The notes beneath the pieces are model-generated. The model saw only the letters and a program-made list of their open reading frames with translations. It did not search any database and was not told where the DNA came from. From NCBI GenBank assembly GCA_911728435.2, contig OU452204.1:15376001-15440000 (forward strand): a DNA stretch of 64,000 nucleotides. The letters are read 5' to 3'. Positions 1-64,000 of this stretch are shown here, piece by piece. The stretch is from Apoderus coryli. Lineage: Eukaryota; Arthropoda; Insecta; Coleoptera; Attelabidae. The position numbers were made by a program, and so were the translations under genes. Within the stretch, counting starts at the first letter, position 1. The number at the start of each line of letters is the position of its first letter.

Positions 1-784
1 CTAATTGGTTAACTGCCTCAGCAACCCTAACCTAATGCATATCTAAAAACAGTAGATTGTTGGCTCAATACAAATCCATCAAAAGAATAATGCACCGGGC
101 AGCAGGCAGCACTTTGCCATGTCAGTGCATTATGATGTGGAAATTACAGATCTTTTATCTCTGTTTGTGTCCAAGATACCGTGCGGTTATCTTTTGCAAT
201 GCATTTTTAAGACTAAGAGCACCGCCGTGGCAGGAATACCGATCTAATATCTGTTAAAAATTCACCTCCTGGCGTAGCATTGGCCTCGATGAACTGGTAT
301 AATGGAAAAAATGAGGCAGTAACGTTTAAAAGGAATCGATAAATGAGGTGAGATAACGTTGAAGTAAAATGTATGAAAAAATAGGTGAAAACTAAAAAGA
401 TTCAAGTGAATGATTAAAAAAACAACAGGACTAATGCATATATACAGGCAGTACAACAACTGAACTGGCAAACGATGACAGCAGATTCTAGGGATGATTT
501 CATGCGGATTCTCCATTATCATAATATCCAAAACTGCTTTTTAAAGGACCTGTATGTTTCACCTTTCTAGATTAGCTGAATAATTAAGAAAAATCAAATG
601 TCAAAGCGTTGCCTTCAAAGAGCTGTATCTGATTTAAACAGAACTTTCCGTATAAGACGATATCTGGCGAAAATCGGCTTGAAATCATCCATAGAATCTG
701 CTTTCTTCGTATGGTAGTTCAAGTTTGTGGACAACCTGTATAATACATGCTTACGATTACTATACTATTAATGGTGTAGTAATA
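1..784. other. Unassigned AT-rich sequence
   Basis: No coding region, RNA gene or repeat family could be recognised here. Short open frames exist on both strands (for example 57-257 plus and 262-531 minus), but their translations show no domain signature. Confidence 0.4.
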
Positions 785-1010
785 CTTTTTTTTTATTATA
801 GTTCTTGTCCCTATAAGGGCTCTAACGAGAACGAATTACTCCAACTCAGGGATTTCTGTTGTGAACCCTGAGATGGCTAAACAGACCGATCCTCGAGCCA
901 CATTTTGCCATAAAATTGACAAATTCAATCACTATAATTTACCGGCTGTTGTCGATATCCCTTTGTAATGTCAATACCGACCGCAGCCGTCCATAGGCGC
1001 ACCCCTTTAA
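785..1010 (-). pseudogene. LINE ORF2 3' end remnant with C-terminal zinc-finger motif
   Basis: Read on the minus strand, the interval gives a frameshifted protein scrap with the signature CGSRIGLFSHLRVH (plus positions about 840-900). This resembles the Cys/His motif at the very C-terminus of several insect non-LTR retrotransposon ORF2 proteins. The fragment at 52765-53050 contains a related stretch (CDRISGSRTGLFSHLKV), and the two share nucleotide similarity over the segment reading ctaaacagacc on the plus strand. Stops and frameshifts show it is dead. The element is 5' truncated and its limits are approximate. Confidence 0.5.
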
Positions 1011-1156
1011 CTTTTCATAACAATACATGACCTACGATATTTTAAAAATACTGTATTCAAGTATGTTTTCCAGTGCCGTAGTATTCTGTGTGGTATATTT
1101 TATAAACTTTTGAGAGTGATATTGTTTATTTTGAAATGCAAAAAAGCAGAGGCGGA

Positions 1157-1239
1157 ATGATTTGTGCTGCGAAGAAATGCAGGAATAAATATTATAACTG
1201 CAATTTATCATTCTTTAGTTTCCCGATGGATATTCAAAG
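1157..1239 (+). pseudogene. THAP-domain first exon, P-element transposase-like
   Basis: An ATG at 1157 opens a frame reading MICAAKKCRNK, then about ten residues, then SFFSFPMDIQR. It ends at a good splice donor (CAAAG followed by GTAAGA at 1240). This matches the start of a THAP zinc finger: Cys-x2-4-Cys near the N-terminus, then an aromatic-rich F-x-FP segment. THAP genes and P-element transposases commonly break for an intron just after that FP motif. The remaining THAP residues (Trp, and the CxxHF motif) should lie in the next exon, which I did not find. A P-transposase-like C-terminal exon lies at 3127-3298 on the same strand, with a LINE between them. The reading is plausible, but the gene is probably dead. 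Confidence 0.55.
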
Positions 1240-1861
1240 GTAAGATATTTATGTAGTATTTGAATTAGATGCATATAAAATTAGAATCAAATAATATCAT
1301 ATAGGTACCTACATTAAATCAAATTACCAATTGTTATTTTGAAAAACAAATATTTCTAAACAAACTGTTTAAAAGATTGAGCCTACTTGTCTAAAAAAAT
1401 CACACAAATTTTTTAAAAAACATGAATAACTTCGCTTAATTTCGCAGCACAGTGGCCCTTTTTTTTATCACTTGGTTCAGTCTATTTGCCCATAAAAGTC
1501 CAATACATCTTAAGCATTCTAAAAAGAGAGCTTAAAAATCTTACTACATGAGTGCAAAAATTCTATTAAATTCTGACAGTGTTTATTAAATTTGAATTAC
1601 ATATTTTAACTATTATAGATATTAGCAAGTAGTAAATTCTCGTCTCAGGTTTTATTGCCCATTTATTGGGGGTGATTTTACCACGTTTTGTAGGTATATA
1701 ATGGGAAATTCCCAACATGTGTGCTTGCGTTGTTTTTCTGAAGGCCATAACCAGGTAAAATATAATACATTCTCAATTATACTTAAGGAATTGAAAATCG
1801 GTAGACCAATTGTATAAATTAGAATAATTTTATTTTACTCTATCTAAAATTAATAATAAAC
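1240..1861 (+). other. Putative intron of the THAP/P-like pseudogene
   Basis: This stretch follows the donor at 1240 and precedes a LINE insertion. No convincing THAP second exon was found. A segment at about 1640-1755 reads as a short open stretch on both strands and ends in CCAG before GTAAAA, but it has no recognisable domain. Confidence 0.3.
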
Positions 1862-3075
1862 TAGAAGATCTAAGCGGAGACACACAGTTTGGTTTTAAAA
1901 GCGGAATGGGGACTCGTGAAGCCGTTTTCTGCCTGAATACTTTAGTACAAAACAGCTTAGACCAACGAAAAGACATATATATGCTGTTTATTGATTACGA
2001 GAAGGCCTTCGACAATGTTAGACATGACACCTTGTTGAAACTTCTGCACAATGCCAATATTGACGCAAAAGATATATGAGAATCATCCAAAATCTATACT
2101 GGAATTAAAAAGCCTGTGTAAGATTTGAGAAATCACTAACAACAGACGAATTTAAAGTTCTAAAGGGGGTTCGACAAGGGTGCATACTGTCACCAATACT
2201 ATTTAACTTATACGTCGAAAATATATTTTCTGAGGCGCTGGAAGACTTAGAGTGTGGGATTAAAGTAAATGGTATACCAATTAACAACATACGGTATGCA
2301 GACGACACCGTAATCATTGCTGACAGTGAAGAGGACTTACAACTAATGCTGGAACAGATAAATACAGTTGGAAAGGGGAATGGTCTCGAAATAAACATAC
2401 AAAAGACAAAGTACATGATAGTAAGCAGAAACCCTCCTCAAAATGCTGTGTTAAACTTGGAAGACCAATCTATTGAACGAGTGCAAAACTTTAAATACCT
2501 TGGAACCAACATAAATGAACAATGGAATCCCGAACAGGAAATTTGCTGTCGCATACAACAAGCGAGGCAAGCTTTCACAAGCCTAAGACCCTTTCTTTGT
2601 CCCTCAAATTAAGATGCAGAATGGTGCAGTGTTACGTCTGGTACATCCTGTTATATGGAATGGAAACATGGACTCTGAAGATCCGGTCGATAAACAAGCT
2701 TGAGGCTTTTGAAATGTGGTGTCTAAGAAGGATGCTACGTATATCGTGGGTAGACCGAGTTCGAAATGAAGACGTTCTTAGAAGGGCGGGATGCGAAAGA
2801 AAACTTTTCAACATAATCAAGAAACGGAAAATTGGATACCTGGGACAAATACTACGAGGAGAGAAGTACAAAATACCACAGATAATTCTCCAAGGAAAAA
2901 TTGAAGGGAAGAGAGGAGTATGACGTAAACAGATGTCCTGGTTGAGAAACATCAAGAACTGGACAGGCATTAGCAATACGGGCGAGCTCTGTCGCGCTGC
3001 GGAAGCAGGGACCCTTATTATGATGAGATAGTCGCCAACGCACTAGAAGTGTACGGCATTTTAAGAAGAAGAAAA
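1862..3075 (+). pseudogene. Non-LTR retrotransposon ORF2 (reverse transcriptase) fragment, 5' truncated
   Basis: The plus strand encodes reverse transcriptase broken by stops and frameshifts. RT block 2-3 is at 1867-2075 (FGFKSGMGTREAVFCLN, then DYEKAFDNVRHD with the first catalytic Asp). The GVRQGCILSPILFNLY block is at about 2170-2210, and the catalytic YADD box (RYADDTVIIA) at about 2290-2320. The thumb follows (FKYLGTNINEQ). The C-terminal region reads CYVWYILLYGMETWTLK, LRRMLRISW and IGYLGQILRGEKY in a second frame (2560-2920). There is an in-frame stop at 2076 and a frame change near 2610. The endonuclease and the front of RT are missing. The 3' end runs into a short TTAAGAAGAAGAA tail at 3060-3073, as in LINEs with microsatellite-like tails. 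The clade (RTE-like or a relative) is not certain. Confidence 0.92.
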
Positions 3076-3126
3076 TTAATAAATTTATATTTGCCAGTAA
3101 TCAATTACACTTTTTTTTTTCTTTAG

Positions 3127-3298
3127 AGCTGAACAATACATTTCCAAATTAGAAAATATATTTCAAAATAATTTTGAAAATTGTTTAATTAAGTTAAATA
3201 TTATTAATAATTTTATTAATTTAAACCAAAATGTAACGTTTGAACATCCATGTTCTAATTTCCCAAAAAAATTGTTACCAAATTATATTTTAGGTTAA
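3127..3298 (+). pseudogene. P-transposase-like C-terminal exon
   Basis: A polypyrimidine run and CTTTAG (to 3126) form a strong 3' splice site. An open frame follows to a stop at 3296-3298. It begins AEQYISKLENIFQNNF and ends with a segment reading VTFEHPCSNFPKKLLPNYILG. The I/V-x-F-x-x-PC-x-x-FP motif near the C-terminus is typical of P-element/THAP9-type transposases, where it is usually followed by a basic Tyr-rich tail that is absent here. Together with the THAP exon at 1157-1239 on the same strand, it suggests one P-like gene whose intron later received the LINE at 1862-3075. The truncated tail suggests a dead copy. Confidence 0.5.
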
Positions 3299-6200
3299 GG
3301 TCATTTTATACATTAAAATTAATCCATAGAAATTTTAAAAATATAAAAAAAATAAAATGATTATATGGAAACATGAATAAAAGTAAAAAAGTATTTGTTT
3401 GTATTTATAATTAATAAAGATGTAATTCTATTATAAAATAACTCTATTACTCCCCTGTCTTTACCTATCCTCTAATTTCAATAAAACGTAAATACGGATC
3501 TGCATCATGTATATTAAAAAATGGCTACCACCTGCCTCGCACAGGACAATAGAAAATGGTGGGAGTTCATATTCTCTTTATTTATTCTATGGTGTCGTGG
3601 TTGACAGACCAAGTCTTGCACTTGTCTTGTCTTGTTTTGTTAAACAAGGTTAGTCTTATCCCAGGAGACTTAGCTTGCGGGTAAATATTTAATAATTGCT
3701 GAGCCATCTGTTGAATTAATAGGTTTTTTTTCTTGAAAAATGTTTTTTAAATATTAACTTTTCTTCATGGTAGTTGTACCCAAGTAAATTCATAAAGTTT
3801 GTGATACTGGCATGGTTATGGATAAGCATCAGCGAGTTTTCAAAGGAGCGAACTGCAGCTCTTGTTGTTCAAAATCTGTGTGACACCGCAATAAGTTAAT
3901 AGAGCAGGACAAATGAACAGCATTCAAGTTTCTTTCAAAAGAGTATTGCATTTTAATAAGCCAAAAAAAATCGCATAAGTGTAGTTTCAATAGAGCTATA
4001 ATAAATGTCAAGCTTTTGTCGTTCATACCCTAAAATTGAAATGTGTGTCGACGCCTATGGTTGCAAACAAATGTGCCATGATGTCTCTTCCCCATACTTC
4101 ATATTTTTATTCTTGTTTGCTGCGAATAACTTCGCAACCGCGTCTAATTGCTAACTTCTGCTGAAGGGAGACACATTATGATTTATAACAGAACTCTCTC
4201 TACAACAGTCTGTATTAACATTGGCGTCTTCACATAGAGATTGAATGAAAACTATTTTCACTTCATATCATCCAAAGTAATGTTGCTATTATAAAATGTA
4301 TTGAATGCTGGACAAAAGAATTAAAATTTTAATACTTACTGGTATCATGTTACCGTGCATTAAGGAATAAAAGAATGTTCACCGGGAATTAATGAAGATG
4401 ATGTTTCACTCTGTTAATGAATGACGCTCCGAAGCTATTAAAATAGCGAGTTTGTTTCATCATCATGGTTATGACAAATTCTGTTTAGTAATCAAATGCA
4501 GGTGCTTTTTAATAATAATCCTAGCAGGATTAGCCTTGCGAAGACCGGGTCATTTCCGTTTAGTCAACTTGACAATCAGCAGCTAATTAATGGTTGATAA
4601 AAAAATTACATTACGAATTTATGGATAATGCGTATTCAAAGAGTGATAGTAGTTCAGTCCTTTCCAATTTTTTTCAATTCAGTATTTCCTAGGTTTCAAG
4701 TCATTTGCTTTACTTCACCATAACCAGCCGCACATTAAGATTTCGTCTATTGACCGTTATATCTATCACAATTCCTTAGAGCGTTGCAATGACTACCTAT
4801 TTCTTCAACAACATCCTGCTTCTTGCCAATGCAATCACTTACCTTACATGGATAACCTCAATCTTCAAGAAGCAATAGGCTCTAAGCAACAAACCACCTT
4901 TGGCGTTGGTGTTATTTTCTCCCAGTTGTACCGGGTTTTAAATTTCCAAGTACAATTCTAAAACTTTTTCATACAAACCTTTTTTCCCTATCTTCCTAAA
5001 CAAATGGTGGCGGAGCCGAAGAACGTTGTTTTGTAGAAAGTTATCTAACTTTCTTACGTGTAGTCCGATTTTAATAAAATTAGGCTCAATGTAAGGGTAA
5101 TGTTTGGGAGTATCAAAAAAGTATTGCTGCTTTTATTTATTTTTTATATCTGGCCGCTAGATGGAGATATATAACAATGTTTCCAATTTTCTTAGAAAAA
5201 TCAAATGGAATGGTACTATTAGCACAGTTTAATATACAGTTACTTCACTTCGTATAGGAACGTTTTATCTCTCTGTCGACAAAGCAATTCGCCGCACTTA
5301 TAATTGTAGTATAGTATCTTATATATAGTATAACATAGTAGCGGGCCAGAATGTGGCTGGGATTGCGACGAGTCGATGCCGTTTTTAGCGTCTACTGACT
5401 TATTATTCTATGCTATTAGTCTTCACAAGATAGAAAGAGCATATCAAAAAAAAAAGAAAACAGTGAAAACCGGAAGTCTCTCTTTTTCCTGTAGATCTCA
5501 ATGATTGAATATATCTTTACCTAAATTTAACATTCAACAAATTTTTATATAATGAATAGTGGGCTGTAATGAAGAAATACGCATGTTATTATGTCAACGA
5601 AGTTAATGTCAATGTCAAATATAATTAATATGTTTGTCACATTAGTCTGTGGATTTATTTCTTTTGTGTTACATTTGATTTTTTAATTAAAAAGTCCTAT
5701 TACCAACGAACAAGCATTTGATTTGTTGGCGGTTATTTCGAGTGCGTCAAAAATGTTTTGCCGCTTTGCAAGGCTCTATGCACTTAGATATCCGCAAAGA
5801 CGATCCTATAAGAAAAATGTCATTATAGGATTGGCAAATCGTTTATCATCGTTCGTGAATTTTATTGTAAACTGATTGAGTACCGACATAATTTCGAATA
5901 TACTTTAATCATTTTCATTGAACACTTTTTCCTGTGATATTTTAATTGAATATAGTTAGTAACTGGGTAGATTAAATTTATTAAGCGATAGAACGTTGGT
6001 TTCTGGTTTTGACGGCCCATAAACCAGTGGAGCAACCCTCACCTTACTCCTGACCGAGCTGCCGGTGGTTAGGATTGCTTCGATTGGGCTACCTTTCCAC
6101 TCTGCCGCTTATTCTCTTGGTTTGTAACAAATATACAGTTCAACATTTTAGTACAATTAAAAATCCTAACAATCGTCTAATATTTACTAGTAAATTCTGG

Positions 6201-7630
6201 TTTATTAAAAATTAGTAGTTCTAAACAATGAAATCTTAATAAAGGAAATCTAAGACAAAACCATGTTAGTGAAATCGATATAGTATATCGAAATTTATAG
6301 CAATATTATAGGTAAGTAAAATTTCCTTGAAGAAACCATGTAAGTATGTATGGGAGAGATATTTTATGTAAGTCCACCAAATAATTACAGTTAATTTGGT
6401 ATCGTATATAAAATACCTATCCCTTATTGATTCTAATCTAGTTTAAATGTTCTATCACGACTTTGCTTCAAATACCAACGAGACGGTAGTTGTGTTCAGT
6501 AATTTATTTGATAACTGCTTTAACGTACCCATGTGAAAGAGTGGATTTTTTATGTAGTCGATGGTATTACAACAATGATTTTACAATGGATTTAGAAAAA
6601 GATAAATAAAGTACGGGAATTTTACGCCAACTTTTTCTGGACACAAATTAAAGTTGGCTTAGATCGAAATTCGCAAAATGCTAAAAATGGAACATCATCC
6701 GCTATCTTGAATTTCTTCTCTCATCCTTTTAAATGCTAGAAATTCGTAACTAAAATGTCATCCTCAAAAATAACTTGTTGTAAATGCATGTGGACTCGTC
6801 GCAGCATCAGTTCCTCGCGAGCTCGGAAAATAAAGTGAGGTTTATTGGTCTATTGAAGGCAGCGGAATCTCAGCACAGTCCGTTACTTACCTTCTGTCTG
6901 TTATACAGAAAGCTGAAAGAGCAGGGACTTTGTTAAATGTCCTAATGATTGTGGCTCCATCAAATGGTTCATCCGAGATAAAAGTTTTTATTTATCCAAA
7001 TGACATGACATTTATCCCTGTCAATTCTATTTAACAAATTTAATTCGTCGGATACTCAGAAAAGTACACAGAATTTCGCCATATTTAATTTTACTCAAAT
7101 AAAATCTACGCTATTTGATAGATGTTTATATGTGGAGTTCATAGGCGTAATTTTTTTATTTGGTCTCAGTTTCAAAATATGAACCAAACTTATGTTCTTT
7201 TTAAATTAAACTACCCTGATCTTTTTTAGTCATTTAAATTGCATATTTTTTCCCCTATCAAATATTATATGACACTTGATAGTTTTATTTTTAGAAATAT
7301 CAAAAAACGATAGCGTTATAAAAAACATTATTATAGGTTTTTTGGACACCCTGTAATTTTGACATAGTGTTAAATTCTGTTGCGATTATCTTTTATGATA
7401 TCAGTCTTTAAAAAGAACAAACAAACAAACAAAATGTAAACTTATATTACTACAACAACAAAGAAAAATTTAAATATATTTCACAAAAATTGTTAAAATT
7501 GATTTCCGTTAACATTTCGCACATTTTTCTAATTATGCTAAGGCATTCACAATTTTGAGGGGTTCTGGTTGTAAACCCCTAAATTCTCTCACTAGGGCAG
7601 CACGTAAATCTTCTATTGTCTCATATATAT
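3299..7630. other. Unassigned intergenic sequence
   Basis: No coding region, RNA gene or recognisable repeat could be supported over about 4.3 kb. The ORF at 3829-4026 (minus) has no recognisable content. A GC-richer patch at about 6005-6115 stands out from its surroundings but gave no clear translation. There is an ACACCCTG-type motif at 7347-7354, of the kind found at ends of Tc1/mariner-like elements, without a visible partner. Confidence 0.4.
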
Positions 7631-8430
7631 ACGAGGCATGTTTTTTAAGTAAGTACCGTTTTGGAATCAAAAAAAGACGTGCAAAGATATCGCAATAATT
7701 TTATTTTTACATGAAAGCCTGTACCTTAATCTACTTTTCTACATAATTTCTGTGAATATTGAGGCACTTGTCATAACGTGGCACCAGTTTTTGAATACCC
7801 TCCTCATAAAATTCTGCCGCCTGACTTGTTAACCACTGTATCACAAATGTTTTGACTTCGTTATCGTCTTGAAGACGCTGACCACCCAGGTGTTTCTTCA
7901 AGTGCAGGAACAAATGGTAGTCGCTGGGCGCCAGATCTGGGCTGTATGGAGGATAATCTAGAGTTTCCCATTTAAAAGATTTGATGATGATCTTTGGTCC
8001 GATTAGCCACATGTGGACGGGCATTGTCATGCAGCAAAACGATACTCACCTTGCCACGTCTTTTGTTCTGGATTGCACGACGCAGATTGTTCAATGTCTC
8101 ACAATAAGACGCTGTATTGATTGTCTCATTACGAGGCAGAAACTCCACTAGCAATACTCCTTTTCTATCCCAAAAAACTGTGCACATGATTTTCCGGGCA
8201 GAAATTGTTTGCTTAAACTTTACTCTTTTGGGTGATGATGAATGTCGCCATTCCATGGATTGTTGTTTCGATTCTGGTGTGACGTAGGACACCCATGTTT
8301 CGTCACCAGTAACAATTTGGTCTAAAAAATCTTCACCTTCATTGTGGTACCGCTCAAGGAAAGTCAATGCACTCAATTTGGCTCCCTTGAACTTACATAA
8401 CCCCAAATTATTTTTCATTGTCCTCTTGAG
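7631..8430 (-). mobile_element. Mariner transposon, 5' truncated, transposase pseudogene
   Basis: Minus-strand frames 7972-8418 and 7731-8030 together cover the catalytic half of a mariner (DD34D-type) transposase. Visible blocks are DQIVTGDETWVSYVTPESK with the first catalytic Asp, VLLHDNARPHVA with the second, and YPPYSPDLAPSDYHLF with the third. The usual C-terminus RYDKCLNIHRNYVEK precedes the stop at 7731. A frameshift between the second and third Asp blocks breaks the frame (overlap at about 7972-8030), and the N-terminal helix-turn-helix half is missing. The 3' inverted repeat begins ACGAGGCATG at 7631. No matching repeat was found on the far side, so the copy is 5' truncated and inactive. 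Mariner normally inserts at TA dinucleotides. Confidence 0.93.
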
Positions 8431-9046
8431 ATATTATTTTACTTTATTAATAACCTTTTTAGCGCGACTATGATGTTACATGTTAGTAGAATTTCTCTCG
8501 GCAAACGGTCATACATAACCAAGCACACCACCGCACCCGCCTAGAAGAAAACCGTGCTGCACGGTTATTTTCAGTAAAGTTCCCCGCAAAATTCAAAGCG
8601 ACTGCGAAACTAATTGTCCTAATAGCGTATACAGAATTTCACTATTTTTTACTTGTTTTATTCTAAATTATAAATTTCCGTTTTCTCATTTTTTTTTTCT
8701 CCGCATTTATAATATATATATATCTGCTATAACACTTCAATTCTCCTCTTACTATTCTTATCTGACTCCGCGAGGCAATCATAATAACACTGTGCGATAC
8801 TGAGGATGGGTTTAATGAACCTGAAATCGGGCTAATAGCAGAAGCAGCAATAGCGAACAATTATATTCATAAATCTTTTAACTAGCCCGAGCGAAAAAGG
8901 AGATAATTATATTTTCTTTTATATTCCTTAATGGTGGATTATCATTTTTTCTTGAAATTATGTATCAGCACAATTTAGGTTTAAAGATTTTAATCACTGC
9001 ATGAAAAAAAATCGGTTGTGTCGCCTCAAAACTTTCCCGACAAAAT
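8431..9046. other. Unassigned sequence
   Basis: A stretch at about 8490-8580 is GC-richer than its neighbours, and an AT dinucleotide tract lies at about 8709-8724. No gene or known repeat was recognised. Confidence 0.35.
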
Positions 9047-9555
9047 AATAATAATAATAATTTATTTTCTAACAGGCTTACGCCCAATTATACAAGAAGA
9101 AGTAGAATAAATACAAATAATTGTATAACTAATATACAAATGCAAAACATAATGCAAAAAATAACTAATAAGCTTAGATTAATCCAGATAACAATATGCA
9201 CGCAATTTATTGTAAATGCCAAAATGTGATTTACTTTGATGTGATTTTTGTTATGATATCGGTATCAATGAATTCATTCACAACATGTAGGTAATCAATA
9301 AAGTAGTGAAACGAATTATGCAGCAGAAACGAACAGTTGAATGAATAAAGAGCGATCCAATAAAAATATGTGTTCAAAAACTATAGCACACGGAAAACCT
9401 TAACTTAGATTCGACATAATATATCTTCGCAGATCAGCACCAAATTCACCAACACTGGCATTATAAAAGTTTAATTCTTTAACAATATTAAGTATATTTG
9501 CCAACGCACAAGCTCTAGCCCCTGCACTGGCGTCCGCCCTGCATAGTTTGTTCTG
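9047..9555 (-). pseudogene. LINE 3' end, 5' truncated (same family as 9556-10425)
   Basis: Read on the minus strand, the fragment begins inside the ORF2 C-terminus: RADASAGARACALANIL, then VKELNFYNASVGEFGADL, encoded at about 9415-9550. It continues through a 3' UTR and ends in an ATT repeat tail (plus (AAT)n at 9047-9060). The C-terminal protein matches in style the end of the neighbouring copy, and the 3' UTRs share a segment reading AATTGGGC with CCTG on the sense strand. It abuts the 3' tail of the next LINE. Confidence 0.7.
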
Positions 9556-10425
9556 TGATAAATAAATAATAAATAATCATTTATTGCCTAGCAGGCCTGA
9601 GCCCAATTACAAGACAAAAATTACATAGTTTCAATCAATATCAAATAAATCTAACAAACGACAAAAGTACCAGAATGCTTAATAATTCATAATACAAAAT
9701 AACCAGATGAAGGAGTACCCATGGGCCATATAACAACACCACAGGTCTTAACAATAACTATATAAAACATAAAAACAACCAAGTAGAACCCAAACAACAA
9801 TATTGATGTTTAATAAAAATGTCCCATGCATCTCCGCAGATCAGTCAGGAATCTGCCAATTTTGCGAAAAAATCTAGTTCTTTATGTAAATTAAATGTAT
9901 TCGTCAACTTACAAGCTTTAGTCAATGGCGCACGTCCCTCATAGTTGGTTCGAAGATACGACACTTCGAATATATAATTGTTGCGGGCATAGTATTGCGA
10001 AATATGAAATTTTATTTGACTCAGGAGCTGAGGACAGTCAATTAGAAAATGTATTAATTTAAAAAGAAATACCTGATAGGCGCAGATCCTGCGCACAGAC
10101 AGTGGTTGAACGTCATAACCGCGCAACAATAGTGCATTATCATATCCCTTTATAGGGTAATGTCCATGATCCTTGAAATATACGTACTTAAAAAATTTTC
10201 TTTGGACACGTTCGATCCTGTCCTCATGAACCCGGTATATTGGTGACCATATGACAGACGCATATTCCAATTTGGACCTGATCAGGGAAAAATACAACAT
10301 CTTTAAGCAACTAATGTTGTGAAAATTTGTTGTTGTTCTGATAACAAAGCCCAGAGACCGAAATGCACCTTTAATAAGGGCATCTATATGCTGATTGAAG
10401 TGATATGGAACTACAAACATATTGT
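9556..10425 (-). pseudogene. LINE ORF2 C-terminal domain and 3' UTR (jockey-like)
   Basis: An open frame at 9845-10420 encodes about 191 residues of the region downstream of RT: FHNISCLKMLYFSLIRSKLE, then YASVIWSPIYRVHEDRIERVQ. This is typical of the post-RT domain of jockey-group insect LINEs. The frame ends at 9845 and is followed on the minus strand by about 290 bp of 3' UTR and an A/T-rich repeat tail near 9556-9575. The endonuclease and RT catalytic blocks are absent, so the copy is strongly 5' truncated. The surviving frame is uninterrupted, which suggests moderate age. Confidence 0.9.
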
Positions 10426-10756
10426 TACAAAACAGAATAATATTGATAATTATTACTATAATTGTATTATTTCTATTATTTCCAATAAATTAACCTAACA
10501 AACTAACTTACTTCACAAACAAAATTAGAAATAAAAAAAAGTTGCCAGATGTGGGATTTGAACGCAGGACCTTCCGCATGCAAAGCCCGCACTGTACTAC
10601 TGATGACACCAACGCTTATGGAATTTAAGTTCTGTACCAACTACCTAACTGGTGAAATTTTAAACGCAATTTTCTCGAGAATTATGGCGTTAAATATCAA
10701 AAGTAACCTATCGCTGTAAAGCAGTTAAAAATGCTTTAAAATGATGTATCACTCGA
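10426..10756 (-). repeat. SINE-like interspersed repeat with tRNA-like segment, copy 1
   Basis: On the minus strand the repeat has a left part (plus 10640-10756), then a tRNA-like segment (plus about 10547-10615), then a tail rich in AATAAT. The tRNA-like segment has a GTTCAAATCCC box B, a CATCAGTAGTAC stretch in the box A position and a GCATGCGG anticodon arm. A second copy lies on the plus strand at 39600-39905 with the same order of parts, including CAGTAGGGGTCGAGTGATAC, ATTCTCGAGA and TTTATTGGAAATAAT. It is probably spread by LINE machinery. tRNAscan would probably reject it as a functional tRNA. Confidence 0.6.
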
Positions 10757-11098
10757 CCCCTACTGCTATTTTATAAATTTGTTGAACCTAGCTTAGAATT
10801 TCTTTTTAGGCAATAGCGCGGTAAAAAGAGAAATTGAGCAAGGTTTGTGTCGAATGTACCTTTTAGAAGGCAGTGGCCACTGAACACTCCTGTTTACCAT
10901 ATGCACTGATTTCATTACAAGCACAACGTATTAGGGCAGAAAACACTACAAAAAGACTGATTATTAATCTATGGAAGAGTCGCATCTTTTTCCTTTCCTA
11001 TAAACTCAACAACTTTATTAGCACATGCAACAATTTTGACACTAATATTAACGAAAATTTTGTTCAAAATCAATCCTATACTTTATATACTTTTTTAG

Positions 11099-11467
11099 TG
11101 ATAATTCAGGAAATGAAAGTCTCCACGAAATAAATTTAATAGATTCCTCTACAAATTACAACCATACATGTTTCGGAGCACATGCCCCATCATCAGTGGT
11201 TATGTAAGCTAACAATCATTATTATTAATATTGTTTAATCTCTGAGAAATGTATTGATTTCATTAAGTGGAAAAAAAAAATTATGTGTAAAGTCAAATAA
11301 CTTAATATGTACTAAAACTTAAATGTTAAATTGCAAATAATTTGACTATATTTTTTTATTATTCATCACTTGAGTTTTATTTTTCTTTTTCTTTTTGTAA
11401 ATCATTTGTTTAAATAAAAAGAAAGAAAGCAAATGTTATGCCAATTGAGTTGGTTTTTGGTTGTGGC
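11099..11467 (-). mobile_element. Hammerhead-ribozyme element, 369-bp insertion with 10-bp target duplication
   Basis: Compared with the paralogous long repeat at about 44.5 kb, which has a single ACTTTTTTAG at this place, this copy has the word twice (11089-11098 and 11468-11477) with 369 bp between them. These therefore mark the exact ends of an insertion and its 10-bp target-site duplication. The insert carries a hammerhead ribozyme (11156-11207, minus) and a CTCCAC...AATAAATTTAAT block just outside it. Those features are shared with the elements near 19.6, 24.4, 27.0, 32.5 and 42.6 kb. No protein is encoded. It probably belongs to a non-autonomous Penelope-like (PLE) or retrozyme-type family moved by reverse transcription; that assignment is inference. 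Confidence 0.8.
11156..11207 (-). ncRNA. Hammerhead ribozyme, type I, minimal stem III (copy H1)
   Basis: On the minus strand the core reads CUGAUGA, one extra U, stem II GGGGC/GCUCC closing an AUGU loop, then GAAA. Stem III is the self-complementary ACAUGU, and the predicted cleavage triplet is GUA (between plus 11165 and 11164). Stem I pairs AACCA with UGGUU and continues UUAC/GUAA across a two-base bulge. All the invariant core bases of the hammerhead family are present. Stem III of only two base pairs suggests action as a dimer, as described for Penelope-like and retrozyme ribozymes. Confidence 0.82.
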
Positions 11468-13082
11468 ACTTTTTTAGATTGCATCAATTTTGACAATTTT
11501 TTTTTTCGAGTTTTAGGGCGTTTTATTATTATCATTTTTTCATATAGAAACTTCAAAAATTTCGAAAGCATTTGTTGTTATACAGGGGTGAACAAAAAGT
11601 TACAGTTTACTCTGAACTTTTCAACACCCTGTAGAAAAACTCACGACCGAATAATGATCTTTTTTACAATATTTTGAAGCCCCATCTTTACTGAACAACT
11701 TCTTTTTTGATTCATATCCATATCTGTATTGTTAAAGGAAATAATGCAATAATGCTTTATTAGGGTAGTAGATAGTAAAGTATCTTCAGGTTCTACAGCG
11801 GCCTTTTATCAGAAATCAACGGTATTGTTTGCCTCAATGTTTGCTAATTTCTCGCAGGTACATTCTATATATTTATGGTATTTGAGGTTTAGTGCGTACA
11901 GCTGAAAAAATCACAAGAATTTCTAATAAACATGTATCAAAAATTGTTCATAGGGACTTTCAAGTTCTTCTGGTTGTAATTCCAAAATCTGTTTAAATTA
12001 CCAATTGAAATTTATTACAGTTATTACATATCACAAACTCTATATTTAGAGCAAATAACCGATGTTCAGTATCTACAGAGTGATACATTTTCAAGGGTCG
12101 GGCCGTATGCGTGTTCTCCACCGAATGTTTAGTATCTTACCATTTTTATTAAATTTGGGATTTGCACTATTTGACAGAAAACCCAACGTACACAAAATGT
12201 TTTGAACGGTAGAAAAGGAAGATTAAATGTTTATTATATCTCCTTGTAATTTTCTCAGCTTCAGTTACATTTATTTTGCTTCCGGTTATATCGGAAGTTG
12301 ATATGAACTTGGTTATATGAAATAGAACATTTGACCTTACTAGTAAAACATTAATTGTTTATTAACTAAAGATAGTTGTAAGCAGTGGCGGTTGGTCCAT
12401 AAGGGCACGTGGGTACGTGCCCTACCTAAAAAATGGAGTAAAATAAGTAATTTTAGATTTTATACTTCGCAACCAGACCAGTGTGATTTCGTTAGAATTT
12501 CCTATAAAATTTTGCATTTGAAAATTTGAATCGAAGACGGCCCTGTCTATGATCACTCTTGCAGCGCGTCTATTCACGGTACTGAAACAGAACGTAGGTC
12601 TTAGTACATATTATTACGATGCTCTTGAACACAACATTTTTGCGCCTCTATTGTTTTCTTTTCTATCGCGTGCGAAAAACAGACAGCAATTCATCGCTAC
12701 GCTATAAGCTAGTAACAGTAGAAATTAAACGCGTTTGTGACGTCATATTAGGGGTGCGGCCCTACCCATCAGAATAAAATTTGTGCGTGTGGTGTTGTTG
12801 TTTTTGTTTTCGCGATCGCGCTTTTTGAGTATTATAAAATGAATATTTTGATTTTCAACAATTACAATAGTAAAGATGAATTCAATGCAATATATGAATG
12901 TAAATAATGTTAAATTAACGACGACCGAATAATGATTTTTTTGCAACATTTTGAAGCTCCGTCTTTTCTGAACAACTTGTTTTTTTAATTCATACCAATG
13001 TCTGTATTCTTAAAGGAAAAACACTGCTTTCAAAGAAATAACGCAATAATGCTTTATTAAAAAAAAAATTAAAAATAGTATA

Positions 13083-14085
13083 TTGTGCAACGAACATGGA
13101 ATGACATATATTTCCTACGAGTATGATCGTTTGCAGCATGAGCCGCAGGCGAGTGCTGCAATTCATACGAGTAGGAAATGGTCATTTCATGTGAGTTTCA
13201 CACTATACTTTTTCTACGACTGTTTTAATGCTTTGGAATAAATTAAACATAATTTTTAGGAAAATATTTGTTTTTCGAAACTTACTCTTGTTAGCGTATA
13301 AGCCTAAATACGATAAATTAGAAGTATTTAAATTGACTAGGTGGTGTTAAACTATATTCACTATCACTATTTATGTGTTTTGAAATTAGCGAAATACTTA
13401 ATTACAATTATTATTAAATAAATACCAAAACTGTCAATTTGGTGTTTGTATTTTTGGCGTTGCTATGGTGATTTTTCATGCCCGCCGCTACTTTTGTCAT
13501 TACCAGGAAATTTTACGCAGTTACAATTTACAATCGGGCCTGTTTTAAATGTTCATTTCACTATAGGTGAATATTTTTGAGTCTAAAATAGCTTGGTGAT
13601 GTTCCTCTTGTAGCAACGATATTATTTTTATTCAGCATTCACTGTTGTTATTTCTTTCGATCAGTAGAGTTAAACATTAAAGAATTAAAACAGGAGTAAT
13701 CAAATCCTAATTTATCGAAACATTGGGATGTGTACGAGCGGTAAAGCACAGCCAACTTTGCAATAGTTTATTATTTGTTCTACGACTGTCTTTAAATGCC
13801 TTTATTATATGTTCAATCATGATTTGACAATGTAGTACATTGTAATGCTGTTTGCTAGGCAACTAGTGGGAAATATTATTACGCACGTGTAAATGATAAA
13901 CAGCATTACAATTTTTAATTCTTTAATGTTTAACTCTACTGATCGAAAGAAATAACAACAGTGAATGCTGAATAAAAATAATATCGTTGCTACAAGAGGA
14001 ACATCACCAAGCTTTTTTAGACTCAAAAATATACACCTATATTGAAATGAACATTTAGAACAGGCCCGATTGTAAATTGTAACTG
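13083..14085. repeat. Nested repeat with 170-bp inverted arms
   Basis: The segments 13519-13687 and 13915-14084 are near-perfect inverted copies (for example CAGCATTCACTGTTGTTATT and its complement). They face each other around about 230 bp. The outer part 13083-13500 is related, in reverse orientation, to 54204-54680: both contain CTACTCGTATGA-type words, TTAACACCACCTAGTCAATT and TGACAAAAGTAGC or their complements. A short inverted pair at 13110-13172 (CCTACGAGTATGA and CATACGAGTAGG) marks one end. The open frame at 13817-14098 (minus) is a by-product of this repeat. The family is unknown; MITE or foldback element is the best guess. Confidence 0.65.
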
Positions 14086-14599
14086 AACAAAAAGGCACAC
14101 AAATTTAATTTCGAATTTAAATTCACTCGTTCTCATTTTAAACGTATATACCTAGCTATAGCTAAACTATGTACCTACCTATATATACCATTTTGCGAAA
14201 AGCAACAGTTATTGTGTTTGCAATTTGATCTCACACTAGAGTGAGCACACGGTAAATTCGTAAATTACTATAGAGAGGAATAGAAACTAAATTTAAATTA
14301 GTGGGTGCCAGTCAGGCAGATCTTTTTGCTAGCTGCCAGTGTCGCAGACCATGAGTTTTGGGGAACTAGAATGAAGATACAGATACCGCTTTCAAGTTGG
14401 CATTATTAGCTTCATAAATGAATGCTTGGTAAAGATGTAAAAAGTGTAATTAACACTACATTTTTTGTGAGAAGCGCAACGATCGATCCGTGGTTTTACA
14501 AAATATTCAACATTTAGAAAATGACAATGAATTCCTCCATATATAAATAGATTAATTGCATAAATATGTTTTAATCGAGCCCCGGTCTATAATATTCCC

Positions 14600-14978
14600 T
14601 TTAACCTTAATAATATAAATGATCACGATTCCCTTAAAAAGGTCTTGTCGGATATAATTTTGGAATTTGGTGAACTACTAGGAAATCCTTCTCTTATGCA
14701 ATTGCTTGGGAAAAGCTTTGCAGAAATGTCATAAAAAGTATTTCCCACTAGTTCACCAAATTTTTAAAATTTTATGTACGTTGACCATTTCTGTAGTAAC
14801 GGCAGAAAGAAGCTTCTCTAGTTTAAGATTAATTAAAAGTTATTTAAGATCCACCATCGCAGAAGATCGTCTAAATGAGTTAGCCTTATTGTATATTCAT
14901 AGATATGTTGAAGTAAATATTGAAAGTGTAATTAACCGTTTCACCAATAAAAAAAGAAGATTAGATTTTACAATTTAA
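14600..14978 (+). pseudogene. hAT transposase C-terminal dimerisation domain
   Basis: The frame at 14706-14978 reads on through VTAERSFSSLRLIKSYLRST, then EDRLNELALLYIHR. This is the hallmark of the hAT C-terminal dimerisation domain (ERSFS-L-R-IK-YLR-TM..RL..L). The upstream 100 bases continue in another frame (LSDIILEFGELLGNPSL), so there is a frameshift near 14705. Most of the protein, including the DDE catalytic core and BED finger, is missing. It lies inside the hAT element 12383-15326 on its sense strand. It is not functional. Confidence 0.88.
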
Positions 14979-15326
14979 CTTTTGGGTGTTATAATTTTTT
15001 TCGTATGAATACTCATGTATATGTTTTTTTTATTTATGTTTTATGTATTTTGTTTTTGTGTGATCTACGAGTTGTTTCAGTTTTGTTTATTTTTTTTTGT
15101 TTCAAATTTAGAATTGTTTAGTTTCTTTTAATATACCCATAAAAAGTTAACAAACGTATTTCCTTTAAATTTTATCTCCATGTTCCTCGTCATGCCCGAT
15201 CAGTAACATATTTTATAAAGTCTTATCCGCATACGTGACAATTTTTTTACAAGTATATTCAATATATCTTAAAACTTGACCTTTGGGGATGCGCCCTCCC
15301 AAGTTCAAATCCTAAAGCCGCCACTG

Positions 15327-16114
15327 CTTCCGGAGGCATTTCAAAAACAAGACGGACATTTCTATATTTTGTGTTAAATCTTCGTGGTAAGTAAAGCTAA
15401 AACCAGGATTCTCTTTTAAGTACTGGATTATAGAGTATTTTATCGGTATTTTAAATATAATTTGATAATATTTTTGATATTTTCAAAATAACTTTGGTTT
15501 GAAGTTCATGCGCAACAATCATTTAAAACTGACAACACTGAATGTCAATATATCTTGCAATTTTGTATCAATTTGGATTATTTTGTTGTTTGTTTTTACG
15601 CGTTTATTTAAAGTGAGTTGTGGTTTCAAAATGAATTCTGCTAAGCTGAAAATATCTGCAAATTTCATCATAAATACATAATTCAAAATAAAAAAACCGA
15701 GGTCATTACATGGCGAGATAAAGAAGCTGCAGGACTACTTGTGTCCTATGCTCAACCTTGGAATACCAAATAGACATGAAATCGTTGTTCTTGAGATGGC
15801 AAACAAAAAACTTGTTGTCGTGTAGTTCTCGGGTCCGGCTGAATAATCTGGAAAAGCACACTCTGTCGATCTTGTGGTTCCTATCATCGGGTGGTTGGCA
15901 GGCATACCCCATACGATGGCAAATAATTTAGCAGGCATATTTATTAGATTCTCACTTACTAATCGTACTGCGTATTTTCTATTCTAGAAGTTTTAGGCAA
16001 ATAATAATTATTATAGTTATTGGAGATTTATTTATTTTCTTAATATTTCAATGATACTTAAATTGGGACAATAGTGTTTTTTTTTTCACTGCAGCCTCCC
16101 CGTATTTTTATAAT
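15327..16114. other. Unassigned sequence
   Basis: Open frames at 15706-15938 (minus, two overlapping) and 15499-15681 (plus) show no domain. The minus frames could belong to the LINE scrap that begins at 16115, but I could not connect them. Confidence 0.3.
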
Positions 16115-16595
16115 ATGCCACCGAATCAATACAACTCTGTATCCTCCACTAACTTGTGGACTTTAGTTATTGTTGGGTGTCAATATCTGCCGCCGCAATA
16201 CATTGACATATCCCATGGAAAGCTGCAACTACCCCATATTATACAATCTACCTTGCAGGTCCCCGTTAGCAGCCGCATCTTATTTAGGTGGTTTTTCAGG
16301 GAACATTGCCCGGTGAGAAGTTCTATGGTTTTTAGCAATTCTCCAGTGCCTTTTGTTGCTGTACCAGTCATGTTACCAATATCTTTGGTGCTCACTTTTG
16401 GCCCAATGTCTCAGCAGTTTCGGCGCCTTTTTTGTTTTTGACAAGGCAGGCTTCGGGCCATTATATGGGGTTTTAGAGACATGTCTAGCCAGCCAATCTT
16501 CGCTCTCTTTGCCTTCGCCAAGGCCCTAAGTTCTCTTCGGTATATGAAATTATCTCTAGTGACAAAATTTATATAGTGAAAACTAGACCACAACT
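16115..16595 (-). pseudogene. LINE ORF2 scrap downstream of RNase H (tentative)
   Basis: Minus-strand frames 16180-16395 and 16411-16593 contain IELLTGQCSLKNHLNKMRL. This resembles the LLTGHC-L--HL--- segment that follows the RNase H domain in I/R1-type insect LINEs. A Lys/Arg-rich stretch precedes it (CQKQKRRRNC). Two frames and a stop show decay. The plus-strand ORF at 16115-16441 is its shadow. The assignment is tentative because no RT block is present. Confidence 0.45.
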
Positions 16596-16872
16596 TAAGA
16601 TTAGATGTAACAGCTGGAACAGCATATGTGTAATCGTAATGTTACTTCTGATAAAATAAAATTATTAAAGTCTGTTAATTATTGCAAAGACGCCTGAGCA
16701 TTTACTGCTTATTTTTCGACCAATCAGAGCGCAGCATGTACACAGCATATTATGATATACAGTGAGCACGAGAAGGTTGGAAAAATTCAATAAAATCTGT
16801 TTGAGACAAAGAAAACAAAGTCCATCGGACACGTCCACCTTATGTTTAGAGTGCGCAAATTTTGACATATAA

Positions 16873-17531
16873 ATGTGTCATGTGACGTCATCGGTGTCCC
16901 AAATTATGACGTCATCGTATTTTTTTTTAATTCTAAGTCCCACTATTGATAGCGCCATTCGAAAGAGCTCAATTTTCTGCAAATAGAAAGATGTTTATTT
17001 GGTATATTGGTTACATAACAATTTTTTTGTGAAAAATATTTCGTTTATTTTTAACAGTAGGTAACTTACGTATTACAGTATTCGTCTATTTATTTACTGC
17101 TAACAAGAAAAATTAAATACACCAACAAATGGTTGCAAATGGTAGAACGAAGCCTTGCGAAACGCTCCAATAAAAACATAAGTTTCTTTGGTATTTTTTT
17201 AACTGTCCGATCATTATTTGGTGTACGTTGCACAGTTTTCTTTGATCACTCCCAAAATGCTAAATAATGTAATAAGAGAATTGAAATATTATCGTCTTGG
17301 TAATAGTTAGAAAGTAATTGGCAGCAGTTTGAATTAAATAAGTTGGCAAATATTGTAATAAAAAGTTATAAAAATAAATACATTTTTTTTTTCACGAAAT
17401 GTGTTATGTAACCTGTACCAATCTTCGTTCTGTACGCAGAAAAATGAGCTCTTCCAAATGGCTCTAACAAAAGTGGGGCATAAAAAAATTATGATGACGT
17501 CATAATTTCAGACACCAATGATGTCACATCA
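16873..17531. mobile_element. MITE-like element with long inverted ends rich in TGACGTCA
   Basis: The left part (16873-17100) and right part (17400-17531) are imperfect inverted copies over roughly 100-170 bp. Matching words include GAAAGAGCTCAATTTTCTGC on the left and the complement of GAGCTCTTCC and AAAAATGAGC on the right. GGTTACATAACA on the left also pairs with TGTTATGTAACC on the right. Each end carries TGACGTCA-type palindromes: 16881-16888 and 16907-16914 on the left, one at about 17494-17501 on the right with a diverged one at 17519-17526. No protein is encoded. No target duplication was established. Confidence 0.65.
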
Positions 17532-19545
17532 TCACTGTCATAGTCGATTGAATAGACACTTGTATTTCGTGAACACTAGTTCCATAGTTATATTATTACA
17601 TTTTAATAGTCAAAACTTCATTAAAAGTTTTGTATGTCATCCGAAAGCTATTGATACGTCTCTGTACAGTTTCAAGGATCTCTTGAACTACATTTGATAC
17701 AGATCACTTACTTAGAGATATCAGTTTTATGGTAACAAAATACCACTAAATACTTGACACTTTTAGTAATTTTTCGAGCCACTGGACTTGGGCATATAAT
17801 AGTGTAATCGATATGGCTCTCTGTGGAACTCCCCTTTCATTTCATTTTCGACTTAGTGCGACAACGGCCTAACTGCCTATAAACCTGTAAATTGTAGAAA
17901 AAGGTTGAATAGAGCATTACGATTTCCGATTGTGTAACTTACACAAAATCAACGGCTTGTAATAGAAGGGCATTCCAACGTAGGTATAATAGTCAACACA
18001 CACTGTGCTACGTACAATTATTCATATAACTAGCTGAGCCTTAACCGATCTGTATATCCTGTATAAAAGAGTTCGATTGACAGGCACGCATTGGGGCTGC
18101 CATTCAGGTATATAAAAGGGCAATTTGTAAATTTCAATGCATGCCACGTGTCATCGAATCCGAGGAATGCACAACAGCTCACATGTGATGACTTAAGACA
18201 CACGTATTATGCGAACATTTGGTCTTCAGTACGACAAATTTTTGTTTAGTCTACGGTAGGTATTTGGTGTAAATTTTTGAAGCAGCTGGTAATGTTTTAT
18301 TTTTGGAATGGAATTGATTATGTCTTGGATTTATGAGAGTAAGTGTTGGCAAATGGTTTCTAATTCGTTACATTTATAATTTAGACACCAAAATATGCTT
18401 GTATTTTGCGGATTGTCAAAATATATTAACAGGGGCATATTCAGATTAAAAAAAAATCGTTTGGTATTATGAATATGTTCACTAACAACAACATAACGGT
18501 TCTAACGTTTTGTTTATTTTTTATTTCTGCATGATCTTTCCAAATACTTCTAGACTACGAACTACCGGACTATATAGACTAATTTTTGCCAAAACGCACA
18601 AACACGTAAATAGCTTCTCTATCAAGCGATTTTTTAGGGTGGGCATTATTTTGTGCCGTCAGTATTCTTCAATATCATCCGGATATTCTTCTTGAGTCCT
18701 ATCGACTAAATAACTACTTAGGTTTACCCAACCCCTGCTTCGCTGACCTGCCTATGCGTTAGAAATATGTGAATTTTTCAATCACAACTAGATATATTAG
18801 GTAGGTATGTATTCGTGTGATAAATTTATCCCTATGCTAAAAAACCTTTAATCTTAAAAGCAGGCCTACACAAAGACAAACATTCAACACACCTATTTGA
18901 ATAATAATATAAACAACAAACACTTGTGCATATTTACAATACCATGTTTCACTTTAATTTAGATATGCCAATTTTGGTAACATGTTGCGCCCATAACCTT
19001 TTTGAAATATTGCTTACTTTATTTTTATTTGTGATAAGATTGCTTTTGTGTTTATGCACGATAGGGTTGATATTTTCTGAAGTTATAACAACGTCAAGAT
19101 TTATGATGCTCTATTATAGAAAACACGTTAATATACAGTAACCCACAAGCAACATTCCCATTAATTGTATCCAGTGATGCCAATTAGAGAAATGACGCAG
19201 GAATTTTGCGTACTTAACTTTAAACAAAAAATGAAGAGGAGCTCGGATCTGTTAGAAGAATAAAGAATAAGAGTCATTATTTGTATACCAGGCACAATTT
19301 TCGTTTCTAGATAGATGTTAAATGTGGATACACAAAAATGCAAGCCCACCCATTCCATGAATACTATAAAGTTGAAAATTGCGTTGCTACTATCACATTG
19401 ACATCATAACATTCATTCTTTGCTTAAAACAATCTTCTGATAATTCTTGAACTGCATTTAATCTGAAAGGATTGGGCATATTTATGTATAAAAAAAACAT
19501 GCAGAGAAGAGACAAGTGGTTTCAACAAAAATTCAACATTCTAAA
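17532..19545. other. Unassigned sequence with a possible core promoter
   Basis: No coding region was recognised. The open frames at 18510-18695 and 18926-19141 are hydrophobic AT-rich translations without features. Two TATA-like boxes (TATAAAAG at about 18061 and 18113) are the only suggestive signals. Confidence 0.3.
18058..18145 (+). promoter_or_regulatory. Possible TATA-type core promoter
   Basis: TATAAAAGAG at about 18061 and TATATAAAAGGGC at about 18111 are good TATA boxes. TCAG at about 18104 and TCAATG at about 18138 sit roughly at the initiator distance. CACGTG is close downstream. There is no recognisable gene after it, so this may be chance in AT-rich DNA. Confidence 0.22.
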
Positions 19546-19652
19546 GAAGTAGTCCATGTCGAAGTGGAGTAGAATAATTATATATTCTTGAAATAAAAAT
19601 CTACCTCCACACAATAAATTTTAATAGATACCTCCAATAAATTACATATGTC

Positions 19653-19703
19653 GATAATTACCAAACATGTTTCGCAGCACCGGGCGCATCATCAGTGATT
19701 ATC
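19653..19703 (-). ncRNA. Hammerhead ribozyme, type I (copy H2)
   Basis: The minus strand has core CUGAUGA plus U, stem II beginning GCG and ending UGC (one C/C mismatch), GAAA, stem III ACAUGU and cleavage triplet GUU (between plus 19664 and 19663). Stem I pairs AUCA with UGGU, then has a three-base internal loop (AAU), then GAUA with UAUC. The internal loop in stem I is typical of natural type I ribozymes, where it contacts loop II. The weakened stem II suggests some decay. Confidence 0.75.
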
Positions 19704-20437
19704 AAAAATTCTTACGAAAAGCTATATCTTATTATCATTACATGTTACTATTGTTTAGGAATATTTATCAATTCTGGAAATAAGGATGCACATGTTATTT
19801 TAATTGTATTATAATGATTTTTAACTTCCAAACTTACCATTGTGTGCAAAAAAAAAAAAAAATTATTATTATTCAGTCATAAATTTTGTTTATTATTAAG
19901 TATTAAATTTTAGTTAAGACGTTAAAAACTCCTATTATTCATAATATGAGCTTTTATAATTATCTCTCACACAGCAATGGCGTTTTAAAAATTCTCAAAA
20001 AGAGATTTGATGTAATGTTGATGTTGTATTCTAGGATACAACATCAACATTACATCTATCCAATACATACAAAATCTCTTTTTGAGAAGCCATTGCTGTG
20101 TGAGAGTGCAATCAATTAAGAACGATTTTTGATAAATTAAAAATTTTTTCAATGATTTACAAAAAGAAAAGTATAATAATTATAAAAGCTCATATTATGA
20201 ATAATAGGAGTTTTTAATGTCTTAATTTTAATGTCTTAACTAAAATTTAATACTTAATAATAAAAAAATGTTATGACTAAATAATAATAAACCACAATGG
20301 TAAGTTTGGAAGTTAAAAATCATTATAATACAATTAAAATAACATGTGCATCCTTCTTTCCAGCATTGATAAATATTCCTAAACAATAATAACATGTAAT
20401 AATAATAAGATATAGCTTTTCGTAAGAATTTTTGAGA
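19704..20437. repeat. Near-perfect palindrome, arms of about 330-400 bp
   Basis: The left arm contains AGCTATATCTTATTATC, TTTTTAACTTCCAAACTTACC, ACTCCTATTATTCATAATATG and CACACAGCAATGGC. The right arm carries the complements of all four in reverse order. The central segment around 20037 (GATGTTGTAT, CTAG, ATACAACATC) has almost no spacer. The right arm has extra bases at about 20108-20165. Such a structure would fold into one long hairpin RNA if transcribed. The minus frame 20240-20473 is a by-product. Confidence 0.88.
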
Positions 20438-20593
20438 ACCAAGAATATAAAAATTCAACAGTTTGCTCTTCATCTAGGAAAGGTTCTTAATTTACTTTTC
20501 AACTATTAGATGCTGTAATTTTGATTCATTCGTGTCAAAAATTTAATTTTATGAAGCATTTTGTTCTTTTTGCTATTTCAAATGTCTTATTAG

Positions 20594-20652
20594 GTATTCG
20601 AAGGTCCCTGATAGTGAGTTTTTATGCAGTCGAAACATGAATACCAAATATT
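20594..20652 (+). ncRNA. Degenerate hammerhead-like motif
   Basis: GGTATTC at 20594 and GAATACC at about 20645 are perfect complements and could form stem I. Between them are CCTGATAG, in place of CUGAUGA, and CGAAACATG, in place of the conserved 3' core. The core substitution should abolish activity. It may be an old relic of the family found nearby. Confidence 0.28.
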
Positions 20653-21279
20653 GTATTATAATAAAGATAATGTCAGTAGAGCCAGACTCTCCTAAATCCT
20701 AATCACTCTACTGTCAGAAAGCGTAGAATATTTTGCCATCATCTATTACTCATTGTGCTGCTCATCATTGAGTGATGTTAAAGTTCTCAATCTTAAGATT
20801 TAAATCCGTAACGTGATTAGTTTTCGAGATAGAGCCGGCGTACACTGGGGCCAAAAACCCAAAAAGTTGGCAATAAATCAAAAAACTAAATATCAAATAC
20901 ACCTAATCTAATATTATTTATCAATGCACGATACCTTCTGGCATAATAAACGCAATGAATGAGGTCACTAACCTCATTCAGTTCATCGTCACACGTCTCA
21001 GTCGATGTTCATTGGTTGCAAAGACTATACGTAAATTGTTACTGGGTAAATTTTAACCTATTTTTGTGTTTTGCTTAATTTAGATTATCTCAATTTTGTT
21101 AAACTTAGGAAATGGAACTTTCAAGTTCAAGTATGTGTTGTTATATAAATCAGTATAAACGTATAGACTAGTTAATATAAATTTATAAACATGGGTTCAA
21201 GCAAAAGTATGGTAATATTTTAAAATTTTTAAAAATTCTGAAAAATATAAAGGCTATTAGTTATATTTAACAAAAGAAA
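20653..21279. other. Unassigned sequence
   Basis: No gene was seen. A short tandem duplication of TCATTCAGT/ACCTCATT-like words occurs near 20960-20980. Confidence 0.3.
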
Positions 21280-21331
21280 CTTGTCTTGTGGTTCTTCCAC
21301 AACTGATGAGCCGAATTTAAGGCGAAACAAG
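21280..21331 (+). ncRNA. Hammerhead ribozyme, type III, canonical
   Basis: A complete hammerhead in the type III arrangement (open stem III) fits without mismatch. Stem III is CUUGU (21280-21284) with ACAAG (21327-21331). The cleavage triplet is GUC, with cleavage after 21285. Stem I is UUGUGG (21286-21291) with CCACAA (21297-21302) closing a UUCUU loop. The core CUGAUGA is at 21303-21309. Stem II is GCC (21310-21312) with GGC (21321-21323). GAAA starts at 21324. All invariant residues are present. Type III hammerheads in animals are known from cave-cricket satellite DNA. Only one unit is visible here, so the host repeat is unknown. Confidence 0.85.
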
Positions 21332-23321
21332 CTAGAGCATATCTTCCCCAGGGAAACTGGGTATTTAAGTTTAATTTGAAAACGTATTGGATAAAACCAA
21401 AATAGTTTTCTCTGAAACGGAGGGTATCATAGCTTTCGACCTTATTGGTCTCTTCAGTAGGACAAAATCAGTCCTAGAGCTGTGTAAATTATGTTTTCTC
21501 AAAGCAAAAGCAGAGTTTGATTCAAAGCAAAAGTCGAATTTGACAAAAGCAGAATCTTTCTCAAAGCAAAAGCTGAGATTTCGTTCTTTGCAAAAAGCAT
21601 TGGAAAATCGAGAATTTTCGCACATCAAACGATCGGGTTTTGACTGTCTTACGACTTTGTCATTTGACCGAAGATGTTTTGCGATTTTGAGATGATCTTG
21701 CGATCTTTTCTCTTCCTCGAAAATCCTTTTGCTATTAGTTATGTTCCAAGGCAGTCCAAGGTTTAATTTTATTATTTTTGTAATCAATACCGTTGGCACT
21801 TTTCAACGCCACTTCATTTTGGTGCAATTATTTGCACTTCTCGTCTCTATTTGATGTTTATCACAAGAAGAGAACTTCTTAATATTATGAGAAGTTCTCA
21901 AAAGAGTGAAATTGATGACCAATTTAGTTTTTTAAAAGAAGAGCTTAAGAAACGAATAAAATGTGATAAAACTTTATTGAAGTCCTTAGATAAAAATTAT
22001 TCTCACTTGAAAGTTCCTCACATTTTCCTAGTTTGATTTAACTACGTCACTGGACTAATATTAAGTGCTATTTATAAATGCGTACCTACTACCTACATAA
22101 TAATTATTTTCATCAATATTACATGTATGCATATTCGGCATTATTAATACATTTAATGATATACATGTATAGAGAGAATAGTAACATTATAACGATGTTT
22201 GCAATAATTTCCCCTCTGCATATCAAAACTCACTAACCACTAAATGTAAATTATCTATACATGATGGAATATAATTTATTTATATTCGATCGAATTCCAC
22301 AGAGGCACATAGCTTGAAATTGACACCGTATAAATTGATAAATACGCAAAATATATTTCTCATTAAACTGATGGTGCAGGTAAAATAAAAACAGTGAGAA
22401 AGATTGCTTTTAATTAATGACACTAAATTGCATGATGTATTAGTACAATATTTTACACACCACTGTTTACATCATACAGAGGTTGGATAAATAGTAGTGA
22501 TTCGGTTCGATTGGATTGCAACACCCGCTGGTTTCTGGCATCTGTAACGAAAACGGTCTATTTCAATTCAGTTCCAGATAATAGGCAGTTATAAACTTAC
22601 TTCGATCATGATTTCTTCCTTTATATTTTCTTGTCAAAGAGAAAAGTCAGGAACGTCATCACCCCAATTGCAGTCTTCTTCCCAAACTTTAGAAAAACGG
22701 TTAGACGGTTAGTCTTAGCAAGCGCGTGGCTTCACTTACTCTATGAGGTTGAGATTTCAGCTGCTGAAGATCAAGCAGGGCAACTTTAGTAAGTAAAACA
22801 TACAATGCTGGTTGTTTTCTGAGGCAATGGCTACGAATATTTTCCAGTAAACGTTGATTCTTGCGTTTAAGTTACATCTTGCATTTCTATGTATACGACT
22901 TTCTTACTGTTTTTTTTTTCTAATTATTTTTAATATATCGATACTTTCTATGTCTTGTTCACCTAAAGCAGCCTTCTAATCTTTTATGTCTAGTTTTTTT
23001 TTGTACGCTGAGGTCTTCTTCACAAAGTCTTGCACAACGGTTGAGATTTTAGCCGCAGCGTATAGCTGCTGAAGTTGGTTTATCATAATCGGTCGTGACG
23101 TAGAACAGCTATAGTAAAACAGTACCTATAGCTTTTTCATTGTCCTTGTGGTACAGACAGTAGTACAGCCCAAGTCTATTTCTTCATCTAAACTAGCTGA
23201 TGCGTTGGCCACGGAGATTTGCATTTAAACGTTAATTCTGGTTATAGAATGAATTTGTGTCCTCAAAAATATAAATGAAAAATAATTTACTGGCATAGCG
23301 GACAAAATGACTGGTTTTACC
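21332..23321. other. Unassigned sequence with a short repeated motif
   Basis: Within 21478-21590 the word CAAAGCAAAAG recurs at irregular spacing with AGAGTTTGA/GAGATTT-like flanks, giving overlapping open frames on both strands (21387-21695 plus, 21371-21799 minus) that look repeat-derived. An open frame at 21851-22036 encodes a Lys/Glu-rich 61-residue peptide without recognised features. Two weakly similar tracts (about 22670-22780 and 23000-23110, both with GTCTTCTTC and ACGGTT) may be old duplicates. Confidence 0.35.
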
Positions 23322-23664
23322 TAAACAAGGGATTTTGTTTAATATAGTAGGGACTCAGTCTAATTCAGTAGAACCAGACCTAGACATGGGTCGACAAATA
23401 CTGACGAATTCGTTTCGATCTTATTATGAGCTCGTCAGAATACCATAGTCGTTGCTCATCTAGAATAGCATTTAAGCACAGTGAGATATAGAACAGTAGA
23501 TAGATATATGTAAACCTATACGATCTACATACACATAGTAATGCATATCCCACCATAAGAGCAAAACGAATTCGTCAGTATCTGTCGACCCATGCTTCGG
23601 GCTGGTTCTACTCAATTTGATTGAGGCCCTGCTAAATTAAACAAAATCCCTTGTGTAGGTCATG
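23322..23664. repeat. Inverted repeat carrying CUGACGA-type hammerhead motif
   Basis: The left arm 23322-23425 and right arm 23563-23664 are inverted copies: AAACAAGGGATTTTGTTTAA, GGGTCGACA and GACGAATTCG on the left, complements on the right. A third, non-inverted copy lies at about 25895-26060 and shares the AAACAAAATCCCTTG and GTCCGCTATGCCA segments. The left arm contains a complete hammerhead-like motif (23393-23450). The right arm contains only its 3' portion. No protein is encoded. Confidence 0.75.
23393..23450 (-). ncRNA. Hammerhead-like ribozyme with CUGACGA core (copy H9)
   Basis: On the minus strand: core CUGACGA, stem II GCUC/GAUC (one mismatch) around AUAAUAA, GAAA, a ten-base palindromic stem III ACGAAUUCGU, and triplet GUC with cleavage between plus 23403 and 23402. 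Stem I pairs GGUAUU with AGUAUU (wobbles), then GAC with GUC. The related copy at 25.9 kb has the intact stem II GCUC/GAGC, which supports the pairing by covariation. It is probably an active ancestor in a slightly decayed copy. Confidence 0.6.
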
Positions 23665-24339
23665 ATCCGAAAAGTTTCCCTTCAGCGTTTCCCAGAAAAT
23701 TGCCTGTACATGACAATCTGAAGCAGAATGACCAGGTATCTATCCAGCAAAATTCAGATTATTATTTATTTATTATTCTACTTACTAATTCTGCGTGATA
23801 TCCTAAAGTTGTCGGTTTTTGGGGAAAGAAGTTTACGTAATTACTGTCCTAGGTTCTACTGACTCACTCAATAGGGCAATAATTATGTAAGCTTCTGATA
23901 ACATATTTACTACGTTGTTTATCAGAAAAAAATTGGAAAATATAATACGAGAAAGAGCAATTGTGTTTCAAGAAATTAAACCCTCAAGTCAACGCTGAGT
24001 CAGGGAAAACAGTGGAAATTTTAGACCTAAAGTGTACATGTTTCTGAAGAATTCTTCCTGATGAAGTCTTGTTAGTTCGGACTTCATCTCATAACTCATA
24101 ACCTTTTTCTGTATCTTTAGAATAACGGTTACCTCATAGCCTTTATAAGAGACCCTCGAAATATGACTTTTACATTTAGGCTAATAGTTTAATATGGTAA
24201 ATAACAAAGTTTTTTCACACAGAGAAGAAAGCAGAAAGTAAATCAACAAATAATGTTGATAATAAACTTTCCAAATCGTCTTTTTTAAGACAAAACGTAC
24301 GAACGAACAAATCTTAAACGAAAAAGTATTTATTTACTA
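23665..24339. other. Unassigned sequence
   Basis: No gene, RNA or repeat could be supported. Confidence 0.3.
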
Positions 24340-24790
24340 TTTGAATAAAACGACGTCTACTCCACAAAATGATCTTTATATATACGTTGAAATTCTTATA
24401 TTAGTTGCCAGACATGTTTCGGACTACACGTCCATCATCAGTGGCTAAGGAACCTTGTATAATGTAGTTAAATGTGAGGGTTACACTTCATACGAAATTA
24501 ACATAGAGATTTATATGGATTTTTGATTTAAACGTTTATACAATATCTGCGATGTAATATTATTATACTTGTAGGAATCTTACCATTTTGTTGGAAAATT
24601 GGTGTTAAATTAATAAAATGAAAATAAAAATAAAAATGAAGTTAAATTATTGAACATTTGTAGATCATTTCTACTTGTATTATTAGTTTTTTCATTTTTC
24701 TCATCTTTGAGGAAACAAGTTAAATTTCAATTGAACTGGTAAGAGCCCACCAGTACAGTCGTTTAAGGATCACAAATAAGAAAAACAAAA
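24340..24790 (-). mobile_element. Hammerhead-ribozyme element (copy H3), limits approximate
   Basis: The hammerhead at 24401-24450 is preceded on the plus strand by TCTACTCCACAAAATGAT, corresponding to the CTCCAC block of the other copies, and followed by about 300 bp of AT-rich body. Its ends were not defined by a target duplication. No protein is encoded. Confidence 0.5.
24401..24450 (-). ncRNA. Hammerhead ribozyme, type I, canonical GUC (copy H3)
   Basis: The best-preserved member of the family: core CUGAUGA plus U, perfect stem II GGAC/GUCC with loop GUGUA, GAAA, palindromic stem III ACAUGU and cleavage triplet GUC (between plus 24411 and 24410). Stem I pairs GCCA with UGGC, then has an internal loop AAC, then UUA with UAA. 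No core residue is missing. Of all copies here it is the most likely still to cleave. Confidence 0.88.
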
Positions 24791-25890
24791 TGTCGAGTGG
24801 TGAGGATGAAGATAGTTATATCTATATTATGGTTTCAGCCAAAGCTACACATTTGGTGTTTGAGGTGAGGTGAGGAAGTCAAATGAGGTGAGTAGATGAG
24901 GGTTGTTTAATTTATAATGTATTAAGTGAGTGAATTTTGGTAATATGTTGAGAGAAGTTAATTGTTATTTAAAAAAAAGAAAAAGAAAAAGTATTTGCTC
25001 AGTAGAACACTGTGAACCTCAGCTTAAGTGTGAGCACTTTTGACTGCTTCAATTGTTCTTTTAATATTTCCCTGCATGCTACTTGATATTATAAGCATAA
25101 TATGTATTACATCTTCCTCGTATCTGCTAATAGTACACAGACATTTTACGCACTAATGTCTGCATGTAAATTTATGTTGGTTTCATGAAATTTTACGGTT
25201 GAACTCTTCATTTTCTTGTTTCTTTCCTTTCTTTTAATTTTGCTCATTTCTCGATGCATGAATTTTAATATTTTTGCAAAAGAATATAAAGTGGACGATT
25301 ATTTTCAATTCGCCTGTCTTGTCAGATGTTCTCATCGATCGATCTGTGTCCCTCTTTTTTTCGTTGATGGCAGGCAAACGTTAATCGATTTTGGTTGACA
25401 TTGATGTTCTAACCAAAGTATGCAAAAAAAAAGGTTGTTTATCAATGTAAAGGTTTTGCATTGTTCTTTTGGCAACAGGTACCAAATCAAGCAATAATGT
25501 TGTCGTATAACAACAAAGAGCTATTCAGTGAGCGTTTGAGATGTTTATGAAAATAAGTTAACGGGACTAACAAGACGAAAATATCATTGTGGGTCTACTT
25601 AAAAAGAAAGAAGCACAACTGTGGTCCAATCGAAATCCTGATTGTGTTTCCGGTAAAATCCGTTAATATGTTGACTTGTTAAGTATTCGCTTTGGCGTCA
25701 AAGCTTCAAAATTTTTGCGTCCGCAAACTTCCTGTATATTCGGAGTAATTTTGAAGATATTTCAAATCATAGTGTCGTTTAATGTTATTTTTTCAGAACA
25801 GCTATGGATTTGTTCGGCCTCTGTATGGTGAGATATGCATTATGTATGTAGAAGGTATGTGTTTAAATATATCTACTGTGCTTAAATGCA
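24791..25890. other. Unassigned sequence
   Basis: A G-rich stretch with GAGGTGAGG words occurs at about 24860-24905. The open frame at 25216-25398 has no recognisable features. Confidence 0.3.
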
Positions 25891-26060
25891 GGCCGATATT
25901 CTAGATGGGCAACGGCTATGGACTATTATGGTACTCTGACGAGCTCATAATAAGAGCAAAACGAGCGAAACTAAATTAAACTGAGGGAGGCTCTGCTAAA
26001 TTAAACAAAATCCCTTGTGTAGGTACACCAGTAAATTTGTCCGCTATGCCACGAAATTAA
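25891..26060 (+). repeat. Copy of the CUGACGA hammerhead repeat, ribozyme decayed (H10)
   Basis: This plus-strand copy matches the minus-strand left arm at 23.3-23.5 kb. The core CUGACGA is at 25936-25942 and stem II GCUC/GAGC (25943-25946 with 25954-25957) is perfect. The next bases are AAAAC instead of GAAAC, so the invariant G12 is replaced by A, which is expected to kill cleavage. The palindromic stem III is also lost (ACGAGCGAAAC). Confidence 0.55.
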
Positions 26061-26867
26061 TTTTCATTGAATATATTAATACATAAAAAAAGCTCTGGTC
26101 AACGAAATACTTAATATTTAAATAAACTTAACTATATGTTTAACTTGACTACGTGTGGTTTATTTATGACTAGCGACGAATAAAGTATGTGTTATTAGAC
26201 AAATGGATATGTGTCTGAATAAATTCTTTTTCTGTATTCAGCACACAGAGAAAGGGATGAATTATGTTTACGCAGATAGAACAGACGTACTATGAATATT
26301 TTTAGTGTAATGTATGTTCCACATGATGTGGTATATCATACAGGGTGTCCAGTATAAAATGATGGGTGGAGAAACAAAGTCGGTTTAATGGACACAAAGT
26401 TGCGTGTTGATCTGCCGAATAATACTTCAGGTCAATTTTGTGTTATATCCATTACGTTACGTTTACAGTGTCATACACAAAGTGCGCATCATATGAGAAA
26501 TTTTTTCTTTAGCATTTAAGTAAGTTTTTTAACTATGCCATGTGACGTTAATTACCTCGCTTGTCAAAATTGATATTTTTTAAAAAAGTCAAATGGATGC
26601 AACGTTGCAATAATTTTTAAAATTACCTTTGCATATAAATTTTTATCGATTTTTTATTAACTAGATTATTATTTGCGTCGAATCAAATACAAAGAAATGC
26701 TTGTAATTTATTTTTAATTGAGACTTGAAACCCAGAAAATATCTTACTTTAAAAACCAGAATGAATATGAACAGAACATTAACTTAGCGTGCTATGGAAA
26801 CAATTTAGCTGTCAAGTGATAGCTGCCAAAGTTTGTAAACAATATAATAAGTATTTATATTGTAGAA
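26061..26867. other. Unassigned sequence
   Basis: ACAGGGTGTCC at about 26340 resembles the terminus of a Tc1/mariner-like element, but no partner was found. Nothing else was recognised. Confidence 0.3.
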
Positions 26868-27200
26868 GTAGTCCATTTTACTTGGAGTTTATCCCTTAAG
26901 AATCTGCTCCACACATAAATCTTTTATTATAATTTTGTTCAAACTAGAATCCTAACACCATAGATGTTTCGAGACTTAAAATTCTCATCTTCAATGGTAT
27001 AATATATAGGATATTGAACAAAGAAAATGACAATTCTTGAAAATTACATCGATTCAATTGTAGAAACTTCATTTTATTGACTTAAAATTAGCATCTTATT
27101 CCAACAAAAATAAATTCGTTAAAAATTGATATGACGAGATACAAATTTAATCAAATTAATATATGCGCAGGACTTTAGGATGTGAGAGCTCGAAATATGA
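26868..27200 (-). mobile_element. Hammerhead-ribozyme element, diverged (copy H5)
   Basis: It begins GAAGTAGTCCAT (26868) and TGCTCCACACATAAAT, as in the copies at 19.5 and 42.5 kb. The hammerhead motif lies at 26952-27005. The 3' limit is arbitrary. Confidence 0.55.
26952..27005 (-). ncRNA. Hammerhead ribozyme, diverged core (copy H5)
   Basis: The minus strand reads UUGAAGA in place of CUGANGA, then U, perfect stem II GAGA/UCUC, GAAA, then ACAUCUA. Stem I pairs ACCA with UGGU and continues. The C3-to-U change and the loss of the ACAUGU palindrome suggest an inactive relic. The predicted cleavage position would be between plus 26961 and 26960. Confidence 0.5.
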
Positions 27201-27235
27201 AAAAAAGTTTGTATTAACCTACTTTCTCAAATGTT

Positions 27236-27892
27236 GAAATTGAAAAAAAGAATCCTTTTGTTGCGAATATCTCCGGAACCGTTTATCGTACAGAAAACAG
27301 CTTTTGTAAGCATTTTCTACTTATAATAAGCTATGTTTTGTGCAAGATTATTTTTTTTAAATTCATAAATGAAGATTTTGAAGGGGTAGTGGTTGTGGTT
27401 TTTTCCCAAATTTCTACGCCACTGGAAAAAGTACGATTTTAAGATATCGATTTGAACCGCCAATGTTTTCTACACAAAAAAGGTACTCTTGGTCATAAGC
27501 TGTATAGCTTTTCGAGGAAAATCAACTTGATGAGAAACATGGTCTGTTTTTGAAATAAATTTAATTTTTTCTACTAATTATTAAACGAAATTTATTTAAA
27601 ATTTGCAAAATTAAAAAAAAAATAACAAATCATACACAATAAATTAAATGTTGGAAATGTCCGCCGTTAGCCTCAAAGCACGCAGCAATTCTTCGACGCA
27701 TTGACTGTCTAACGCGCAGGAAAGGAATTGGGGACAAAAACACCCACTACCCTTTCAAAATCTTCGACAATTATTATAAAAAAAAAAATCTTGCACGAAA
27801 CATAGCATATTAAGAGTAGAAAATGTTTACAAAAACTCTATTCTGTTCTTTTTCAATGTCAACGCGCTGTATCTCGAAAAATTTAAATGAAA
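27236..27892 (-). mobile_element. Tc1/mariner-like deletion derivative with about 150-bp inverted ends
   Basis: The left part 27290-27395 and right part 27750-27860 are inverted copies (GCATTTTCTAC and its complement GTAGAAAATG, GCAAGATTATTTTTT against AAAAAATCTTGC, GAAGGGGTAGTGG against CCACTACCCTTTC). Between them the minus strand encodes a transposase C-terminus: VRQSMRRRIAACFEANGGHF then a stop at about 27640. The DD41D transposase at 46924 ends in a similar CMESNGSHFQHLLM, which places the fragment in that group. Catalytic residues are deleted. Confidence 0.7.
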
Positions 27893-28381
27893 CATGCGTG
27901 TGGTTTCGAAAATATCCAAATTCTAAATTATTTGTAAACCTAATTAATTTTTATTATTAATTAACGATGCATAAAATAATATTACAAAATTATTCAAATA
28001 TGTTATGCAGCGTATAAATTTTTGACATACCAATGCACATTACGACTATTTTGGGAACATGCTCTACATTGTCGCTAAAACTTTTATAATACTCTAACTA
28101 AACCATTGTTTCTCTGTGTAGTTTATGAGGCCAGTAAATTTATTTGGTCATTGCGGCCAACGCATTAGCTGCATTATTATTTCTGATGGGGTCTGACCCC
28201 ACCAACTCTATTATTGCCGGTTTGTTTATTGTCCTGCTGCCATATTTACGTTTTTGTTTTTAGTGTCAGGTTACATATTAGAGTTGGGAATCATAAAATA
28301 TATTTTGTAATTTGCGGCTATGCATAGTGAATTTTAGAGCTGCATTTTGTTCGTTCTGCACCGTCTTATTTGTTGCGATTT
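27893..28381. other. Unassigned sequence
   Basis: No gene was seen. GGGGTC, TGA, GACCCC at about 28189-28203 is a small perfect palindrome. Confidence 0.3.
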
Positions 28382-28570
28382 ACGAGGCTCGTTTGATAAG
28401 TCGGTAACTTTTGAAGGAAACTATTTTTTCTTTGTATAAAATCATTTTATTTTTCTACATAAACTCGCTCGATCGATTTAGTCCAGCGTGTTTCTAAGTT
28501 TTTTATTAATTCTAAACGATAACATTCCTCAAGGTCCCCAAAATAAGCGTTTGTTTCAACGATGACCCCT
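28382..28570 (-). mobile_element. Mariner 3' end remnant, cut by a LINE insertion
   Basis: The inverted-repeat end ACGAGGCTCGTTTG starts at 28382. The minus strand from 28567 to the stop at 28447 encodes VETNAYFGDLEECYRLELIK, then LETRWTKSIERVYVEK. This is the C-terminus of a mariner transposase (usual RW-KCIE-...-DYVEK end). The coding sequence stops abruptly where the LINE tail begins at 28571. I did not find the rest of mariner beyond the LINE. It belongs to a different mariner lineage from 7631-8430. Confidence 0.88.
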
Positions 28571-29850
28571 TAATTAATAATAATAATAATAATAAACAGT
28601 TTATTTGCAGACATAATATACAACATAATATACAAAAAATTACAACATACACAAGAAAAAAAATATCTGCAAAAAGGGTTAGAAGGCAGTAAAACTGATA
28701 TGTGTATCCTAACCCAGAAATGAAATATAATTATTTATGACCCAAAAAGACAGATTATATATATGTATATATAAATACCATCTGGACAACACAATTATAA
28801 AATAGATAATAAACACCAAAAACAAAATTATCAAACAATATCTATACCAAATTCAATAGACTTTTTCGTAGTACTAATCGAAACGTCGAAGGCTTATAAG
28901 TCTTATAATTATGCGGAATTCCGTTATACGTGCAATAAATGTTGTAAGTAAATGAGCGCTCGAACAACAATGTACGGTGAGGAGGTGGCGATAAAAGTCC
29001 TCTAAACCTGAGGTTGAGGTTATGCACGTCAGATCTAAAGCCAATTTTCTGTGTGGGTACAGCATTTTCAAAGCAGAATAGGCCTTACTGATACATTTTG
29101 TGACATGGCCTGTAAACCTGAGGTCCGAATCCATCTCAACTCCCAAATTCCTAGCTGAATTAAAATAGGTTATAGGTGTGTCGCCAATGCTAACTATAAG
29201 ACCCTGATGAACCAACGTCTTGTTCCTACCAAACGCCAACATCTTTGTCTTGGATGGATTTATTTTTAAATTATGTCTGACCAAGACAAAAGTGACGTCA
29301 AATCTCGTTGTATTTGTTCACATGCGTTGACGATATCCTCTGTATAAAATGAAAATCTAAGTTGACTATCGTCCGCGTACATATAGGCGCTACAAAAATT
29401 TAGACAAGATGGAAGATTTGACGTATATAAGCAAAAAAGTAAGGGACCCAGAATCGATCCTTGTGGAACACCGCAATATATGCCTCCTATGTCAGAACAA
29501 CCATTTTGAGTTTCCACGAACTGACTACGACCATGTAGATAACTGTAGAGAAAATCTATAGCACCTGAAGAGAAACCTGAGAAATTGAGGATCGCTAATA
29601 GAATATCGTGACTGATAGTATCAAATGCTTTAGAGTAATCAATTAGAAGTAGAGTAGAAGATTTACCACCATCCAGGTCACGCAAAATGTCGTCTACAAT
29701 ATCAAGAAGTGCAGTCGTACAACTAAAGCCCTTACGAAACCCGGACTGTGTTGACGGTAGTATATTATGTTTTGTTAAATGAAATTTAATTTGTGTGGTC
29801 ATGACCTTTTCCAAAATTTTCGAAAGATGTGACATTATAGACCCCAACAT
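28571..29850 (-). pseudogene. LINE reverse transcriptase fragment with internal deletion
   Basis: The frame 29266-29850 (minus) encodes most of RT: LSKILEKVMTTQIKFHL, QSGFRKGFSCTTALLDIVDD, DYSKAFDTISHD with the first catalytic Asp, GVPQGSILGPLLFCLY, and the catalytic YADD box in AYMYADDSQL. Frame 28874-29284 continues with NPSKTKMLAFGRNK and LGVEMDSDLRFTGHV. The last segment (28842-29027) gives HNLNLRFRGLLSPPPHRTL. Compared with the related copy at 33182, about 110-120 codons between LYPHRK and FRSDVHNLN are missing. The 3' UTR ends in an ATT tail at 28571-28595. There are frameshifts at about 29270 and 29040. It is 5' truncated and not functional. It resembles jockey/CR1-group insect LINEs. 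Confidence 0.93.
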
Positions 29851-31665
29851 CCTACAGCGCAGTCATTTCTTCAGAATTCATTCACTCATTCGAGAAAATG
29901 GAAGGTTTTTGATGCTGTTGCATTCTTATTCCACTATATCAAGGTTTATAGCTTCTATTTTGAAATTGGAATATTTTTTTATTGTCTCTGTAAGTTATTA
30001 TTTTTTGTTTGGAACTGGGATTTGATTCCATACACATTAAACAATTATTATAATAAGTAGTCAACAATTAAGATTCCTGTCGTAAAAACTGCCAGAAACA
30101 GATGTATGAAATGTGAAGTGAAAGAGAATAAAAAAAGAATCATAACAGCCTAAAATATACTCGGCATTTCATAAAAAAAAACAAGTTTATATCATAATAT
30201 ATTCTCAGCCACAAAACAATTCTCAGTACGTCACTGCATTCTTATTTGCCGTACCTATTAAAAGTTTCGTTAGCGCATTTTTTGGTATATGTTAAATAAA
30301 GTAATATGATATACTGTCACACCGGGTATATTGTAATAAAAATATTGCATCCGCTGATTAATAATTTATAAAAGTTCATGACTCTAACATCGGTATTGTA
30401 TCTACGAAATAGACAAAATTTGCTGATTCACATTTTTCCACACAAGCGGTACGACGCCAGGAATAGACAACTACATTGGAAAAAATCAAAACTAATAAAT
30501 TTTTACGCAACAGGGAAACACGGGGTCTTTTCTCCAACTTCGGCAAATTGAACTCCAAGTTTTAGAAGCGACGAAAAGCGCTAATCTCCCCGTTGAGTAG
30601 TGTCTTTAAGCTTTACGGTTTATCAACGCGAGGTTATAGTATTAGTATTAATAATTATAATGTTGAACATTTTTTGGAACTGAAAATTACCGGAAAAGAT
30701 CAGCTGTGTCGTTTACGAGGGAGAACCATATCCTCCTCATGTGAGCGTGGGCGATTCCCGAATAGCTCTACAAGCCAAGTGAGTAATTTATTGATGCCAA
30801 AAGTATTCAATCAACAAATATCAACCCCTTTTCTATATTCTATATTTATTTTAACATGGTGAACTCTTCTTACAAAGCGGAGGTCCAATCTATAGTTTCT
30901 AGTTCTTATTGTGACAATATAATAATAAATTTCGATGATTTTTTAGAAAACTAAACTTTTAAGAAACCCATTTGATTATATTCAGCATGTATATTTTGAG
31001 AAGCCCTTATAGTTAACAACATTTTGGCAACTTAACGGAAAACAAGTTAAAATTTAATATATTGTAGACAAATTATTCATTTTTTCTGACATTTAAATCA
31101 TATAAACGCAAAAGCCATAAAAAAATATGCGAATTAATGTATTGAAAGAAAAAACGGATGAAAAGACTAAACATGAAAATTTGATGAAATCATCACATCA
31201 GGAAATGTCTGGTCTCTGCACCATGCCATTTTCACTGAGTTCGATCATATTTTACGCAACATTAACCAATGATAAAAATGACTTGAATCCAATCGATGTG
31301 GCACGTTTGCACTGATGGTTCACATAAACTATATAATAACAAGAAATCACTGCGTGATTTCCCAGTCGTTTTGTGGTAGTTTTATCTATGACAAAAGTCA
31401 TTGAGGGTTATAAAAAAAAAATCAAAAATCTATATATCTCCTAAAAATATTGAAGATAAATTGAAACATTTTTGAGTTACCCCGTAGATCACCTCTACGA
31501 GCTTATAGTTACACGCTAAAGAAATCATGAATTCAAATCGAAATCAAAAGATTATTCAAAATATTACTTTTTTGAAATAAACAAATACATTTTTGACTTT
31601 TTTGAAATATATTAGATAGGTATTTTAAATCTCCTAGTCTAAAAATGGCTGCCTATAATATGATT
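29851..31665. other. Unassigned sequence
   Basis: The open frame 30593-30862 (plus) contains a short segment ending at AAG followed by TGAGTA, which could be mistaken for an exon end, but no domain was recognised. Nothing else is supported. Confidence 0.3.
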
Positions 31666-31830
31666 ATCATCATAGGTGACGTTATTTTTTAGAACTACCA
31701 CATCTCTCTATTTGAAAATCGTTGGTGTTAAATTAACGTTAATAGCGGCGGACGTTATTTTTTAGTATACCATATCTCTCTATTATGGTTCGTTGGTTTG
31801 TCATAATTTGGTAGTATTTTGTTCTAACGT
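31666..31830. repeat. Imperfect tandem duplication
   Basis: GACGTTATTTTTTAG, then CATCTCTCTATT, then TCGTTGGT occurs at about 31678-31728 and again at about 31763-31800, with a spacer of about 35 bp. The function is unknown. Confidence 0.5.
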
Positions 31831-32458
31831 TGGTGTCACTTATTTTAGTTTAGTTGACACTTCTAGTTCACGTTATAATTTGGTTTTGGTAAGATTTTTT
31901 TTCTAACGACAGACAAATTGCTTGTGTCAAATAGTTTATTATTATTTTCTTTGTTTACATTAATAGTCTAAAAGTTTTCGGCATTATTTTCATGTTTAAG
32001 ATCAATTTCTATCAACATGTTGTATATTGTAGTGTTATAAAATGGGTATTCCATATAGTTGTAGTAAATTTAGAAGTTGTCATTGTGTATTTGAAGTAAT
32101 ATTACTGAAAAAGTGATAATAACCTAAAGTGCCAGTGTCATGAGAGCCGTCAGATGGATGAATGTAATCATATATTTTTCAATAACCCAAGTCTGATGGA
32201 TGGGAAATAGTTGATATTTCCCTCTGCGTCGCACACGAAATGAATTGTTGTAGATGTAATTAAATGAATTAATAAAATAGTGTGGCCGCATTAAATCCCC
32301 TTGAAAAGTACCCCTTGGGATACAGCAAAAAACAAATTTTCTATATAGACAGACCTGCGGCTGCACCGAAGGTCTGTCTATATATATAAGTCACATAGAT
32401 AGCGGTAATTTTTTTGCAGATTTTCGACGACAGCACTATGAGAAAGTATAAGGATTAA
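31831..32458. other. Unassigned sequence
   Basis: No gene was recognised. TCTGTCTATATA at about 32372 pairs with TATATAGACAGA at about 32341, forming a short inverted repeat. Confidence 0.3.
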
Positions 32459-32766
32459 TATTAAAACAAAGCAAACAAAACGTCACCTCCACAAATTTAA
32501 TCATCCAAAAATCACTCTAAGTGAAACATATTTCGAAAGCAGTAGCTTTCATCATCAGTCACAAACTTTACCTAAGTAAATTGAAATGAGTTAAAATTAG
32601 ATTAGATATAGATGTTAAAACTAAAATACTTACCAAAAAACAGTGTCATAACCATGTTGGAGCAAACATTAAATTTTTAATATACTTTTTATACTTGTCT
32701 ATGTTAAAAACGGACAATGGATGATTAAATTTATGGAGGTGACGTTTTGTTTGCTTGGTTTTAATA
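32459..32766 (-). mobile_element. Hammerhead foldback element with 49-bp inverted ends (copy H6)
   Basis: The left end 32459-32507 and right end 32718-32766 are inverted copies with about two mismatches, including CAAACAAAACGTCACCTCCA and its complement. A hammerhead (32515-32565, minus) lies directly inside the left end. The reverse-oriented block ATGGACTACTTC at about 32787, which in other copies lies before the CTCCAC block, follows the right end. No protein is encoded. The same plan is seen at 42555-42998. Confidence 0.75.
32515..32565 (-). ncRNA. Hammerhead ribozyme, type I (copy H6)
   Basis: Core CUGAUGA plus U, perfect six-pair stem II GAAAGC/GCUUUC with loop UACU, GAAA, stem III AUAUGU and cleavage triplet GUU (between plus 32525 and 32524). 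Stem I pairs GUGA with UCAC. Stem III differs from ACAUGU by one base, leaving an A-U and a U-G pair. All invariant core residues are present. Confidence 0.77.
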
Positions 32767-33169
32767 CATTGCACTCCACTGAGAGAATGGACTACTTCTT
32801 CAAGTTATATAATAATAGTAATTATGGCATGAGAAACTGTTGTTGTTATTATTATCACCCTCAAAATACACCCCTCCCCCATCTTCACCCATAGATCGAA
32901 ACAGTGCCGGCATCAGCGTTGCAATTTTTTCGATTTTCTTTTTCTGATTCAAAGCTAATTTAAAATTAAGGAGAAGTCAGCAGAATATGAAAAAAAATGC
33001 AATAAAACTCTAGAGTCAGCGTCCACAAAATATATTGAAGAGTCAAAATCATGTATAAACCAAACATGTAGGTATCGGCAAATTAATCTCTCATCGCAGT
33101 AGTAGTACAGCTACAATAAAAGCGTTCACAATTGGTACATTTCTATCAGATCATTGCAATCATATAAAA
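32767..33169. other. Unassigned sequence before a LINE
   Basis: The first 30 bases belong to the repeat family above. The rest has no recognised content and may include decayed LINE sequence. Confidence 0.3.
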
Positions 33170-34117
33170 ATTCAAAGTAAAGTGGTTGAATTCAAGGACT
33201 GTGTTCGAAACTTGGGACTATACATGGACCAAAATCTGAGTTTCACTGCACATGTTAACCATTGCTTGAGAAAGGCATATATGAATTTGAGGTCAATCTA
33301 CCACAATCGCCATCTTTTAACTAGACGCACAAAAATTGCCTTATGTGAATCCCATGTTTTATCGCATTTTAATTTTTGTGATTCCGTCTATAATTCTTGC
33401 CTTACAAGTATTGATTGTGGTAGAATACAGAAACTACAGAACAGCTGTCTGCGTCTTGTATTTGGTATAAGAAAGTATGATCGCTTAAGTGGAAGGCTGG
33501 AGGAGGTGAGATGGTTGAGTATGAAGAATCGCCGTCACTTACACAGTGCTTGTCTTTATTTTAACGTTCTACATAACAAAACGCCTCCATATTTGTTCGC
33601 CAAAATCAAGTTTCGCACTGATGTGCACAATATTAACATTAGGTTTAAGGGAACACTGACTCCACCAACTCATTCCAAAGAATTGTTTAAGAGGTCATAT
33701 TCGTATAACGTCACTCGCATTGTAAATGATTTGCCAATTGATATCCGGAAATCTAAAAGTATTGGGCAGTTCAAGAATAATTTATCCAAGTATTTATTTA
33801 ATATCCAAAGGAGTGTGTGATCACTCTAATTTGATGTGGCTCAATTATTATTGTATAATGTGGAAGTACATATTTACATATTTATAATACTTGATTAAGA
33901 TAAGATTTGTCCTATATGTTTGTCTAATGTTCTTAGGTTAAGTTAGGCTAGGGTTATTTGGGTTAGCTGAACAGGCGGCTACTTAGTAGTCAGCACTGAA
34001 TCTCGCCCTTTGGGGATATAAACTTGGGAAAATGTAAAAAAAAAATCACACTAGTTTTGTTATATTATATTTATAATTCTTTTTTTTTTTTGTATTTTGT
34101 ATCCTCAATAAAGGCCT

Positions 34118-34142
<25 letters not shown>
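33170..34142 (+). pseudogene. LINE ORF2 C-terminal half and 3' UTR
   Basis: The frame 33182-33820 encodes 212 residues of the post-RT region: DCVRNLGLYMDQNLSFTAHV, CDSVYNSCLTS, IQKLQNSCLRLVFGIRK and DVHNINIRFKGTLTPPTHSK. It shares its start and end with the copy at 28571-29850 (LGVEMDSDLRFTGHV and DVHNLNLRFRGLLSPPPH), so the two are one family. RT catalytic blocks lie upstream and are missing. About 290 bp of 3' UTR follow to a poly-ATT tail at 34109-34142, preceded by AATAAAGGCC. The surviving frame is open over its length. Confidence 0.92.
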
Positions 34143-34150
<8 letters not shown>

Positions 34151-34745
34151 TGGAGAATGGCAAACTATACCAAACAATGCTAGATGATACAAAGTTGGTA
34201 GTTAGTAATAGAGAAAAAAAATATATTTTTGAGAAATCCTAAGGTTTCAGGAATTCGTATTTCTCGTTCACCTTTAACGTATTTCTGATGATGTATCTCC
34301 ATGTAGTGCAAACATTACTGTTGCTTATTTGGCACCGATATTATATTTAGTATTGGTTTTATTTCCTTAATCTCATGTTTAAAAATAAATAATTAAAATA
34401 ATAAGCGAGTCTTATAGTATGAATAATCCTGAATGGGTGCAAATATGCTCTACCCCAGCATGCGGCATGTTGCCGGGTGAACACATCAATTACTAAAATC
34501 ATTAAATTATTGCAGGACCACTTGCCGATGTGCGTTTTTATTAATATTGCGGTTATGTATGTGTAATATAGCTCAATTTCATAATACGGGATCGGGAACC
34601 TATATTTTATTATACTTTACCATATTATTAAACGGATATTGAAACACATTTTTCACGTTATTAGGTAAATCAGGATAAGGTTTGCAAGTTTTTATGTCAG
34701 CATCTGTTTGAAATTGTGTTCATGTTGGTTACACTAATAATATAT
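34143..34745. other. Unassigned sequence
   Basis: No gene was recognised. Confidence 0.3.
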
Positions 34746-35751
34746 AGGGTGAAGTAAGGTATGTTCGTGATATAGGTAAGTTCGTGATAGAGTTATGAAA
34801 ATTTCTCAGCAAGTTACCTTTTGCTTTAGATGAATGACATCTCGCATAGTAGTAAGTGTATGTTCCTACTAGATGATGCAACCTATCGCGTTTCTATATC
34901 ACGAATATTCCAGGCATTAGCAAAATTTGTTTACATATGCTTATTACTTTGTGATTTTTGGCGGGTTTTGCAACTGGGAAGCGATCTACAGAAATAACAG
35001 GAATAATTGAAATCTGAGATAATGAAATTTACATTAATCTATAGTATTTTAGATGGGGAATCTTCCTGTACACAATAATTAACAAATTTTGCCTTAATTT
35101 TACCGTAATTGCTTATTCCGTGGAGCTTGTTTGTTACAATATTTTTCATGCGTTGAAGACATTAAAAATACAAGGGTTATGCAATGTTAAATATCTTTTT
35201 TTGTGTGCAGTAAAATTATTCCATATTTTTAGATAATGTTATGTTTATAATAGACTACAATCCTAAACTAAAGGTAAAGTTATTGCACATTAGATTGTAA
35301 GAAAAAAAATGGAGCACAGTGGATACAATGTTACTACTGTTTGGTACGATAGGTATCACCTAAAATGTCAAGCATCTGACGAAGAAATTATTTTAATGTG
35401 CAATCAATGCACTGGAAATAGCAGTGGTGACTCAGAATAAGATGTTATGCGTTAATGATACAATGAAATCTTACCTACCAATTTTTAGCATTCATTGTAT
35501 TATCACGAATAAACCTACCCCATATCACGAAATTACATATCCTAGTCACGAAATTACCTTTCCTTGACTAGGACAGTCATTGGAAAGTTTATTTAAGTAA
35601 TTTTCTAACTTTCCTCATAAAAAATACATAAATCTCAAGAATAACTATCGGGTGTTAGTCCCTCACAATTGTAGCAACAACGCATGCTATTTCCATCACT
35701 CTCCAACGAAAAAAACGAAAATCATCACGAATATACCTTACTTTACTCTAT
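34746..35751. mobile_element. About 1-kb DNA element with short inverted ends and a PHD-finger scrap
   Basis: The left end AGGGTGAAGTAAGGTATGTT at about 34747 and the right end (complement ATAGAGTAAAGTAAGGTATA) form inverted ends of about 27 bp that both continue into TCGTGAT. The interior encodes, at about 35310-35440 (plus), GAQWIQCYYC, then after a frameshift WYDRYHLKCQ and MCNQC. This follows the pattern of a PHD finger (WxxCxxC ... WYHxxC ... CxxC). Some insect transposases of the pogo/Tigger and related groups end in such a finger, so this may be the last piece of the lost transposase. Confidence 0.6.
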
Positions 35752-36544
35752 CAACTTTATATATTGACTGTATTTCCGTGGTCTGTCCCTTCTAGATCGC
35801 ACAAATACTTTCTAAATCAAGTGCAACAGAACAAATGATGAAGTTTTATGTTATGCAAAAATATCGTTTGTATAGCAACTTACTGTCGTTTTATGGCTAA
35901 TGAGGGCTTCAGAAATTCGAAATTAGTTTCGCGATCCTAAGTAAAGTTTCATTCAAGAAATTACATAAAGTGATGACAAATTGAATAAGAATTTCCTTTC
36001 AACATTTCTACTAAATGTGCCATCTAAAAAATTTTTTGACATAAAACTTTAAATATGTCAATGATAGGCCATGATACAAAATATATCTAGAATCTTACGA
36101 AGAATCCAAAAATATAATAATATGTACAGGGTGGTCTATTTAAAATAAGTAAATAAGTAGAGCCATATTTCCGGTATAACCGAAAGTGTATTGAAAACAC
36201 TTTTGTCGAATATTATTACAATCTTAAATTTGCCAACAATTAATTTCCCAGAAATCGATCGGCGAAGTTCATCTTCGGACAATCTGAATATGCAACTTTC
36301 TTATTTCAAATGGAAATGGATTCCTTCTCAGTTTTGGAGTATTTTGTCTTAACGTCTGGTGACGTTTAATGGCCTAATTAAATTATACTGTGACGTTATT
36401 TTTACGTGCAATAAAAAAATGATGTTAAACAAAGATTTTTTGGTGACACAAAAGTACGGCAGCTCTTCGCCTGGTGGCACTAGGTCGAAGGTCGAAGAAT
36501 CTTTCTTGGTTACTCTTCCTTGTTGAGCGCCACTTGTTTTTTAT
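35752..36544. other. Unassigned sequence with a Tc1-like end motif
   Basis: Around 36080-36200 the words AATCCAAAAATATAATAATA, ACAGGGTGGTC and TTCCGGT resemble those at 38185-38260, so both probably derive from one Tc1/mariner-like repeat family. No coding part was found. Confidence 0.4.
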
Positions 36545-36884
36545 AGGGTTAAAACAAGAAACCCTTTCAACTAATTAAGAAAACACACTAGTTATACCTA
36601 TAAATTTATTCAAACCTTCATCAAGTTTATTGATAAAACGAAAAGTAATAACAGGAGAATATATATGAGTTAAGCTATGTAAAAATGATTTTAAAATTTC
36701 ATGATTTAAATTACTATCATGTGCATAATTATTAATTAATCATTCTTGAAATTCATGAATTTCACTTACACAGTGAGCCAATAAATTAGATAATCTGTGA
36801 ATCATTAATCAATCAATTCGCATTTTGTTTTCACAAAATTTAGCTAATAGTTTTAATAATACTACTAAATGGGTTAGGTTAGCA
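36545..36884 (-). pseudogene. Degenerate long frame of unknown origin
   Basis: On the minus strand one frame runs for about 110 codons with only two stops, both TGA, and then a TAA. The translation looks protein-like: LVVLLKLLAKFCENKMRID, LMIHRLSNLLAHCVSEIHEF, DSNLNHEILKSFLHSLTHI and FRFINKLDEGLNKFIGITS. I do not recognise the family. It does not look like any of the usual insect mitochondrial proteins. It could be a decayed transposon or virus-derived gene, or chance. Confidence 0.3.
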
Positions 36885-38339
36885 ATAAAAAAAATCTGGC
36901 CTTAATTTTTTCTTCGTACTGAATGCTCCACAGGTTGACGGAGTGAGGTGAAGATTACGTGGTGAAAGGTAGTGATCAATGTTATAATACGTATCCTTCG
37001 GTATTAGCACGTAGAACCGTAGTTAAACTTTCGGTAATCCAAAAAAAACCCTGGGAAGAAATTATTTATGTAAATAACCTTGATAGAATTTCTACGTTTT
37101 TTTTATTTACTTACCCCAGTAAGCAAGCAGCTGGGGGTATGTGAACAGGAAACGCTTGTGCAAAATCCAACTAGGATAGAATGCAGTTTGTATAAGTCAA
37201 ACAGACACTATAAAAAATTAGAAAGACCAATAAGTTTGGGTTTTTTGAAAAAAATAGAGGGTAAAGTACAGTGATACATAACTGAACATATTATGTTTGT
37301 TAAATTTCACCGATTAATTATCAATTTCAAATCCCAAAAACTCGGAACAGAGCCAAATAAAATATTAACTTTTTCAAATCTATTGCCACCGAAGACTCTA
37401 CCAGTAATGAATTGTCCTTGCGAAAAGGTAAGTCAATTTGTTGTTTGTGTGAATGTCGCATGAATTTTGGAAGTGCGTACGAACTTTACCACTAGCGAAG
37501 AAAAAGAGAGAATATATTTATATTGAAAGTTGTATTGGATAGTAAAAGAAAGTGCTCATTAAAGGAAATCTGTAATTAGAAATGTTACAGGTAGTATTCA
37601 GAAGATGATACAGGTAGGTTCCAAAGTATAGGTAAGTATTAAAGTAATCATTAGTTATATTATTTATTTGTTTATAAATCAGTAAATATTTACGTTTATT
37701 ACTTAACTTATTTAATTTATCTTTCAGGTTTTTTGAAACGCATAAAACATGACAAAGAAGTCACCTAAAGGCTCAGCTATATAAGCAATAACTGACATTA
37801 TACAATGTATAATAATTAAATGTATATTTATATTTTAGGGTTTGAATATCTTGTAAGTTATTTTATTTTTTTGTTGTTGTATATAGTACTCAATAAACAA
37901 CTAAATTAAATTTAATAAAATTATTCTAGTTTGCTTTGTTTTAAAACATTACAAAAAAAAATGCTACAATACCGAAATTATCGAATTTGTCTAGGAAAAA
38001 CCTTTCCGAATCCATTTAAGAATAGGACTATCCTGAATATGGCATATCAAAAGTATCAAAAGTTTAGTTATTCAGGTGACGAAATCGCGAATATTCTCCG
38101 GTGACCTATTTTGGGCCAACACAAAATTCAAAATAATTATTTATTTAAAAACAGTTAAAGAAAAAATACTCCGAAACATTCTAAGAAATCCAAAAATGTA
38201 ATTATATACAGGATGTTCCATTTGTTGGTAGCAACTTCCGGTTAATACCATCGGCAAACTACTAACTGCTAACCAAATGCGCAGAACAAGATCTTGTTAT
38301 TACAAACACACTTATTAGATAAAACAACAACTTTAAGAC
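36885..38339. other. Unassigned sequence
   Basis: The open frames 36959-37144 and 37080-37274 have no recognisable domain. The Tc1-like end motif ATACAGGATGTTCC at about 38211 is noted above. Nothing else is supported. Confidence 0.3.
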
Positions 38340-38790
38340 GACATGGCAAGATCCAAGGTCTAAGCACTGGCAGATGATCAACTACGTAATTGTTCGCGCT
38401 CGTTTCCAACATGAAGTGACGAAGCTTTAACGAGTGTTGATGATGATCACCGACTTGTGCGACCCAGTATGACCCTATGTCTACCTGGAAGGAAACTAAG
38501 GCGAAAGCTTAACATCGAACGCCTAAAGGACAACAGAGCGAAACTGTGTTTCCAACAACACCTACAGAAGAATATCCGGATGATATTGAAGAACACAGGT
38601 CATTATTTAGGTTCGCCGTACTCTCTGCTAGTGAGGAGATGCTAGACTATGTGCGAGGAAAACATCAGGATGTGTTCGATGAAAACGATGAAGACTAATA
38701 GACGCTAAGCGTAAAGCTTTCACCATGAGAAATAGAGCAATTTTATAGCCACATATCGTATCGAGTCTCGCCAAATTTCTTCGCTGCAAA
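38340..38790 (+). pseudogene. LINE endonuclease C-terminus and linker, broken
   Basis: The plus strand reads HWQMINYVIVRARFQHEV, which matches the end of an apurinic endonuclease-like domain (W..IDY..V). Then come DDHRLVRPSMTLCLPGRK, RRKLNIERLKDNRAKLCFQ and, after a frameshift, DYVRGKHQDVFDENDED. The DHRLV motif contains the final catalytic Asp-His of the endonuclease, and the segment before RT (HQDWFDEND in intact relatives) follows it. Several frameshifts and stops break it. It may be from the same LINE clade as 1862-3075, whose 5' half is missing, but it is far away and not part of that copy. Confidence 0.8.
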
Positions 38791-39304
38791 GATATGCAAT
38801 AAAATACAATATTAATCAATTCATTAGCAAACAAAAAAATACTTAACACTTGTTAAGAAACATTTGAAAATAACATTTGCCATACCTTAACATGCCACAA
38901 ATGTTTTATTAAGCAAAAAATCACAGTCAACAAAACCTACTGCATTATGTACACTCTCGTGTATTTTACAACTGCGAGCTAGGTGAGGTCTGTGCATTTA
39001 TGTCAATATCCGCTGATAAATGATTATTAGCGATATTTATGTAAATGTATTTCTATTCTCATTATTTTGAGGATTAACCATTTCAGATAATTATATTTCT
39101 CTATATAGATATCTCCGTATAAATCATGTAAGGAATTTCTAAGTTAATTCAAAGTGAAATTTGTTTCCTTCAAGTAAACATTCATCATGTTTTTGCTTCA
39201 GTTATTTAACGAAATGTGGCAGAGGCAAAAAATCCAACGAACTTGATATTAATATAGCAGTTTCTTGTATATTACAATTAGTCGAATAACACAAAAGAAT
39301 AATA
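38791..39304. other. Unassigned sequence
   Basis: No gene or repeat was recognised. Confidence 0.3.
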
Positions 39305-39905
39305 CTTATTGTAAGATTTCTCATTTTTCTTTCCCGCACAGGGAAAGTATCGGGAACACGCTAAAAAATTTAGAGATAAAGACGGATATAACCATTGTGA
39401 AGTCCCTTGAGACGATTGAGACCATTTCCGGATGGAAGTCTCTCTGTACGTATTCTTGCACGATAGCGCCTAAACGCTTCAACCAATTGAGCTAAATTTT
39501 GGTATATGAGTTTGTGGCAGTCCTAGTATGAAGCTGTTAGATTTTGGTTGAAATCGCTTAAGCCCTGCGATAGGGGTGGACACAACCGCTAAATTTTCAT
39601 ATATCAGTAGGGGTCGAGTGATACATCATTACAAAGCATTTTTTATCTGCGATATGTCACTTCTGATATTTGTCCCCATAATTCTCGAGACAATAGCGTT
39701 TAAATGTCAGCAGTTAGTTAGTTGGAAGGTATACTTCTGATTACTTTCTGATGGTTCATTGGTAGGGCGTTCGCTTCGCATGCGGAATGTTACGGGTTCG
39801 AGTCCTAGCTCTGGCAATGCTAGTTTATTGGAAATAATGAAAATAATACAATAATAATAATAATAATAATAATTATTATTACAATTCTTTTTCGTTACGC
39901 AGATC
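39305..39905 (+). repeat. Interspersed repeat with tRNA-like segment, copy 2
   Basis: From about 39600 the order of blocks matches 10426-10756 reversed: CAGTAGGGGTCGAGTGATAC, ATTCTCGAGA, GCGTTTAAA, then a tRNA-like part with CATTGGTAGGGCG (box A-like), an anticodon-arm-like TTCGCATGCGGAA and GGGTTCGAGTCC (box B). A TTTATTGGAAATAAT segment and an (AAT)n tail follow at 39850-39875. The upstream part 39340-39600, with GACGATTGAGACCATTTCCG, is present only in this copy within the window. No functional tRNA is claimed: acceptor-stem pairing is not evident. Confidence 0.6.
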
Positions 39906-42528
39906 ACATATTTTTGATTATATTATAACTTGTCGGGAAAGTTTTGGGATGACACAACCAATTTTTTTATTTTACTTAATCGAATAACTTAAACAATGGA
40001 ACCCACACAGCATGTAGCATTATTTGATGGAATGACCTTCAATTGGTCAGTAACAGCCTTTAATTGAGCTGAATTTTCAATTTCAGGAAGACTCAAATGT
40101 CGGAAGGACATAAGAATTGCGAAGAAAACTGGGCTTTGAGAGAGTAAATAATTCATTTTGGAAAGTAATCCCTATTACTGTAAGGAGATGAGCTTATGAA
40201 TCTTTTTCTGAAGTAGATGCCTTTATTATATAATTAATTTTGGTGCTTTATGCACAAAAATATCTTGAATACTTTCGAACGTTTTTTTATAGTACATTCA
40301 AATACCTTTCGAAATCATAATATGCTACAATCAGTTGTCCTTGATGTTGGAACTCCTGTTGTAGACCCATGTCCATAGTTTCTCAAGTCAAGTTTTGCTA
40401 TTTGGCCTTGAGTCCCAAACTATGTTTGTTCTTGTCGTTGGCTAGTAGAGAAGCAAGCCATGTTCAACATTTTTGACTTTTTCAGTTCATTCTTTCATCG
40501 TTGACTTAAGAAAGGCTGAGGTATGGCGTTTTATACTCTGGCGCTTAGTTTTTAGTTTTTTTTTTATGTTAATCGATTTCAAAAGTTCTTTCTGATGCAG
40601 AAAAGTTTTTTTAGAACTGTGTCATAGCAGTTTCGCGTTTTATTTGTTATAATTTTAGGAATGGTGAAATGAACCAAATCTATTATCATTATAAATTTTT
40701 ATCGGCTTCTAAAATTGATGGATTTTTGATTCCTGGTTTCGCACCTATTGGCAACTTTCCTTCCGCCAAACACCCTGATCTCTTAAAAAACTACTGTTCC
40801 CTTAGACCTGCTAAAGTTTTAGAAACTTTTCTTTGGCACACAATTTAGAAGTTAGAGTTTTGAAGCATAATAGCAAAATATATTTAGCGCCCTAAAGATA
40901 ATAGTATTGCATCTTTGTTTGCTTTGTTTCTACACAACATCCGGGCAGGCCGCTTTTCGATTTATGTTCATAATCAATTAGAAGAGTCTTTGGTGTAAAA
41001 TGAAAACTAAAAATCGCGTTTTAACATTTGGTGTTAACAAAATGCCCGTCGAGATTTTAGAGTGTTTTGGTTCCTAATAATTTTCGCATATTACCAACAT
41101 CTAACTTTTGAATTTTAAACGTTACATAGGTCTATTAGCAGTAGGAGCAGCACCCTGCTAGAGTTGCGGAACACCGAAAATGCCTTTGAAATAAGTTCAT
41201 CTGGTAATTAACAATTTATAATATGGTTATAGGTGTCAATTTTTCTTCCTATTGGAAGGCCGATGGTTCATAGTGCTAAAATGTGTTATCGTACGCCTCT
41301 GAGAAATGCTGTTGCTTGAAAAAACATAAAAAAACTATAGAATTTGTTACCTAAGCTCAACATCTTTTGTGCTGCTATAATGGTTGTATATCATTAATAT
41401 GTTACTAGTTATTTAAATTTTTGGTGATACTCGCCCACCGATGTTTTGAAGTTTAAAATGCTCACCTCTCTTTCTCTCACTATCCTTTCTTAACACATTT
41501 TTTTATATTTATATTATTTCTTCGAGGGCAGCAACAGCCAGAGAACAATGGACGATAAATAATAATATAAGGTGACTTTTTATGCATTTTAATTAATTAA
41601 AAGTCATATAAGACGAGATATTTTATCACTAGGCACGAGTTTATAAATAATTTTTGTAGTAATGGTTTTGTGTACCGTGCGGCGGTTTAGTTACACGTCG
41701 AAAATACATTTTATTGTATTTTTTCAATTTGATGGTCTAATTCATAGCCTTTTTTAATATTAATAATGATAATAGTTACACCGGTAAAGAGCAAATAAAA
41801 CTTAAAAAAATATGTAAAAGAATGTGTTTGGCGACATCTAGTTTTCTTTGGTAGTACGCCGAGCGAACAACAATTCACTATATCGACTGCTTGGGAGGTC
41901 ACTGACCCCATAAAGTACAACTACCAACACATAGATGCGCCGATACTCCCTTAAGCGGGACCGCCTACATTAGAAATGGGCATGTTTAACAAAACAAGAG
42001 CCCAGTTCCGAAAACAAAATATTATAAATGAATGTGCCAAAAATAGACCCAATTTGGAAAAAAACAACAATAGTATTATCATATACACAAGATAATTATC
42101 TAAACAACCCTAACCTACAGTCACAAAATCATAACATTATCCAAATAGTCATCTAAATAGTCTCACTGATTCAATAACAAAAATTTCTTTACATTTCTTT
42201 TAAAATTGAGAAAATGCATGTTTCTGTGTTCGTTCGATACGGAACTATAAGCTCAAACGACGTCATATGAAAAACTTCTCTCAAAAAATGCTGTTTTATG
42301 AACAGTCACAGATAGGGTAGTTCGGTGTACATAATATTAAGAGATCTTATCATACCCTTGTTTGCGGAGGCAGTTCCAAATTACTTCAGAACGCATTCAT
42401 AAGCGCAAACCAAGATTTCTTTATGCTTTCTAAACCAAATACCGTGTTGTACGCTTATGAAAGCATTCTGAACTGGTCCGGAACTGCCTCCAAGAACCCG
42501 CCTCATATTATCCAACTAATTCGAAAGA
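39906..42528. other. Unassigned sequence
   Basis: About 2.6 kb without a recognisable gene, RNA or repeat. The open frame 41711-41920 (minus) has no features. Confidence 0.35.
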
Positions 42529-42998
42529 AGTAGTCCATACTGAAGTGGAGTAGAATAATTTAATATTCTTGAAATAAAAGTCGACCTCCACACAATAAAT
42601 TTAATAAAAATCCTCAATAAATGTCACCATACATGTTTCACAGCTCCGGGCTGCATCATCAGTGGTTATAATAGAAAATTGACGAAAAGCTATGTTATTT
42701 AACTAAATTAGTACATATTATTTTGGGAATCTTATTTATCAACTCACTGTGCGAAAAAACAAAAATTTTTTATTGTTAAATTAATTGTTGTTAAATATTT
42801 AAACTAAAACTAGTGAACTTAAAAAGTTCACATTATTACTAATGTAAGCTTTGTAACATTTTTCTTTTTATAAATCATCGAAATTCTTAAAACTTCTTTC
42901 ACCACGAAAACACTAGATTGCAGTTTCACACTGCTTTGAGGATTTTTATTAAATTTATTGTGTGGAGGTCGACTTTTATTTCAAGAATATTAAATTAT
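42529..42998 (-). mobile_element. Hammerhead foldback element with 62-bp inverted ends (copy H4)
   Basis: GAAGTAGTCCAT at 42529 starts the shared block. The segment 42555-42616 is repeated as a perfect inverted copy at 42937-42998 (it includes GTCGACCTCCACACAATAAA and its complement). The hammerhead lies immediately inside the left arm. Read in the ribozyme sense (minus), predicted self-cleavage would create an RNA whose 5' end begins about ten bases before the inverted segment. No protein is encoded. The right arm ends cleanly at TTAAATTAT before unrelated sequence. Confidence 0.82.
42617..42672 (-). ncRNA. Hammerhead ribozyme, type I (copy H4)
   Basis: Core CUGAUGA plus U, five-pair stem II GCAGC/GCUGU around CCGGA, GAAA, palindromic stem III ACAUGU and cleavage triplet GUA (between plus 42630 and 42629). 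Stem I pairs ACCA with UGGU before a larger internal loop. Stem II is closed by a G-U instead of the usual G-C. All invariant core residues are present. Confidence 0.78.
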
Positions 42999-44511
42999 CC
43001 AACAAATTCTGTTCTTGGTTGATCTGACTTCTTGTGGAAAACCCTGGTTGATTATAGAGCATTAATTGCTTTGAAAATAACAGATGTTCTCCTCTAACTC
43101 TACTCTACTCTACCAAACTACGATTTCTAGCAGAAAAACTATGATGGTCCTCATTTTTGTGGTTTCTGTTTAAACATTAAATAAATAAATTCATTTGTAA
43201 ATAGAAAACTGTAATGATTCTTTGTAAAATCGGTAGTTTAGTTAATAATTAGACTGGAGTTTTTTAGATGTAAAATAATATGCCAGGATTTAAAATTGAC
43301 ATAAAGGAAACTAATATGCTCAATAGTTTGTTTTTTTTTATAATATTTCTCTTACACTAGTCACAATTTATAGCAGAACAAAATGGAAACACTGTATATT
43401 GCTATAGTTTTATAAACGACTATAGGAAGTAATTTTTGAGTGATTTATTGTGGATGCATTTTTGTTTAGGTAATAACATTATGATAGTCGATCCTGCAAT
43501 TTTTGAATTCTAATTCGGCATTGAGATCAATACTTTCTTATGGTTGTTATAACGATTAATTTGACCATTAGTTTCCAATATATATAGTATATATAATAAG
43601 ATTTATCTTACTTGTTACCTGAATGCGGTCACTGTTCTCGCAGATTGCATTGTCGTGTGTCAAACATTCCTGGTTACTGCGCAGCTTATAGTCCCCTCTC
43701 AAGTCTGATATTATTTTTGATATTCCTTAAAAGATTAGCAGCTCCAGCTTCCATTATAGTAAATAATGTTTCAGCAAGGGCGATATTCACTGCTTTGCTT
43801 GTGATTTGCAGACAGCAATATGTCGTCGCACCCTTCAACCTTGATCTTTGAGACCCCTGGCAAATGCCTTGTTGTTGCAGGATCAAAAACTGCTATAAAT
43901 TCGTCAGTACCTACCAGCTTATTATTTTCATATTATTAGTCAAAAAAGTTGCTTCACACAATCACAATAGTTTACTTAATCAATTTTCTGTATCTGATCC
44001 AGATAACGTCTGATGATAACCAAATTGAGATGTCATTCTAATACGAAACAACGGGCCACATACGGCTAGATCGTGTCTACTACAATACACATGGTATGCG
44101 ATGCAATCTCTTAATATATAAAAGAGACCAAACATTATGTCGTGCCAGTTTTTTATTTCATTGTATTTTTGTTGTTATCATGTACTTTTAGTCTTTTGTA
44201 ATAGGAATATGAACGCGTGAACCGCTTATGACCTTTGTGACTCTGGAATGTGACTGAATGTATGTATATTATGTGTCGGCAGATCAAGGAAGAGGAAAAA
44301 GAATTTAGTAATTCTATACGAGGCGTTTTCTATTATGCATAACGTTGAAATCTAAAAAAAAATTAAGCGACCAAAGTTAAACGTAAAAAATGCGTGATAT
44401 AATTTCTAAAGCATTGGATACCTAACACTGGGCTTTACAGGCCCAAACCGTGGAATTTTAGCAATTCATAACTTGTAATCAAACAAAAAATATCTACTAC
44501 CTACAATGCCC
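42999..44511. other. Unassigned sequence with a mariner-end-like motif
   Basis: TATACGAGGCGTTTTC at about 44317 resembles the terminal repeats of the mariner copies (ACGAGGC...), but no transposase is beside it. The overlapping open frames at 43612-43886 show no domain. Nothing else is recognised. Confidence 0.35.
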
Positions 44512-45448
44512 CGCCAATATTAACCGGACAAAGAAAATTTTGTTCAAAATCAATCCTAAATAACTTTTTTAGTATTGCATCAATTTTGACAATTTTTTTT
44601 TCGAGTTTTAGGCCGTTTTGTTGTCATCATTTTTTTCAAATCGAATCCTCAAAAATTTCCAGCGGATTTGTTGTTATACAGGGGTGAACAAAAAGTTACA
44701 TTTTACTCTAAACTTTTCAACACCCTGTAGAAAAACGCACGACCGAATAATGATCTTTTTTACAATATTTTGAAGCCCCATCTTTACTGAACAACCTCTT
44801 TTTTGATTCATATCCATATCTGTATTGTTAAAGGAAATAATGCAATAATGCTTTATTAGGGTAGTAGATAGTAAAGTATCTTCAGGTTCTACAGAGGCCT
44901 TTTATCAGAAATCAACGGTATTGTTTGCCTCAATGTTTGCCAATTTCTCGCAGGTACATTCTATATATTTATGGTATTTGAGGTTTAGCCCGTACAGCTG
45001 AAAAAATCACAAGAATTTATAATAAACATGTATCAAAAATTGCTCATAGGGACTTCCAAGTTCTTCTGGTTGTAATTCTACAATCTGTTTAAATAACCAA
45101 TTGAAATTTATTACAGTTATTACATATCACAAACTTTATATTTAGAGCAAATAACCGATGGTCAATATCTACAGAGTGATACATTTTCAAAGGTCGGGCC
45201 GTATGCATGTTCTCCACGGAAGGTTTTGTATCTTACCATTTATGTTAAATTTGGGATTTGCACTATTTGACAGAAAACCCAAGGTACACAAAATGTTTTG
45301 AACTGTAGAAAAGGATTCTCCTTGTAATTTTCTCTGCTTCAGTTACATTTATGTAGCTTCCGGTTATATAGGAAGTTGATCTGAACTTGGTTATATGAAA
45401 TAGAACATTTGACCTTTAGTGCCTTACTAGTAAAACATTAATTGTTTA

Positions 45449-45670
45449 AGAATTGCTTGTTACATAAAGCAACAAGACTTTAAGTTATGTTGGAAATTTG
45501 TTTCACACTACCGCATGCTTTCATCAGACGGCCGTTTCGTCGATCCACGACTCATCAGTGGTGATCGGCAGGCAGTGTGATCCAAATCTCCAACATTTAC
45601 GAAGAGCTTATACTAGCACGAGAAATGATTGAGAGAGAGACATGATTGAGAGAGAGACATCTCTCTATCT
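45449..45670 (-). mobile_element. 222-bp hammerhead-ribozyme insertion with 13-bp target duplication
   Basis: CATTAATTGTTTA occurs at 45436-45448 and again at 45671-45683. The paralogous copy A has it once, uninterrupted (around 12350). The 222 bp between are therefore a clean insertion with a 13-bp target-site duplication. The insert carries a canonical hammerhead in a long hairpin, then a tandem ATTGAGAGAGAGACATG pair at about 45628-45660. No protein is encoded. Size, ribozyme and variable-length duplication fit a retrozyme-like or minimal PLE-derived RNA element copied by reverse transcription. Confidence 0.85.
45487..45598 (-). ncRNA. Hammerhead ribozyme, type I, canonical GUC, in long stem I hairpin (H8)
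   Basis: Minus-strand core at 45504-45579: CUGAUGA, stem II GUCG/CGAC with loop UGGAU, GAAA, palindromic stem III ACGGCCGU, triplet GUC (cleavage between plus 45537 and 45536). Stem I starts with 5 pairs and one mismatch (CACCA with UGAUG), then after an internal loop CACACUGCC pairs with GGUAGUGUG. Outside that, TGTTGGAAATTTG (plus 45489-45501) pairs with CCAAATCTCCAACA (45582-45595). The stem II closing pair is the consensus G-C and there is no extra base after CUGAUGA, unlike the other family. This is the most complete hammerhead in the window. Confidence 0.9.
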
Positions 45671-45704
45671 CATTAATTGTTTATTAACTAAAGATAGTTG
45701 TAAG

Positions 45705-46423
45705 CAGTGGCGGTTGGTCCATAAGGGCACGTGGGCACTTGCCCTACCTAAAAAATGAAGTAAAAAAAGTAATTTTAGATTTTATACTTCGCAACCAGAC
45801 TAGTGTGATTTCGTTAGAATTTCCTATAAAATTTTGCATTTGAAAATTTGAATCGAAGACGGCCTTGTCTATGCTATAATCACTCTTGCAGCGCCTCCAT
45901 TCACGGTAATTAATGAAACAGAACGTAGGTCTTAGTACATATTACGATGCTCTTGGACACAACATTTTTGTGCCTCTATTGTTTTCTTTTCTATCGCGTG
46001 CGAAAAACAGAGACAGCAATGCATCGCTACGCTATACGCTAGTAACAGTAGAAATTAAACGCATTTGTGACGTCATATCAGGGTTGCTGCCCTAACCATC
46101 AGTCTATATACGAATAAAATTTGTGCGTGTGCGTGTGGTGTTGTTTTTTTTTTTTCTTGATCGCGCTTTTTCAGTATTATAAAATGAATGTTTTGATTCT
46201 CAACAATTACAATAGTAAAGATGAATTCAGTGCAATATATGAATGTAAATAATGTTAAATTAACATTTTAGGATCGAATTACTATAAAAAAAGTTTTGAT
46301 GGACACCTAAATGTTGCAAATTTATTTGAAACTGAAAAATTTGATGAATATCGAACCGTCTTTCCAAATGAAGATATTAAAACTGTGTGTAAGCTATTTC
46401 CTAACGTAAATTACTTAATAATA
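45705..46423 (+). mobile_element. hAT transposon 5' part, copy B, interrupted
   Basis: CAGTGGCGG at 45705 starts a segment homologous to 12383-12912. After about 46270, where copy A has been replaced by another repeat, this copy continues into coding sequence on the plus strand: NVANLFETEKFDEYRTVFPN, then EDIKTVCKLFPNVNYL (about 46310-46420). This has the character of the N-terminal/middle part of a hAT transposase. A LINE 3' end begins at 46424 and breaks it. It is not functional. Confidence 0.7.
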
Positions 46424-46479
46424 ATAATAATCTTTATTCAGTAAGTAAGATGCATCGCTCATACAATACTCAGTATATA
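46424..46479 (-). pseudogene. LINE 3' end, left piece (split by a transposon)
   Basis: The (AAT)n tail followed by CTTTATTCAGT is the complement of a LINE 3' end. The same start, (AAT)n then CTTTATTCAGT, occurs at 63799. The element continues after the DD41D transposon at 48567. Confidence 0.8.
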
Positions 46480-48566
46480 CAGGGTGGTCCAACGAAAAGT
46501 TTGCACCTAGCTTTTCTCTTTTTTTTGTAGTCGAATGCGAAAATGCTCGGACACGTCGATTTTGCTTTTGAGGGGGACACATTTTAAACATATTTTTCGA
46601 TCTGCGCCTTTAACCCGCTAGCGGGGGTGAGTAACAACCCTAAAATTTTAAATGGAAAGAGGGGTCTAATGACATATCATTTGAAAGGACACAAAATTGT
46701 CTTTCTAATGATACCCTATTTGTCGAATTTTACTAAAACAGTTAATACGAAAACGACTTTAAAGACATTAAGCCGATAATTTTGGTATTAATGAGAAATA
46801 CAAATAAGTTTTAATTATTGCCAGTGAAAACACCTGCAATCGTTAGTACATTCCAATGTTTGTTAGTTTTAACATTGCTTTGTAAAAAAAGTAAACAAGC
46901 TGTTAAATTGATTTATTAAAACGTTACATTAACAAATGTTGAAAATGTGACCCATTTGATTCCATACAATAATACAGATTTTGTTCAAATCTATTTCTAA
47001 CATTTTGTAGCATATCAGGTGTTATGTTTCTGCACTCTTCTGTAATGCGTTGGCGAAGATCTTCTATGGACTCGGGCTTCGTGGCAAAACATTTATTTTT
47101 TAAGTGCCCCCAAAGAAAAAAGTCTAAAGGCGATAAATCCGGTGACCTGGCAGGCCATTCAATTGGGCCCCTCCTTCCAATCCACCGTCCAGGGAACCGG
47201 TCATCTAAGAACTGTCTTACAGGAGCCACATAGTGCGGAGGTGCTCCATCTTGCTGGAAATAAAGCCGATCAGCAGTATGATTTTGGTCATCTTCTATTA
47301 TTTGTGTTATTAAAGGATCAATTGTGTCTTCAAGCATGTTTAGGTACACTTCACCAGTTAAATTTCCAGGAATAAAAAGTGGTCCTATAATATGATTTCC
47401 TAATATGCCACACCAGACGTTTATTTTTTGAGGATACTGGGTATGAACCTCACGGAATAAATGTGGGTTACTGTCATCCCAGTAACGGCAATTGTGCCTA
47501 TTTACAGCTCCATTCAAATAAAATGTGCATTCGTCGGAAAAACAAATGTTAAATAATAATTGCGGATCTTCAATTAAACGCTGGCTCATTGCTTCACAAA
47601 ATTGCAGCCTTCTATCAGGATCATCCTCATTTAGTTCCTGTACTAATTTGATTTTGTACGGATGAAATTTGTACGCTTTTAAAATTCGTATTATGGACGA
47701 ACGGGAGACACCTGAGGCTTCAGCTAGTTGACGGGTACTTTGACTATGATCCATTTCAACATGCCCTAAAACAGCGACTTCCACAGCTTCATTTCTGATC
47801 CGTTTCTGCGGCTGGTGTTTTACATTACAGACAGATCCGGTATCTACAAACTTTTTAACTAACTTGCCAACGTACACATCATTCACATTTTTATCGGGAT
47901 GTCTCTCATTAAATAAGCGAGCCGTAAGTCTAGCACTACTATTATTTTGAAAATAAAGTTTAACAATTTCAACTCGTTCTAGAATGGAATAAATCATTTT
48001 GTACGGTAAAAGTAAAATAACTTGAGAAGCAACCAAACTGAATCAATGAAAAGACTAAAATAAACGGTGTAAATTCTTTTCCTACACGTATCTGCAGTTT
48101 TTATTTCAACAAAAAACGCAAACGATTAGTGAGGAATTTAGTTCTGATAAATAAGATAGTGTTTTTGAAATCCCGTTTTTCTTCAAAGTAAATAATTTAG
48201 AAATGATTGTAGTTGTTTTCAGTCGTAATAATTAAAACTTATTTGTATTTCTCATTAATACCAAAATTATCGGCTTAATGTCTTTAAAGTCGTTTTCGTA
48301 TTAACTGTTTTAGTAAAATTCGACAAATAGGGTATCATTAGAAAGACAATTTTGTGTCCTTTCAAATGATATGTCATTAGACCCCTCTTTCCATTTAAAA
48401 TTTTAGGGTTGTTACTCACCCCCGCTAGGGGGTTAAAGGCGCAGATCGAAAAATATGTTTAAAATGTGTCCCCCTCAAAAGCAAAATCGACGTGTCCGAG
48501 CATTTTCGCATTCGACTACAAAAAAAAGAGAAAAGCTAGGTGCAAACTTTTCGTTGGACCACCCTG
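46480..48566 (-). mobile_element. Complete Tc1/mariner-superfamily transposon, DD41D type, 340-bp TIRs
   Basis: The element is 2087 bp, bounded by CAGGGTGGTCC at 46480 and its complement ending at 48566, with TA on both sides (46478-46479 and 48567-48568). The terminal inverted repeats are 340 bp each (46480-46819 and 48227-48566). I found only one mismatch between them by eye, so the insertion is probably young. It carries one intact transposase gene on the minus strand. It sits inside a LINE 3' UTR, which itself sits in a hAT element. Confidence 0.95.
46924..48036 (-). CDS. Tc1/mariner-superfamily transposase, DD41D spacing
   Basis: An uninterrupted 370-residue frame that would cut and rejoin DNA at the element's inverted repeats. 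Residues about 14-70 form an N-terminal helix-turn-helix-like segment (ILERVEIVKLYFQNN ... FNERHPDKN). Residues 91-130 are a second helix-turn-helix (STRQLAEASGVSRSSIIRIL, then KAYKFHPYK). The catalytic Asp residues are D168 (CFSDECTFYL), D263 (FQQDGAPPHY) and D305 (RSPDLSPLDFFLWGHLK), giving 41 residues between the second and third. DD41D spacing is known from rosa-type elements. The C-terminus reads NLYYCMESNGSHFQHLLM. The true start could be the Met at residue 14 (plus 47997), because the first 13 residues are hydrophobic and unlike the family. With both TIRs intact, the copy could be active. Confidence 0.95.
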   Translation of the reverse strand: MVASQVILLLPYKMIYSILERVEIVKLYFQNNSSARLTARLFNERHPDKNVNDVYVGKLVKKFVDTGSVCNVKHQPQKRIRNEAVEVAVLGHVEMDHSQSTRQLAEASGVSRSSIIRILKAYKFHPYKIKLVQELNEDDPDRRLQFCEAMSQRLIEDPQLLFNICFSDECTFYLNGAVNRHNCRYWDDSNPHLFREVHTQYPQKINVWCGILGNHIIGPLFIPGNLTGEVYLNMLEDTIDPLITQIIEDDQNHTADRLYFQQDGAPPHYVAPVRQFLDDRFPGRWIGRRGPIEWPARSPDLSPLDFFLWGHLKNKCFATKPESIEDLRQRITEECRNITPDMLQNVRNRFEQNLYYCMESNGSHFQHLLM

Positions 48567-48870
48567 TATAAACAACATACAGTTACTCCCCGAAAAGGCA
48601 GAAGTGCAACTGGCAAACTTGGTCTGCAAGCTATTTTGAACACTCAACCTTATACACAAAAAGACAACACACATAGCTCTCTAACTACAAAAATTTCATC
48701 GCAAATTATACAAAACAAACATTTATAAACTAATTAAGTAAGACTACGCTTAAGGTGCCTCGAGAATGCAGAAATTTAACTAGCTCTGCATTGAGGGGAG
48801 TGGGCATCCTTGTTATATCGAATGTAAAGCTTCTCTCAAATATATAATATATTAAAATTAAAAAATGAAC
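48567..48870 (-). pseudogene. LINE 3' end, right piece with ORF2 C-terminus
   Basis: Continuation of the LINE split by the transposon. The minus strand gives FERSFTFDITRMPTPLNAEL, then FLHSRGT (about 48745-48845), resembling the extreme C-terminus of jockey/CR1-type ORF2 proteins. Then comes a 3' UTR with CTTCTGCC similar to the UTR at 63870-63900 (CTCTTGCC). The 5' limit is approximate. Confidence 0.6.
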
Positions 48871-48879
48871 TCTCGATAA

Positions 48880-49383
48880 TATACGCACGGGACGATTTTC
48901 TGAAACACAGTGGGGCTGTGCCTCTGTTACAAATGTTTATTCAAAACAATTTAACATCAACATTTAGTGAATCTGTGGAATTGCTGACTGTTTTGTGTAC
49001 TGTCCCTATGACGACTGGAGAAAGCGAAATATATAATTCTCTACCCTCAAACGGATCAAAACATTTTTAAGGAACACTATGGGCCAGGAAAGGTTGTGCG
49101 CGGTAGCAATGCTATCTATTGAAAAAAAACTTGTGAAGTCCATTTCAAATTTTAATGATCCAGTAATCAACCACTTCACTATTCAGAAATCTAGGAGGAT
49201 GGACTTCACTTACAAACAGTTTTCATGGTCGTGGTGAGTTTACCAAAATGTTATTATCTAGCTACTCTAACTGCTTAAAAAAACCTATCATTTTAATTCT
49301 TTATTTTGAAAATTTTTGGGTGTTATTGCCTTATTTCCACCTTGTTGTGCCCCACCTCTTTCAGACCTCACGAGCCGCCGCTG
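48880..49383 (+). pseudogene. hAT transposase C-terminus and right end
   Basis: The plus strand encodes ESVELLTVLCTVPMTTGESE, then after a stop AMLSIEKKLVKSISNF and INHFTIQKSRRMDFTYK (about 48960-49220). This is the C-terminal dimerisation region of a ZMYM/hAT-like transposase (PMTTAE-E ... RL--LAMLSIE--L). About 150 bp later GAGCCGCCGCTG (49372-49383) is a hAT-type terminus. The protein differs from the hAT fragment at 14600, so this is another hAT family, or the 45705 copy's far end after divergence. Confidence 0.8.
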
Positions 49384-49605
49384 GTTGTAACTTAGAATAC
49401 ATTTCATTAAACTCTCTGCAGGTTTTTTCAATAATTTTGGCATATTGCACACGAATAATAAGTATCTTAATTAAATCTTCATTTAAGTAATTACTTTCTC
49501 TTATTTTCTTCTTTTTTATTCGTTACTATTTAGGGATAGGAAAAGAAGATGTCTGTGTATTTAGGTGATGAAATGAAGAAGAGCTTTTGAGCCAAAAAAA
49601 AAATC
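49384..49605. other. Unassigned sequence
   Basis: A short AT-rich gap between the hAT end and the next LINE tail. Confidence 0.3.
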
Positions 49606-50430
49606 AAAATAATAATAATAGCATTTATTTCCCACAGGTCACACCCATTTACAGGAAAATCTAAAGCACATAACACAAAATAACACTTTATATATAAATA
49701 AAAATAAAAGAAACAAGATTGATATAAAGTAAATAATAAACACAATATAGGTAATAATAAATAATAAAATAATAATAATAAGTAATAAAACAATAATAAT
49801 AAATATTAAAATAATAATAAATAATAAAACTTACTTACAATTGCAGACTAAAAAGATGTTACCATGTTATAGAGCAATTCATCCTTTGAGAACCCTCGAT
49901 GATCCCTCATTAAGAAGGCTATTGGTGAAGATGCCGATTAAAGGAATCACACATGAAGTATATCGGACTTTGCGACAATACATTGGTTCTGGAAGGACCG
50001 ATGGTAAACGGGGCAACATGCTTGGCTTCTAAGCGGGGCACACGAAATCTTATCCCCTGTAAAAGATCTGGACAGTCCACTGCACCGTGTAATATCTTAT
50101 ACAAGATCTTAATTCCGCATAAAATTCTTCGCAACTCGAGGGAGGGAATCTCGAAACGCAGAAGCATGGCGGCGTGGTCACTTCCTCTCGGTGGATAAAC
50201 ATTATCCGCTCTGAAAACCAGATACTTGAGAAAGCGTCTGTGGACTGATTCCAGAGATCGAATATGGACTTCATATATGGGGCTCCACACAACTGAACCA
50301 AATTCCAACTTTGTTCTAACGAATGCACCTTCATTGTGAAAATATCATTAAACTGACGACAATTTCGAATAATGCAACCCAGTACACGATTAGCACCAGA
50401 AACAACGCTCAAAATTTGCGGCACGAAGGT
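49606..50430 (-). pseudogene. LINE ORF2 C-terminal region with 3' tail, frameshifted
   Basis: The minus-strand frames 50050-50424 and 49919-50308 together give GANRVLGCIIRNCRQFNDIF, then EFGSVVWSPIYEVHIRSLES, VHRRFLKYLVFRAD, LRRILCGIKILYKILHG and a C-terminus near 49919. This is the jockey-type post-RT domain also seen at 9845-10420 (YASVIWSPIYRVHEDRIERV). A frameshift near 50300 breaks it. The 3' UTR (49612-49910) contains several AAT-rich tracts and ends in an ATT tail at 49606-49620. Confidence 0.9.
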
Positions 50431-51119
50431 AAACTCTCGATAGAAAAGAAAATGAATGATTTATTAAAAAAATATATAATCCTATGTTCCAAACGTAAAT
50501 TAGAAAGCCTCAAATTTCTGTTCCCCTTTTTTTAGAGTAGGTACGGCAAAATTTGTTACAATGATCTGTTACTTTAACCGAGGTTTCGAATTAAAACCAA
50601 ACCAAAGAATCCATTCTCAACAAATTTAACCGCATGAAATCCAATACAGACCTGAACGGCACATTGATTCACCCACCCCGGAAAATCGAATTGCCGCAAG
50701 CCAAATTATCGTCAGACGAATTGGAGGGCGGTGCTCATAAGATTAGAGGCCATACACAAAAAAAGGGAATAAAAAGGAAAATGTACCCTCAAAATCCATC
50801 GCATTAGATAAAATAGAGAGGTTAGTGTGGCAGTGGTGTACAAATAAATTAATTCATTCATACTCAATCAGTGTATTTACGTTTTTATTAAAAATATCAC
50901 TTTTCGCATCATTGATATTTGCAATAGTTACAATTTCTGATGCATCCGTTTAGATTTTGTTTGCAAACAACGTACATGTTGGGTGCTGTCGAGCTACCTC
51001 GCTAGCTCTATCTTAATTTTTTTTCAGAATCAGCTACCAGGCTGGACTGGATGATTTAGAGAAACATTTTATTCATGCAAGCCCTAGCCTGTTCCAGGAT
51101 TGTCAGAGCCTACTTGGAT
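50431..51119. other. Unassigned sequence
   Basis: No gene or repeat could be supported. Confidence 0.3.
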
Positions 51120-51212
51120 ACTACATCTCCGAACCGCTGGATAGGTCGTGGATGCCAAATGCCATGCCCGGGAGGCCCGATTTGTACCCCCTTGATTATT
51201 GTAAATGAGGAT
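51120..51212 (+). pseudogene. Tc1/mariner-like transposase scrap around the third catalytic Asp
   Basis: In two frames the plus strand gives RWIGRG and then MPGRPDLYPLDYC, which correspond to RWIGRRGPIEWPARSPDLSPLDFF of the DD41D transposase. Only about 30 codons are recognisable, with a frameshift between them. Upstream sequence to about 51040 may be part of it, but I could not align it. Confidence 0.6.
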
Positions 51213-51554
51213 TCATCAAATCCCTAGTTTATGAACAGATTTATTTTTACTGATAGTTTTTGTATTTACGTAAAAAATTGTTAATTTATTTGTTATTGTT
51301 ACTAAATAGTTTCATTCCAATAGTTTTTATCATCCAAAGTTATACTTTGAAAAATTGTACATTGCCAAATATCTCAAAAATAGATACTTACTATTGGAGC
51401 GTATTGTTTAAAAAACGTAAATACACCAAAAAAGTTACACTTGTTTTTTATGTAATTAGCATGCTGCAGAGAGCGCCCTCTACAATTCACATCAAAATTA
51501 TCAACAAATTCAAATTCCTCGCCCCCAAGAACCCCCTTCCACAGTACTATTAAT

Positions 51555-51890
51555 GACAGATTATGCTTTGAAGTCGTCAGCATATAATAGCGAACTATTT
51601 GTCAAGCCACCAGAAATATCATCGATGAAACACAGGATCAACAATGGTCCAAGGATAGAGCCCTGGGGATAACCAGATGACACTTGACAATGACAATTTG
51701 CAGATCTAAATTCTCGACATTCCACATACTGAAATCTATCCTTCAGATACGATTTCAAAAGCAGCAGTAAATTATAAAATAACCCATAAAGACACAGTTT
51801 ACGCAATAGAATACCATGAAGAAGTCTATCAAAGGCTTCAGTAAAATTAGCGTAGATTACATCTACCTGACCCCCATTATCTAGTCATTC
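51555..51890 (-). pseudogene. LINE reverse transcriptase scrap
   Basis: The minus strand contains a degraded block corresponding to F-EAFD (FTEAFDRLLHGIL), then LYGLFYNLLLLLKSYLKDRF, SSGYPQGSILGPLLILCFID and the catalytic YADD box (LLYADDFKA), ending at a stop at 51561. This covers RT blocks 3 to 5. The rest of the element is missing on both sides. Nearby microsatellite or tail sequence was not seen. Confidence 0.88.
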
Positions 51891-52764
51891 AGCAAAAATA
51901 TTGGTTCAAAACTAGGTTATTTAGGAAAATCTAAAACGATATTACCGCTTTGGTCACCCTGTATATCTAGGTTATTATCAACTTTCGAAGTATGTTGTGT
52001 GCCAAATCCCAATATTTTCACTGTGCACCATTAATTAGGACACCCTGTATACATTAAATCTCTTTAATATAGTTGATTTTGTCTTTTGTTAATTTTTCAT
52101 CATCCCTAGGTTCGAAAATGGTTATTGTTTATGTTTGGCAAGCAAAGATGAATAAATTTTACAGTTTTCTTGTTTAGAGGGAATAAATTCCAAATAAGTC
52201 ACGCACTATATTAACTTTTTAGCTTTATTCAATTTTTCTTATTGTTTTAGGTTGCATTTTGTGACAGATTTATGTTTTCAATCTCCTTTTGCACTAAAAT
52301 TCGAAATAATTTTTGCAACGCTTCCAGCTTTTTATTGATCCCCGCCACTGCAAATCGGCTTTAAATTGATGAACGCCCCAGCTTTAAATTTAGGCAAGTT
52401 TTATCTTGAACCGCCTCACTGATAACGGACAAAAACGGGAATGAGCAAAATGATAAGGCTGACGCCGGCATTATTACAGAATGGAAAAGCTGGGCTGCTG
52501 GAGTTGGGTGCTGTAATGCAATGGACCGTGAATAATGTAGTAAATTTGGTTGAAGAGCAAGCTATCTATATATTGATAAGAAGGATCAGTATTAGGTGCA
52601 CGTAAGCCGAAATTAATGTTGAGTAATTGCTTATTTTATCAGCACTTTTTCATGCATATGAGATTATGAAAATTAATTGTGTGTTTATGATTTTTTTTTT
52701 CCACGATATAATAAAATATTTTTTAGCAGAAACCAAATTGAATTAAGATCTATGATACAGGGTG
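51891..52764. other. Unassigned sequence with Tc1-like end motifs
   Basis: TCACCCTGTATA at about 51954, ACACCCTGTATAC at about 52041 and ATACAGGGTGTTGC at about 52756 are the kind of ends found on the Tc1/mariner-like elements here, but none can be paired into a convincing element. No coding region was recognised. Confidence 0.35.
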
Positions 52765-53050
52765 TTGCTATCAGTCATCATCATCAGCTTTCACTCGCTA
52801 ACGAGTATGAATTATTCCTACTCAGGGATACCTTAAGATGGCTAAACAGACCTGTCCTAGAGCCAGAAATCCTGTCACAAAACTGACACACCCGATGATC
52901 AACATTTACCGGCTGCGGTACCCAATCGATGCGTTCTCTCCCGTAAATGGTACGCCTCCATCTCGGCCGGTCGTTATAGCGATCTGCTCGCAGTTGTTCT
53001 GCACATCTAAGTTGATGCTTGCTTGCTGTTGATGTTAAGAACATCCTTGG
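52765..53050 (-). pseudogene. LINE ORF2 C-terminus with zinc-finger motif and GAT tail
   Basis: The minus frame 52784-53044 gives LRCAEQLRADRYNDRPRW, then VDHRVCQFCDRISGSRTGLF and SHLKV. This is the CxxC...RxGLxSH-type C-terminal motif of some insect LINE ORF2 proteins. The 3' end on the minus strand is a short TGATGATGATG tail (52768-52782). It is related to the scrap at 785-1010. The upstream part of the element is absent. Confidence 0.75.
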
Positions 53051-53286
53051 ACCCTTTTTGCTGCCCTCCCTGATTTCTCGAGCCGACCTTTAGCTGTGAA
53101 TGCGCATGACTTGACGTACAGGCTTACCTTAATTTCCTGTAAGAGCAACTACCTTTGCTGCTTCAAAATGTGATGCGATGGTGTACAAGGTGTTTGTTTA
53201 TTTTGTACCCAACCTACAGCCTATTCTATAAAGTTTGGAAAAGCGCTTTAAATACAAAATTTATAGGGTTTCTTGTCTATTACCTT
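53051..53286. other. Unassigned sequence
   Basis: No gene was seen. The last eight bases (53279-53286, ATTACCTT) are the target duplication of the next element. Confidence 0.35.
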
Positions 53287-53878
53287 CATTGGCGGCTTTA
53301 GGGGGCACAAAATTTACAACATTTAGAAAATGACAATAAATTCATCCATATATAAATAGATACTGAATAAATATTTTTGAATCGAGATTTCACAGGTCTG
53401 ACTGGTCATGGCTCTTGGTCTATTAATGCGGATTTCTAAGAGCGGCGTCTTTGTTCTTGTCGGCTTCGTTCTTCGTTGATGTTCGGACTTTTAAACTGAT
53501 GTAGTTACTTAGCCGATAATAATAATTCAATATGTCAAGTGTCGTGATTTTTTTGCGTAAGAATATATTTGTTTTTAGTTATGTTTTATGTATTTTGTTT
53601 TTGTGTGGTATACGAGTTGTTTCAGTTTCAGTTTTGTTTGTTTATTTTTTGTTTCGAATTTAAGAATTGTTTAGTTTCTTTTAATATATACCTATAAAAA
53701 AGTTAAGAAACGTACTTCCTTTTAATTTTAACTCAATGTTCCTCGTCACGCCTGATCAATAACATATTTTATAAAGTCTGATCCTCATACGTGAAAATTG
53801 ACAATTTTTTTTCAAGCATAGTTTAAGATTTTACCTTTGGGGATGCCCTCCCAAATTCGATTTCTAAAGCCGGCACTG
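53287..53878 (+). mobile_element. hAT deletion derivative, 592 bp, with 8-bp target duplication
   Basis: The ends CATTGGCGGCTTTAG (53287) and CTAAAGCCGGCACTG (to 53878) are imperfect inverted repeats of about 15 bp. They are flanked by ATTACCTT and TTTACCTT, an 8-bp target duplication with one mismatch, as expected for hAT. The interior near 53315-53390 matches 14500-14585, and 53570-53870 matches 15030-15320, both from the hAT element at 12383-15326. So this is a non-autonomous derivative that lost the transposase. Confidence 0.82.
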
Positions 53879-54203
53879 TTTACCTTCCAGTTATTATAGA
53901 ATTAAAAAACATAATTGAAAATCTGTCAAAATAGCATAAATTACATATTTTTAAATGAAACCCACTGTATATTTTTCATTTATTTGCAAATCTTCCAGTC
54001 AAACTCTTAAAATTCAATAGAATATTGAATCTGAATCGTAAATTTAAATCATCTGGGTATAATCGTGGATGGTTTTTTTTAAAAATGTTGGTCTTAAAAA
54101 ATAGACTTTTTTTTAATTACTCCAATTTACATAGGACAAACACTATTATTTAATACCGATAAATGAATGGGCCATTATTGTAAAAATAAAAATTAAACAA
54201 AAA
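53879..54203. other. Unassigned sequence
   Basis: No gene or repeat was recognised. Confidence 0.3.
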
Positions 54204-54680
54204 ATAATTTTTTCAACGACTGTCTTAAAATGCCTTTATTATAATATGTTCAATCATAATTTGAAAGTGTAGTACATTGTAATGCTACAGTAGGAAATAT
54301 TTAAAAATGTACGGGTAAATTTCCTGGTAATGACAAAAGTAGCATCGGTTATGAAAAATTGACAGTTTATTATTATTATTAAATTATTTCGCTAATTTCG
54401 AAGCTTTCAACTCTATTTATATAATCAAAAACAGTGATAGAGAATATAGTTTAACACCACCTAGTCAATTTAAACTTTTAACCCATCGTATTTAGGCTTA
54501 CGCCAATAGCGCGAGTATAGGTAGGTTTCGAAAAACAAATATTTTCCTAAGAATTATTATGTTTAATTTATTCAAATGCATTAAAACAGTCGTAGTGTGA
54601 AACTCACATGAAATGACCATTTCCTACTCGTATGATGCGGCTCATGCTCCCAACGATCATACTCGTACTAGGTTTGGCTG
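54204..54680. repeat. Repeat related to 13083-13870, opposite orientation
   Basis: GGTAATGACAAAAGTAGC, TTAACACCACCTAGTCAATT and ATGAAATGACCATTTCCTAC are complements of words in 13083-13510. It appears to be an unfolded single copy, without the 170-bp inverted arms nested in the 13-kb copy. The family is unknown and no protein is encoded. Confidence 0.7.
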
Positions 54681-54984
54681 GAAAATGATATCTATGGCTA
54701 CGTAGATTTGCAAATAAATGAAATCCATGGTTATCTACTTTGTATTGTAAGGTTTTGTAATTTCCCTTAAATTGTAAAATTTATAAACAAAAACGGCTAA
54801 AGATATTGACATTATTTGAAAATATAATTTGTGCAATTTTGACAGATTTGCAATTCCATTTATTTTTGACAGTCCATAATAACGGGAAGGTAATAAAGAA
54901 GAAACCCTACAACTTTTGTATTTAAAGCTTTTTTCGAACTTTTATAGATTAGGCTATATGTGCAAAATATAAACAAATTATTTA
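54681..54984. other. Unassigned sequence
   Basis: No gene was recognised. The open frame 54860-55048 (minus) is a shadow of the transposase remnant beside it. Confidence 0.3.
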
Positions 54985-55265
54985 CAAACTCTCTTTCCAA
55001 ATCATTGGATTCGTCGCGGTTGGTCTGAAGAACGCCCACAAAGGTCACCCGATCTTAGCAGCTTAGATTTCTTTTTGTGGCGCCACCTTAAGTCACTAGA
55101 GTACACAAATCTCATTGACACTGTGGAGTTGTAGCGGAACTAAGAAAAAGAATAGTTACAGAATGTGACACAATAAAAAATACTCCGAGGATAGTTGAAC
55201 GAGTACCAATTCTATGAGAAAAAGAACGGAAGGATGATACCAAATTTCAGATATTTATGATGTAG
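54985..55265 (+). pseudogene. Tc1/mariner-like transposase C-terminal remnant
   Basis: The plus strand from about 54994 reads FPNHWIRRGWSEERPQRSPD, then LSSLDFFLWRHLKSLEY and TNLIDTVEL. After a frameshift it continues RKRIVTECDTIKNTPRIVER. This parallels FPGRWIGRRGPIEW...RSPDLSPLDFFLWGHLK of the DD41D transposase and contains the third catalytic Asp. The first two catalytic blocks are absent. It is about half diverged from the 46924 protein, so it is an older, separate family. Confidence 0.85.
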
Positions 55266-55984
55266 TAATAATATTCATCTTCTAAACCTGCCTTTTAAAT
55301 AAGCAAATACAATATGTTAAAAACGTACTTTCATTTTGAGTGTCAAGGACTCTGTTGTAGTTAAAACATGCAGTTAAAATGCAGATAATTTTAACACCAC
55401 ATAGTTCAGAATTCACACCATAATCACGTGACGCAAAATTTTAACTTAACTTAAATATCGGTAAATCTTTGTGCGATGTTTGAAAACTTCATAGATTCGT
55501 TGCAGATGTTTGAGAACTTGCAGTTGCGTTATAAAATTTCTCTAAATTCCTTTCATCACCGCCATTATTTCCTGATTTCTCCCATTTAAATCTACATTTA
55601 CCGCCGAAATTCTCTATCATTTTCTTTTTAGGTTAAAGTTTGTTTTCGTTATGTGGAATGATTCGGAAATAGCTGCACAAAACGGAAGTTTGCCAATGTC
55701 GGTATTACAGGAATTCTATATATAGGTAGAAGATTATCGTTCAATTTTGTGTATAGTCACTGTAATCATATAGATTTCCTATATTAAAGGATGTTATAAG
55801 GATTTCCGGTTGGGATAGAGAATATTACTATAGGCACCATATCGAGTTTTGGATGTCATATTGTGGTTGGAATATACGAATGTAGTTTCTTATTGAAGTT
55901 ATTAGTTACAATGTATTCAATATATTTTCATCAGACATATAATCAAATTAACTTTTTGATTATCTTGATCCATTTATTTACTAA
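55266..55984. other. Unassigned sequence
   Basis: No gene was recognised. It may include decayed 5' parts of the LINE that becomes readable at 55985. Confidence 0.3.
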
Positions 55985-57250
55985 AATGAAACGTTTACTG
56001 GAGGTATTTTCTGCGACCTGTCGAAGGCTTTCGTCTATGTCAATCATGATATTTTGCTTGGAAAACTTGCCAAACATGGCGTACAAAATTCATCTGTTAA
56101 ACTCCTGGCAAGCTATTTGGATCGACGCGACGTCAACAGCGAACATTTTATAACAACGTTTGTCTGATATGTCCTTGATGAAACATGGTGTTAAGGCCTT
56201 TGCTATTTATTATATACGTTAATGATCTTCCAGGTTATGTCAGGGCCACTCATTTTACACTGTTCGCGGATGACACGACGATGCTCCGAGTGTCCAGTAG
56301 CCTCGAAGGTCTTCAAAATCAGTTCCGGGAGGTGCGGTCGGGGGCTTCCGACTGGTTTGAGGCTAATAAGCTGTGTTCGAATCAAACTAAAACAGAAACA
56401 ATTATATTTTCGCTTCGCGATATTCGGGACATTGACAACCCTTCAAGAGTTAAGTTTTTGGGCACTGTGCTTGATGCGAGATTGTGTTGGGGTCAGCAGG
56501 TTGAGAGCATTTCCGGCAAGCTGTGTAAGATCGTCTACCTGTTGGGCAGCCTGAGGGACGAGGTGTCTATTAGCGTTCTAAGAACAACATATTTTGCCTT
56601 ATTTCAGAGCGCTATGTCATATGCAATTCTGAACTGGAGGCACCATGCCAGTAGCGTTTTTAAAATACAGAGGCGTGCAATTCGATTTATGCTTGGCCTA
56701 AATTATCGCGAGGATGTTAAGGAACATTTTAAAATTCTAAACATTCTAACCCTGCCTAGTCTATATACATGAGTATCTCCGCTACACATGAGAAGTCACA
56801 TAGATGAGTATGTATTTGTCAACGATGTGCATGCTCATAATACTAGGCATCGAACTAATATCTTTGTTGATTTCAAGCGTTTGTCAAGAAGCAGAAATGC
56901 CTTCAATTACTATGGCCTTGTGTTGTATAACAAAATGCCAAATTAATTATGAACATTATCAACATCAAGTTTTTCAAACAGGGTTAAGGAGTTTCTACTG
57001 AACGACGCCTTTTATAGTGTTCATGAATTTTTAAACTGTACAAATATATTTTAATGTGTAATGTTTGTTCTGTATGTCACAAATTATTGTCTTTACGTTG
57101 TCTAGTGTATTTATTGTATTGTAGTTTATTTACTAAGTATATGTTTTTTCTTGTTTGTTTGACTTGTGTAAAACTATGTTGGTTTGAAAGCACGTTATCT
57201 TTTTCTCCTGAAAAAGTAACAATGAGAAAGGGCTTTTAATTTTTTTATAT
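55985..57250 (+). pseudogene. LINE reverse transcriptase to C-terminus, 5' truncated
   Basis: The first readable block is GIFCDLSKAFVYVNHDILLG with the first catalytic Asp (about 56010-56060), then HGVQNSSVKLLASYLDRR. After frameshifts the frame 56185-56772 gives LRPLLFIIYVNDLPGY, the catalytic FADD box (FTLFADDTTML), KTETIIFSLRD, VKFLGTVLDARLCWGQQ and AISYAILNW-like sequence. The tail continues to about 57030 as HNTRHRTNIFVDFKRLSR, YYGLVLYNKMPN and VKEFLLNDAFYSVHEFL. The reading frame changes at about 56180 and 56770. It is not functional. RT is of the jockey/R1-like type, but the exact clade was not resolved. Confidence 0.92.
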
Positions 57251-58878
57251 CTGTAAAAATAATGTCAGAATTAAATAAAAACTAAATTTTCAAAAACTCT
57301 CGAAATCGGCTGACGTTACTGTAACTTTGAAAACACAATTTAAAAGGTGTTTAAATTGTAAAACTTTTCTCTAATTTAACCGACATTGTAACCGTACCGT
57401 TTCGAAGAACTAGCTATCCCATTCTTATCTTGGACACAGTGTATATGTCCATAAGAATAACGAGAGCAACTGTCCAATTGAAATTGTTGTGTCAAAGCAG
57501 ACAATAAATGGAATTTTAGTTCTAGGCTACTTGATGTTAATTAAAACTTTTATTATGTAATTTTATTCTGACCTCTAATCAAATAATGTATACTTTTTTT
57601 TTCTGTGACTTGAAAATGAGAGTTTTACCAGATACCGATCAAAACTGTTAAGAATATCTAATACCAACCAATCTCAGTTGGCAACACTGTTAACATACAA
57701 TGTCATTGTTGGCAACTCTGTTAGATATAGTTATGAAGGAGAAGAAGTGAGGTTATAAAAATAATGAAAACACGTTTTTGTTTTCTCTATATTAATTTAA
57801 TCTTTTCGTTTATATATTAGTTCCATAATTTATTCCTGTCGTTTAATTTCAATAAAAACCAGGGCATTTCATATGTTAATAGCATGTTGTTATTGAGCGT
57901 TCATTGGATGACCATAGCTGAATATTTGTAAAACACCGAGAGGCGAAAGATAGATAAAAGAGAATAAGAAAAATCCAACTAGTCAGATATATAGGTGATC
58001 AAGTAGTTGCTTAATCACAATGCGTATTTTAAACGTGCTACATTATGCACTCTGGGCGTACTAAAATTTTTATTTATTTTTGTGACTTCAACTGACATTA
58101 AAAATTCTTAACAGCTGTTTGCAAATCATTTGTATATTAGAATTTTATAGCAAATAATGGAAGTAACACTTTAATTTACGAGCTTTTCACAAAGTTCCAG
58201 TTCAGCGCTTTGTTTTTACATAGCATAGGTACAAAAGTATAATATTTCTAAAAGGAAGTTGGCTCCATGCAAGAATATAGCTGAAAAATTAAAAACAATG
58301 ACGATGGCCAACATATTGTGTTTAATGTGGTGCTAAAAAAACTTCGCGTGACTTTTTAAAGTTTCCTTTTGTGATGTATTACGGGATGCCCGAAGGAGCA
58401 TGTAGGTCGTGGTATTTTAAATGGCGATAATGAGACGACAGTAACACACACATACAGAAAGCATATTATATATAAAAAAAAGCAGAAACAAAACCGTGAG
58501 GAAAAAATGTCATTTCCATTCCGTGTGATCCATTATGAATGTACCTATAAATATACAGAAGCAAAAAGCGCCATGTAATAATGGAAAACATTGAAGGGAG
58601 GGACTGCTCTTGTGTTTAATTTTTGTATGTAAATGTTATAAGGGAAGGTGCCACTTTTGTGTAGGTTGTTATTACGTTTAATAATAGTATGTTTCTTATT
58701 ATTTATGAATATGATACTGTGTGGACCAAAGTCACGAGTAGAACAAATTTTTGGAAGATACGTTGGCACATGTCACTTTTGGTTTTAAGTTCTCGATTTT
58801 TGACGTAACAAAAAAGTATACAACTCGATAGATAAACATAAGAAAAAGATAATTCTTAGTATATAGTGCAAAACCTGT
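57251..58878. other. Unassigned sequence
   Basis: About 1.6 kb without recognisable genes. TTGGCAACACTGTTA and TTGGCAACTCTGTTA (57678 and 57711) form a short direct repeat. Confidence 0.35.
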
Positions 58879-59537
58879 ATACAGGGTGAGTCCAAACTCC
58901 AATTTGCGTTTTACTCGAATTTTCTAAATGAGACACCCTATATAATATCAAAAACTGAAAGGAAAATTGATAAGCTTTTATTCTTGTATAGCCTTTCTTA
59001 TACCTAAAGCTATTAGTTTTCAAGATATTTTCATTTATGAAATGTGGCTTCATCTCCAAACAACACAAAGTCAAAAAAATCTACGTGATTGTGAATTTGT
59101 TGTTGCGCCCATTGGCAGAACATAATTCGCCGGAGATAGTCATCGTCATTTTGTTTTTATGTAGAATTCGTTTGACTGAACTTTGGCTTACCGATCGTTC
59201 CCGAGCAAATTCACGCGTGCTGATATGTGGATTTTCTACCACTTTTAACATTACATTCAATTAATTTTCATCATTCAAAACAGTTTTGGTCCTAGTTTGT
59301 TTCGGATATTTTAGTGATCCCGTGTTTCCAAAACGATTCATTAAGTAACCTTTCCATTGTTATCTTTTTTGGTTGCCTTCGAGCAGGATATCTTTCTTTG
59401 TAAATTCTTTGCGCAAGTAAAACATTTTGCATACATTCTCCCAATATACAAATCATATCATTAACGCATTTTTGGGAAAATTCATTTCAACCAAAATTTA
59501 ATTAAGTAATTATTAATAAACTAATTGTTATAAGTGC

Positions 59538-59576
<39 letters not shown>

Positions 59577-60240
59577 GCATTTATTGTCCAAAACCACAAA
59601 AAAATAAACTTAAATTAAAATAAAAAGAAAACTAGCTCTTAATGGTAATACTAATCAGTAACATGAGACATGGCACAATCCATAATTTCTTTAACACTAC
59701 ACGAAAAAATATCACAATGTTTACACATAAGATTGTAGTTTCTGGTACAAATAGAAATAGGAGATCTCAACATAAGATTCGTCCTAGCATAACCACAATA
59801 AAATGTTGTACTGGACCTTATATAATATAATAGAATACACTTTTGTAATAAATAGCTAATGATTAAATGTTACTGTTATTCGATCAAATCCTTGTTGATT
59901 TAGTTGATAAATATTGCAATTATATACCTGTTTTGATTACGATTATGATAAATAAATAACTATTGAAAAATATTATTTTGGTGATCTTGTGTAATGTTTT
60001 TCAATAACAAATATCAAAAATGAAATTAGGTATATGAAAAATGATCACGTAAAGTCCAAATTTTCTAATCTCTTTTTGTTTAAATGAAAATATCTTAAAA
60101 ACTAATAGCTTTAGGTATAAGAAAGGCTATATAAGAATAACAGTTTATCAATTTTCCTTTCAGTTTTTGATAATATTTACAGGGTGTCTCATTTGGAAAA
60201 TTCGAGTAAAACGCAAATTTGTGTTTGGACTCACCCTGTA
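58879..60240 (-). mobile_element. Tc1/mariner-like deletion derivative with 160-bp TIRs
   Basis: The left end 58879-59041 and right end 60083-60240 are inverted copies, from TACAGGGTGAGTCCAAAC to the TTTCAAGATATTTTCATTT segment and its complement. On the minus strand the interior encodes an N-terminal scrap: NRFGNTGSLKYPKQTRTKTV, then VVENPHISTREFARERSVSQ and SSVKRILHKNK (the helix-turn-helix). After a small frameshift come WAQQQIHNHVDFFDFVLFGD and EATF with the first catalytic Asp. The sequence then runs straight into the TIR, so the remaining catalytic part is deleted. A LINE 3' end is nested at 59538-59840. Confidence 0.88.
59538..59840 (-). pseudogene. LINE 3' end nested in a Tc1-like element
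   Basis: An (AAT)n tail (59541-59576) followed by AGCATTTATTGTCC is the complement of a LINE 3' end. It resembles the tail at 49606 (AGCATTTATTTCCC). The minus strand gives a scrap reading ARTNLMLRSPISICTRNYNL and CKHCDIFSCSVKEIM, typical of the last residues of jockey-type ORF2. The plus frame 59642-59830 is its shadow. Confidence 0.72.
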
Positions 60241-60935
60241 TACAGGTTTTGCACTATATACTAACAATTATCTTTTTCTATAAGTTGATAACTATAAAAA
60301 AGCTATGCCCGCAAGAAGCAGAGTTTAAATTATTTCAGTTCCAGTACAGAAGCCTTAAAAAATTCGCCATGTTTTGCATATAATACTAGTGGTAACTTTT
60401 GAACCACTCTGTCTAATTTTCTAAAATTTTAGATATAGATTAATGTCAAGTCTAAACCAATGAAATTGTGGAATAATAAATAGGGCTTTCCATTTAAAAA
60501 AACGCAACTTTGGTTCACCCTGATGAGGTGAGCCGCCCTGTACAAATTACAATAATTTTAAAATACGTACTTTATGACTGCCTACATACTGGATGCTTAG
60601 TTTTGCGTGAAATTTTTGGTCTTTGAGGTAATATCGAACTTCGACGCACTAATAACTCACCCTGTATATATATAAGAATAAATCGCTCAAATCGCATCCG
60701 ATTGCGCAACGGAATAAAGGGAGATAAAGAAACCGACATTTTGATGTAGTTTTGTTGTAGTTATTTAATTCTAATTACAAAATTCTGTGTCGGATTTACA
60801 GTCAATGACAATATTAATCAAAACAGTATTTTTAAGACAGGTGCTAGCTATAATTATTAACATAAAATATTAAAATCCAAATGACTTGACACTCTATTTA
60901 ACTATTGAATCATTAAGTCACAGCATTAATAAGTA
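60241..60935. other. Unassigned sequence with several CACCCTG ends
   Basis: GGTTCACCCTG at about 60515 and ACTCACCCTGTATA at about 60654 resemble the right ends of the Tc1/mariner-like elements. Their left partners were not found. Confidence 0.35.
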
Positions 60936-62030
60936 CAGCATTCCGTCTCCACGTTCGCACTTTGAAAAAAAGTGTGACGTAAGATGCCGCCATTTTGGGT
61001 TACAAAACAGGTCCTGACTAAGAATAATTATAGTTTTTGGTTTCTAACCACAGTACTGTATTTTTATTTTTGTAAAAATATTTAAGTACATAATAATATC
61101 GCTGTCAATTTCAGAAATATTTGTGGTGTGTCATAGTGATTGAAAACAACCTTGAGTGGTGTTATCAGTTAAATGTTGACCTGATTGGGTGATTTTTAAT
61201 AACAATAATAATAATAACTATTGGAAAAAGTTGTTATTGTCAAAAAAGAATTAAGATTGTCAAATTTTTGATTAGTTTTCAATTTCTATATTATATTGGT
61301 CAGTTAAAATCGTTTCAGTTTTGTATTTAGTTTGTTATTTTTCTTTATTAATAAATCGCGTTTATTTCAATTTTCGTGGTTTATTATGAATATCGTTGTA
61401 GTGAGTTAAACGGGTAGTTTAATTCACAAATTACAACAACAGCAACTTTAAAGGCAAATTTTGGGAAAAACTTCTTGAAACTTAATAATGATATTGTCAA
61501 TAAAATAACAACTAGCCACGCGACAACTTGTGTTTATGTTTCACTTGTATTTAGTTTAAAAACATATTAGATACTGTCATTTCGTAATATAAATTTTACG
61601 GTTATACAAATAGTTGTTATAAACGTAAAATTATCTAGTATTTATCTTAATTTTTACTTATTACTCACCTAACAGGATCTTTGGGGAAGCGAAAAAAATG
61701 TTTAGAGCAAGTGTACCGCTTATTGGGACAACATTTTGCAACACACACATGTCCTCCGTGATTATTTATTGTATGAATCCCAAGACAGGTTAATAAAAAT
61801 AAAATCCTTTTAATTCTCACGAACACTATACCAAAAACACAAAACACAGATTTAGATTTAAACACAATATTTATTTATCTCGTACACGCCGACAATGAAC
61901 TATATATTGAACACAGTAGTGAACTGTATCTATCTACGTCAATGCGATTATTTTGACGTTGTAACCCATAATGGCGGCATGCGCGACGATATGCGCAGGA
62001 CGGCTTGCAAACGTGAAAGACTGAATACTG
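60936..62030. mobile_element. DNA element with about 70-bp inverted ends, encloses a THAP exon
   Basis: The left end CAGCATTCCGTCTCCACGTT (60936) and right end (complement CAGTATTCAGTCTTTCACGT, ending at 62030) match imperfectly. Further inside, ATGCCGCCATTTTGGGTTAC (60982) pairs with GTAACCCATAATGGCGGCAT (61961-61980). The enclosed sequence includes a THAP first exon on the minus strand (61669-61751). This suggests a P-like or other THAP-encoding transposon that has lost most of its gene. A target duplication could not be confirmed. Confidence 0.6.
61669..61751 (-). pseudogene. THAP-domain first exon, P-element-like, start codon displaced
   Basis: The minus strand reads HVCVAKCCPNKRYTCSKHFF and RFPKDPVR, then a splice donor GTGAGT (plus 61663-61668). 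The C-x3-CC ... FFRFPKD pattern and the intron position match the THAP exon at 1157-1239. An ATG sits just upstream but two bases out of frame, within a GTGTGT run, so a GT-repeat expansion may have displaced the start. The longer upstream frame (to 61865) is hydrophobic and unlikely to be real. No second exon was found inside the element. Confidence 0.6.
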
Positions 62031-62159
62031 TATTATTTATTATACTGTGATTAAGTTATGACATCTATTGATATTATCTATTTTTAACTAGTCAAATGTA
62101 TGATTCGTAGTTTAGAGCAATGAATAAAGAAGAGAAGGGAAGGAGCATGTAAGCCGTTT

Positions 62160-62437
62160 GACAGTTTATACGTGAGACGAAGTCGGCCATATTGAGAAAC
62201 CATTTGTGACTCATTCTGTTGATTTCGTTTTATAGTGTTGTGTATTTTGATGGAATTTCTTGTGCTTAAAGATGTTTATCTGCGTTTTAGTTTAATTTGG
62301 AACAATTTCTACTTGTGTGATCATATTATTGAACCTGTTGCATTAGTTGATAGTGTTTAATTAGTGGTAAAAGTGTGTATTTAAGACAATTGTTCTAAAA
62401 CTCCAAAAAATTCAGAATATGGAATATAATTTCATCG
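62160..62437 (+). other. Possible host gene 5' UTR and first coding exon end
   Basis: An interval of more balanced composition with several GTTGTG/GTGTGTA words leads to ATG at 62419, in context AGAATATGG. The frame reads MEYNFI for six codons and ends at a consensus splice donor (G, then GTAAGT from 62438). This is how a gene with a very short first coding exon would look. No promoter motif or downstream exon could be confirmed in the remaining 1.5 kb. Confidence 0.3.
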
Positions 62438-63694
62438 GTAAGTATTTTTTTAATTTAATATTTGCAAATTTGAATTGCAAAAATTAAATTAGTGATTTAG
62501 TTAGGTTAGGGGTGGTGGCTTAGTTTTGAGGTATGATTCTTATTAAAAAATTATTTTTTTTAATTGTTAAATTTAGATTTTCAGAAGATGCTTAAAAGCG
62601 CAGAGCGTAAATGGTGGTAGTAACTCGACCCAATTGGGAATGTACAAATATAGTTTTCTCTGCTCTGAACATATTTCCCAAACTCTTTCGATAAAACCTC
62701 AAAGTGGAAAGTTAGATTGCATCCTTCATTGTACCTACTAGTTAAGTGAATAGGGTAAAAATGTAATTATTTCTATATATTTGTATTGATTAGAAATGAG
62801 ATTTAATTGAAAAGAACAAAGCTCACCGCCAACAAAAACTAAATTGTTTGTTGTTCATCTTTTATTTTGTTGTAAATATACAAAAATAATACTTTATGAT
62901 TATATAGAAATCACTGTTTATTCTGTATGTTTTAATAACAACAATTTTCAGCTTTTGGTTCAATCGAATCTAAGAAAAAAAGAAGTCAATTGACTAAACT
63001 TATAACATTTAGAGGGCAATAAATTGTTCGCAAGTGCCTTATTTCCTGAAGATCAAATTCCTTTTTTAAATCCTTAAGGCAATATAATATTGTGGCATTC
63101 CATAAATAAAAAGATTCAGTCAATTGTATATATTTTTATTTAATCATTTAATTTTTCTCACATCAAATGTTCTTTCAAATGTTATCGAATATATACGTGA
63201 GTTTTGAGTCCTCATGCCTCCTGGTCTAATGAACTATAATATACACCGCTTCTCCAAACTACCTACGTTTATATAATAATAATAATAATATTTTGATTAA
63301 TATTATCTATATTACATTGACATTATCTATAATGCAACTGTGGCAATTTTTGAAGCAAACTAATGTTTCTTCAAAATAATCAGTGAGGCATCTGGTATCC
63401 CCACGTATATATAGATATATATAATATATAATGTTGGATAATACATATTTTCGTACCTGAATTAATTGTCAGTCAATTAAACTTATCATGGAATTTCTCA
63501 CATTTAAATTTTTATCTTTTGCTAAGTGCATAGATATCGAAATGAAGTTTCAACTTTTAAATATATATTTTCTTCTTTTATATTCCTATACTATACGAAA
63601 TACGTTGGTGTAAATATCCATACATTTTATTTATCATAAAATATTCTAGATAAAAACTGACACATTAACTTTCATGTGTAATTATACGAGGTGT
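62438..63694. other. Unassigned sequence, possible first intron
   Basis: No coding region was recognised. An (AAT)n tract lies at about 63276-63290. Confidence 0.3.
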
Positions 63695-63798
63695 TTTGAA
63701 AACGTATCCAAATTTCACGATGAGAGAACTCCGTAATACTGAAGTTAAGGCTATGTGTAGAGATTATAAATAGAAGCAACAACATGGATAGAAACTGT
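63695..63798. mobile_element. Mariner-type end remnant
   Basis: ATACGAGGTGTTTTGAAAAC at about 63685-63705 resembles the terminal repeats of the mariner copies at 7631 and 28382 (ACGAGGC...). The following 90 bases have no readable transposase, and the LINE tail at 63799 interrupts. Confidence 0.4.
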
Positions 63799-63980
63799 AA
63801 ATAATAATAATAATAATAATAATAATAATCTTTATTCAGTTAGCAACAAAAAATACATTGCGTACATTAGTTGCCACTGAAAAGGCAAGAGTGCAGCTGC
63901 CTACTAGAGTTCAGCTTATCCTTAAACTTTAAACATATCCTAATTTCTACATGCATACACACACTCACAAAAAACAAACA
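63799..63980 (-). pseudogene. LINE 3' UTR, 5' truncated
   Basis: (AAT)n followed by CTTTATTCAGTTAGCA is the complement of the LINE 3' end also found at 46424. The UTR word GCAGCTGC with CTCTTGCC matches the style of 48595-48620. No coding part is included. Its 5' limit lies near 63980, where the sequence becomes TTATTGAACCTGTTGC, a copy of sequence near 62325. Confidence 0.75.
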
Positions 63981-64000
63981 CACATTATTGAACCTGTTGC

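What the first reader, a model, noticed from the sequence alone, without database searches (positions are those of the whole stretch)
11156..42672. A dispersed family of minimal type I hammerhead ribozymes
Six sites (11156-11207, 19653-19703, 24401-24450, 26952-27005, 32515-32565, 42617-42672) fold on the minus strand into the same plan: CUGAUGA, one extra U, a 4-6 bp stem II of different sequence, GAAA, a two-pair stem III (usually the palindrome ACAUGU) and stem I starting CCA/UGG. Stem II sequences differ but pair in each case (GGGGC/GCUCC, GGAC/GUCC, GAAAGC/GCUUUC, GCAGC/GCUGU, GAGA/UCUC), which is strong covariation evidence. Penelope-like elements and retrozymes are known to carry such hammerheads. 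All six being on one strand may be chance. The inference is an active or recently active self-cleaving RNA element family.
Basis: partly seen in the sequence, partly recalled or inferred. Interest (0 to 1): 0.88.

Follow-up and report, generated by a model that had tools for sequence, protein, structure and literature searches.

The report
Penelope-type insertions carrying hammerhead ribozymes
Six short retrotransposon-like insertions in this arthropod-like DNA each carry a tiny, probably self-cutting RNA motif of the kind known from Penelope-like elements, and two further insertions nearby carry other hammerheads, one of them with a hammerhead on each strand as in viroid-like RNAs.

Summary
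In detail: six related minus-strand sites. Five keep all core residues with stems of at least 3 bp (0.025 expected per random 64 kb); the sixth (26952) has a broken core. Stem II differs in all six yet pairs in 23 of 24 cells (2 of 720 reassignments as good). Rfam misses them (the 24.4-kb copy alone).

Most likely they are non-autonomous, Penelope-like (PLE) solo pseudo-LTR insertions: ATG at stem II with the predicted cut 25-28 nt later, a shared downstream module whose last part (tail) is optional, inverted left ends in three copies, duplications of 10-16 bp in four, an empty site for one. No PLE protein was found within 4 kb upstream of each. Cleavage is not shown.

Two more hammerhead inserts lie in the window: a 222-bp retrozyme-like insert (45449-45670; 13-bp duplication, empty site) and a 463-bp stretch (21268-21730) with two facing type III hammerheads, one per strand (0 in 600 random windows). 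Alone, each folds as a hammerhead; in longer context the two cores pair with each other. This may be a DNA copy of a viroid-like RNA.

The parts
11099..11467 (-). PLE-type insert 1 (369 bp), hammerhead 11160-11203, tail-less right end, no inverted left end seen
   Evidence: 10-bp duplication CTAAAAAAGT at 11468-11477 and 11089-11098; empty site 44563-44572 in the paralogous repeat
19539..20448 (-). PLE-type insert 2 (910 bp), hammerhead 19659-19702, tailed right end, inverted left half (arms 19696-19963 / 20176-20441, 85%)
   Evidence: 12-bp duplication TGTTGAATTTTT at 20449-20460 and 19527-19538; the left end starts with nine bases complementary to CAAGAATAT of the tail region, a short match
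24332..24984 (-). PLE-type insert 3 (653 bp), hammerhead 24406-24448, tail-less right end, no inverted left end seen
   Evidence: 12-bp duplication AAATACTTTTTC at 24985-24996 and 24320-24331; the left flank is T-rich, so weaker
26866..27001 (-). PLE-type copy 4, degenerate hammerhead 26956-27001 (UUGAAGA core), tailed right end; left end and duplication not found
32459..32800 (-). PLE-type copy 5 (about 342 bp), hammerhead 32519-32565, tail-less right end, inverted left end carrying the tail (arms 32459-32507 / 32718-32766, 96%); no duplication found
42523..42993 (-). PLE-type insert 6 (471 bp), hammerhead 42625-42669, tailed right end, tail-less inverted left end (42555-42617 / 42936-42998, 63 of 63; the outer 5 bases of the left arm overlap the duplication)
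   Evidence: 16-bp duplication with one mismatch at 42994-43009 and 42507-42522
44563..44572 (-). Empty site for insert 1 in the second copy of a ~1.4-kb repeat
45449..45670 (-). Retrozyme-like insert (222 bp, 42% GC) with type I hammerhead at 45521-45564
   Evidence: 13-bp duplication TAAACAATTAATG (45436-45448, 45671-45683), empty site 12349-12361; Rfam Hammerhead_1 29.3 bits, E 0.0039, below gathering 34; whole insert folds with z -5.6, but the predicted minimum-energy fold of the core is not the hammerhead
21279..21332 (+). Type III hammerhead, plus strand, predicted cut after GUC (21285)
   Evidence: alone, its minimum-energy fold is the hammerhead; Rfam Hammerhead_3 20.8 bits, E 0.011 in a 76-base search, gathering 48.5
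21430..21485 (-). Type III hammerhead, minus strand, facing the first; predicted cut after CUC (21477)
   Evidence: alone, its minimum-energy fold is the hammerhead; Rfam Hammerhead_1 17.6 bits, E 0.13 in a 301-base search, gathering 34
21268..21730 (.). 463-bp stretch holding the two facing type III hammerheads, taken as an insert
   Evidence: flanking 15-mers 14 of 15 identical (21253-21267, 21731-21745); comparable flank pairs in 7 of 3000 control tests (1500 positions, two sides), limits set after the pair was seen

Best explanation
The six sites are short, non-coding insertions built, and most likely mobilised, like Penelope-like elements: solo pseudo-LTRs (some with a second, inverted pseudo-LTR) that carry a minimal type I hammerhead at the point where a full PLE would begin its reading frame. 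Proposed mechanism: a transcript of the pseudo-LTR is recognised in trans by a PLE protein encoded elsewhere; the protein nicks an AT-rich target on both strands with a 10-16 nt stagger; reverse transcription starts inside the RNA at or past the downstream hairpin (GTGGAG...CTCCAC), giving ends with or without the tail (34-43 nt here); extension on both strands leaves head-to-head inverted ends and a target-site duplication. The hammerhead cuts the transcript 25-28 nt after the ATG, probably as a dimer through ACAUGU or with protein help. Shown here: hammerhead architecture and covariation, shared tail module, end structure, duplications, empty site. Inferred: trans mobilisation, both-strand priming, cleavage.
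For: Five complete hammerheads against 0.025 expected. Stem II covariation. An ATG starts at stem II in six of six and the cut is predicted 25-28 nt later, as described for the Anolis PLE (ORF starts at stem II, cut 26 bp later; PMC11167929, main-text section read). Shared module: BLAST links 11.2, 19.6 and 42.6 through hammerhead and tail and 24.4 to 11.2 over the hammerhead; 26.95 and 32.5 join by alignment only (GTGGAG in six of six at 60-79 nt; GGACTACTTC in 19.6, 26.95, 42.6 and the inverted left end of 32.5). Right ends are tailed (19.6, 26.95, 42.6) or tail-less (11.2, 24.4, 32.5); in each of the three copies with an inverted left end only one end bears the tail, tail length 34, 37 and 43 nt. 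Rotifer Penelope copies are reported with an inverted 5' pLTR, an optional 31-bp tail on one of the inverted pLTRs and a 9-bp duplication (PMC3846280, passages). Tail-less right ends lie about 91-103 nt after the ATG, near the 111-118 reported for Anolis. Duplications of 10, 12, 12 and 15/16 bp in four of six copies; random positions give >=10 at 3.4% and >=12 at 0.5%. Empty site for the 11.2-kb copy.
Against: No PLE-type reverse transcriptase or GIY-YIG domain: Pfam scans of 4 kb of sense strand from each of six sites gave one RVT_1 (29.3-29.9 kb, LINE-type by its motifs as I recall them) and one sub-threshold DHX37_C match; a GIY-YIG motif search of all six frames of the window found none. 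The frame from the ATG closes after 3-15 codons in six of six copies, before the tail. Two of six copies show no duplication. The right-end positions of all four copies with a duplication were set in the control after the candidates were seen, so that control flatters them. Isolated cores do not fold to the hammerhead as minimum energy. The host genome could not be searched, so no full-length parent was seen.
Confidence: 0.85

Rival explanations
1. The six are metazoan retrozymes: small circular RNAs cut by their own hammerhead and reverse-transcribed.
For: Type I hammerheads on short non-coding inserts with duplications; a retrozyme-like insert is present in the same window.
Against: No tandem units seen; the hammerheads are the minimal PLE form; tailed and tail-less ends and inverted ends are reported for PLEs. 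The retrozyme-like insert at 45.5 kb looks different.
Confidence: 0.06
2. A DNA transposon (MITE) family with terminal inverted repeats that happens to contain a hammerhead-like hairpin.
For: Inverted ends with duplications in copies 19.6 and 42.6; inverted ends in 32.5.
Against: Duplication lengths vary (10, 12, 12, 16); ends are unequal because the tail is on one side only; no inverted end was seen in 11.2 or 24.4; stem II covaries while core residues stay in five of six.
Confidence: 0.05
3. Decayed, catalytically dead remnants: the family once used a hammerhead, but none of these copies can cut. (Compatible with the best explanation, so the odds do not add to one.)
For: One of six cores is broken (26952); a 2-bp stem III is weak; in four of six isolated cores (11, 24, 32, 42) an AUG/CAU pairing is preferred to the hammerhead; the Anolis hammerhead cut only with its protein (PMC11167929); no RNA data here.
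Against: Five of six keep all core residues and a GUH triplet; the inverted match of 42.6 is 63 of 63 identical, so that copy is probably young.
Confidence: 0.35
4. Chance hairpins.
For: Individually none reaches an Rfam threshold.
Against: shared flanks. In viral contigs 25 stretches (several duplicates of one another) matched CTGATGATG-N8-22-GAAACATGT and 0 of 25 had a stem II of 3 bp or more, which shows what chance matches look like.
Confidence: 0.01

Closest known systems
Penelope-like elements with pseudo-LTR hammerheads (Poseidon of Anolis, PMC11167929; Penelope families of Adineta vaga, PMC3846280)
   Same: Minimal type I hammerhead at the ORF start, optional 30-40 nt tail, inverted pLTR, short variable duplications, AT-rich targets
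   Different: No coding region found here; short inserts (about 342-910 bp, five copies with both ends placed); the frame from the ATG closes early in all six
Metazoan non-LTR retrozymes (Cervera and de la Pena 2020, PMC7229834)
   Same: Fits the separate 222-bp insert at 45449-45670: type I hammerhead, GC below 50%, duplication longer than 4 bp, no LTR
   Different: A single unit seen here, not a tandem; circular RNA not testable; not the same kind as the six sites
Type III hammerheads in HDV-like agents and in termite and dipteran DNA (PMC7936874)
   Same: Type III hammerheads in arthropod DNA; in the toad and termite RNA agents one per polarity; a cUC cut site with GAAAg is reported for the toad agent and occurs in the minus-strand motif here
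   Different: The termite genomic motifs were isolated single motifs of an atypical long-helix form; here two face each other within 210 bp with a 6-bp stem I closed by a short loop
Carnation retroviroid-like element CarSV and plant viroid-like RNAs with hammerheads in both polarities (recalled, plus search listings)
   Same: Hammerheads in both polarities and, for CarSV, a DNA counterpart (recalled)
   Different: Plants; no sequence comparison was made here

Membership tests
Penelope-like element (six sites) | Minimal type I hammerhead lacking a proper helix III | tested here: met
   Five of six complete, sixth degenerate
Penelope-like element (six sites) | Start codon at stem II, cut ~26 nt later | tested here: met
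   ATG there in six of six, predicted cut offset 25-28; but the frame closes after 3-15 codons
Penelope-like element (six sites) | Two alternative 3' ends 30-40 nt apart (tail) | tested here: met
   Three tailed, three tail-less right ends; tail 34, 37 and 43 nt in 32.5, 42.6 and 19.6, the last slightly over the reported range
Penelope-like element (six sites) | Inverted pLTR and variable short target-site duplication | tested here: met
   Inverted left end in three of six; duplication in four of six
Penelope-like element (six sites) | ORF with telomerase-like RT and (canonical PLEs) GIY-YIG endonuclease | tested here: not met
   None found. Hence not filed as PLEs proper, only as PLE-type solo pseudo-LTR insertions that work like them
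Non-LTR retrozyme (45449-45670) | Type I hammerhead in a 150-450 bp insert, duplication longer than 4 bp, GC below 50%, no LTR | tested here: met
   the core's own minimum-energy fold is not the hammerhead and loop contacts were not tested
Non-LTR retrozyme (45449-45670) | Tandem repeats and expressed circular RNA | tested here: inconclusive
   Only one unit in the window; expression not testable
Viroid-like or retroviroid-like RNA copy (21268-21730) | Hammerhead in both polarities (as predicted structures) | tested here: met
Viroid-like or retroviroid-like RNA copy (21268-21730) | Unit-length rod-like or strongly self-paired circle | tested here: inconclusive
   Hammerhead block z -5.0, remaining part z -0.2; whole as circle z -3.7 (plus) and -2.4 (minus), 60 shuffles each
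Viroid-like or retroviroid-like RNA copy (21268-21730) | Replicating circular RNA of both polarities in the host | not testable with these tools
   No transcriptome access
Deltavirus-like agent (21268-21730) | Delta antigen reading frame | tested here: inconclusive
   The two longest frames overlapping the stretch matched no Pfam family; no dedicated delta antigen search was made

The most novel reading that the evidence does not exclude
The 463-bp stretch at 21268-21730 is a retrotransposed DNA copy of a viroid-like circular RNA that replicated in an arthropod: it bears complete type III hammerheads, close to the usual plant/viroid geometry, on both strands, facing each other with about 190 nt between cut sites, an arrangement that only an RNA copied in both polarities would need. 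It sits among Penelope-type insertions and a retrozyme-like insert, so a Penelope or LINE enzyme could have made the copy.
Probability: 0.3. Interest if true: 0.85.

Novelty: new member of a known kind. Interest (0 to 1): 0.5.

Why it matters
The six sites can be recognised by hammerhead, tail, inverted ends and duplications together although Rfam models miss them, so such elements may be undercounted. Two copies of one repeat serve as each other's empty site for a PLE-type insert and a retrozyme-like insert, which gives clean boundaries for both. If the opposed type III pair is a copy of a both-polarity RNA, it would be a DNA trace of a viroid-like replicon in an arthropod and would make the question of where such RNAs came from testable by searching arthropod genomes for facing type III pairs.

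Tried and rejected
Rfam at gathering and at E<=10 does not find the six sites, nor the 24.4-kb copy searched alone. A search of viral contigs with CTGATGATG...GAAACATGT gave 25 stretches, 0 of 25 with a stem II of 3 bp, so chance. Two patterns made from the type III motifs gave 0 matches in viral contigs. PLE protein signatures were sought and not found. Vienna folding of isolated cores prefers an AUG/CAU pairing to the hammerhead in copies 11, 24, 32 and 42, and something else in 19 and 26; the retrozyme core also did not fold to the hammerhead. A 2-bp stem III formed across a dimer cannot be modelled there. A profile search with the six copies and two inverted arms recovered them (circular, since it was built from them); the next match has E 0.43. 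The plain MAFFT alignment misplaces stem II columns, so pair counts were made by script. I considered that inverted arms end at the hammerhead cut site; they stop 13 and 18 nt short, so this was dropped. Other pattern or core hits (8800, 25936, 27527, 44010, 45500) were not returned by the complete descriptors and were set aside. The relaxed type III control gave a mean of 0.035 per random window (maximum 2); the stringent one gave 0 in 600. The empty-site and frame details were rechecked.
Full report
Observation. The six minus-strand sites exist as described, with corrections. CTGATGA...GAAAC occurs 8 times in the window against 0.19 expected from 100 shuffles; 4 of the 8 are among the six sites. 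A fuller descriptor returns five of the six sites and nothing else; 40 first-order random sequences average 0.025 with a maximum of 1. The sixth site (26952) has UUGAAGA and a CUA triplet. Stem II differs in all six copies and pairs in 23 of 24 cells, a level reached by 2 of 720 reassignments of the 3' strands including the true one; stem I pairs in 24 of 24 (24 of 720). Rfam models miss them (24.4-kb copy alone). A 2017 review says that PLE hammerheads are usually minimal versions lacking helix III (PMC6155905, passages), so this is expected.

A shared element, not just a motif. BLAST links 11.2, 19.6 and 42.6 over hammerhead and downstream module, and 24.4 to 11.2 over the hammerhead; 26.95 and 32.5 join by alignment only. 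GTGGAG lies 60-79 nt after the ATG in six of six. Three copies (19.6, 26.95, 42.6) continue through a second half (CTCCA, then GGACTACTTC) and three (11.2, 24.4, 32.5) stop earlier. Copies 32.5 and 42.6 begin, on their left, with an inverted copy of the tail region (96% over 49 and 63 of 63 identical; the outer 5 bases of the latter overlap the duplication); copy 19.6 begins with nine inverted tail bases followed by an inverted upstream half (85%). In each of these three copies the tail is on one end only; its length is 34, 37 or 43 nt.

Boundaries. Direct duplications flank 11.2 (10 of 10), 19.6 (12 of 12), 24.4 (12 of 12, T-rich) and 42.6 (15 of 16); none was found for 26.95 or 32.5. Random positions in the window give an exact match of 10 or more in 3.4% and of 12 or more in 0.5% of 3000 trials (slack 8), but the right ends of the four positive copies had been set after the candidates were seen. 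For 11.2 the evidence is independent: the ~1.4-kb repeat around it has a second copy at 44.5-46.3 kb that lacks the insert and has the target once.

Mechanism. [quoted passage not shown] Here the ATG starts at stem II in all six copies, the predicted cut is 25-28 nt later and tail-less right ends are about 91-103 nt after the ATG. I therefore read the six as PLE-type solo pseudo-LTR insertions moved in trans. A PLE ORF was sought and not found (one RVT_1 match at 29.3-29.9 kb is LINE-type by motifs recalled), and the frame from the ATG closes after 3-15 codons in all six copies, so they are not filed as PLEs proper. The rotifer paper proposes self-priming on antisense templates for inverted structures; the present copies, with different initiation sites at their two ends, fit two separate initiations at least as well, but this is inference. 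Cleavage itself is not shown; the Anolis hammerhead cut only when protein was present, and isolated cores here do not fold to the hammerhead as minimum energy.

Host. A 372-aa transposase frame (46924-48042) has 3234 relatives with E<=1e-20; of the 120 listed, the four that carry an organism name (Centruroides, Euwallacea, Anthonomus, Bemisia) are arthropods (taxonomy recalled). The window is therefore taken as arthropod; the species is unknown, and the genome search did not complete (16 calls).

Second element. A 222-bp insert at 45449-45670 (42% GC), in the second copy of the same repeat, carries a type I hammerhead (Rfam Hammerhead_1 29.3 bits, E 0.0039, gathering 34). It has a 13-bp perfect duplication, and the first repeat copy is its empty site. 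It folds with z -5.6, although the core's predicted minimum-energy fold is not the hammerhead. This fits the description of metazoan non-LTR retrozymes (PMC7229834, abstract and passages). The two repeat copies thus serve as each other's empty site, one for the PLE-type insert and one for the retrozyme-like insert.

Third element. A type III scan finds two complete hammerheads facing each other, plus strand 21279-21332 and minus strand 21430-21485 (relaxed control 0.035 per random window, maximum 2); a stringent version finds these two and 0 in 600 random windows. Each folds, alone, to the hammerhead as its minimum-energy structure (-13.6 and -14.2 kcal/mol). In the 281-nt context the two cores instead pair with each other on either strand, with the stem I hairpins kept (z -3.9 and -2.0); this speaks against cleavage of the folded transcript, though such a rod is also what viroid-like RNAs form (recalled). 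Rfam gives 20.8 bits (Hammerhead_3, E 0.011 in a 76-base search) and 17.6 bits (Hammerhead_1, E 0.13 in a 301-base search), both below gathering; the whole-window search listed neither. A 15-mer (14 of 15 identical) flanks a 463-bp stretch around them; comparable flank pairs occur in 7 of 3000 control tests, with limits set after the pair was seen. The hammerhead block is highly structured (z -5.0) but the rest is not (z -0.2), so the insert may be a chimera. The minus motif has the usual type III sizes (6-bp stem I with a 7-nt loop, 4-bp stem II); the plus motif has a 5-nt loop I and a 3-bp stem II. [quoted passage not shown] both-polarity hammerheads in plant viroid-like RNAs appear in search listings. 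My searches (listings with the starts of abstracts only, capped lists; passages of PMC7761336 and one passage of PMC3088659) showed no description of a facing pair in animal DNA; this is not proof of absence. An inverted duplication of one hammerhead element is the main alternative, though the stems of the two motifs differ and each pairs fully.

Verdict. The given finding is real and is a new member of a known kind. The surprising part of the window is the opposed type III pair, on which I place 0.3 for the viroid-like reading.

Noticed in passing
21268-21730: 463-bp stretch with two facing, complete type III hammerheads, one on each strand, flanked by a 14-of-15 duplication.
   Followed up: yes
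45449-45670: 222-bp retrozyme-like insert with a type I hammerhead, 13-bp duplication and an empty site at 12349-12361.
   Followed up: yes
11050-12919 and 44530-46264: Two copies of a ~1.4-kb repeat, about 91-93% identical in the longer aligned pieces; each holds an insert the other lacks.
   Followed up: partly
21498-21580: Short imperfect repeats of CAAAGCAAAAG inside the 463-bp stretch, origin unknown.
   Followed up: no
46924-48042: 372-aa open transposase frame (DUF4817; DDE_3 sub-threshold) with a 96% identical relative in public contigs, possibly recently active.
   Followed up: partly
19994-20086: Long hairpin between the inverted halves of insert 2 (weak mir-987 match, E 3.4), like the junction palindromes reported for Penelope copies.
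   Followed up: partly
2109-2612, 29266-29862, 7972-8433: Two reverse transcriptase (RVT_1) fragments and one mariner-type transposase fragment (Transposase_1) by Pfam.
   Followed up: no
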